Shown: positions 1 to 27,208 of the stretch, piece after piece
Position numbering within the stretch: position 1 is the stretch's first letter
How the letters are laid out: every line of letters begins with the position of its first letter
From: a virus
IMG/VR virus record: IMGVR_UViG_3300034280_000170
Location: 1 to 27,208 of that record
Length of the DNA: 27,208 nucleotides
Reading direction: 5' to 3' (one strand)
Position numbers and translations under genes: made by a program
The notes under the pieces: model-generated
What the model was told of the DNA's origin: nothing
The model's input: only the letters and a program-made list of their open reading frames with translations
Database searches by the model: none

Positions 1-116
1 AAAAGGTGTATCTGTGCTTTAAGGGTGCACGGGTAGACGTGACGGAAGTAGTAACCAGTTCTGCGGAGTTCCGCGATATGGTTCGCGAGCGGGTAATCGA
101 CAACAAAGGGTACTAA
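1..116 (+). CDS. 3' end of the 79-residue hypothetical gene that opens the early operon (5' partial)
   Basis: The reading frame is open from the window edge (frame from position 3) to TAA at 114-116. It encodes the same C-terminal residues as the complete gene at the far right of the window, ending in DNKGY. It is not a second gene but the tail of that gene as it crosses the assembly junction. Its stop overlaps the next start in TAATG. Function unknown. Confidence 0.85.
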   Translation, partial: KVYLCFKGARVDVTEVVTSSAEFRDMVRERVIDNKGY

Positions 117-141
117 TGCGCGAACTCAAGCCGGATGTGTG
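1..141. repeat. Terminal direct repeat, left copy
   Basis: These 141 bases recur at the right end of the window. The first 126 are identical and the last 15 differ at three positions (127, 131 and 132 here; 27194, 27198 and 27199 there). The simplest reading is the overlap left when a circular or circularly permuted genome is assembled as a linear contig. A real short terminal repeat is possible. The clustered mismatches fall in the start of the 54-residue gene and change one proline codon to glutamate, so they look like real strain variation rather than random error. Confidence 0.9.
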
Positions 142-280
142 GGAGTACTACCAGTACTACCGCAGGAAACTCGCAGACAAAGACGAATACGGAATCGAGT
201 GGCATTTGCTAAACCTAGCAAAAGCCATTCGAGACCTTAACGATTACATCGAATCAAACCACCAAAACACGGTTAAATGA
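116..280 (+). CDS. Hypothetical protein, 54 residues
   Basis: A short gene linked on both sides by overlapping codons: TAATG with the gene upstream and ATGA with the gene downstream, which strongly supports translation. The product is charged and predicted helical, with a Tyr-rich N-terminal part (WEYYQYYRRKL) and no Cys, signal peptide or membrane segment. I do not recognise the family. It is the second gene of the early operon driven from the promoter at the right end, so an early role is inferred. The other terminal copy of its first codons carries Glu in place of Pro6 and a synonymous Leu codon. Confidence 0.7.
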   Translation: MRELKPDVWEYYQYYRRKLADKDEYGIEWHLLNLAKAIRDLNDYIESNHQNTVK

Positions 281-654
281 AAATTGCACAAGTAACCCAG
301 AACGGAACGTGGGAGAGCCAGTACGGACTCCTTTACCGGATGGAAATCATTCTCGAGGACAACCGCGCCGGGGAGGTCCTCGCGAAGAAGCCGGACCAGT
401 GGAAAGCGGGGGACACGGTAGAAATCGTAGAAGCCAAACCTAATCCTCTGGGCTTGACAAAATGGAAACTCCAGAGGCCGCAACCCGGAGGCGCGAAGCC
501 GGACGACGTTCAGCGCCGTATCGACGCTTCTTGGGCTATCGGTCAAGCTATCCAACTGGGTTTCGCGGGCGGCGAATCCCTTCCCAGCGATGAACGGTTA
601 CTGGAGCGTGCCCAGTACCTCCTTACTCTGCGGGATAAACTCATGCAGATGTAA
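277..654 (+). CDS. OB-fold-like early protein, possible ssDNA-binding accessory (125 residues)
   Basis: Residues 1-70 alternate short beta-strand-like stretches with glycine turns: GTWES near 11, a strand MEIILED around 22-28, then KAGDTVEIVEAK at 43-54. This resembles compact OB-fold nucleic-acid-binding proteins of phages. Residues 75-125 are helical and charged. No catalytic motif is seen. The start overlaps the previous stop as ATGA and the stop overlaps the next start as TAATG. Its place just ahead of the replication initiator fits a DNA replication or recombination accessory role. The fold call comes from strand pattern only and is tentative. Confidence 0.6.
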   Translation: MKIAQVTQNGTWESQYGLLYRMEIILEDNRAGEVLAKKPDQWKAGDTVEIVEAKPNPLGLTKWKLQRPQPGGAKPDDVQRRIDASWAIGQAIQLGFAGGESLPSDERLLERAQYLLTLRDKLMQM

Positions 655-911
655 TGCCGCGGAGTAAACCTTTAGTGATAAAAAACACGGCGACCGATAT
701 ACGGATGTACTGGGAAGAAAACCTATTCGCCAACTTATCGGGCCTTATGAAACTGGGCAATTTCTCTAAATTAGAAGCCCTCCAATACATTGAACAATAT
801 GAACCCACGAACCCCTCTCGAGTTGATGCTATTAACTCATTACAGGACGCTAAGCGGCGCGGCGGAAGCCATTGGCGTAACCGTACAAGCGGTCCGGAGT
901 TGGAGTTATGA
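654..911 (+). CDS. Hypothetical protein, 85 residues, long overlap with the next gene
   Basis: It starts in a TAATG overlap with the OB-fold-like gene. Residues 12-50 look like a folded helical segment (WEENLFANLSGLMKLG, LEALQYIEQYE). The last 35 residues are basic and low in hydrophobics, and they lie in sequence that also encodes the start of the HTH protein in another frame. The 113-base overlap is far longer than others here. Either both frames are used, or a frameshift or sequence error joins or truncates them. Function unknown. The start is well supported by coupling; the C-terminal third is doubtful. Confidence 0.55.
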   Translation: MPRSKPLVIKNTATDIRMYWEENLFANLSGLMKLGNFSKLEALQYIEQYEPTNPSRVDAINSLQDAKRRGGSHWRNRTSGPELEL

Positions 912-1023
912 GAAGCCCGCGAACTTCCTGAAGTACATCCGGGAATGGAATTCTATCACTGGAACGCCGTTTGAGGCCATTATTAAGGCCGTGACGGACA
1001 CCGAAACCCGTTTGAACTCATGA
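799..1023 (+). CDS. Small helix-turn-helix DNA-binding protein (74 residues)
   Basis: The segment LSGAAEAIGVTVQAVRSW, about residues 18-35, is a clear helix-turn-helix of the Cro/YdaS kind: a helix with AA, the turn G-V-T and the recognition helix QAVRSW. The rest is helical. The start is taken at the ATG at 799, with ATG 826 as alternative; an upstream in-frame TTG at 790 is less likely. The stop overlaps the start of the replication initiator as ATGA, so the two are probably co-translated. It may regulate early transcription or assist at the origin. There is no partner repressor or divergent promoter as in a lysogeny switch. Confidence 0.65.
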   Translation: MNPRTPLELMLLTHYRTLSGAAEAIGVTVQAVRSWSYEKPANFLKYIREWNSITGTPFEAIIKAVTDTETRLNS

Positions 1024-1721
1024 CCTCCGGACGCTGGATTCCGGAGCGTATATGGACCTTAAAAGGCCTCTCTATCTTGGAGAGGCTTTTTTTGGCCGAG
1101 GTCGCAGGATTCGTAGATACCGGAAAGGAGTGTTTCGCCAGTAACGAATACTTCGCCGAACGTCTGGACTGTTCCGAGGTCCAAGTACGGAAGATGATAG
1201 TACACCTTTTGGAGACCGGATACCTCGACCGCGACGGTTACGGACGGACTCGAAAACTTGCTATTTCGGAACTTGTTCCGTCTGGAACTTGTTCCATTCA
1301 GAACAAAAGAAGTTCCAAAAGGAACAAGAACTTGTTCCAAAAGGAACAACTAGATGTTCCAAATGGAACACATACTAAACTAGTAGATAGAATAAAGAGT
1401 ACTAGTATAGATATTAAGAAAGGGAAGCCTGATATTTTGATGCCTTTTGAAGGTTCGGAGTTTGTCGAACTCTGGGCCTCGTGGAAAGAATACAAGCGGA
1501 CCCATTTCAAATTCTCGTTCCGTACTTTGCAGTCGGAGCAGGTAGCGTTACACCACCTCCAAAAAATATCAAACGGCGACTATGAAACAGCGCGAACAAT
1601 TATCGGTACAGCCATCGCAAACGGGTGGCGCGGTCTCTATCCCTCGAATACAGGAACTCGTAAAAGCGGGGCCGGAGGAAATGCACCGGAATGGCACAAG
1701 CGTTTCACGGGCGAACTCTGA
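1020..1721 (+). CDS. Phage replication initiator (winged-helix, lambda O / replisome-organiser type), 233 residues
   Basis: Residues 8-80 form a winged helix-turn-helix of the HTH_36 type seen in phage replication initiators, with a recognition region around CSEVQVRKMIVHLLETGYL at 51-69. Residues 83-137 are a polar Lys/Asn/Gln linker whose DNA carries five GTTCC-N4-GGAAC palindromes followed by an AT-rich stretch. Residues 145-207 are a compact C-terminal domain (FVELWASWKEYK, then GWRGLYP) of the kind that contacts a helicase or loader. The layout parallels lambda O, whose origin lies inside its own gene between the DNA-binding and partner-binding domains. The start is coupled (ATGA) to the HTH gene. 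No polymerase or helicase is encoded here, so it presumably recruits host enzymes. Confidence 0.8.
   Translation: MTSGRWIPERIWTLKGLSILERLFLAEVAGFVDTGKECFASNEYFAERLDCSEVQVRKMIVHLLETGYLDRDGYGRTRKLAISELVPSGTCSIQNKRSSKRNKNLFQKEQLDVPNGTHTKLVDRIKSTSIDIKKGKPDILMPFEGSEFVELWASWKEYKRTHFKFSFRTLQSEQVALHHLQKISNGDYETARTIIGTAIANGWRGLYPSNTGTRKSGAGGNAPEWHKRFTGEL
1268..1440. other. Probable replication origin: iteron array plus AT-rich unwinding region
   Basis: Five 14-base inverted repeats GTTCC-N4-GGAAC (the second ends AGAAC) lie at 1275-1288, 1291-1304, 1312-1325, 1334-1347 and 1356-1369. The last four centres are 21-22 bases apart, two helical turns, so bound proteins would sit on one DNA face. An extra GGAAC half-site lies at 1268-1272. 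From about 1370 to 1440 the sequence becomes markedly AT-rich and contains ACTAGTA twice, at 1379-1385 and 1401-1407, again 22 bases apart. The palindromes are seen directly. Their role as initiator sites and the AT-rich part as unwinding element are inferred from their place inside the initiator gene. Confidence 0.75.
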
Positions 1722-2199
1722 AAGCCCGGAACTCCTACGGGCCTTTCTGGGGCGCGAAATCGTACGACTGTCTCAAGCGGTAAAAGTCAATAACACGTTC
1801 TCCAGTGAGGAGGACGTACTGACTGCGGTAGAAGACATTATCGACGAATTCCGGACCCTGAAAATCGAAGAGGTAGTACACGTCTTCACCCAGATACGAA
1901 GAGGGAAGATAGACCTTTACGGGCGGCTCGATACGCCGACCCTTTGCGGGGCCTTGAGAGACTACGACGTGAACACGGCCTGCGAATTCCGCGAAAAGCA
2001 CTACAAAGAGGCCCTAACCACCGAACCCCTTTCTCCTTTGTTTGGGGACATCCTCAAAAGCCTTCCAGAGGTTACGCCTACGTTCGCCGAAATCATGCAA
2101 AGACGGCCTAAATTGACCCCCGAACAAAGGGCGGAAATACACGCACGCGATAAAGCACGCAATGGCTACAACACGGGCACGACTGGTGGCGACGCTTGA
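1681..2199 (+). CDS. Replication-partner protein, possible helicase-loader analogue (172 residues)
   Basis: The frame is open from 1582, but the ATG at 1681 gives a modest 41-base overlap with the initiator and a sensible N-terminus, so I prefer it. Residues 20-110 are helical and include EEVVHVFTQIRRGKIDLYGR, followed by CGALRDYDV. This pattern recurs in a family found beside initiators in Bacteroidota phages and mobile elements, whose function is not known to me. The C-terminus is basic and polar (RPKLTPEQRAEIHARDKAR). Position directly after the initiator suggests helicase loading or another replisome function, which is inference. There is no Walker motif, so it is not a DnaC-type ATPase. 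Confidence 0.65.
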   Translation: MHRNGTSVSRANSESPELLRAFLGREIVRLSQAVKVNNTFSSEEDVLTAVEDIIDEFRTLKIEEVVHVFTQIRRGKIDLYGRLDTPTLCGALRDYDVNTACEFREKHYKEALTTEPLSPLFGDILKSLPEVTPTFAEIMQRRPKLTPEQRAEIHARDKARNGYNTGTTGGDA

Positions 2200-2560
2200 C
2201 CAAATCTTCTCCCGTTATATCCGTTTGCGGGTATGCGACGAATACGGCTATTCGGAGTGCTTTACGTGCGGAGTTCGGAGACACTGGAAAGAAGTAGACG
2301 CGGGCCACTTTATCACGCGAGCCAAATTCGCGACCCGCTGGGACCCGGTAAACGTCCAGTTCCAGTGCAAACGCTGCAACATGAACGGAGGCAAACAGTT
2401 CGAGTTCGGACTGAAGATAGACGGTATCTACGGGGAAGGAACGGCGGAAGAAATACTAATCAAAAGCCAAAGGCCCGCGCGTTATTCAGTAGCCGACCTC
2501 GAACAAATGATACGGCTATATAAATCTGAAGTTGGAAAACTCGAAGGTATTGTGGGATGA
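2162..2560 (+). CDS. NinG/Rap-like recombination nuclease (132 residues)
   Basis: The protein carries the zinc-binding and HNH-like pattern of lambda NinG (Rap): CFTC at residues 33-36, DAGHFI at 46-51 with the key His49, then NVQFQCKRCN at 64-73 with the second Cys pair. In lambda, Rap resolves recombination intermediates such as Holliday junctions and D-loops. Here it probably processes branched replication or recombination intermediates. Its length is nearer the core domain than full lambda NinG, lacking the long N-terminal part. It overlaps the preceding gene by 38 bases and sits in the replication operon, as ninG does in lambdoid phages. Confidence 0.8.
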   Translation: MATTRARLVATLDQIFSRYIRLRVCDEYGYSECFTCGVRRHWKEVDAGHFITRAKFATRWDPVNVQFQCKRCNMNGGKQFEFGLKIDGIYGEGTAEEILIKSQRPARYSVADLEQMIRLYKSEVGKLEGIVG

Positions 2561-3014
2561 GTTCGTTACGGCGAATTACAGTTACCTCCTCAAAGTAGCG
2601 GGTAAATTCTGTACGGAACCTACCGACCTCGTTTCACACACCTACTTGCGGGTAATCGATAAGAGTTTTAAGGAAAAGCCTATGGGCTACTTCTGTACGG
2701 CTATGTACGTAGAGGCCACCCGAGGGAAGTTCAAACAGTTGTATACGCTTCAGGATACCCCGACACCTAAAGAACCTATTTCAGAACCGGGGTTCGAGCG
2801 GTCGGTTAAGCTGGAGCAAATAGAACTGTACATCGACCGCCTCCAGTGGTTCGACCGAATGATTATCCGGCTTTATATAGACGGCCACAAACTTTCGGAA
2901 ATTGCGGAAGAATCGGGTATCAAGCCCGCGACCCTTTACCAGTCCCTACACAGAACTAAAAAGCTGATAGCCGATGCTATTCGTAAGCCAGCAGAAAAAG
3001 GCCGAAAGGCTTGA
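2532..3014 (+). CDS. Sigma-70-family-like (ECF-type) protein, 160 residues
   Basis: The architecture resembles a minimal sigma factor. Residues 5-70 match a region-2-like helical domain (DLVSHTYLRVIDKSF, GYFCTAMYVEATRGKF). Residues 93-150 match region 4, with FDRMIIRLYIDGHKLSEIAE then a helix-turn-helix ending in ATLYQSLHRTKKLI. It probably redirects host RNA polymerase to phage promoters, which is inference. The best start is TTG at 2532, overlapping ninG by 29 bases; TTG at 2550 is an alternative and there is no suitable ATG. A non-sigma regulator of the same fold is possible. Confidence 0.65.
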   Translation: MENSKVLWDEFVTANYSYLLKVAGKFCTEPTDLVSHTYLRVIDKSFKEKPMGYFCTAMYVEATRGKFKQLYTLQDTPTPKEPISEPGFERSVKLEQIELYIDRLQWFDRMIIRLYIDGHKLSEIAEESGIKPATLYQSLHRTKKLIADAIRKPAEKGRKA

Positions 3015-3450
3015 GGTTTGTAAATCCTGCGAACACTACAACCCGACCACGCGGAGTTGTGGCACGCTTCTGAAGCGTAAGAAGGTCAAAGGGGGGACCT
3101 TGTGCGGGTGCTTCATGCCAGCCAAAGCCTCCCTAAAAGCCGAAGCCTGTCCCCTGAAGAAATGGCCCGCGCTAATCACTCCCGAAGACCTCCAAGAACT
3201 GCGGGACTTTCTGGGGCCTTTGGAAAAGTTCATTAGCCGGGACCAGAATTTGAAACTTACGGAACTCTACAACCGTACATACCACACAAACGAAAGCCCC
3301 AGTAACTGCGAATCGTGCGTACGGAACATGATAGAGAACCTCAAGAAAGTAGCCTACGAGGACTCCGAAGCGTACGTCTGGAAAGAGACCGAACGGGTAC
3401 ACGAGTCTTTGTCGACTGAAAAAAAAGATACCGAACGTTTGCAGGAATAG
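2974..3450 (+). CDS. Zinc-finger-like protein with two Cys clusters (158 residues)
   Basis: The N-terminal third has CKSC at 16-19, Cys29, CGC at 44-46 and CPLKKW from 59, a pattern that binds one or more zinc ions in small phage proteins. After a linker, YNRTYHTNESPSNCESCVRN near 99-118 adds another CxxC, typical of a separate short domain seen in Bacteroidota phage proteins, so this looks like two modules fused. The tail is acidic and polar. It overlaps the sigma-like gene by 41 bases and ends the early operon. The next promoter begins inside its last codons. A nucleic-acid-binding role is inferred; function unknown. Confidence 0.65.
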   Translation: MLFVSQQKKAERLEVCKSCEHYNPTTRSCGTLLKRKKVKGGTLCGCFMPAKASLKAEACPLKKWPALITPEDLQELRDFLGPLEKFISRDQNLKLTELYNRTYHTNESPSNCESCVRNMIENLKKVAYEDSEAYVWKETERVHESLSTEKKDTERLQE

Positions 3451-3468
3451 AAAACTTGCATATCTTTG
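3438..3468 (+). promoter_or_regulatory. Bacteroidota-type promoter for the second operon
   Basis: TTTG at 3438-3441, a 19-base spacer and TATCTTTG at 3461-3468 match the Bacteroidota consensus TTTG-N19/21-TAnnTTTG exactly. Transcription should start near 3475, followed by the short leader ATCAAACAGACG and ATG at 3490. The promoter overlaps the 3' end of the zinc-finger gene. Confidence 0.85.
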
Positions 3469-3489
3469 ACCCATCAAACAGACGAAAAA

Positions 3490-3681
3490 ATGGAACTGAC
3501 CTACGAAACCTGCAAAGCCGCCGCCGCCTATTACGAGAGCCGCGGTTTCGTCACCGAAATTTTTGCTGCACCCTTGGAAGGGTACAAACTCGGAATTGAA
3601 TTCCGAGACCCGCACGGTAAACTGATTTTCGTGTGGGTAGATTCTTACGAAATCGAAGAAATCGAACAAAAAACGAAATGA
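3490..3681 (+). CDS. Hypothetical protein, 63 residues, first gene of the second operon
   Basis: The start is the first ATG after the promoter and the conserved A-rich leader; the open frame reaches back to an alternative codon at 3466 that lies inside the promoter and cannot be used. The small acidic product has a helical N-terminal half (YETCKAAAAYYESRG) and a strand-rich C-terminal half (LIFVWVDSYEIEEIE). I do not recognise it. Leader position suggests strong early expression, as for small host-takeover proteins of phages, but this is inference. Its stop overlaps the next start as ATGA. Confidence 0.7.
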   Translation: MELTYETCKAAAAYYESRGFVTEIFAAPLEGYKLGIEFRDPHGKLIFVWVDSYEIEEIEQKTK

Positions 3682-3839
3682 GCCTCGAGTACAAAATCCT
3701 CGAGCGGCAGTACATGAACCTCCACAAGAAGTACGCCGCCGCCCACGACTTTATCGAAGAAGTCCAGTTGAATAGCATCGATTACGTAATCGTGCAAAAA
3801 GCGAAGAAGGTCCTTACCGAATTAAAAGACATCGACTAA
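3678..3839 (+). CDS. Hypothetical protein, 53 residues, helical
   Basis: Start chosen at the ATG of an ATGA overlap; the longer upstream frame would run through the previous gene. The product is rich in Lys, Glu, Tyr and Leu, is predicted to be mostly alpha-helical and may form a short coiled coil (LERQYMNLHKKYAAAHDFIE). No motif is recognised. The stop forms TAATG with the next gene, supporting translation as part of a coupled run of small proteins. Confidence 0.6.
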   Translation: MSLEYKILERQYMNLHKKYAAAHDFIEEVQLNSIDYVIVQKAKKVLTELKDID

Positions 3840-4027
3840 TGCCAAACCACTACACCGCCGACGGGCCACGGGTCCAGAGCAGCAGCATCCCCGACCGGGG
3901 TCCGGACTCGTTCAACGAATGGCACGAGGACATGAATTTCGAACGCGACCTCGAAAGGATACTCGAGGATTTCAAGTACCAGATTCGCGAAAAGGTACGC
4001 GTGGCCTATTACGCGAATAAGCGGTAA
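3839..4027 (+). CDS. Hypothetical protein, 62 residues
   Basis: It starts within TAATG after the previous gene. Residues 1-28 are polar and probably disordered, with many Pro, Ser and Asp. Residues 30-62 form a charged amphipathic helix (FERDLERILEDFKYQIREKV). There is no Cys, signal or membrane segment. The family is unknown to me; translation is supported mainly by coupling and codon use like its neighbours. Confidence 0.6.
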   Translation: MPNHYTADGPRVQSSSIPDRGPDSFNEWHEDMNFERDLERILEDFKYQIREKVRVAYYANKR

Positions 4028-4044
4028 CCCCTAACCAAGGAAAC

Positions 4045-4248
4045 ATGAATAATTACATTTTGTTGGAACTGCTCGGACATAAGGACGCGCGACTGGTGTA
4101 CGTCAACCTCGACACCGTTACCCATGTACTCGAGGAACACACCCTACGCAGTACGGGTTCTAAACTCTGTTTTACCGACGGAACGAAACTCGTAGTAAAG
4201 AAGGATATTCACTCACTCGCGGAGGCTATCGCACGCCGCGGAGAATAA
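4045..4248 (+). CDS. FlbD-like small protein, 67 residues
   Basis: The layout is that of small FlbD-family proteins: a strand with a residue pair (YILLELLGHKDARLVYVNLD), VTHVLEEHT, then a second strand block FTDGTKLVVKK followed by a helix LAEAIARRG. The original FlbD is a small protein of flagellar operons with unclear biochemistry, and homologues occur in phages. I call only fold-level similarity. An intergenic gap of 17 bases containing an A-rich stretch (AAGGAAAC) precedes the ATG. Confidence 0.5.
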   Translation: MNNYILLELLGHKDARLVYVNLDTVTHVLEEHTLRSTGSKLCFTDGTKLVVKKDIHSLAEAIARRGE

Positions 4249-4254
4249 CCAGAG

Positions 4255-4698
4255 ATGAGCCGCCAGCTAAAAACGAAGAAGCGGGAAATACGAGAGTATT
4301 GGGCCGATAAGATGTTCGAATGCCCGGAGGATTTAGAGACATGCTGGGGATGCGCTTTTTCCGTAGGTACGCAAAGGTGCCACATTCAAGCCGTTTGTGA
4401 CGGAGGAACGGACAGCCCGGATAACCTTATGCTACTCTGCAAAATGTGCCATATCATGCAGGAAACCATTTGCGGAAATGCAGTAAACAGAACCCCGTTT
4501 ATTGAGGCAATCAAAGACGGAGCGCCGTTTATGACCGCACGCCTCGAGTATTTTATCATTATGGAGGAATACGGTTATCTACCGCCTCTTAAATACCTCG
4601 AAAAACAATCAAACGATAAAACACCGCCTCCATTTCCAGATAGCAGGGAAATCATGGCAATAATAAATAAAAACCGATATGAGCACTTTATCCCTTAA
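4255..4698 (+). CDS. HNH endonuclease, 147 residues
   Basis: A canonical HNH fold is visible: zinc cysteines C30 and C33 (CWGC) and C62 and C65 (CKMCH), the catalytic pair CHIQA with His43, Asn57 in SPDNLMLLC and His66. The 3' half of the gene is AT-rich with runs such as aataataaataaa, unlike its neighbours, suggesting recent acquisition. It may be a free-standing homing-type nuclease or one acting in packaging or superinfection exclusion. It lies about 1.9 kb upstream of the terminase genes rather than beside them. It overlaps the next gene by 20 bases. Confidence 0.8.
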   Translation: MSRQLKTKKREIREYWADKMFECPEDLETCWGCAFSVGTQRCHIQAVCDGGTDSPDNLMLLCKMCHIMQETICGNAVNRTPFIEAIKDGAPFMTARLEYFIIMEEYGYLPPLKYLEKQSNDKTPPPFPDSREIMAIINKNRYEHFIP

Positions 4699-5029
4699 AG
4701 CCTACCGCGAACAGGTACAAAGCGGTAAAGACCTCCCGAAGGTCTACCACGTCTATTCCTTAATCGACAAAACACCTGGAGTAAGCCTAAACTACCTCCG
4801 AGTCGTGTCGCAGTACCCACACCAAACCCTAACCTCCGCTATTTCTCGGCTTATGGATTCAGGAATGGTATACCAGTCCGACGCGGGAGACTTCTACCCC
4901 GTCCCGGCAGGATACGAACCGCGATACAACGAAAACAGAAGGCAGGACCGATTCCGAAAGTGGATTAACCTCGGACGGCGCGAAGGCTTCTTCGACGACT
5001 GGATGAGGGAAGAACTAGCACGCGGCTAA
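4679..5029 (+). CDS. Winged-helix DNA-binding protein, 116 residues
   Basis: Residues 22-75 match a winged helix of the MarR/phage-regulator kind: helix HVYSLIDKTPG, helix LNYLRVVSQYP, recognition helix QTLTSAISRLMDSG, then a wing MVYQSDAGDFYPV. The C-terminal part is basic and aromatic (RFRKWINLGRREGFFDDWM). It could regulate phage transcription; no operator is evident. The ATG at 4679 lies inside the end of the HNH gene and the stop forms TAATG with the next gene. Confidence 0.7.
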   Translation: MSTLSLKAYREQVQSGKDLPKVYHVYSLIDKTPGVSLNYLRVVSQYPHQTLTSAISRLMDSGMVYQSDAGDFYPVPAGYEPRYNENRRQDRFRKWINLGRREGFFDDWMREELARG

Positions 5030-5109
5030 TGGAACACCTAAACAATATCCTCGCCCTCTGTCTTATCGTGGCCTTGAGCATGGTAATAATCGCAATACTC
5101 GAAGAATGA
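5029..5109 (+). CDS. 26-residue single-span membrane peptide
   Basis: This tiny gene is locked in by overlaps on both sides: TAATG at 5027-5031 and ATGA at 5106-5109. The peptide begins MEHLNN, continues with about 18 hydrophobic residues (ILALCLIVALSMVIIAIL) and ends Glu-Glu, a textbook single transmembrane helix with an acidic tail. It lies in the pre-late operon far from the lysis genes, so a role at the host membrane such as superinfection exclusion or control of a host protein is more likely than lysis, but this is inference. Confidence 0.65.
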   Translation: MEHLNNILALCLIVALSMVIIAILEE

Positions 5110-5342
5110 GTTACACGAAAGAAGAACGCCACCAGATAGCGGCCCAAATACTCAAGTACGCACGGGACGGTAAGATTCATTCGTACGTACCCAGACCGAC
5201 GTACCACCTAGATAGCCAGTACACGGAAAGAATCCGACCGGCCGACGCGGTAGACCGTGCATGGCTCGAAGTAGTAGCGAGGGACGTAATGGGCGAAATT
5301 TGGCACGATGAAGAATACTGGACCACAACGGGCAAGGCTTGA
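5106..5342 (+). CDS. Hypothetical protein, 78 residues
   Basis: The start is coupled to the membrane peptide through ATGA. The product is polar, with a helical N-terminus (KEERHQIAAQILKYARDGK), a Tyr/Pro-rich middle and an acidic helical C-terminus (VDRAWLEVVARDVMGEIWHDEEYW). It overlaps the methyltransferase gene by 35 bases. I do not recognise the family. Confidence 0.6.
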   Translation: MSYTKEERHQIAAQILKYARDGKIHSYVPRPTYHLDSQYTERIRPADAVDRAWLEVVARDVMGEIWHDEEYWTTTGKA

Positions 5343-6573
5343 GACCCTCAAGCCAAACCCGAAGAACCCGCGGGTAATCAAGGACGACAAATTCCAGAAA
5401 CTCGTTCAGTCGATTAGAGCGTTCCCGCAGATGTTAGAGGTACGCCCTATCGTCTGCACGCCGGACGGGGTTGTATTGGGCGGAAATATGCGTCTACGGG
5501 CTTGCAAAGAAGCCGGACTGCGGGAGGTTCCCGTTCACGTGGTTTCGTGGCTCGATTCCCAGCAAGAAGAATTCATAATTAAGGATAACGTAGGGTACGG
5601 AGAATGGGACTGGGACATCCTCGCGAATGAGTGGGACGCAAACCAACTCGAGGACTGGGGACTCGATGTGTGGACTCCTGAACCGGAACCCGAAGAAGGT
5701 TTGACGGACCCGGACGAAGTGCCTAGCGTCCCCGAAGAACCGAAGACCAAACCGGGAGACCTGTACATCCTCGGAAAACACCGTCTGCTCTGCGGAGATT
5801 CTACAAACGCGGAACACGTGGCTCGGTTAATGGATGGACAGAAAGCGGACTTGTGCTTTACATCTCCTCCATACGGGCAACAAAGAGACTACGGAGCAGC
5901 AAAGGAAGCGGTCCAAGACTGGGACGCGTTAATGTTGGGAGTATTCGCAAATCTTCACATGAAACCAGACGGTCAAGTTCTTGTAAACTTGGGGCTTATC
6001 CATCGAGATAACGAAGTACAGTTATACTGGGAGAACTGGATAGAGTGGATGCAGTCGGAAGGCTGGCGAAGGTTTGGCTGGTATGTGTGGGATTCAGGTT
6101 CAGGAATGCCCGGGGATTGGGCCGGCCGATTTGCGCCGTCGTTCGAATTCGTTTTTCACTTCAATAAAAAAGCGAAGAAGCCGGAGTATATCATTGAAAA
6201 GAAAGTTGAAAGTATTAAGGTAAAAAAAGGCAAGGGTATACGACAAAAAGACGGCAAAGTGCGGGCAATTACAAGCGGACATAAAGGGTTAAACCCGATG
6301 AAGATTCAAGATTCCGTCATTCGCGCAAATCGGGAAACGCGAGAAATTCGCTCCTCGCATCCAGCCACCTTCTCGGTAGAGTTCGCAGAAGTATTTATCC
6401 AGTCGTGGCCCGGTTTAATTTATGAGCCGTTTTTAGGTTCCGGTACTACTATGATAGCCTCGGAGCAAAACGCATCAACTTGTTACGGAATGGAACTTGA
6501 CCCCAAATACTGCGACGTAATTGTAAAGCGGTGGGAGGACTTCACGGGAAAAAAGGCAGAACTCGTTAGTTAA
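5308..6573 (+). CDS. ParB-like domain fused to a DNA methyltransferase (N4-cytosine/N6-adenine type), 421 residues
   Basis: Residues 10-95 match the ParB/Srx-like N-terminal domain (LKPNPKNPR, then GGNMRLRACKEAGL at 58-71). An acidic linker follows. From 150 there is an amino-methyltransferase with TSPPYG at 185-190 (motif IV) and FLGSGTT at 375-381 (motif I, cofactor binding), so motif IV precedes motif I as in beta-class enzymes; a variable target-recognition region lies between. It probably methylates phage DNA to evade host restriction. No cognate endonuclease is adjacent, so it is an orphan. DNA from about 5930 to 6500 is AT-richer than either end, suggesting the catalytic and target parts were exchanged. 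TSPPY does not by itself separate N4C from N6A activity. Confidence 0.85.
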   Translation: MKNTGPQRARLETLKPNPKNPRVIKDDKFQKLVQSIRAFPQMLEVRPIVCTPDGVVLGGNMRLRACKEAGLREVPVHVVSWLDSQQEEFIIKDNVGYGEWDWDILANEWDANQLEDWGLDVWTPEPEPEEGLTDPDEVPSVPEEPKTKPGDLYILGKHRLLCGDSTNAEHVARLMDGQKADLCFTSPPYGQQRDYGAAKEAVQDWDALMLGVFANLHMKPDGQVLVNLGLIHRDNEVQLYWENWIEWMQSEGWRRFGWYVWDSGSGMPGDWAGRFAPSFEFVFHFNKKAKKPEYIIEKKVESIKVKKGKGIRQKDGKVRAITSGHKGLNPMKIQDSVIRANRETREIRSSHPATFSVEFAEVFIQSWPGLIYEPFLGSGTTMIASEQNASTCYGMELDPKYCDVIVKRWEDFTGKKAELVS

Positions 6574-6575
6574 CT

Positions 6576-6920
6576 ATGAACTCGACAATTTCGGCGCCTA
6601 AAAAGGTCGCCATGTTGGAAGCCCTCGAGAAGTCTTTGGGTATCGTTTCGACAGCGGCGAAGGCCGCGAATGTAGACCGACAGAGTCACTACAACTGGAT
6701 GAAAGACGACCCCGCCTACAAAGCGGCGGTAGAGTCCATTCAAGAAAGTGTAATCGACTTTGCAGAATCGCACCTCTACAAACTCGTAAAAGAGGGGAAC
6801 CCCGCCGCGACTATCTTCTACCTGAAGACCAAAGGAAAGAAGCGCGGATATATCGAGCGGCAGGAAATCGAGGTAACGGAACGCTCGCCCCTTTCATGGC
6901 TTAACGGCGAAGGCCTTTGA
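6576..6920 (+). CDS. terS: Terminase small subunit, 114 residues
   Basis: The N-terminal half has the helix-turn-helix typical of small terminases: KVAMLEALEKSLGIVSTAAK, then the recognition helix VDRQSHYNWMKDDPAY. Residues 55-90 are helical and suited to ring assembly, including IDFAESHLYKLVKEGNPAA and IFYLKTKGKKRGY, which recur in this family. It should bind the packaging site and guide the large subunit. Its TGA overlaps the TTG start of the large subunit. The size is usual for the family. Confidence 0.85.
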   Translation: MNSTISAPKKVAMLEALEKSLGIVSTAAKAANVDRQSHYNWMKDDPAYKAAVESIQESVIDFAESHLYKLVKEGNPAATIFYLKTKGKKRGYIERQEIEVTERSPLSWLNGEGL

Positions 6921-8068
6921 AACTCGCGAAGACGTACTACGACGTACGCAACTGCAAGACCCGGATACAGGTACACCAGGGAGGTACCCGTTCGGGCAAA
7001 ACGTATTCTATCCTCCTTTCGCTGGTCGAGTTCTGTTACAGGAACCCAAACGGCGGGGCGGTACTCACCATTTGCCGAAAGACCTTCCCGGCGCTCCGCG
7101 CTTCCGTTATGCGGGACTTCTTTGAGATACTCAAGCGCGAAGGAATCTACACGGAGGTAAACCACAATAAGAGCGACGCCACCTATATCCTCGAGGGGAA
7201 CCTGATAGAATTTATCAGTATTGACCAGCCCCAGAAGATACGCGGACGCAAGCGTGACCTACTTTTCATAAACGAGGCGAACGAACTAAACCTCGAAGAC
7301 TTCAGGCAGTTACTTATCCGAACCACGGGTAAGGTACTTTTGGACTACAACCCCTCCGATGAATTCCACTGGATATACGACCACGTAATACCTCGAGAAG
7401 ATGCCACGTTCTTTCAGTCGACGTTCCGAGACAATCCCTTCCTTGAACCGTCCCTCGTTACCGAGATTGAACGGCTACAAGTGGCCGACCCGAACTACTG
7501 GAGAATCTACGGACTCGGAGAGCGGGGACAATCCCGAAGCACCATCCTCACCCACTGGAGCCAAACCGAAACCATAGACCCGCGGTTTAAGCTGGTAGCG
7601 TACGGCCTCGACTTCGGGTACACGAACGACCCGACGGCCTGCGTAGCGGTCTACTCGGACGGGGAAGCGTTCCTGCTCGATGAAATACTATACCGGAACG
7701 GCCTTTCGAATAGGCAGATATTCCAACTGCTCGAATCGGAGGTAGGGAAGAACACGGTAATCGCAGACAGCGCCGAACCGAAGTCTATCGACGAACTACA
7801 CGGCTACGGGATGAACGTACACCCAGCGCGCAAGGGTCCCGACTCCGTACGCGCGGGAATTCAGTTCTTTCACTCGAAGCCTTTGGCTGTTACGTCCCGT
7901 TCGCTGAACCTGATAAAGGAACTACGGAACTACAAGTGGAAGGAGGACAAAAACGGGAAGAACCTCAACGAACCTGTAGACGCGTTTAACCACGCTATCG
8001 ACGCGGCGAGGTATGCGGCTATGTTCAACCAGAGCAACCCGAACTACGGGAGGTACCGGATAGGATGA
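6917..8068 (+). CDS. terL: Terminase large subunit, 383 residues
   Basis: This packaging motor has a Walker A motif GGTRSGKT at 22-29, a Walker B motif LLFINEAN at 115-122 and a C-terminal RNaseH-like nuclease with Asp232 (YGLDFGYTND), Asp284 (VIADSAEP) and Asp355/Asp362 (VDAFNHAIDAARYA). It belongs to the Terminase_3/PBSX group. Translation starts at TTG 6917, overlapping the small-subunit stop as TTGA; no ATG is available before the conserved N-terminus. At 383 residues it is slightly compact but complete. Whether packaging is headful or cohesive-end cannot be told from sequence alone. Confidence 0.95.
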   Translation: MKLAKTYYDVRNCKTRIQVHQGGTRSGKTYSILLSLVEFCYRNPNGGAVLTICRKTFPALRASVMRDFFEILKREGIYTEVNHNKSDATYILEGNLIEFISIDQPQKIRGRKRDLLFINEANELNLEDFRQLLIRTTGKVLLDYNPSDEFHWIYDHVIPREDATFFQSTFRDNPFLEPSLVTEIERLQVADPNYWRIYGLGERGQSRSTILTHWSQTETIDPRFKLVAYGLDFGYTNDPTACVAVYSDGEAFLLDEILYRNGLSNRQIFQLLESEVGKNTVIADSAEPKSIDELHGYGMNVHPARKGPDSVRAGIQFFHSKPLAVTSRSLNLIKELRNYKWKEDKNGKNLNEPVDAFNHAIDAARYAAMFNQSNPNYGRYRIG

Positions 8069-8086
8069 AAAAAAGTTAGGGAAAAG

Positions 8087-8118
8087 TTTGGAAGGTTAGA
8101 AGTGGTGTCCTATCTTCG
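8087..8118 (+). promoter_or_regulatory. Bacteroidota-type promoter of the 64-residue moron-like gene
   Basis: TTTG at 8087-8090, a 20-base spacer and TATCTTCG at 8111-8118, one mismatch from TAnnTTTG. The -33 surroundings (gggaaaagTTTGGAAGGTT) closely match those at 26886-26901, and the following ATCAAACAAAC leader is shared with the other strong promoters of this phage. Confidence 0.75.
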
Positions 8119-8140
8119 CTTCATCAAACAAACGGAAAAC

Positions 8141-8335
8141 ATGACCTTTTCAAACCTCCCCTTGAACACGACAGTTCTTTACAACGACACATTCAACACG
8201 GATTTTCGGATGATTGTAATCGGTCAAACAAAGGACAAATTCGGAACGTGGACGAAAGTTCTGACCGAAACCGGAGTACAGGAATACGTGAACGGACGCA
8301 CAGAAATAGACGGAAACCGGTACACAATCGCCTAA
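8141..8335 (+). CDS. Moron-like single-gene cassette, hypothetical protein of 64 residues
   Basis: The ATG lies 22 bases after the -7 box; the open frame extends upstream to 8102, inside the promoter, and that start is rejected. The protein is strand-rich and polar (TVLYNDTF, FRMIVIGQTKDKFGTWTKVL). I do not recognise it. The gene is AT-richer than the flanking genes and has its own promoter and terminator, inserted between terL and the virion genes. This is how morons, independently expressed accessory genes, are arranged. A role in host interaction is inferred from layout only. Confidence 0.75.
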   Translation: MTFSNLPLNTTVLYNDTFNTDFRMIVIGQTKDKFGTWTKVLTETGVQEYVNGRTEIDGNRYTIA

Positions 8336-8343
8336 ACGAAGCG

Positions 8344-8366
8344 AAGGCCCTCCGGGGCCTTTTTTT
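8344..8366 (+). terminator. Rho-independent terminator after the moron-like gene
   Basis: A perfect 7-bp stem AAGGCCC/GGGCCTT with a TCCG loop, followed by a T run to 8366. It closes the single-gene cassette and would also stop read-through from the terminase operon. Confidence 0.9.
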
Positions 8367-8372
8367 ATGCCC

Positions 8373-8380
8373 TAACTTTG
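8373..8380 (+). promoter_or_regulatory. Possible -7 element for the virion operon
   Basis: TAACTTTG matches TAnnTTTG and lies just after the terminator and 31 bases before the ATG of the first virion gene, where a late promoter is needed. No TTTG is present at the expected -33 position, so this may be a weak promoter or one read by a modified polymerase, for example with the phage sigma-like protein. Confidence 0.4.
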
Positions 8381-8410
8381 AGGAAATCACTTCTTCCCGT
8401 TATTTCCTCG

Positions 8411-9087
8411 ATGCGTTACCCTACCAACTGGAGCCAGCTAACCCTAGGGCAGTTACAGGTCCTCTGCACGAAGTCGACAGACCTGCAAAAGGTTTGTGCC
8501 GTTTGTGATATTTCGGAACAAGAAGCCCGCACCATCCCGATGGGCGACATCTACGAAATCCTACACCGGGTAAACAACATCCCCGAAATCGCACGCCACG
8601 AACCTATCCTCACCCTCGAAGGGAAGAAGTACGGATTTATCAAAGACTGGGACGAATTCACCACGGGAGAATGGATAGATTGTGAAAGCTATCAAGAAGA
8701 CTTCTGGACGAACGCGCACCGCATCATGGCCGTCCTGTATCGGCCCCTCAAGTACCACGTAGGCAAAGAATACAAGCTGAAGGCATACACGGCCAAAGAA
8801 GACGCGGAGCCGTTTAAGAAGATGCCCGCCGACCTCTTTTCGGGTGCCCTGCTTTTTTTTTGGAATACAAGAATCGTACGGCTTCAGACTTTGCAAGCGT
8901 CTTTACTGGAGGCGGAGGAGGCGGTTCGGCACTTGCAGACAAATGGAAGTGGTACCCGGCGCTCTACCAGTTGGCGGGAGAGGATTTCCTCCGTATGGAA
9001 GAGGTCACGCAAAAACCAATTAACGTCACCCTCCAACACCTAGCGTTCTTAAAAGACCTTGCGCACGAGTTAAAGCAAAGACGGTAA
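8411..9087 (+). CDS. Probable tail assembly chaperone, expressed by -1 frameshift (225 residues when joined)
   Basis: The first frame starts at ATG 8411 and resembles a structural-assembly family of Bacteroidota siphophages (NWSQLTLGQLQVL, then GKKYGFIKDWDEFTTGEW, then HRIMAVLYRPLKYHVG). At the nine-T run 8853-8861 the natural protein continues in the -1 frame from codon 8860, giving a C-terminal domain containing WKWYPALYQLAGEDFLRMEE that ends at TAA 9085-9087. Unshifted, the frame runs to 9043 through a basic, unstructured tail of about 60 residues. This recalls the G/GT arrangement of siphophage tail chaperones, where both lengths are made. A homopolymer error (true T10) would give the same joined protein. 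The chaperone assignment is inferred. Confidence 0.65.
8853..8861 (+). other. Nine-T slippery run joining two frames
   Basis: The run follows CTG-C and reads CTT-TTT-TTT-TGG in the incoming frame. A -1 ribosomal slip, or transcription slippage adding one base, moves reading to TTG-GAA-TAC and into the conserved-looking C-terminal domain. Runs of nine or more identical bases are established sites of RNA polymerase slippage. Confidence 0.6.
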
Positions 9088-9118
9088 TATCCTCCTTTAA
9101 GGCCCAAAATACCCCGTA

Positions 9119-11371
9119 ATGATTACTCTAAACACCATTATAAAGCGGTTCGAAGACTTCGCAGATAACCACTTCTTTATCCGGTCCTTTTCGTTTGGGT
9201 CGCCGGAAGATGTGGACCTACAGAAGTTCGATTCGTATCCGCTCATGCACGTAGTCTATACGGGGGCTACGTACGAGGACACCACGAAAACGCTGGACTT
9301 CGAGGTATATATCTTCGACCTCCCCAGCCACTACGAATCAAAGACAGAGCGGCAAAAGGAGATAGTAAGCGACGCGGAACAATGCGCGGAGGATATCCTC
9401 GCAGACATCGCAAACGGGGGTAATATCTTCATCTTCTCGGAGGATTACGAGGTGGTAAACGCCACTGTCACCCCTCTGCAAGAAGCGGGGTCTAACGTCC
9501 TCGCGGGGGTCCTTCTGGAACTGGGAATCCAACTCCCGTACGACCGCAGCGCGTGCGACGCTCCTATAGACGGGGTACAACCTGAAGGGGGCGGGTTCGT
9601 CTACGCACGGAGGGGCCTTCTGCGGATGCTCACGCAGGATGGGACCGTGGATGTCCTTTCGGTAAACACTATCAAAGTAGCGAACGGCACCCTCACGGAC
9701 GAAGGGAACGGGGTAGTTAGCTTAACGACTGGAGGCGGGGCGGGAGGTTCTTTGGAAGACCTCGACGACGTGACGATAACGGACCCTCTCGACCACGACG
9801 CGTTGATTTACGACGAAGTTTCGGCGGAGTGGATTAACGGAGCACCCCGCGCCCTCGATATGGCCGTATACAACGGTTCAGGGTCTGTAATCGCGAAAGG
9901 GAAATTACTGAAGGCCATAGGCAGCCACGGGGACAAAGTTTCGGTAGGCCTGTTCGACTTGGATGTAGATAGCCCGATGTATCTGGTAGGACTTGCGGAG
10001 GAGCAGTTAGCTATCGGAGGCACGGGCCACGCACGTACGTACGGGGAACTTCGGGGAATCAATACGAACGCCTACGCTATAGGAACGATTCTATACGCTT
10101 CCGGGACGGCGGGGGAACTCTCGAGTACGGCGGGCGTTCCGGCTATCCCGGTAGCAACGGTTACACGGTCACAACAAAATACCGGACGCCTATACGTACG
10201 GACGTGGACACCCGGAAATGAAGAGCCAGCGTTTAGCACGTTTGCGGTTTCCGGACAATCGAACGTAGTAGCAAACGACACGCGGGCAACCGTTACCCTT
10301 GTTTCAGGAACGGGGGTGAATATTACCACTAACGCGGGGGCGGATAGTATCACAATTGCAAGTACGATTAACTCGTTCAGCAACATCGCCGTATCCGGAC
10401 AGTCGAACGTGATAGCGGACAGCGCGGGGGACACCCTTACGCTGGCAGCAGCCGGGGGAATGACTATCACTACCAACGCCACCACGGACACCGTTACACT
10501 TGATAGCGCATGGCTGGATGAAGATGACGTAACGCTTGCGGGAAACCGTACCATTGACGTAGACGGCAACGATTTAATCATTCAAAATACCGCCTCCTAT
10601 AGGCTCATTGAGATACAGCCCGATGCAGTAATAACTGCAGGCCTATCAGTCCGCGATGTGCATGGAACAACGGCTGGAGCAATTAGATTGTTTGAAGCGA
10701 CAGATAACGGAGGGTTTTCTATCACTTTACAGGCACCCGCACAGCTAACCGCTAGTACCATCTTTACCCTCCCTTCCGCCGACGGGACCAACGCACAAGT
10801 ACTACAGACCAACGGCTCCGGCACGCTTTCGTTTGCTTCTCTGCTTACTACCGCAGCGACCACCACCGCCGGGGCTATCCTCGAACTACGGGAAGGGACC
10901 AACAACGGGACCAACTACGTGCGCATTCAGGCCCCCGCTTCCCTTGCGGCAAATGTCACCTATACGCTTCCGACCGCAGACGGAACAAACGGTCAAGTAC
11001 TTTCTACAAACGGAACTGGAACCCTTTCGTGGGCTACCTCAAGCGGAGGGGGCGCGAGTTACAGCGCTGTCCGTACGCAGTCGGGAACAAGTTACACCCT
11101 CGTGCTCGGAGACGCGGGCGACTACATTCAAACCACGAGCACAACGGCCGTAACTATCACCGTTCCGAACCAAGTAACGGTAACGTGGGCGGCGGATACG
11201 GAAATCTATTTCGAGCAAAACAACACCGGCCAAATCACATTCGGCGGTGCCAGCGGCGTGACCATTAACAGCAGCGAAACCCTCAAGACCTTCGCGAGGT
11301 ATTCGGTGGTGGCGCTTAAGCGGGTGGCGTCCGACGTGTGGACCTTAACCGGAGAACGCGCACTGGTATGA
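9119..11371 (+). CDS. Tail terminator-like domain fused to a repetitive fibre, 750 residues
   Basis: Residues 1-150 form a compact alpha/beta domain (VVYTGATYEDTTKTLDFEVY, then DAEQCAEDILADIANGG, then LLELGIQLPYDRSACDAPI) resembling the separate tail-completion/terminator proteins of Bacteroidota siphophages. A glycine-rich linker (GGGAGGSLEDLDD, near 202-215) leads to a fibre shaft with two pairs of internal repeats: AVSGQSNV units near 376 and 424, and GAI...LPxADGTN units near 519 and 584. A C-terminal beta domain (about 640-750; AGDYIQTTSTTAVTITVPN, DVWTLTGERALV) is typical of phage fibre tips. It probably anchors at the head-tail joint or tail and contributes to adsorption. The fusion itself is unusual. 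A patch near 10570-10740 is AT-richer, suggesting exchange. Confidence 0.75.
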   Translation: MITLNTIIKRFEDFADNHFFIRSFSFGSPEDVDLQKFDSYPLMHVVYTGATYEDTTKTLDFEVYIFDLPSHYESKTERQKEIVSDAEQCAEDILADIANGGNIFIFSEDYEVVNATVTPLQEAGSNVLAGVLLELGIQLPYDRSACDAPIDGVQPEGGGFVYARRGLLRMLTQDGTVDVLSVNTIKVANGTLTDEGNGVVSLTTGGGAGGSLEDLDDVTITDPLDHDALIYDEVSAEWINGAPRALDMAVYNGSGSVIAKGKLLKAIGSHGDKVSVGLFDLDVDSPMYLVGLAEEQLAIGGTGHARTYGELRGINTNAYAIGTILYASGTAGELSSTAGVPAIPVATVTRSQQNTGRLYVRTWTPGNEEPAFSTFAVSGQSNVVANDTRATVTLVSGTGVNITTNAGADSITIASTINSFSNIAVSGQSNVIADSAGDTLTLAAAGGMTITTNATTDTVTLDSAWLDEDDVTLAGNRTIDVDGNDLIIQNTASYRLIEIQPDAVITAGLSVRDVHGTTAGAIRLFEATDNGGFSITLQAPAQLTASTIFTLPSADGTNAQVLQTNGSGTLSFASLLTTAATTTAGAILELREGTNNGTNYVRIQAPASLAANVTYTLPTADGTNGQVLSTNGTGTLSWATSSGGGASYSAVRTQSGTSYTLVLGDAGDYIQTTSTTAVTITVPNQVTVTWAADTEIYFEQNNTGQITFGGASGVTINSSETLKTFARYSVVALKRVASDVWTLTGERALV
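10240..10510 (+). repeat. Two tandem fibre repeats (AVSGQSNV type)
   Basis: Two successive units of roughly 130-145 bases encode AVSGQSNVVANDTRATVTL and AVSGQSNVIADSAGDTLTL, each followed by a glycine turn and ITTNA. The DNA has diverged (tccggacaatcgaacgta versus tccggacagtcgaacgtg), so this is an old duplication kept for structure. Such repeats lengthen a trimeric fibre shaft. Confidence 0.7.
10674..11036 (+). repeat. Two fibre repeats (GAI...TLPxADGTN type)
   Basis: One unit runs from about 10674 to 10845 and one from about 10871 to 11036. Each encodes GAI, a charged strand, a QAPA turn, FTLPSADGTN or YTLPTADGTN, QVLxTNGxGTLS and an aromatic strand. The pattern is known from phage and prophage fibres and is consistent with stacked beta-prism or beta-helix units. 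Confidence 0.7.
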
Positions 11372-12156
11372 TGTTCCTAAAGGCAGTAAGCGCAGGGCGC
11401 CGCCGCTATCCTATCATCACAGACGGCCTGAAGTTGTACCTCGACGCGTACAACCTCGACAGCTACAGCGGCTCCGGAGGCACGTGGACGGACCTATCCA
11501 ACAGCGGGTACAACTTTACCATAACCGGGCCAACGTGGACCACAAGTGGAGACCGCAGATACTTCGAGTTCGACGGGGTGAATGATTACATGATAGGCAG
11601 TGCGTCCACCACCTTGTTTGATTTGAACACATCAGGGTTTACGTGGTCCTTTTGGATTTATTACGTCACCAGCCCCGCTGTCCTTGATGTTATCGTGTTT
11701 AGCGAGTTTGTCACTGGCACAGGAATTACAACGAGGTATTACGACTTTGACAACAGAAACACGGACGCTGGTTCGGGAACTGGCGCCGGTTATTTTATAG
11801 GTTTAGCCAAATTCCCTTCCGGCTTTGACACTCGTACTACATACGCGGAAACCGTCCCCACAGGTAGCTGGTTCCAGTTGAACTTTGTTTTTATCTACAA
11901 CACGAGTACCACGGGCACGTTTAAGATATACAAGAACGGCGCCGAAGTAGTTACCGAGAACCACACTATCAGCGGAACAACGTGGACTGCTACGCAATCA
12001 TTTCTCAAGCCGGTGGTTGGTGCTGGTTCTATCAACAGCACATTGCAGAGGTACAATAACATAAGACTTGGTGAAATTTTGAACTACAACCGTCCGTTAA
12101 CCGCTACGGAGATAGACAACAACTACCAAAGCACGAAAACAAACTACGGGCTATGA
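11368..12156 (+). CDS. LamG/concanavalin-like adhesin, probable receptor-binding protein (262 residues)
   Basis: After a short basic N-terminus the protein has the hallmarks of a LamG-type beta-sandwich: ITDGLKLYLDAYNLDSYSG, then WTDLSNSGYNFT, FEFDGVNDYM near 67-76, SFWIYYV near 96-102, WFQLNFVFIYN near 168-178, FKIYKNGAEV near 184-193 and a C-terminal LGEILNYNRPLTATEIDNNY. Such domains bind carbohydrate and are common on fibres of Bacteroidota phages. The start at 11368 overlaps the fibre stop as ATGA, linking the two proteins. Bases around 11600-11860 are AT-richer, as expected for a receptor-binding part under diversifying exchange. Confidence 0.85.
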   Translation: MMFLKAVSAGRRRYPIITDGLKLYLDAYNLDSYSGSGGTWTDLSNSGYNFTITGPTWTTSGDRRYFEFDGVNDYMIGSASTTLFDLNTSGFTWSFWIYYVTSPAVLDVIVFSEFVTGTGITTRYYDFDNRNTDAGSGTGAGYFIGLAKFPSGFDTRTTYAETVPTGSWFQLNFVFIYNTSTTGTFKIYKNGAEVVTENHTISGTTWTATQSFLKPVVGAGSINSTLQRYNNIRLGEILNYNRPLTATEIDNNYQSTKTNYGL

Positions 12157-12377
12157 ACGAATACTGGTACCACCTGTACACCCTTGAGGAACTGCCAAGC
12201 GTTCCGTGGCTGCTGTTCCGGCAGACCGTTCTGTGGAACCTTGCGGGCACGGAGTTCATTTTGGAGTACAAAGAAGAACCTGCCGACAAGACCGGCGTGC
12301 TCACCCGCGACGAGGCGGCCGAGTTGAGCAAGACGGACGCATGGCAAAACAACGACCCCAACCTTGGCCAAGGCTAA
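12153..12377 (+). CDS. Hypothetical virion-region protein, 74 residues
   Basis: The start overlaps the adhesin stop as ATGA. The N-terminal half is aromatic and hydrophobic (YWYHLYTLEELPSVPWLLFRQ) and the C-terminal half acidic and polar. No transmembrane span is convincing because charged residues interrupt it. Its place between adhesin and head-tail genes suggests a small structural or chaperone role. I do not recognise the family. Confidence 0.6.
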   Translation: MNEYWYHLYTLEELPSVPWLLFRQTVLWNLAGTEFILEYKEEPADKTGVLTRDEAAELSKTDAWQNNDPNLGQG

Positions 12378-12504
12378 AGCACAAGCGCAACCGCTCCGGA
12401 TAGAACGCAGCATCTCGCGTCCGGGGGTACACGCAAAGAAGAAGCAGGGAACCCACAAAGCGGGGAAGAACTGGAAGAAACCCTACCGAGGACAGGGCCG
12501 ATGA
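12364..12504 (+). CDS. Small basic protein with TTG start, 46 residues
   Basis: The frame is open from 12328 to TGA at 12502-12504 and fills a gap of 123 bases that otherwise has no gene. The only sensible start is TTG 12364, overlapping the previous gene by 14 bases; the stop forms ATGA with the next gene, as do most true genes here. The product is very rich in Lys, Arg, Gln and Gly and ends KNWKKPYRGQGR. Similar short basic tails occur in small phage proteins of this kind, which is memory rather than proof. Function unknown, possibly nucleic-acid-binding. Confidence 0.5.
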   Translation: MAKAKAQAQPLRIERSISRPGVHAKKKQGTHKAGKNWKKPYRGQGR

Positions 12505-13076
12505 GAGAGGCAGACAAAGCGTGGATAGAGTTCGCAAACGAAGTAATCAACGCTTCGAAGCGCGAACTAGGAACCAAACGAATCGGGAAGAATCCCCGGT
12601 ACGGAGTAGCTACGCGTACCCTCCAGAGGTCCCTCGCTTTTAAGTTCCGCTACGGGAAGACCGGAGTTAAAGAAATTCAGCTATACGCCAAAGGGAAAGC
12701 GAACGAATACGCCTCGTACGTCCACTGGGGGGTAAATGGGAATCAAGTACGGCACGGCTCCCCGTTCTCGTACCGAACCAAACAGCCACCTACCGAAGCG
12801 GTACGGGAGTGGATGAAGGTTAAACCCGTCCGACTTCGCGACCCCAAAACGGGGGCGTTCATCAAACAGACAGAAGCCAAACTAAACTCCGCCGCGTTCC
12901 TGATAGCCCGCAGTATCAAACGTAAGGGAATACCCGGCGTTCGTTATTTCGTTAACGGCTTCGAATGGGCTATCCGCAGGAAGGGCGACAAACTCGCACA
13001 GGCCGTAGGGGAGTCCTTCGTAGAAAAGCTAGTAGCCAAAGCCAGCCCGATAACTGTTACTCTGAAACCGAAATAA
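12501..13076 (+). CDS. HK97-gp10-like head-tail joining / tail component protein (191 residues)
   Basis: The protein begins with a helix (WIEFANEVINASKRELG), then strands with KFRYGKTGVKEIQLYAKGKA, a YASYVHWGVNG segment followed by SPFSYRTKQPP, then helical segments REWMKVKPV and FLIARSIKRKGIPGVRYF. This resembles neck or tail-completion proteins of the HK97 gp10 type in prophages of Bacteroidota. It probably helps join head and tail. The start overlaps the small basic gene as ATGA and the stop abuts the next ATG. Confidence 0.6.
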   Translation: MREADKAWIEFANEVINASKRELGTKRIGKNPRYGVATRTLQRSLAFKFRYGKTGVKEIQLYAKGKANEYASYVHWGVNGNQVRHGSPFSYRTKQPPTEAVREWMKVKPVRLRDPKTGAFIKQTEAKLNSAAFLIARSIKRKGIPGVRYFVNGFEWAIRRKGDKLAQAVGESFVEKLVAKASPITVTLKPK

Positions 13077-14306
13077 ATGGCCGCTTCCTTTACGTCTAAC
13101 CCTTCGGAAACGTGGATGCCCGCGGGTCAGCCCCTTATCTACACGCTCCAAACGTCCCTGACGATTACGGACACGTTCGCGTTTATCGTACAGGTATTCG
13201 AGAACGGGACGGAGATAGGGAAATACTACCTCAAGCCGAATTCTAATAACCGGGCGCATTTCGACTTAAACCGAGTAATTCAGGCGCGGACGCGGGTAGA
13301 CGAAAAGGTATACAACGCTTCTACCCTGCTATTCGATTACTCGACGCTTCCCTATACCCGGAGCAACGGGAACATGAACAAGTACGAAGTAAAAATCGGG
13401 GAGTACACGGGCACGGAGGCGCTCGCACAGGCCACGAAGTATATCTACGTGATGGACGGGTACGAGCAGGTTACTAGCGGCCTGCATCCCTCGTTTGCGG
13501 ACTACTACGGAACAGCCAGCACAAAGAAGTTTTGGCTAACGGACCGGGAACCGGTAAATAACGTAATCACGATAGAAGCGGCGGACGACGACGAGGGATT
13601 TATGGCCTTTATCAATAAGGACACCGTTTCTGATGTTACGCGGCTTTCGTTTCAGCTTATCCCCCCGACGGGAGCACCGACTACGGTAACGAAAGACCTG
13701 AACACGACGAACGGCGCACAACTCCCGTCCGCGTCCTCCCCTACGAATGGGTTTCTGGTATACGCGGGTATCATGCCTGCGCAGGTCCTAACTCCTATCT
13801 TTTCCGCGACCTCGTGGAAGCAAATTACCATTACCCCTCAAAACGCGTCTGGGACTCAAGAAGGGAATGTATTGTCTATCATTCGCGACTGCACAGACTA
13901 CAAAGACCAGGCGGTACAGGTAGCGTTCGCGAACTCGCGGGGCGGCTGGGACTACCTCAAGTTCGAAGGGCGGCCGGGGCGTAGTATCACGACCGAAGAA
14001 AAGACCTACCGCAAGGCCCTCGGCAATTACGACGCGGCTACCTATACCTTCCAAAGTTTTAACCCGGAGGTAGAAGCGTACCAGAAGACCGCGAAACTCC
14101 AGTATATCCTAAACGGCCTGTTTAACGTCGCAGATTCTAAACTGCTCCCGTTCCTGCTCCGCTCGCGGAAGGTGTACGCAAAAATCGACGGAGTATGGAA
14201 TCCGGTAACTGTCACGACCTCTCAAGCGACCTATAAGACTACCGCAGACGGACGCGTGACCCAGCTAGCCCTAAACGTAGAACTCGCTCAAGTTATCCGA
14301 TGCTAA
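13077..14306 (+). CDS. Virion structural protein, probable distal-tail or tail-tip component (409 residues)
   Basis: The protein is strand-rich with repeated beta-sandwich signatures. It opens with PSETWMPAGQPLIYTLQTS, then FIVQVFENGTEIGKYYLKPN and FDLNRVIQARTR, features of tail proteins in Bacteroidota phages. Residues 280-400 include GWDYLKFEGRPGRS and a further domain with LLRSRKVYAKIDGVWNPV. No enzyme motif is seen. It overlaps the next, longer tail protein by 7 bases and precedes the tape measure, so a tail-tip or distal-tail role is likely. Confidence 0.6.
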   Translation: MAASFTSNPSETWMPAGQPLIYTLQTSLTITDTFAFIVQVFENGTEIGKYYLKPNSNNRAHFDLNRVIQARTRVDEKVYNASTLLFDYSTLPYTRSNGNMNKYEVKIGEYTGTEALAQATKYIYVMDGYEQVTSGLHPSFADYYGTASTKKFWLTDREPVNNVITIEAADDDEGFMAFINKDTVSDVTRLSFQLIPPTGAPTTVTKDLNTTNGAQLPSASSPTNGFLVYAGIMPAQVLTPIFSATSWKQITITPQNASGTQEGNVLSIIRDCTDYKDQAVQVAFANSRGGWDYLKFEGRPGRSITTEEKTYRKALGNYDAATYTFQSFNPEVEAYQKTAKLQYILNGLFNVADSKLLPFLLRSRKVYAKIDGVWNPVTVTTSQATYKTTADGRVTQLALNVELAQVIRC

Positions 14307-16486
14307 CGATTCTCGCATACCGGACCACGTGGAAGGAACTGGAGATTTACGAGTTCGAACCCGTAAACCTCACGTACGGGTTTACGGATATTACGCAAGT
14401 CAACAAACCGACCTCCGGATACTCGCAGACGTTCCGCGTTCCTCTGACTCCGAAGAACGAGGACGTATTCGGACCCTACACGCTCGCACAGGTTCCGGCC
14501 TTTGACCTCAAAGAGAAGATACCCGCCCGCCTGATGGACGGCGGCGTACTGATTATGCAGGGGTATATTCAGGTCAAGGGCTGGTATATCACGGGAGGGC
14601 AGTTCGTAGATGTCGAGGTGGCGTTCTTTGGGGAGACGGCGGACCTTGCGAAATCGGTCGGGGAGGGGCTTTTATCGGATTTGAATTTATCGGCCTTTGA
14701 CCATTCGGTTACCTACTCGAACGTAACGGGGAGTTGGAGCGGGTCCCTCCTTTCGGGAGACGTGAGGTACGGAGTGGTGGACCGCTGGAGGAACTGGGAT
14801 GGCACGACAAACCCCAGCACCTCGAAGTTGTACCCTTCAGACCTTACCCCGTTTATCCGGGTCGAGGAACTGGTTAAAGAAATCTTTGATGAGGCGGGTT
14901 ACGAGTATTCTTCTACGTGGCTCGCAGGACAGTCGGAACTTTATTTAATGCTTCATGCGGGAGGTAGGTACCTCCGCTTTTCGGATGACCTTGATTCGAT
15001 GAAGTTCTGGGTCGGCAGAACCTCCGACCTGACTTTGACGGCTCCGACCTCCTATACAGACGTAAACCTCCAAGAAGCAAACCCCTATTACGACCTAGGG
15101 GCGGACTTTGCTACTCCTACATGGACGGTTCCGATTAGCGGGATTTACTTCATGTCGTTTTACTATAAGTTCTCTTTGGCTACTATGGGCGCTACTCTGG
15201 ACATGAGGTTGACAAATGGAACAACTCACTACACAATTACCTCAAATAACAACGGAAGCAGCGGCGGGGGGGTAACTTCTTTTTCGGTAAATCTTACCTC
15301 TGGGAGTACTTGGAAGATACAAGCGCGAACCAGCGCGGGAAATGTAACCTTCTTTTCGAATAACGGATTTACAGGGACTGCGGTAGGGCTTGGAGGTACC
15401 TCATGGAATATGCAAAATGTGCTGCCTAATACAGCGACCTTGGATACCGCACGGAACATGCCCAAAATGCGGCAAATCGATTTCCTGATGGGTCTCCAGA
15501 AGTGCTTTAACCTCGTATTTATCCCCGACCGATTCAACCCAAAGAAAATCTATATAGAACCCTTTAACGACTATATGGCTACTGGGGACAAAAAGGACTG
15601 GACGAATAAGATAGACCTCGGAATGGATATTACCGTTACCCCGACTTCGGACCTCCAGAAGAAACGGTACGTATGGACCCACTCCGAAGGGGAGGACCTC
15701 GTAAACGTGGTATTTAAGAACTCAACCTCCCGCGTTTACGGACAGCACGAAATTCTCGACCCCGGAAACGACTTCGCGACGGGGGAAGAAATCATTACCT
15801 CCGGCTTTGCTCCGTTCGTCACGTCGCTAATTCCAAACACGCCACTGAATATCCTCCGGCTGATTTCTGCGGAGGCGCAGGACGACGCCTCGTTACCAGA
15901 AGTAAAGGCACGACTAGCGTACTGGAACGGGCAACTAGGAACAAGTATCCTCGTAGACAATGCAGGAACAGCGGTAGCGAACGACCTGCCTTTCTTTGGA
16001 CAGTTCAACACGTCCAACAATACACAGGATGCAAACGTTCCGGACGATTCCCTTATGTTCGGTATCGAACTTCCGTTTTTCGATATTACCGCGAACCCGT
16101 ACGATACCCTGTACAACAAGTACTGGCAACTATACGCGAACCAGCTGTATTCTTCGGATGCGCGGATACTTACAGCTACGTTCCGCCTCGAACCTTACGA
16201 CCTTTCGACGTTCGAATGGAGCGACAAAATCTACCTCTTTGATACGTACTGGAGGGTACTCGAAATATCGGGATACGACCCCACCACGGACGGAACGGTA
16301 ACGGTGAAACTTCTGAAGATTCTAGGAAATATCCGCGATTGCGATTACATCCCGGTAGATGGCCGAACCGGAAGAATTCAATTTCAAAACCCTTCGGGAA
16401 CTAACGTATTTCAATTACCCCGTACCTGCTGCGAGCGTTACGGCTTTATCTATGACGCAGGCACCTCCTACTGTTACCAGCCATGA
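14300..16486 (+). CDS. Large tail-tip / baseplate protein with an inserted beta-sandwich (728 residues)
   Basis: Residues 1-200 contain the pattern LEIYEFEPVNLTYGFTDITQ and SGYSQTFRVPLTPKNEDVF, typical of large tail proteins of Bacteroidota siphophages. Residues 245-380 look inserted: WTVPISGIYFMSFYYKFSLA resembles C1q/TNF-like jelly-roll domains, followed by Asn/Gly/Ser-rich strands, and the DNA is AT-richer there. The body resumes at MRQIDFLMGLQKCFNLVFIP. The C-terminus has a Cys pair (TCCERYGF) and another Cys near the end (SYCYQP). It probably forms the tail tip and carries a carbohydrate-binding module. The stop overlaps the next gene as ATGA. Confidence 0.65.
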   Translation: MLTILAYRTTWKELEIYEFEPVNLTYGFTDITQVNKPTSGYSQTFRVPLTPKNEDVFGPYTLAQVPAFDLKEKIPARLMDGGVLIMQGYIQVKGWYITGGQFVDVEVAFFGETADLAKSVGEGLLSDLNLSAFDHSVTYSNVTGSWSGSLLSGDVRYGVVDRWRNWDGTTNPSTSKLYPSDLTPFIRVEELVKEIFDEAGYEYSSTWLAGQSELYLMLHAGGRYLRFSDDLDSMKFWVGRTSDLTLTAPTSYTDVNLQEANPYYDLGADFATPTWTVPISGIYFMSFYYKFSLATMGATLDMRLTNGTTHYTITSNNNGSSGGGVTSFSVNLTSGSTWKIQARTSAGNVTFFSNNGFTGTAVGLGGTSWNMQNVLPNTATLDTARNMPKMRQIDFLMGLQKCFNLVFIPDRFNPKKIYIEPFNDYMATGDKKDWTNKIDLGMDITVTPTSDLQKKRYVWTHSEGEDLVNVVFKNSTSRVYGQHEILDPGNDFATGEEIITSGFAPFVTSLIPNTPLNILRLISAEAQDDASLPEVKARLAYWNGQLGTSILVDNAGTAVANDLPFFGQFNTSNNTQDANVPDDSLMFGIELPFFDITANPYDTLYNKYWQLYANQLYSSDARILTATFRLEPYDLSTFEWSDKIYLFDTYWRVLEISGYDPTTDGTVTVKLLKILGNIRDCDYIPVDGRTGRIQFQNPSGTNVFQLPRTCCERYGFIYDAGTSYCYQP

Positions 16487-16671
16487 CCCCGAAAGAGTTC
16501 CGAGTTAAAGGATGCAAGGACTTCGGTTATATTATCGATGCTCTGCACCTTCTGAAGAAGCCGCGCCGTCCTGCATGGTATAAGGTTTTAGACGTGGTGC
16601 TGGCATCACTGGTTTTCTTCGGCTGGTACGGAGGTTTGTTGTACGTGATATACCGCCTATTCCATGGCTAA
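16483..16671 (+). CDS. Single-span membrane protein, 62 residues
   Basis: The first 35 residues are basic (LLKKPRRPAWYK); residues 36-59 are a clear transmembrane helix (VLDVVLASLVFFGWYGGLLY) with a short polar tail. The start is an ATGA overlap with the tail-tip gene, and the end overlaps the tape measure by 8 bases. Its place before the tape measure is unusual for a holin. It may act in DNA entry or be a membrane-associated tail component. A basic N-terminus suggests that end stays in the cytoplasm. Function unknown. Confidence 0.65.
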   Translation: MTPKEFRVKGCKDFGYIIDALHLLKKPRRPAWYKVLDVVLASLVFFGWYGGLLYVIYRLFHG

Positions 16672-18211
16672 AAAAGAGGTAGTAGTAGATATTAAGGCCG
16701 ACACGTCCGACCTAGATAACGCCCTCGAAGCGGCGGAGAAAGCGTTTGACGATTTAGGCGAATCCAGTAAGAAAGCCCTCGGAGGGGCCGACCGGCTTAC
16801 GGGTGGGCTGGCTTCCGGTTTGGTTCAGGGCGTAGCTGGGGCGCGGTCTTTAATCGGTTCTATGGGCCTCCTTAAGGTCGCTCTGATTTCTACGGGAATC
16901 GGGGCTATCGTGGTGGCTGTAGGAACCCTCGCGGCCTACTTTACCCAGACGGCGGAAGGGGCGAAGTTGTTAGAGCAGGGCCTTAATATGCTTAAAGCCA
17001 CGTTCAACGTCCTTCTGGACCGCGTGGCAGCTATCGGAGGCGCTATAGTTAAGTTCTTTCAGGGGGATTTCCAAGGGGCTGCACAGGATGCGGCAAACGC
17101 GGTTAAAGGTATCGGGGAGGAAATCAAGAAGGAGGTAGCGATTATCGACGACCTGACGAAAGCTACCCAGAGGCTACGGGCTTCTAACCGAGAACTTACC
17201 GTAGAAACAGCGAAACAGCGGGCGGAAATCGAGCGTCTGAAGATGGTTTCGGACGACGTTAACCGCAGTATAGATGAAAGGATTAGCGCGGCACGGCGGG
17301 CGGCGAACCTCGAGAAGAACCTCGTAAACCAGCGACTCGGAAACGCTCGCGAAGAACTGCGAATCGAGCGGCAGAGGCAGGCCACGACGAACGCCACGGA
17401 GGAGGATTTAGACCGTTTAGCGGAGTTGCGGGTACGGGTGTACGAAATCGAACAGGAATCGTTAACGCTCCAGACCGAACTACAGAACAAAGTTAACGGA
17501 CTGAAGGCCGAAGCTATCGCACTCGAAGAAGAGCGTATCAAAGTCGCACGGGAAGCACGAGCCGAAGAACTGAAGACCCTACAAGAGACAAACGCGGGCC
17601 TTCAGGCAGGAAGGGCTAGCGTGAGCCAGTTCGCAAACGACTCCAAGAAAACTATTATAGGAACTACGCAGGAAATCCGAGAATCGGATAACAATTACCT
17701 GCACGACTATATCAAGATTCAGAACCAGAAGGCACAGAGCACGCTCAACTTCGCGAATATGACGCTTCAGGCCGTTTCTGCTCTGAACGACGCGTTTACG
17801 AAGGGTGACGAAAAGCGGGCCGAACGGAACTTTAAGATTTCGAAGGCTATTTCTTTGGCCTCTGCGATTATGAATACCGCCGAAGGTGTCACTACGGCCC
17901 TCACGGACAAAACGCAACCGTCTACAATCCTGCGACTCCTTCAGACGGCGGCGGTAGCGGCTACGGGTATTGCACAAATTGCAACAATTAGCAGGCAGAA
18001 GTGGCCCCCGGCGGAGACTACGCCCACCCTTTCGGGCGGAGGCGGCGGAGGGATGGGCGGAGGTTCAGCCCCTCAAGCCCCGCAGATAGACCTTTCGTTT
18101 ATGCGTGGAAGCCAAACGAGCGGGTTCCGGAGTTACGTACTCGCTTCCGATGTCTCAAACGCGCAACAAGCGAACCAAAAGATAAAAGAACAAGCTAGCC
18201 TAGTAGGATAA
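16664..18211 (+). CDS. Tape measure protein, 515 residues
   Basis: It is long, Ala-rich and largely coiled coil. Residues 1-60 open with VDIKADTSDLDNALEAAEKA. A hydrophobic stretch near 68-93 (LLKVALISTGIGAIVVAVGT) fits the membrane-inserting region of tape measures. Residues 150-320 form a heptad-rich coiled coil (QRAEIERLKMVSDDVNRSID). Residues 450-465 are a glycine-rich hinge (SGGGGGGMGGG). At about 0.15 nm per residue the tail would be roughly 75-80 nm, a short siphophage tail. It follows the tail-tip genes, the reverse of the common order. The stop forms TAATG with the protease gene. Confidence 0.85.
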   Translation: MAKKEVVVDIKADTSDLDNALEAAEKAFDDLGESSKKALGGADRLTGGLASGLVQGVAGARSLIGSMGLLKVALISTGIGAIVVAVGTLAAYFTQTAEGAKLLEQGLNMLKATFNVLLDRVAAIGGAIVKFFQGDFQGAAQDAANAVKGIGEEIKKEVAIIDDLTKATQRLRASNRELTVETAKQRAEIERLKMVSDDVNRSIDERISAARRAANLEKNLVNQRLGNAREELRIERQRQATTNATEEDLDRLAELRVRVYEIEQESLTLQTELQNKVNGLKAEAIALEEERIKVAREARAEELKTLQETNAGLQAGRASVSQFANDSKKTIIGTTQEIRESDNNYLHDYIKIQNQKAQSTLNFANMTLQAVSALNDAFTKGDEKRAERNFKISKAISLASAIMNTAEGVTTALTDKTQPSTILRLLQTAAVAATGIAQIATISRQKWPPAETTPTLSGGGGGGMGGGSAPQAPQIDLSFMRGSQTSGFRSYVLASDVSNAQQANQKIKEQASLVG

Positions 18212-18798
18212 TGGAAATTTTCGAACTCGTAATCGACGAACAAGCCGACGCGTACGGCATTCAGGCAATTTCTTTGGTGGCAGAACCTGCTATCGAGGCG
18301 GACTGGGTCGCCCTTTCTACCCAGTACAATTTCCAAACGACCGACAAAGAACGGCGCGTGGTTATGGGGCCTGCTCTGATTCCAGACAAACCAATTTACC
18401 GGCGGAAAGACGAACAGGAGTTCCATATCTGGTTCTCGAAGGAGACCGTACGCAAAGCGATGGAACTCTATTTTAAGGCAGGCAACCAGAACCGCGCTAC
18501 CCTCGAGCACGAAGTCCCCTTAAATGGAACCACGGTTATCGAATCGTGGATTGTCGAAGGAGAACAGGATAAGAGCCGCATGTACGGTATGAATGTTCCA
18601 CGTGGAACGTGGATGGTTTCCATGAAAATCGATTCAGACGCTATCTGGGAAGAATGGGTAAAAGAGAACCGAATTAAAGGCTTCAGTATCGAAGGGATGT
18701 TCACGCGGAAGGTCGACCTGTCGGCCGATTCGTTCCTAGGAGAACTCGAAGAGATTCTAGAGGACGTCCGCGCGGAGGTGGCTTCTGTCAAGAAATGA
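18211..18798 (+). CDS. XkdF-like prohead serine protease, 195 residues
   Basis: The sequence follows the XkdF/peptidase S78-like pattern of prohead proteases: GIQAISLVAEPAIEADWVAL near 16-35, PDKPIYRR and FHIWFSKETVRKAMELY near 71-87, catalytic His100 in LEHEVPLNG and catalytic Ser159 in IKGFSIEGMF. It should trim scaffold and capsid proteins during head maturation. The C-terminal helix (LGELEEILEDVRAEVAS) may bind scaffold. The start forms TAATG with the tape-measure stop, and scaffold and capsid genes follow directly. Confidence 0.8.
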   Translation: MEIFELVIDEQADAYGIQAISLVAEPAIEADWVALSTQYNFQTTDKERRVVMGPALIPDKPIYRRKDEQEFHIWFSKETVRKAMELYFKAGNQNRATLEHEVPLNGTTVIESWIVEGEQDKSRMYGMNVPRGTWMVSMKIDSDAIWEEWVKENRIKGFSIEGMFTRKVDLSADSFLGELEEILEDVRAEVASVKK

Positions 18799-18835
18799 CC
18801 TTGCAAATGGTTAAACCCTTAAACCCTATAACTCA

Positions 18836-19387
18836 ATGAACATTAACCAAAGAGTTGCGGCCCTGTTTTCCAAGTACAGCGCTATGCTGTCGGAGGAGAA
18901 GGTCGCACTGGCTACTGCCATCCTCGAAGGAGGGCAGGAAATCCAAACCGAAGCCGAAGAGTGGGCTATCGGCGTTCCCGTTTTCGTCGTGAATGACGAA
19001 GGGGAACAAATCCCCCTCCCGGACGGAGACTACACCCTCGAGGACGGAACGAAGTTCGTCGTAACCGAGGGCGCTATCGCAGAATGGATGGCCCCGGAAG
19101 TCGAGGAGGTAGAAGAGGCGAAAGAAGAAGAGGAGAAGATGAGCGAAGTTCTCACCCGCGAAGAAGTCCAGTCTATGATTTCGGAGGCTATCAAGTCGAT
19201 GAATCAAGAACTGAAGAAGGTTTCTAAAGCTATCGCAGAGCGGGACGCGCAAATCGAGAAACTCGGAAAGACGGCTACCCCGGCTATCCGTAAGGCCCCA
19301 GTTCAAAAAGAGGTAAAACCCCTCAACCTTTCTAACCACTCCGTAGCGGAGCGTGTTGCAATCATTCAAAACCACTTTATGCAGTAA
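18836..19387 (+). CDS. Head scaffold protein, 183 residues
   Basis: It is acidic and helical and lies between protease and capsid, as expected of scaffolds. A compact N-terminal part (residues 1-85, with VPVFVVNDEGEQIPLPDGDY and TKFVVTEGAI) is followed by an acidic run of mostly Glu near 88-99, then a coiled coil (EVQSMISEAIKSMNQELKKV) and a basic C-terminus suited to binding capsid subunits. A 37-base gap precedes the ATG with an AAACCCTTAAACCC repeat, but no promoter was found there. Confidence 0.75.
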   Translation: MNINQRVAALFSKYSAMLSEEKVALATAILEGGQEIQTEAEEWAIGVPVFVVNDEGEQIPLPDGDYTLEDGTKFVVTEGAIAEWMAPEVEEVEEAKEEEEKMSEVLTREEVQSMISEAIKSMNQELKKVSKAIAERDAQIEKLGKTATPAIRKAPVQKEVKPLNLSNHSVAERVAIIQNHFMQ

Positions 19388-19389
19388 TC

Positions 19390-20316
19390 ATGGCAGATGC
19401 TACAATCACCAGTAACTACGCAGGGAAACAGGCGCTTCCCTATGTAGCCCCCGCGATTCTCGCCGCAGACTCAATCGCAAACAACTATGTCACCGTACTG
19501 AACAACGTACGCGGAAAGGCTCAACTGCGGAAGTTCTCCGGTAGCCAAATTCAGGCCGCTACGTGCACGTTTACGACGGGCACGGCTTTGTCTTTGGAGG
19601 ATATTGCGTTGACATTGACCGACCTCCAGATTAACGACCAAATCTGCAACAAAGACCTCCATCAGGCGTGGGAGTCCGAGCAGATGATTGGCGCTGCGGC
19701 TCCGGCTCCGGCGGACATGAAGGCGGCAGCCGCGCAGTACGTCGCAAAGCGTGCCGCTGAATCTATCGAGTTTAACATCTGGCAGGGTAACTACAACATC
19801 GACGCTGGTACGGCGACGGGTGCTACCTATACCGCGTTCAACGGTCTGCTTCGTCAAATGGTTTTGGCTTCGCCGACCTACGAAGCAAACTTGACGGCTT
19901 CCCTGACGGCTGCGACCATTATCGCAAAATTGCAGGACCTCGTTACGGACCGTTGCCCTCCGGTTCTCCGTGGCGATACTACGGCTATCATTTACATGAG
20001 CCGTAGCACAAAGGCCCTGTACTACTCCGCTCTCGCTGCTACCTATAACCTGCCCTACCTCGCTGAAGGTATGGCCGATAAGTATGCAGGTCACACTATC
20101 GTTTGCCCCGGCGGTTTCCCGAATGACACGCTTTTGATTTCGCGTGTTGAGAACCTGTACGCCGGTACGAACCTCCTCACCGACCTGACGGAGGCCGCAG
20201 TTCTCGACCTCATGGGCGTGACGGGAGACGACGTTACCCGCGTTATCATGAAGTTCGCTTTCGGTACGCAGGTAGTAGACCACAATTCGTACGGCCTGCT
20301 CCGTCGGACCACGTAA
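19390..20316 (+). CDS. Major capsid protein, 308 residues
   Basis: The size, composition and position match HK97-fold capsid proteins of Bacteroidota phages. Features are an N-terminal arm, the segment LSLEDIALTLTDLQINDQIC with a conserved-looking KDLHQAWES following, a long spine-like helix (AAAAQYVAKRAAESIEFNIW) and a C-terminal LLRRTT. Codon choice shifts to preferred C- and T-ending codons (GGT, GCT, CGT) relative to neighbours, as expected for the most abundant product. It follows protease and scaffold, and a terminator lies just after it, which would keep most transcripts short and capsid-rich. Confidence 0.85.
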   Translation: MADATITSNYAGKQALPYVAPAILAADSIANNYVTVLNNVRGKAQLRKFSGSQIQAATCTFTTGTALSLEDIALTLTDLQINDQICNKDLHQAWESEQMIGAAAPAPADMKAAAAQYVAKRAAESIEFNIWQGNYNIDAGTATGATYTAFNGLLRQMVLASPTYEANLTASLTAATIIAKLQDLVTDRCPPVLRGDTTAIIYMSRSTKALYYSALAATYNLPYLAEGMADKYAGHTIVCPGGFPNDTLLISRVENLYAGTNLLTDLTEAAVLDLMGVTGDDVTRVIMKFAFGTQVVDHNSYGLLRRTT

Positions 20317-20330
20317 TAACAACCCGATAG

Positions 20331-20365
20331 AAGGAGGGGGCTAATAGCCCCTTCCTTTTGTCTTT
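20331..20365 (+). terminator. Terminator between capsid and tail-tube genes
   Basis: An 11-bp stem (AAGGAGGGGGC with GCCCCTTCCTT, one G-U pair) with a TAATA loop is followed by TTGTCTTT. It probably acts as a partial terminator that raises capsid output over downstream genes, because no clear promoter follows it. Confidence 0.8.
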
Positions 20366-20378
20366 AATCCCAAAATCA

Positions 20379-20900
20379 ATGCCTTGTAATATCACAATCA
20401 CGGGACGGGGATACCCCTGTAAAGACGCTATCGGGGGTGTACGTCGCTTCTGGGTTAAGACCTTTGACCCAGACGGTTCCAACTGGGGCACGGTTACGGC
20501 GGGTGCTCTCGCAGGTGCGGCCGAGGCAATTACCGTCTACTCTTTCCAGCTGACGAAGAACACGGCTTCGTTTGTCCAGACGATTAACGCGTCTATGGAA
20601 ACGGGGAACGTTTTCTATTCGCAGGTTCTCGAGGTCACGATTCCGAAGATGGAAGCGGCGGTTAACGCCGAAATCGCAGACCTGATTAAGACGCGTCTTT
20701 GCGTTATCGTAGAAACCGCAAACGGAGAGCGTTTGGTTATGGGTCTTCTAAACGGCGTAGACGTTACCGGAGGAACCATTACGGTAGGAACGGCTGCGGG
20801 CGACCTGCACGGCTATACTTTGACGTTTACGGCGGAAGAAAAGGCACCCGCTCCGGTCCTTACCGCGGTGACGAATATTACTTATACTTCGGAGACGTAA
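20379..20900 (+). CDS. Major tail tube protein, 173 residues
   Basis: The ATG at 20379 is chosen; an alternative TTG at 20358 lies in the terminator tail. The protein begins PCNITITGRGYPCKDAIGGV and continues with beta strands (TVYSFQLTKNTASFVQTINA, then GNVFYSQVLEVTIPKMEAAV) and ends HGYTLTFTAEEKAPAPVL. This resembles abundant tail-tube proteins of Bacteroidota siphophages. Codon use is as biased as in the capsid gene, pointing to high abundance. Terminators on both sides make a one-gene transcription unit. Confidence 0.75.
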   Translation: MPCNITITGRGYPCKDAIGGVRRFWVKTFDPDGSNWGTVTAGALAGAAEAITVYSFQLTKNTASFVQTINASMETGNVFYSQVLEVTIPKMEAAVNAEIADLIKTRLCVIVETANGERLVMGLLNGVDVTGGTITVGTAAGDLHGYTLTFTAEEKAPAPVLTAVTNITYTSET

Positions 20901-20923
20901 AGGTTTGTTTTCTTGGTTAGGAT

Positions 20924-20953
20924 AGGGCCGGGGTCTTCCCGGCCTTTTCTTTG
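20924..20953 (+). terminator. Terminator after the tail-tube gene
   Basis: A perfect 7-bp stem GGCCGGG/CCCGGCC, extended by A-T and G-U pairs, with a GTCTT loop and a TTTTCTTTG tail. It separates the abundant structural genes from the glycosyltransferases. Confidence 0.9.
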
Positions 20954-20957
20954 CTAT

Positions 20958-21584
20958 ATGGTTAACGCTGGCATGGCCTGCCTTCCCGAACGGTGGCCCG
21001 CCTCCAAAGAGGCTATATTTTCCCTGAAGGGACAGGTACGACAGTTGTATATCTACTGGGCGGACGAATCTTTTCCGCTCGATTTAGAAACGGACTGGAT
21101 AACGGTTACACACGGACCAAACCGAGGGGACTTCTCCAAGCTAGCACACGTGCCGGGGGACTTTATTTCGTGCGACGACGACCTGATATACCCGCCTACG
21201 TACGTAGAAGATTTCTTGAACTATTCGGGGGCCTTCCCGAACGCTATCCTCACCCACCACGGCAAAGAGGTACACGGACACGAACCGAAGGCCGTAGCGC
21301 ACTGCCTCCGTGCGAACCCAGACACGAAGCGGGTAGACGTTCCGGGTACCGGGGTTTCGTTCTATCCTGCGACTATCTACGCCGCCCTGCTCGAAGGCCT
21401 CGAATACGACTGGAACTGCCTCGATATTTTGGTGGGTTCTTGGATGCGGAAGAACGAGGTAAAGGCCTACGCCCTCCCGCACAAAGAAGACTATTTCGGC
21501 TATATCCCCCCGCCGGAGGGGTTGACTATCTGGGACCTTCATTACCACAACTGGCCACGCCTATACCGTATTTACTTCCCATGA
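20958..21584 (+). CDS. Glycosyltransferase-like protein, GT-A fold (208 residues)
   Basis: The ATG at 20958 is used; the frame is open further up to a TTG inside the terminator, which cannot be the start. The motif FISCDDDLIYPPTYVEDFLN near 69-88 contains the Asp-Asp-Asp metal/nucleotide-sugar site of GT-A enzymes, and LILDILV-type hydrophobic strands and a C-terminal HKEDYFGYIPPPEGL follow. It is shorter than many GT2 enzymes but has the core. It may add sugars to virion proteins, host surface structures or DNA; the target is unknown. The stop overlaps the next gene as ATGA. Confidence 0.7.
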   Translation: MVNAGMACLPERWPASKEAIFSLKGQVRQLYIYWADESFPLDLETDWITVTHGPNRGDFSKLAHVPGDFISCDDDLIYPPTYVEDFLNYSGAFPNAILTHHGKEVHGHEPKAVAHCLRANPDTKRVDVPGTGVSFYPATIYAALLEGLEYDWNCLDILVGSWMRKNEVKAYALPHKEDYFGYIPPPEGLTIWDLHYHNWPRLYRIYFP

Positions 21585-22267
21585 AAATAGCCCTTCATAT
21601 CCCCGTCTGGAAGCGGGTAGAACTGACGCGGGCCTGCTACGTAGGCCTTCAGAGAATCCAAAAGGAGTTCCAAGAAAACGGCGCCGAACTGGTTCCCTAT
21701 ATCGCGGTTTCGGAAGACGAACACGAGCAACTCGCACAAGAATTCGGATGGAACTACAAGTGGTTCGCGAACGAACGACTAGGAACAAAGAATAACGAGT
21801 TACTCGACTGGATGCGGGATTTCTCGTGGGACTTTATGCTCCAGTTAGGTTCGGACGATTTTATCCTCCCGGGAGGCGGCGCGCATATCGTAGAATTGAT
21901 GAAAGAATACGAGTTCGCAGGGTCTAGAAATATCTACATGTTCCGAGCGGACACCAGAGAAGGGACTTTGTTTCGGGGTTACGCTTCGGGGGCCGGTCGC
22001 TTTATGGCTCGACGTTTGGTAGATGCAGTCCCGGTTATGTGGACAGACCGGCAGGTAGGTCTAGACGGCTGTTCCCGTCGTAGCGTCTGGGAGAAAACGA
22101 AGGTAGAACCCTTCTGGAGCCAAACGCCTACGGTAGCGGATGTAAAGAGTTCCGTAAATGTTAGTGCCTTCGCTCGTTATAAGTACAGCCCCGAGAACTA
22201 CGACCTCGACGAAGTAGTACCCGAAGCACACCTAATCCCTCGAGATGTTGTACTTAAACTCGAATAG
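21581..22267 (+). CDS. Family-2-like glycosyltransferase (228 residues)
   Basis: The N-terminus MKIALHIPVWKRVELTRACY is the first beta-strand and helix of a GT2 Rossmann-like fold (usual pattern IPVYNR). The metal-binding motif is LQLGSDDFILPG near 87-98. The C-terminal half has WTDRQVGLDGCSRRSVWEKT, like an acceptor-side helix. The start is the ATG coupled to the first glycosyltransferase (ATGA), not the long upstream open frame. The two form a translationally coupled pair, probably acting in sequence. The substrate is unknown. Confidence 0.75.
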   Translation: MKIALHIPVWKRVELTRACYVGLQRIQKEFQENGAELVPYIAVSEDEHEQLAQEFGWNYKWFANERLGTKNNELLDWMRDFSWDFMLQLGSDDFILPGGGAHIVELMKEYEFAGSRNIYMFRADTREGTLFRGYASGAGRFMARRLVDAVPVMWTDRQVGLDGCSRRSVWEKTKVEPFWSQTPTVADVKSSVNVSAFARYKYSPENYDLDEVVPEAHLIPRDVVLKLE

Positions 22268-22643
22268 CGGTAACCAGAACATCTACCTCACGCTTCAGGA
22301 CGCGGGGCGGGATTACACGTACACCCATTACCTGTTTAAGCTGGTGCACCGGATGACCCTCGAAGATTTCTATTTCGTGGGATACGTGATTAACGACAAT
22401 CCGAGGTACACAAAGATTCAGGTAGCTACGAACGCGACCACGACGAATAACGTCCTTTTGACGGAGACCGGGGATTACGATTATTTCGTCTATGCCCAGA
22501 ACTCAAGTACCAATAAAGACCCAAATAACGCGGCGGTTGTAGCTTTAATCGAGCAGGGTACCTTGCGCGTTCCGGGGGCGGCTATCGTAAGCCTCCCTAC
22601 TATCACTCTCGAAGATAACGTACTGTTCTATGGCAACGAATAA
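22245..22643 (+). CDS. Hypothetical virion-associated protein, 132 residues
   Basis: The start lies 23 bases inside the end of the second glycosyltransferase gene and the stop overlaps the portal gene by 14 bases. The product is beta-rich with many Asn, Thr and Tyr (NIYLTLQDAGRDYTYTHYLF, then YIVINDNP-like and DYDYFVYAQNSSTNKD stretches). Similar small beta-sandwich proteins occur near portals and fibres of Bacteroidota phages, possibly head decoration, but I cannot assign it. Asn- and Thr-rich surfaces could be sugar acceptors for the neighbouring enzymes, which is speculation. Confidence 0.6.
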   Translation: MLYLNSNSGNQNIYLTLQDAGRDYTYTHYLFKLVHRMTLEDFYFVGYVINDNPRYTKIQVATNATTTNNVLLTETGDYDYFVYAQNSSTNKDPNNAAVVALIEQGTLRVPGAAIVSLPTITLEDNVLFYGNE

Positions 22644-24282
22644 AATCGAAAACGTCCAACTCAAGACGTACGAAGCTAGGTCCTACCGCGAACACGCGAA
22701 GGGGGACTGGGTCAAGTACGGGGACGACAACCTATTCCCTAACTATCTGGTAGACCTGTACCATTGCAGCCCGACGCATAACGCGTTATGTACGACTATC
22801 GGGATGATGATTTACGGGGAGGGGTTCGAGCCCGCGGACCTGAACGCGAAACTGCTCGCGGCACAGTGGGACCTGAATTCGGAACTCCGGAAATGCGCTA
22901 TCGACCTGAAGATACAGAACGGTTTCGCTCTCGAGGTTAACTGGAGCGTAGACCGGACGGTAATTGCAAACATTAGCCACCTCCCGTTCGAGAATCTACG
23001 TTCCGGGGTCTGCGACGAAGAAGAGGTAGTACAGTGGTATTACTACTCGCGGGACTGGAGCGACTCCAGACAGGAACCTATGGCCATAGCCCGCTTTAAC
23101 CCAGAGACGAAGAACGAGTACCCTACGCAAGTTCTCTATGTTAAACCCTTCTCGGTAGGGTCTTACTACTACCCGAAGCCCGACTATATCGGGGCAATTA
23201 ACTATATCGAACTTGAAAAGGAAATTTCGGTATTCCACATAAACAATATCAAGAACGGTCTTTCTCCTTCGTTCGCGATTCATTTTAAAAACGGCATCCC
23301 TTCCGACGAAGAGCGCCGCGAAATCCGTCGGGATATCGAAAGGCAGGCCGCCGGAGCACAGAACGCGGGTAAGTTCTGGATGACCTTTTCCGATGAACCG
23401 GACCGCGCCCCGACTATCGAGGCGTTTACCCTTTCGGACGCGGATAAGCAGTACCAGTTCCTTTCGGAGGAAACCACCGCGAAGATTATGATAGGCCACC
23501 GCGTCACAAACCCGCAGATGTTCGGGGTTATGGTCGCGGGGAAACTAGGGGGCGGAACCGAATTAGAGGCCTCTATGGACCTTTTCGAGCAGCAGGTAAT
23601 CAACCCCTACCAGCAGGTAATCGAGGAGGCCGTTAAAACGCTTCTAAACGCTTCGGGAGTGGATTCTAGTTTGGTAGAACTTTCGGAAGAACACAACCTC
23701 GACGGGGTAGCGGACTACCTCGAAGGATTAGGGGAGCAGATGGGTGATGACTGGGAGTTAATCGACGAACGAGAAGTAGACTACGACCGCGAAGAAGAGT
23801 ACGACGCGCTTTGGACGTTTGCGCGTACGCTCCGGAATAACCCGTCGGCAAAGAGTTCGCAGGATAACGAAATAGTTCGGGTACGTTACGCGTACGCTCC
23901 TACGACCCTCGCAGACGGACGGAGCCGCGATTTCTGCACGCGTATGATTCAGGCCATGAAGGTCTACCGGAAGGAGGATATTATGCAGGCGGGTAGTCAA
24001 GCGGTGAATCCCGGATGGGGACCGAACGGAGCCGACACGTACGACATTTGGTTATACAAAGGCGGCGGGTCCTGTCGCCACTTCTGGATGCGCCAAACGT
24101 ACCTGAAGCGTAATAACGACCTCGTTTCTGTCAACGAGGCGAAGCGTCTGATTCAGGCCCTCCCGCCGGACGAACGCAAGAAGAACAAGCTAGAAGAAAA
24201 TGACCGCAAGGTGGCCCAGCGCCCCCGCGACATGAAGAACAGAGGTTTCCTGAAGCCCCGCAAATTCACAACTCCCCGATAA
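22630..24282 (+). CDS. Portal protein, 550 residues
   Basis: The N-terminus contains DWVKYGDDNLFPNYLVDLYH and SPTHNALCTTIGMMIYGEGF, recurrent in portals of Bacteroidota phages. The middle has the clip and stem segments including EEVVQWYYYSRDWSDSR and FHINNIKNGLSPSFAIHFKN. RVTNPQMFGVMVAGKLGGG near 297-315 and EASMDLFEQQVINPYQQVIE follow, typical of the portal wing. The C-terminal 150 residues are less conserved and basic. It forms the dodecameric DNA gate at the head vertex. Its distance from the terminase genes is unusual. Confidence 0.85.
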   Translation: MATNKIENVQLKTYEARSYREHAKGDWVKYGDDNLFPNYLVDLYHCSPTHNALCTTIGMMIYGEGFEPADLNAKLLAAQWDLNSELRKCAIDLKIQNGFALEVNWSVDRTVIANISHLPFENLRSGVCDEEEVVQWYYYSRDWSDSRQEPMAIARFNPETKNEYPTQVLYVKPFSVGSYYYPKPDYIGAINYIELEKEISVFHINNIKNGLSPSFAIHFKNGIPSDEERREIRRDIERQAAGAQNAGKFWMTFSDEPDRAPTIEAFTLSDADKQYQFLSEETTAKIMIGHRVTNPQMFGVMVAGKLGGGTELEASMDLFEQQVINPYQQVIEEAVKTLLNASGVDSSLVELSEEHNLDGVADYLEGLGEQMGDDWELIDEREVDYDREEEYDALWTFARTLRNNPSAKSSQDNEIVRVRYAYAPTTLADGRSRDFCTRMIQAMKVYRKEDIMQAGSQAVNPGWGPNGADTYDIWLYKGGGSCRHFWMRQTYLKRNNDLVSVNEAKRLIQALPPDERKKNKLEENDRKVAQRPRDMKNRGFLKPRKFTTPR

Positions 24283-24842
24283 TGGCCGAAGTACTCTTTA
24301 TCAACCCGAACTACCTCAAGCGGGTAACCCAGTTAAACGGCGGGGTAGACGAAAACTATATCACTCAAGCGGCTATCCTCGCACAGGATAAGAACGTTCA
24401 AATCTATCTGGGTTCGGACCTGTACGACGCGCTGCGTACGAAGATTAGCGGCGGGACCCTGACAGGCAATTACCTCACCCTCGTAGAAAACTACGTTCGC
24501 AAAGCGACGGCGTGGTGGACTATGGTAGAACTCATTCCGACCCTTTACGTCAAAATCGATAACGGAGGTTTGGTTATCCGGAGTTCAGAAAATACCACGG
24601 CTATTTCTCAAGCGGACTATCACAGGGAACTGGAACGCTGTAGGCAAAATGCCAACTTCTACACGAACCAGATGTACCGGTACCTCTGCCAGAACCCTAG
24701 CCTCTTCCCGGAGTATTCCACCAACTTGCAGAACCGTATCTGTGCCCAGCCGTTCAAGTACTATCAATCTGGACTCGCGATTTCTGGAACGTATACCGTC
24801 CCGAATATCACTCCAGAGTACGCCTACGCTATCAATAAATGA
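24282..24842 (+). CDS. Head-tail connector (adaptor) protein, 186 residues
   Basis: The protein is mainly helical: FINPNYLKRVTQLNGGVDEN, AAILAQDKNVQIYLGSDLYD, then LVENYVRKATAWWTMVELIP and YHRELERCRQNANFYTNQMY. This is the layout of gp15-like neck adaptors that attach below the portal, in a family of Bacteroidota phage proteins often annotated only as uncharacterised. Its TAATG overlap with the portal stop strengthens the call. Confidence 0.75.
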   Translation: MAEVLFINPNYLKRVTQLNGGVDENYITQAAILAQDKNVQIYLGSDLYDALRTKISGGTLTGNYLTLVENYVRKATAWWTMVELIPTLYVKIDNGGLVIRSSENTTAISQADYHRELERCRQNANFYTNQMYRYLCQNPSLFPEYSTNLQNRICAQPFKYYQSGLAISGTYTVPNITPEYAYAINK

Positions 24843-24994
24843 AGCAGGACCGGAACGCTAATATCGAAAAGCTAAAACGGTGGATAGATGGACGCACTTC
24901 AGGAAATACGGGAGGGGCTAGCCCGGATAGAAACCAAACTCGACTTCCACAAAGAGTCCCTAGACAAACACGAGAAGAAAATCGAGAATCTTGA
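24839..24994 (+). CDS. Possible small protein overlapping the holin-like gene (51 residues)
   Basis: The ATG overlaps the connector stop as ATGA, and the first 18 residues (MKQDRNANIEKLKRWIDG) look like a real amphipathic helix. From 24888 on the DNA also encodes the holin-like protein in another frame, and the remaining residues are basic and low-complexity. It may be a genuine short coupled gene, a leader peptide controlling the holin, or chance. Confidence 0.35.
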   Translation: MKQDRNANIEKLKRWIDGRTSGNTGGASPDRNQTRLPQRVPRQTREENRES

Positions 24995-25070
24995 GTTCAA
25001 GTGGCTCGGAAGTATCGGGGGAGTTGGAGTTATTATAGCGGGCTATCTGAAATCCCTTTTCAATGCGTGA
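24888..25070 (+). CDS. XhlA-like holin-associated membrane protein, 60 residues
   Basis: Residues 1-38 form a charged coiled coil (LQEIREGLARIETKLDFHKE) and residues 40-57 a hydrophobic segment (LGSIGGVGVIIAGYLKSLF). This is the arrangement of XhlA-type haemolysin/holin-accessory proteins of phages. It immediately precedes and overlaps the endolysin by 8 bases, so a role in membrane permeabilisation is likely. The start ATG at 24888 is the only one giving the complete coiled coil. Confidence 0.65.
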   Translation: MDALQEIREGLARIETKLDFHKESLDKHEKKIENLEFKWLGSIGGVGVIIAGYLKSLFNA

Positions 25071-25503
25071 ACTCAAGTATCTCGTTCTTCATTGTTCTGC
25101 TACTCCGGTTACTATGGACGTGGGGGCGGCAGAGATACGTAAATGGCACAAAGGCAAAGGGTGGAAAGACATAGGCTACCACTTCGTAATCAAGCTTTCG
25201 GGTAAGCTGGAATACGGCCGCCCTTTACAGCAAATCGGAAGCCACGTACTAGGATACAACCGCGCCAGCGTCGGTATCTGTTACGTCGGGGGCATGGAAG
25301 ACAAAAAGCCAAAGGATACTATGAACGCGAAACAAGAAAAGACGTTCCGTGACCTCGTGGCGACTTTGCGGAATAGGTTCGGCCCTATGGAGGTTTGGGG
25401 GCATAACGACTTCACAGACGCGAAGGCATGCCCTTCGTTTAAGGTCGGAGAGAAGTTCGAAGACCTCAAGCTAGACGTAAACGCACCCCTCCCCGACGAA
25501 TGA
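25063..25503 (+). CDS. Endolysin: N-acetylmuramoyl-L-alanine amidase, T7-lysozyme type (146 residues)
   Basis: Zinc ligands and catalytic residues of the amidase_2/T7 lysozyme family are present: His10 in LVLHCSAT, Tyr39 in IGYHFVI, His114 in VWGHNDF, Lys121 and Cys123 in DAKACPSF. The KxC spacing is as in T7 lysozyme. The length is close to T7 lysozyme (about 150). It cleaves the bond between muramic acid and the stem peptide. There is no signal peptide, so release depends on a holin. It is coupled to the XhlA-like gene upstream and the phosphoesterase downstream (ATGA). Confidence 0.9.
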   Translation: MRELKYLVLHCSATPVTMDVGAAEIRKWHKGKGWKDIGYHFVIKLSGKLEYGRPLQQIGSHVLGYNRASVGICYVGGMEDKKPKDTMNAKQEKTFRDLVATLRNRFGPMEVWGHNDFTDAKACPSFKVGEKFEDLKLDVNAPLPDE

Positions 25504-26315
25504 GGCACTACTCTCCTACGGTCTTCGGTCTGGATATTGTCCCTTCGGATAAATTTCTCCTTCTTTCGGATGTTCACTTCGACTCGGTAAAGTGCCACCG
25601 TGAACTCCTAACGAAACACCTAGACGAAGCCAAGGAGAAGGGGGCGAAGGTCCTCGTATTTGGGGACTGGTTCGACCTGATGCAAGGCATGTACGACCCC
25701 CGAAGGAGTTACGCGGGCCTGCGACCAGAATACAAGTCTATCAATTACCTAGACGCGGTAATTGAGGACAGTATAGAATACCTGAAGCCGTACGCGGAGA
25801 ACTTCGTTTTTATCGGACGGGGTAACCACGAAACGAATATCGAGAAGCGGTTAAGCACGTCCCCTATTGACCGGCTTTGTCAAGGACTTGGAGGGGTAAC
25901 TCCGGGGCCGTATTCGGGATGGATTATGCTTCGAGTTAGTAGGGGAACCTTTCAGGAACGTTTTAACCTGCACTTCCACCACGGATACGGAGGGAACGCG
26001 CCCCGTTCGAAAGGAGTTCTAAACGCCGACATAGACCAGAAGGAATGGCCGGACGCGGATATTATCGTTAGCGGCCATACCCACCAGAAGTGGCACCTGC
26101 CTATTTCGGTAGAACGGATTAACGAGAAAGGCAATTTAAGAGAGGACACGGTACACCACCTGAAACTCGGGAGTTACAAGATACTCGACAGGTTCGCGGG
26201 GTGGGAGGTCGAGAAGGGATTCGCGCAGCCTCGTCTGGGTGGGTGGTGGATGTACTTCGAAAAGCAAAGAACGCCGAACGAGCGTTATCATATCCGGATA
26301 CAAGAAGCACACTAA
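25500..26315 (+). CDS. Calcineurin-like metallophosphoesterase, 271 residues
   Basis: All metal-binding blocks of the superfamily are present: LLSDVHFD (Asp24, His26), FGDWFD (Asp56), GRGNHE (Asn109, His110), HFHHGYGG (His161) and SGHTHQ (His193, His195). It should use a two-metal centre to hydrolyse phosphoesters. The substrate cannot be told: DNA ends, nucleotides or cyclic-nucleotide defence signals are possible. The gene sits between endolysin and holin-like genes and is coupled to the endolysin by ATGA. No signal peptide is seen. Confidence 0.85.
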   Translation: MRHYSPTVFGLDIVPSDKFLLLSDVHFDSVKCHRELLTKHLDEAKEKGAKVLVFGDWFDLMQGMYDPRRSYAGLRPEYKSINYLDAVIEDSIEYLKPYAENFVFIGRGNHETNIEKRLSTSPIDRLCQGLGGVTPGPYSGWIMLRVSRGTFQERFNLHFHHGYGGNAPRSKGVLNADIDQKEWPDADIIVSGHTHQKWHLPISVERINEKGNLREDTVHHLKLGSYKILDRFAGWEVEKGFAQPRLGGWWMYFEKQRTPNERYHIRIQEAH

Positions 26316-26326
26316 AACCCTTTGAC

Positions 26327-26485
26327 ATGTGGGACTTTTTCGCAGAAAACTGGACCGAGATTCTTCTCGCGGTGATAACCCTTTTGGGCACGTTTACGGC
26401 ACTGACGGAAACGAAGAAGGACGACACAATTCTCGACCTTCTAAAGCGAATCGTGAACGCGGTAGTTCTCGGACGGAACAAGTGA
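26327..26485 (+). CDS. Small holin-like membrane protein, 52 residues
   Basis: The ATG at 26327 is preferred; the open frame reaches back to 26201 but that part lies within the phosphoesterase gene. Residues 9-26 are a transmembrane helix (WTEILLAVITLLGTFTAL) followed by a charged amphipathic helix (DDTILDLLKRIVNAVVLGRN). The size and single span fit small holins or holin partners of Bacteroidota phages. The next gene begins within its stop as GTGA. Confidence 0.65.
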   Translation: MWDFFAENWTEILLAVITLLGTFTALTETKKDDTILDLLKRIVNAVVLGRNK

Positions 26486-26697
26486 ACCCCCTATTATCGA
26501 TTTTAAGGGGTCTAGATTTAACTCAAATCTTTAAGACGAAGGGAGACCTCACCCGATGGTCTGCGAAGCGAACCGTGGGCGGTCTAATTGCGTCAACCGC
26601 TTGTTACGATATTGTCGAGCACGGTATCACGTGGCCCGCGGTAGTTCTTTGCGCGGTTGCCATTGTGCCCCTTTGTATTTCGCTAGGAAAGGATTAA
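26482..26697 (+). CDS. Second holin-like membrane protein with GTG start, 71 residues
   Basis: The GTG start overlaps the previous stop as GTGA. The N-terminal 30 residues are amphipathic and basic (LRGLDLTQIFKTKGDLTRW); residues 31-45 and 50-68 are hydrophobic (AVVLCAVAIVPLCISL) and could make one or two spans. This pairing of two coupled small membrane proteins after the endolysin is the usual layout of a holin/antiholin or holin/partner system. Which is the pore former cannot be decided. Confidence 0.6.
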   Translation: MNPLLSILRGLDLTQIFKTKGDLTRWSAKRTVGGLIASTACYDIVEHGITWPAVVLCAVAIVPLCISLGKD

Positions 26698-26698
26698 G

Positions 26699-26729
26699 TT
26701 TGGATACCCTTTTGGGTGCATTAAGTTTC
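26699..26729 (+). promoter_or_regulatory. Near-consensus Bacteroidota promoter in the main non-coding region
   Basis: TTTG at 26699-26702, a 19-base spacer and TAAGTTTC at 26722-26729, one mismatch from TAnnTTTG. It begins at the stop codon of the last lysis gene and points into DNA with hairpins but no gene before the next terminator. Confidence 0.5.
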
Positions 26730-26732
26730 TCG

Positions 26733-26762
26733 GGCCTCATCTCTAAACGTAGGGATGGGGCC
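26733..26762 (+). terminator. Hairpin after the lysis genes
   Basis: GGCCTCATC and GATGGGGCC pair over 9 bp with one wobble and a 12-base loop; the sequence after it is TTTATCTTTG. It could be a weak terminator or an RNA structural element. Confidence 0.45.
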
Positions 26763-26858
26763 TTTATCTTTGAGCGGAACGCTGGACGTGTGGAACGTGC
26801 ATTCGTTTGTTTGATAATTTGGTAAAGGGCTGCTCGAAACGTCGGGCGGCCCTTTTTT
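26736..26858 (+). ncRNA. Candidate small RNA with two hairpins
   Basis: A transcript from the promoter at 26699-26729 would begin near 26736 and end at the strong terminator, about 120 bases long with no convincing open frame. It would contain a 9-bp hairpin (26733-26762, one G-U pair) and the 13-bp terminator hairpin. This rests on promoter, terminator and lack of coding only. The same parts could simply be lysis-operon termination. Confidence 0.25.
26824..26858 (+). terminator. Strong Rho-independent terminator of the lysis region
   Basis: A 13-bp stem (26824-26836 with 26843-26855, two wobble pairs), AAACGT loop and a T6 tail. It isolates late transcription from the early promoter that follows. 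Confidence 0.9.
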
Positions 26859-26891
26859 CTTCCCAGAAGGTTAGAAAAAGATTCAGGGAAG

Positions 26892-26922
26892 TTTGGAAGT
26901 TCACAGGTTTGGAGTATCTTTG
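26892..26922 (+). promoter_or_regulatory. Bacteroidota-type promoter of the early operon
   Basis: TTTG at 26892-26895, a 19-base spacer and TATCTTTG at 26915-26922, an exact consensus match. The TTTGGAAG-TT flank matches the promoter at 8087, and the leader TCAAACAAAC precedes ATG 26944. Transcription would cross the assembly junction into the replication genes. Confidence 0.85.
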
Positions 26923-26943
26923 TCGGGTCAAACAAACAAAGCG

Positions 26944-27183
26944 ATGGAAGACTACACTCTGATTCTGGTCGAGGACGCGCAAATCCAGCACCTCGAGTTC
27001 GAATGCCACTACGAGGCCTACTCGGATGACGAAGACGGCTCATGGGCTGGAGACTGCGTAGACGTTCAAAAGGTGTATCTGTGCTTTAAGGGTGCACGGG
27101 TAGACGTGACGGAAGTAGTAACCAGTTCTGCGGAGTTCCGCGATATGGTTCGCGAGCGGGTAATCGACAACAAAGGGTACTAA
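26944..27183 (+). CDS. Hypothetical acidic protein, 79 residues, first gene of the early operon
   Basis: The start is the ATG after the promoter and leader; an upstream in-frame start at 26893 lies inside the promoter and is rejected. The product is acidic and strand-rich in its first half (YTLILVEDAQIQHLEFECHY, then an SDDEDGSW loop) and ends with a helix (AEFRDMVRERVIDNKGY). It might be an early host-takeover protein, by position only. It continues as the partial copy at the window start, and its stop forms TAATG with the 54-residue gene. Confidence 0.75.
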   Translation: MEDYTLILVEDAQIQHLEFECHYEAYSDDEDGSWAGDCVDVQKVYLCFKGARVDVTEVVTSSAEFRDMVRERVIDNKGY

Positions 27184-27208
27184 TGCGCGAACTAAAGGAG
27201 GATGTGTG
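27068..27208. repeat. Terminal direct repeat, right copy
   Basis: It matches positions 1-141 at 138 of 141 positions; the differences are in the last 15 bases, within the first codons of the 54-residue gene (CTC to CTA, CCG to GAG). After removing one copy the genome is about 27,067 bp. Confidence 0.9.
27183..27208 (+). CDS. 5' fragment of the 54-residue hypothetical gene (second copy)
   Basis: ATG within TAATG, followed by codons for MRELKEDV before the window ends. It is the redundant copy of the gene that starts at 116, and differs from it by Glu in place of Pro6. Confidence 0.8.

Follow-up and report, generated by a model that had tools for sequence, protein, structure and literature searches.

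Passages of PMC6286503 (Rusinov et al. 2018) describe non-temperate dsDNA phages in which short type II restriction sites are reduced to near zero and GATC is consistently under-represented. According to those passages, each of the 46 phages with an enzyme-encoding host showed a GATC bias below 1, and it is only in non-temperate dsDNA phages that near-exclusion of sites is elevated. Staphylococcal phages K and fRuSau02 have genomes without GATC, for which a section of PMC5618024 invokes host restriction enzymes, and phiX174 is wholly without GATC according to part of PMC5014478. The DNA analysed here, a whole stretch of 27,208 nucleotides referred to as the window, resembles these phages in its lack of GATC. 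It also encodes a methyltransferase with the same domains as the phrog_498 fusions of ParB_N and N6_N4 methyltransferase found upstream of terminase; the record of Staphylococcus phage TPWB-09 likewise lists DNA methyltransferases directly upstream of the terminase genes.

The two ends of the window overlap by 141 bp (138/141 identical), and the record is therefore an essentially complete phage genome. Its relevant features are as follows.

1 to 27,208, no strand: the whole 27,208 bp record, with no GATC on either strand
850 to 854, no strand: the window's only CTNAG, with the sequence CTAAG (71.4 expected)
2162 to 2560, + strand: NinG-like protein (NinG/Rap junction endonuclease family, by domain matches)
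2532 to 3014, + strand: sigma-factor-like protein (Sigma70_r4_2), the query for nearest relatives
4255 to 4698, + strand: HNH endonuclease-like protein (PF01844)
4775 to 4779, no strand: first of three CCWGG (60.2 expected in the window for all)
5308 to 6573, + strand: ParB_N and N6_N4_Mtase DNA methyltransferase fusion, 421 aa (PF02195, PF01555, phrog_498)
6917 to 8068, + strand: terminase large subunit (PF04466, PF17288), the query for finding relatives
6976 to 6980, no strand: second CCWGG, inside the terminase large-subunit gene
13907 to 13911, no strand: third CCWGG
22630 to 24282, + strand: portal protein (phrog_33693)

An exact count confirmed the claim of the earlier note, made from the sequence alone, that GATC is wholly absent (0 in 27,208 bp). 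GATC is the sole 4-mer missing from the window. The expected number is 85.7 by a second-order Markov model and 103.8 by base composition. Two hundred simulations of the Markov model gave a mean of 86.2 (minimum 65), and shuffling synonymous codons 500 times in 25 genes (21,942 bp) gave a mean of 98.5 (SD 7.6, minimum 76). These comparisons, 0 against 85.7 and 98.5, are the check that the note had proposed. Its statement that other palindromic tetramers occur freely also held, with observed/expected counts of 172/172.5 for GTAC, 183/147.3 for TCGA, 136/166.1 for CCGG, 122/107.8 for GGCC, and 53/41.4 for CATG.

The absence is visible in codon choice. Within the window genes, Ile after a G-ending codon is encoded by ATC in 0/89 cases, and Asp before C by GAC in 88/88. 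Because Ile is otherwise encoded most often by ATC (203/420) and GAT is used for 118/415 Asp codons, this skew is the avoidance itself. Among the neighbours of GATC, the deamination products AATC (122/95.3) and GATT (110/87.5) are mildly over-represented, and TATC (164/99.6) and GATA (125/84.9) most strongly. Compared with the L014 contig (72% amino-acid identity), 37/37 aligned GATC are lost, 23 of them with unchanged residues, and 11 of these 23 by GATC to GACC.

The implication that a single palindrome is avoided did not stand, as CTNAG, CCWGG, and GAGCT/AGCTC are eliminated too. Observed/expected counts in the window are 1/71.4 for CTNAG, 3/60.2 for CCWGG, and 0/34.8 for GAGCT plus AGCTC. 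In 300 codon shuffles, observed counts versus means in the same genes were 0 vs 45.6 for CTNAG, 2 vs 45.6 for CCWGG, and 0 vs 44.1 for GAGCT, with GATC alongside at 0 vs 99.5. The 13 missing 5-mers all trace to GATC, CTNAG, or GAGCT. Taking observed/expected < 0.1 with > 15 expected as elimination, under an expectation model not identical to that of PMC6286503, all four sites are eliminated (GATC 0/85.7, CTNAG 1/71.4, CCWGG 3/60.2, GAGCT 0/34.8). Other lineages of the family are without different sites: GGCC (0/58) in L057, AGCT (0/43) and GATC (0/90) in L023, and CTNAG (0/28) in L078.

We compared aligned site gains in near-relatives with a neutral expectation using locus-specific substitution rates. 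The 20 relatives, at 4 to 12% DNA divergence, share ancestry and hence are not independent; the full word set was evaluated in 13 of them, and 7 were added. Left out were 67/80 terminase loci at < 98% identity, three of 13 loci from the nearest-relative search (L157 and L159 as more distant, L158 as lying on the contig of L010), and loci repeating the contig of L006 or L010. Zero aligned GATC gains were found in 16/20 relatives against 134.7 expected. Over the 13 relatives, observed versus expected gains were 13 vs 123.5 for GATC, 15 vs 102.9 for CTNAG, 21 vs 70.8 for CCWGG, and 1 vs 72.0 for GAGCT. Thirteen control words, in the same 13 of the 20 relatives, ranged from 0.48 (CATG, 43/90.4) to 1.24 (TTAA, 104/84.2) of expectation, and GTAC (136/119.8), TCGA (125/118.1), and ACGT (140/122.3) were near it. 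The neutral expectation is inexact, since several control words were also low (CATG 0.48, GAGAC 0.56, TGCA 0.58, GTNAC 0.64, GCWGC 0.69, CTCAC 0.73). As GATC fails to arise in most near-relatives, its elimination is actively maintained by selection. An apparent GATC common to L013 and L154 at window position 11239 was an artefact of skipped inserted bases, and neither has any GATC.

GATC alone was relaxed in two relatives. L083 gained 7 GATC vs 5.5 expected, with 0/4.7 for CTNAG, 0/3.1 for CCWGG, and 0/3.3 for GAGCT; the L012 counts were 8/14.8 for GATC, 0/12.3 for CTNAG, 0/9.5 for GAGCT, and 3/9.8 for CCWGG. The GATC constraint can thus relax by itself while other sites stay purged, which a general mutational or compositional cause would not produce. 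GATC has been regained both with a different methyltransferase recognition domain, in L083, and without the methyltransferase domain, in L002; one GATC site is common to L083 and the L002 contig. The contig of the likewise relaxed L012 does not include the methyltransferase gene. The swapped recognition domain of L083 shares 99% identity with the one in L020, a more distant phage. This domain may be GATC-specific, but GATC status is mixed among phages with related domains: observed/expected counts are 82/81 in TPWB-09, 50/77 in WCP30, 36/167 in pOW20-A, 11/52 in L248, and 11/32 in L020.

The sequence after the ParB_N region of the methyltransferase is exchanged or missing among close relatives. 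The window, L004, L006, and L153 are GATC-free with the full methyltransferase, and L009 and L010 are GATC-free with the ParB_N part only, the catalytic domain missing. GATC status does not track its presence, and we rejected the methyltransferase as the cause of, or a replacement for, the GATC absence; the view of the earlier note that it is not the GATC answer is probably right. No purged motif was released in carriers (window, L006, L153) compared with L009, L010, L154, and L155 and, whatever their state at this gene, L151 and L152, and CCWGG was even lower in those three carriers (3/110 vs 18/153 in the six relatives). When 79 loci encoding similar recognition domains were examined, GATC was < 0.25 of expectation in only 5 (pooled 0.91), a pattern confounded by taxonomy. 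Motif frequencies thus did not reveal which site the recognition domain of the window methyltransferase binds.

The phage probably infects Bacteroidota, judging from protein matches. Portal protein matches in the phage collection were to Nonlabens phages only (4 records), and the 29 best terminase matches listed were Flavobacterium phages at approximately 40% identity. The genome collection gave two matches only, a Chitinophagaceae bin and a Patescibacteria bin (49 and 46% identity). The phage collection held no near DNA match to window positions 1 to 25000 and no major-capsid match. The Nonlabens portal, Flavobacterium terminase, and Chitinophagaceae bin matches thus lend the earlier Bacteroidota host guess moderate support. 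Families of GATC-cutting enzymes are present in the class of the Chitinophagaceae bin, but rare. Around this bin, DpnII was found in 4/195 and 9/395 sampled genomes (four being weak partial matches), the MutH/Sau3AI type in 16/395 (15 over the cut-off), and EcoRII-C in 10/395. This rarity counts against restriction, because elimination implies frequent exposure, as does the description in part of PMC11837570 of the Flavobacterium psychrophilum GATC methyltransferase as an orphan without a cognate cutter. No integrase was found among 27/43 listed window proteins by Pfam and two more by PHROGs, the remainder being mostly short. A non-temperate lifestyle is probable.

Four eliminations are observed here, beyond sequence and codon models, and in most close relatives mutation has not undone them. 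Very probably, selection has cleared this genome of the sites of several host type II restriction enzymes, a striking but recognised phage escape from bacterial defence. Restriction-driven avoidance, suggested in the earlier note, is the best explanation, as GATC does not appear in the majority of relatives at the rate that neutral drift predicts. A phage never or rarely present as a methylated prophage would be cuttable on entry at each unprotected site; each new site would lower survival and be removed, and the sites of several candidate host enzymes would be purged in this way, largely by silent changes. The enzymes are presumably MboI/DpnII/Sau3AI-like for GATC, DdeI-like for CTNAG, and EcoRII-like for CCWGG, and we know of no GAGCT-specific enzyme. 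Our literature search found no work on a GAGCT enzyme and none on this phage group. We infer that host restriction enzymes were the selecting agents, in Bacteroidota hosts and on a non-temperate phage. The GATC pressure might instead come from DpnI-type cutting of methylated GATC, the host range alternating between methylating strains and strains that cut methyl-GATC, and sequence data cannot tell such cutting from the MboI/Sau3AI/DpnII type. To our knowledge, no modification-dependent, DpnI-type enzyme exists for CTNAG or GAGCT. Passages of PMC6286503 treat GATC as a Type IIM site and give a bias below 1 for each of the 46 phages concerned. The same paper chiefly credits ordinary type II enzymes with the weak avoidance seen at modification-dependent sites. 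We regard this alternative as quite improbable.

Dam/MutH mismatch repair belongs to Escherichia coli and related bacteria, whereas the nearest named phages infect Bacteroidota. Escape from such repair was proposed for phiX174, which is without GATC and whose mutation rate fell eightfold when GATC sites were added (part of PMC5014478). It would leave GATC alone missing; three further sites are gone, and their losses stay unexplained, which makes this origin highly improbable. A phage-encoded nuclease cutting these sites, so that its own genome must be without them, is suggested by the HNH protein encoded near the methyltransferase gene, and would need four separate specificities. The HNH gene was found in 0/80 terminase-selected loci, many not spanning its place, and in 0/10 GATC-free near-relatives with both flanking genes (L004, L006, L008, L009, L010, L011, L151, L153, L154, L155). 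It is therefore not the explanation of the common GATC absence; this rules out the HNH gene alone among nucleases, and a self-nuclease in general is very improbable. Least credible is an origin in codon usage, in base composition, or in mutation, for instance by deamination of GATC when methylated. The codon skew and the slight excess of AATC and GATT agree with it, but codon shuffles never fell below 76 GATC, TATC and GATA, most in excess, are not deamination products, and those alignments show gains of most control words at or close to neutral expectation, so that the gain test disfavours it.

Beyond purging by restriction, a more specific model is conceivable, although we hold it only tentatively and think it rather unlikely. 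The group would run two interchangeable defences, site purging and swaps of the ParB_N methyltransferase recognition domain. The L083 domain would methylate GATC and release only that constraint, with return at the neutral rate and CTNAG, CCWGG, and GAGCT still purged. The missing words would then list the restriction specificities of an uncultured host, among them an uncatalogued one for GAGCT. Independently of this model, absent words reveal likely restriction specificities of the hosts even for an uncultured phage, and a neutral gain test among close relatives can check them. The predictions are that hosts carry GAGCT and CTNAG specificities and that one swapped methyltransferase is specific for GATC.

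The absence of GATC in phiX174 is put down in part of PMC5014478 to escape from methyl-directed mismatch repair, which cannot cover CTNAG, CCWGG, and GAGCT here. Unlike phages K and fRuSau02, the phage here is small, its closest named relatives have Bacteroidota hosts, and three more sites are missing. Compared with the phrog_498 fusions, its group is distinctive in that phages otherwise highly alike have exchanged or lack the catalytic and recognition part. In contrast to PMC6286503, four sites, including the asymmetric GAGCT, are eliminated in one 27 kb genome, and their maintenance was examined by a gain test among close relatives. The GAGCT elimination, and L083 with GATC alone regained and a swapped methyltransferase, are possibly new. 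As the phenomenon is already established, the advance is one of resolution, not a new mechanism.

GATC was absent from the 27,208 bp of the window, as the earlier note had claimed, and was the sole missing 4-mer. A second-order Markov model predicts 85.7 copies and base composition 103.8; in 200 simulated sequences, the mean was 86.2 GATC (minimum 65). Codon shuffling of 25 genes (500 shuffles) gave a mean of 98.5 and a minimum of 76. The Asp codon before C was GAC in 88 of 88 cases; the Ile codon following a G-ending codon was ATC in 0 of 89, yet ATC is the top Ile codon overall (203/420). The window ends (1-141 and 27068-27208) overlap with 138 of 141 bases identical, and the three mismatches all lie within the final 15 bp. 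The record is therefore either a complete, permuted genome or includes strain variation at the end of the assembly. In four relatives (L151, L152, L155, and L009), the ends adjoin, overlapping by roughly 140 bp. Thus, the absence of GATC covers essentially the whole genome.

The word scan covered every asymmetric 4- and 5-mer along with 821 patterns that were palindromic, gapped, or degenerate. Avoidance extended beyond the single palindrome that the earlier note had implied: CTNAG (observed/expected, 1/71.4), CCWGG (3/60.2), and GAGCT with its complement (0/34.8) were also purged. Codon-shuffle means for these words were 45.6, 45.6, and 44.1, compared with 0, 2, and 0 observed. The 13 missing 5-mers were all accounted for, eight by GATC, three by CTNAG, and two as GAGCT/AGCTC. 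AGCT remained at 37 positions (68.7 expected), none with G immediately before it or C immediately after it. Milder depletions, partly overlapping the purged words, were detected for GRGCYC (1/21.2), RAGCTY (1/22.2), CCYRGG (5/30.1), CCMKGG (4/27.5), ATTGG/CCAAT (9/36.6), and CCNNGG (75/131.6). We take CTNAG and CCWGG to be the sites of DdeI-like and EcoRII-like enzymes, respectively. We know of no enzyme for GAGCT, and a literature search for a GAGCT-specific enzyme gave nothing on topic.

Gain of new sites was evaluated in relatives of the phage. Eighty viral loci were gathered by terminase and 13 by the sigma-like gene, four of which were already in the set. The aligned DNA of 20 distinct near-relatives (L002-L013, L024, L083, and L151-L156) diverged from that of the window by 4 to 12%. 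With substitution rates estimated separately for each locus, we calculated the gains expected from single and double changes. For the first 13 relatives (L002-L013 and L024), gains were 13/123.5 for GATC, 15/102.9 for CTNAG, 21/70.8 for CCWGG, and 1/72.0 for GAGCT. Gains of control words in the same relatives were as follows: GTAC 136/119.8, TCGA 125/118.1, GGCC 112/123.0, CATG 43/90.4, TTAA 104/84.2, TGCA 60/104.0, ACGT 140/122.3, CTCAC 33/45.3, GAGAC 37/65.5, CTNGA 192/229.6, GTNAC 64/100.6, GCWGC 46/66.5, and GGWCC 84/80.8. No aligned GATC was gained in 16 of the 20 near-relatives, where 134.7 were expected; the remaining four were L002 (3/4.8), L012 (8/14.8), L024 (2/16.0), and L083 (7/5.5). 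Any GATC in the fetched stretches was confined to these four and to L003 and L156, which have one each outside the aligned parts (6/20). GAGCT was absent from 19 of the 20, and L024 has two. These sequence counts indicate that site elimination is maintained at present, with trials that are non-independent because the 20 relatives share history.

The window was aligned with the more distant L014 contig over 6,588 codons (72% amino-acid identity, with slight overlap of a few genes). All 37 aligned L014 GATC sites were missing in the window; the residues were unchanged at 23 of them, and 11 of these read GACC. GAGCT fell from 86 to 0, with residues unchanged at 41, and the control words GTAC and TCGA were still shared at 39 and 55 sites. 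In the L014-like group (L014-L022, approximately 77% terminase identity), GATC stands at about 0.4 of expectation, CCWGG is very low, and GAGCT is normal, suggesting that the window lineage probably completed its GATC loss, and lost GAGCT, after the split from this group.

The missing sites differ between lineages of the family. Of 27 sequences of at least 9 kb, including the window, 11 were flagged for GATC, 11 for CTNAG, and 16 for CCWGG. L030 (27/27) and L032 (24/11) have normal or high CCWGG, and CTNAG was 0/28 in L078. L023:1-17045 (77% terminase identity) is more purged than the window, with GATC 0/90, AGCT 0/43, CTNAG 0/17, and CCWGG 0/13, and several asymmetric words, including CCAG (0/44) and GGACC (0/28), also gone. 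The family member L057:1-15332 has GGCC 0/58 and retains GATC (22/59). Flavobacterium phage FPSV-S2 (L247:1-42658) has almost no CATG (2/131) and lowered GATC (47/151), and Nonlabens phage P12024S (L338:1-35700) has GGCC 0/32, CCWGG 1/20, and normal GATC (82/91).

Two genes of the window were compared among relatives.
Window 5308-6573: METHYLTRANSFERASE locus, ParB_N joined to an N6_N4 methyltransferase
Window 4255-4698: HNH protein, weak sub-threshold IscB match (NF040563, E 1e-5)

The HNH protein was not found among the relatives tested. Across close phages, the methyltransferase gene occurs in two forms: full enzymes, among which at least three recognition domains are represented, and a protein of about 180 aa restricted to ParB_N. 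L006 and L153 have full-length genes whose recognition stretch shares 73% identity with the window's; L004 has a full-length gene of another type, and L083 one of a third type, which in this stretch is 99% identical to L020 from the group at 77% terminase identity. N4-cytosine enzymes are among the nearest solved structures to the window enzyme, with weak scores. The window enzyme has TSPPYG and the L083 enzyme DPPYG, which hints at different target bases. The open frames of L002, L009, and L010 are just 181 to 186 aa long and lack the catalytic part, matching window residues 1-135 and 403-421 (in L010, residues 1-129 only); retention of this stub suggests that the ParB_N part has a separate function. 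The match ends at residue 183 or earlier in L008, L011, L154, L155, and L156, and this extent suggests that they likewise lack the catalytic part. L087:1-17480, whose recognition domain clusters with that of the window, is very rich in GATC, with 239 over 17.5 kb where its trinucleotides predict 237, and has AGCT at 0/48.

GATC is missing in relatives with and without the catalytic domain; thus, the methyltransferase is ruled out as either the cause of the GATC purge or a substitute for it. Among near-relatives with the gene in their contig, L083 alone combines regained GATC with a full enzyme, of swapped type. Its seven GATC correspond to the neutral rate, six are private and the seventh is common to the L002 contig, and the other three sites remain purged. 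This pattern fits a swapped enzyme that protects GATC; a shift to hosts lacking a GATC enzyme accounts for the data equally well. Against protection, GATC is relaxed in L002 although the methyltransferase domain is missing, and in L012, whose contig does not include the gene, and GATC content is mixed in phages with related domains.

Portal matches were Nonlabens phages only (four records), and the best 29 of 1,339 terminase matches were Flavobacterium phages at approximately 40% identity. The matches from a genome-collection scan were two bins, one of Chitinophagaceae and one of Patescibacteria. In the Chitinophagaceae stretches of 20,000, 8,667, and 6,574 bp (a 1,156 bp stretch was left out), counts were, in that order, GATC 24/53, 32/36, and 16/22; CTNAG 50/47, 13/12, and 14/18; and CCWGG 46/48, 5/11, and 13/14. 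GATC is mildly low in the longest stretch, and the phage word pattern is not a copy of that of the bin genome. The GATC-cutting families that the earlier note expected to be common in hosts are present around this bin but rare: DpnII in 9 of 395 genomes of the class sample (five strong, four weak) and 4 of 195 of the family sample, and MutH/Sau3AI-type in 16/395 (15 above the cut-off). EcoRII-C was found in 10/395. On these matches and this sampling, only the phylum of the host, Bacteroidota, is probable.

In PMC6286503, phages with hosts that encode the enzyme have a GATC bias below 1 in 46 of 46 cases, and near-exclusion of sites is raised there only for non-temperate dsDNA phages. PMC5618024 describes phage K and fRuSau02 as lacking GATC, and PMC5014478 gives a mismatch-repair reading of the GATC-free genome of phiX174. 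Flavobacterium psychrophilum, according to PMC11837570, has many R-M systems, including a predicted CCNGG cutter, and its GATC methyltransferase is an orphan with no cognate cutter. Restriction-site elimination is an established phenomenon, and we judge the window to be an unusually clean case of it.

Follow-up and report, generated by a model that had tools for sequence, protein, structure and literature searches.

A probable replication origin formed by phased palindromes inside the initiator gene of an uncultured tailed phage

It has long been known that in lambdoid hybrids the N-terminus of the O protein and its origin travel together. O binds DNA with its N-terminal part, to which a C-terminal part is joined. 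The gene of its partner P follows directly, and the origin lies within the O gene itself as a set of semi-palindromic iterons, 20-24 bp apart and flanked by an AT-rich region (annotated iteron starts 39034, 39054, 39078 and 39101; spacings 20/24/23). In the six-iteron version found in Stx phages, the number of iterons sets the length of the linker (PMC7466680). A comparable arrangement has been described for pSK41-type RepA, where the origin is located centrally in rep, the linker is origin-encoded and both the N- and the C-terminal domain are DnaD-like (PMC5703833). In pPR9 a segment of around 500 bp with the N-terminal domain and the origin has been swapped for one with a phage-type pfam13730 (HTH_36) domain, and the swap gave compatibility with pSK41 (PMC5703833). 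Initiator-nested origins are thus established for lambda and the pSK41-type plasmids, with pPR9 as a natural exchange of N-terminal domain and origin, and given these precedents and the lambdoid hybrids the locus described here is of a known kind. It comprises an array of palindromic boxes and adjoining AT-rich DNA that very probably constitute the theta-type replication origin of a phage, lying inside the coding region for the phage's own initiator. This reading is based on the identity of the protein, the fact that the array exceeds chance, the conservation of its architecture while the core changes, the exchange of reader and boxes, the adjacent melting minimum and the recurrence of the same design in distant phages.

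The window (the whole stretch of DNA that was analysed, 27,208 bp) represents an entire IMG/VR virus record and encodes a tailed phage, as indicated by genes for terminase (6576-8068), portal (22630-24282) and amidase (25063-25503). The two ends of the record, 1-141 and 27068-27208, are identical at 138 of 141 positions, which would be expected of a circular genome or of a terminal repeat with strain variation. The genes and coding segments of interest are the following:

1020 to 1721, plus strand: initiator gene, 233 amino acids (HTH_36 and phrog_678 matches, AlphaFold2 model)
1176 to 1217, plus strand: codons of residues 53-66, the predicted recognition helix (AlphaFold2 secondary structure)
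1582 to 2199, plus strand: gene after the initiator, in the place of lambda P, overlapping the 3' end of the initiator gene by 140 bp in another frame

The identity of the protein as an initiator follows from the match to Pfam HTH_36 (PF13730; E=1.4e-7, 31.6 bits, above the curated cut-off of 25) together with the match of residues 25-221, counted as full-length, to the family phrog_678, 'replication initiation O-like' (E=7e-12). O-like PHROG families were also matched by the initiators of 13 out of 14 relatives. A search with Pfam RepA_N (PF06970) gave no match to the initiator at E<=1, and the family profile yielded only weak matches among the sequences of solved structures, the best being a MarR-type regulator. 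In the AlphaFold2 model (single chain, medium confidence; pLDDT of the domains ~70-82) a winged helix is predicted around residues 9-82, with wing strands at 69-72 and 79-82 in addition to the recognition helix, and a three-helix C-terminal domain at residues 146-200. The linker in between (residues 90-137), for which boxes 2-5 and the AT-rich DNA provide the codons, is predicted to be disordered (pLDDT ~30). A Foldseek search of the PDB with this model put the N-terminal domains of staphylococcal plasmid RepA proteins on top, including a Rep-DNA complex, followed by the N-terminal domain of DnaD (E 6e-3 to 5e-2; TM for RepA, normalised by target, ~0.46), which is suggestive of an N-terminal fold nearest to those two. 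The matches within the viral library included phage helix-turn-helix, replisome organizer and replication initiator proteins. No fold match was assigned to the three-helix C-terminal part in the Foldseek search.

The product of the gene at 1582-2199 has relatives (63-99% identical) in 19 loci, which in the loci checked are located behind an initiator, and it is a candidate for the partner of the initiator. Searches gave no Pfam or NCBIfam match of weight and no fold match for this product; a remote relative in locus L019 (22% identical) matches DUF6633. The remote initiator of that same locus has an N-terminal part of another type and carries ACGCGTGCTTGACGCG-type repeats, 11 bp apart, in two sets (4039-4065 and 4208-4234), one within the N-terminal part and one within the linker.

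The preliminary description of the sequence had claimed five GTTCC-N4-GGAAC palindromes in the DNA coding for the linker. All five were recovered, four exact and one with a single mismatch (no strand is assigned to the boxes):

1268 to 1272: position S0, a lone right half-box GGAAC, where other clades have a fuller box
1275 to 1288: box S1, GTTCCGTCTGGAAC, exact; its codons also specify VPSGT, which belongs to a VPxGxC motif (alignment)
1291 to 1304: box S2, GTTCCATTCAGAAC, one mismatch
1312 to 1325: box S3, GTTCCAAAAGGAAC, exact
1334 to 1347: box S4, GTTCCAAAAGGAAC, exact, within a full 18-bp palindrome, TTGTTCCAAAAGGAACAA, at 1332-1349
1356 to 1369: box S5, GTTCCAAATGGAAC, exact

The centres of S1 to S5 are separated by 16, 21, 22 and 22 bp, in agreement with the 21-22 bp claimed earlier for the last four. 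At S0, none of the 7 outer positions is paired in the window, versus 4-6 in the relatives L009, L028 and L034. Elsewhere in the window, copies of a single N5-Nx-N5' palindrome number at most two per 173-bp stretch, compared with four in the array. Since the residues themselves already favour box-like DNA, resampling of synonymous codons for the same protein is the comparison that matters: the maximum in 20,000 trials was three exact palindromes versus the four observed, and five palindromes at <=1 mismatch turned up in 3 of the 20,000 trials. Conservation at the codon level points the same way. When the window was compared to L009 at identical residues, the exact codon was kept in 27 of 29 cases within the array but in 36 of 73 cases across both folded domains (p=1.6e-5). 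Against this, L009 and L028, whose boxes differ, showed no significant excess of codon conservation in the array (p=0.31). The resampling and the comparison of the window with L009 support the conclusion that the array exceeds what chance or constraint on the protein would produce.

Scanning with the initiator and with the product of the next gene brought up 14 more initiator genes belonging to this group; no relative was confirmed in contigs of bacterial genomes. Within this set, the window included, four classes of boxes can be discerned. The palindrome TTGTTCC-N4-GGAACAA is present in the window, L001, L002 and L009 (the latter 52-56% identical), GTTCA-N4-TGAAC in L028 and L030-L033, and TTGCGC-N6-GCGCAA in L034-L036, while L003-L005 have boxes TTGTATA...AGAACAA in 22-bp direct order, in which only the outer TTGT/ACAA is symmetric. 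A comparison of linker DNA among homologous initiators had been proposed earlier, and it made clear that the position and the 21-22-bp periodicity of the array are retained while the core of the box differs. The two arms change in step, as GTTCC becomes GTTCA where GGAAC becomes TGAAC, and both arms read GCGC in the L034 clade. The spacings over S0-S5 are 16/16/21/22/22 in the window, L009 and L028 and 16/16/22/22/21 in L034, whereas the direct boxes of L003, spaced 22/22, are half-palindromic only. L003-L005 are shorter by 21 bp, which is close to one box period, and the absence thus leaves both reading frame and phase intact. Across the group the helical phase is similar but imperfect. Box S1 lies off the common helical face, since its distance of 16 bp to S2 corresponds to about 1.5 turns; considering that it is half a turn out of phase, is degenerate in two of the box classes and overlaps the VPxGxC motif, S1 may be less important than the other boxes. 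The residues of the linker shift with the core of the box (VP to VQ in L028, where GTTCC has become GTTCA), and this, in combination with the predicted disorder, supports the earlier suggestion that they are a by-product of the iterons.

The DNA next to the array stands out by its low stability:

1370 to 1430: proposed DNA unwinding element (AT content, duplex stability, conserved ACATACTA and TACTA repeats); no strand assigned

The AT content over 1370-1440 is 72%, compared to 48% for the genome. Nearest-neighbour energies placed the least stable duplex of all 27,208 bp here, whether calculated over 40 bp (1381-1420), 60 bp (1361-1420) or 80 bp (1339-1418), which makes the case for an AT-rich neighbour stronger than the preliminary description had it. 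All seven relatives tested likewise have the least stable stretch of their loci at the equivalent place, beside the boxes, and ACATACTA occurs directly 3' of the last box in all classes. TACTA repeats follow each other at exact 12-bp steps in L009 (from 10674) and L034 (from 2961), with four copies, and partly in L028; in the window (1373 and 1400) and in L003 TACTA occurs twice, 27 bp apart. Two ACTAGTA motifs 22 bp apart had been pointed out before, and they are indeed there, at 1379-1385 and 1401-1407, as the only plus-strand copies in the record. The pair is, however, retained only in the close clade, whereas the TACTA repeat is conserved more widely, and we dropped the assumption that the 22-bp pair is important because it is absent outside that clade.

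A comparison of two closely related classes over around 2 kb revealed that the differences between them are concentrated in a single segment:

1166 to 1395, plus strand: exchangeable specificity block, codons 49-126 (fixed differences between two close classes)

This block of around 230 bp contains the turn of the HTH, the recognition helix, the wing, the box array and the start of the AT-rich region. When three phages of the GTTCC class were set against three of the TTGTATA class, around 40 of the 43 or more fixed class differences fell within 1166-1395 and two outside (positions 601 and 1905). The differences in the array follow from the way in which the groups were defined, but this does not hold for the 12 fixed differences in the codons of the recognition helix and the wing: with the array excluded, these 12 lie in 95 bp, versus 2 in around 1750 bp of flanks (Fisher p=1.4e-14). 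The class-specific residues in the ordered domain and at its edge are D50T, V54I, T66A, A81D and L85Q, all in or beside the recognition helix and the wing. The informative sites of the array all represent a single split, to which nearly all of those in the recognition-helix segment conform as well, while the flanks show many conflicting splits and therefore recombine freely. In another clade, the identity of L009 (as L018) to L028, L030 and L033 drops to 72-87% over gene positions ~20-500, with flanks mostly at 82-98%. The loci in which the exchange was observed are the window (1166-1395), L015-L017, and L018, L028, L030 and L033. Judged from these alignments, with small samples of three versus three and one versus three, the data from both clades support an exchange in which the recognition helix and the wing move with the array as a single block. 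Neither the same phage group nor this exact block exchange was found in the open-access literature. One may tentatively speculate that origin specificity constitutes a small swappable module, that the block of around 230 bp converts the replication type, with the five substitutions accompanying a change of the preferred box from TTGTTCC to TTGTATA, and that such changes were selected for escape from origin interference by co-infecting relatives or satellites, although we consider this scenario less likely than its negation.

Binding, dimerisation, opening, helicase loading and the start of replication at the array together form the process that we infer, with the steps of binding, opening and loading modelled on lambda (PMC7466680) and pSK41 (PMC5703833). 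Dimers of the N-terminal winged helix would bind the palindromic boxes. Boxes S2-S5, being two helical turns apart, would allow the dimers to stack on roughly one face and form a nucleoprotein complex, which may strain and open the adjacent least stable DNA, around 1370-1430. The C-terminal helical domain, possibly in concert with the protein encoded by the next, overlapping gene, would bring the host helicase; a scan of early genes recognised no known helicase or loader. The linker would act as a flexible tether between the domains, with residues that are mostly set by the boxes and the AT-rich DNA. The nesting keeps reader and boxes together, so that recombination can swap specificity as one block. 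The GC skew of the record, proposed earlier as a check, has no clear turning point near the array and is uninformative as an origin marker, given that nearly all genes are on one strand, which masks the signal.

Where palindromic boxes belong to a winged-helix protein they are typically operators, and those of the array could in principle serve only the control of transcription of the initiator gene or of genes downstream. Any protein bound at the array would indeed affect transcription through the gene. Nevertheless, the array is located around 250 bp inside the gene, no promoter-like match was found nearby on the coding strand, the array adjoins the melting minimum of the record, and the equivalent place in lambda is occupied by known origin iterons, which together make a role as operators alone improbable. 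The inverted repeats might alternatively act as hairpins in RNA or single-stranded DNA, for translation, termination or an RNA-primed origin. RNA of the array folds better than shuffled sequences (z -6.2 in the window, -7.1 in L009, -3.5 in L028 and -4.5 in L034), and the fact that both arms vary together would fit such a role. However, stable stems are absent from L003-L005, which nonetheless keep the 22-bp periodicity (z -2.1, due for the most part to a single leftover site), the arms that pair in the predicted folds differ from clade to clade, and hairpins need neither one shared core per phage nor phasing. A scan against Rfam gave no match. Because the class of L003 retains the period without stems, this explanation was rejected as very improbable.

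A by-product of selection on a low-complexity linker protein would be harder still to reconcile with the data. The resampling of synonymous codons often yields one to three near matches, as the residues VP, GT, SS and NG already fit the boxes, but the freezing of codons between the window and L009 is confined to the array, the residues change along with the box core and the linker is predicted to be disordered, so that we attach hardly any probability to protein selection as the source of the repeats. The last alternative is a role of the array in partition or packaging, as a parS-like or pac site. The TGTTCC/GGAACA arms recall bacterial parS, and 5308-6573 encodes a fusion of a ParB_N domain with a DNA methylase of the N6/N4 type. 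The core of parS is CACGTG, however, and the boxes have AAAA, AAAT, GTCT and ATTC at their centres; moreover, the cores of the other clades are unlike parS and the gene for the small subunit of terminase (6576-6920) is located away from the array. A site of this kind was rejected because the cores do not fit, and its probability is close to nil. A lone exact GTTCCACGTGGAAC within a structural gene, at 18595-18608, resembles a parS site with a CACGTG centre but is single.

A replication origin remains the preferred reading, and its design can be compared to that of several known systems. The resemblance to lambda concerns the in-gene iterons beside an AT-rich region, the two-part initiator and the partner gene directly after it. 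In this sense the earlier label 'lambda-O-like' is appropriate for the design. Kinship is not supported: the window initiator belongs to HTH_36 and not to Phage_rep_O, the core is different, the next gene is not recognisably P, and lambda O could not be aligned. Phage_rep_O (PF04492) gave no match to the window initiator at E<=1, whereas the L028 protein reached 0.056 and lambda O itself 5.7e-36, and profile comparison revealed no kinship to lambda O (hhalign probability 0.1). The initiator thus appears to work like lambda O, with homology between the two unsupported at the level of sequence.

The design recurs in Pseudomonas phages Cruim01, Skulduggery and HU1 and in Oceanospirillum phage GJ44, whose initiators were found by protein similarity alone. 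These have a related N-terminal domain and linker iterons 20-23 bp apart (20/22/23 in Cruim01 and Skulduggery, 22/23 in HU1 and 23/23 in GJ44), and their repeat score was matched by none of the codon shuffles (100 per gene). The gene that follows carries an annotation as DnaC-like loader, AAA ATPase or helicase in three of these four phages. They differ in that the matched part is 28-35% identical, the cores are other ones (e.g. TATTCGGAA) and the repeats are mostly direct instead of palindromic. The recurrence in such distantly related phages suggests that periodic linker DNA in the genes of winged-helix initiators can be used to locate origins in many unannotated phages. For the present group of uncultured phages the array provides a ready candidate for the origin, and the box types form an unusually clean natural series of four on one initiator scaffold, including a near-identical pair that is five residues apart in the DNA-binding domain and its edge. 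With this series one can ask by experiment how the specificity of a winged-helix initiator is altered while its origin is preserved, and for what reason origins stay within the genes of their initiators.

The RepA_N initiators of pSK41 and pTZ2162 (PDB 4pql, 4pt7, 4pta and 5kbj) provide the best fold matches for the model; the difference is that they belong to plasmids and not to a phage, that the window initiator is without a Pfam RepA_N match and that the fold match is suggestive (E 6e-3). With pPR9 the locus shares the HTH_36 family and the logic of block exchange. In pPR9, however, the whole N-terminal domain was changed, between distant replicons, whereas here a block of around 230 bp starting inside the HTH was exchanged, as far as the alignments indicate, between otherwise near-identical phages. 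The particular value of the locus lies in its box types, which form a fine-grained series on a single scaffold, and in the shortness of the exchanged block.
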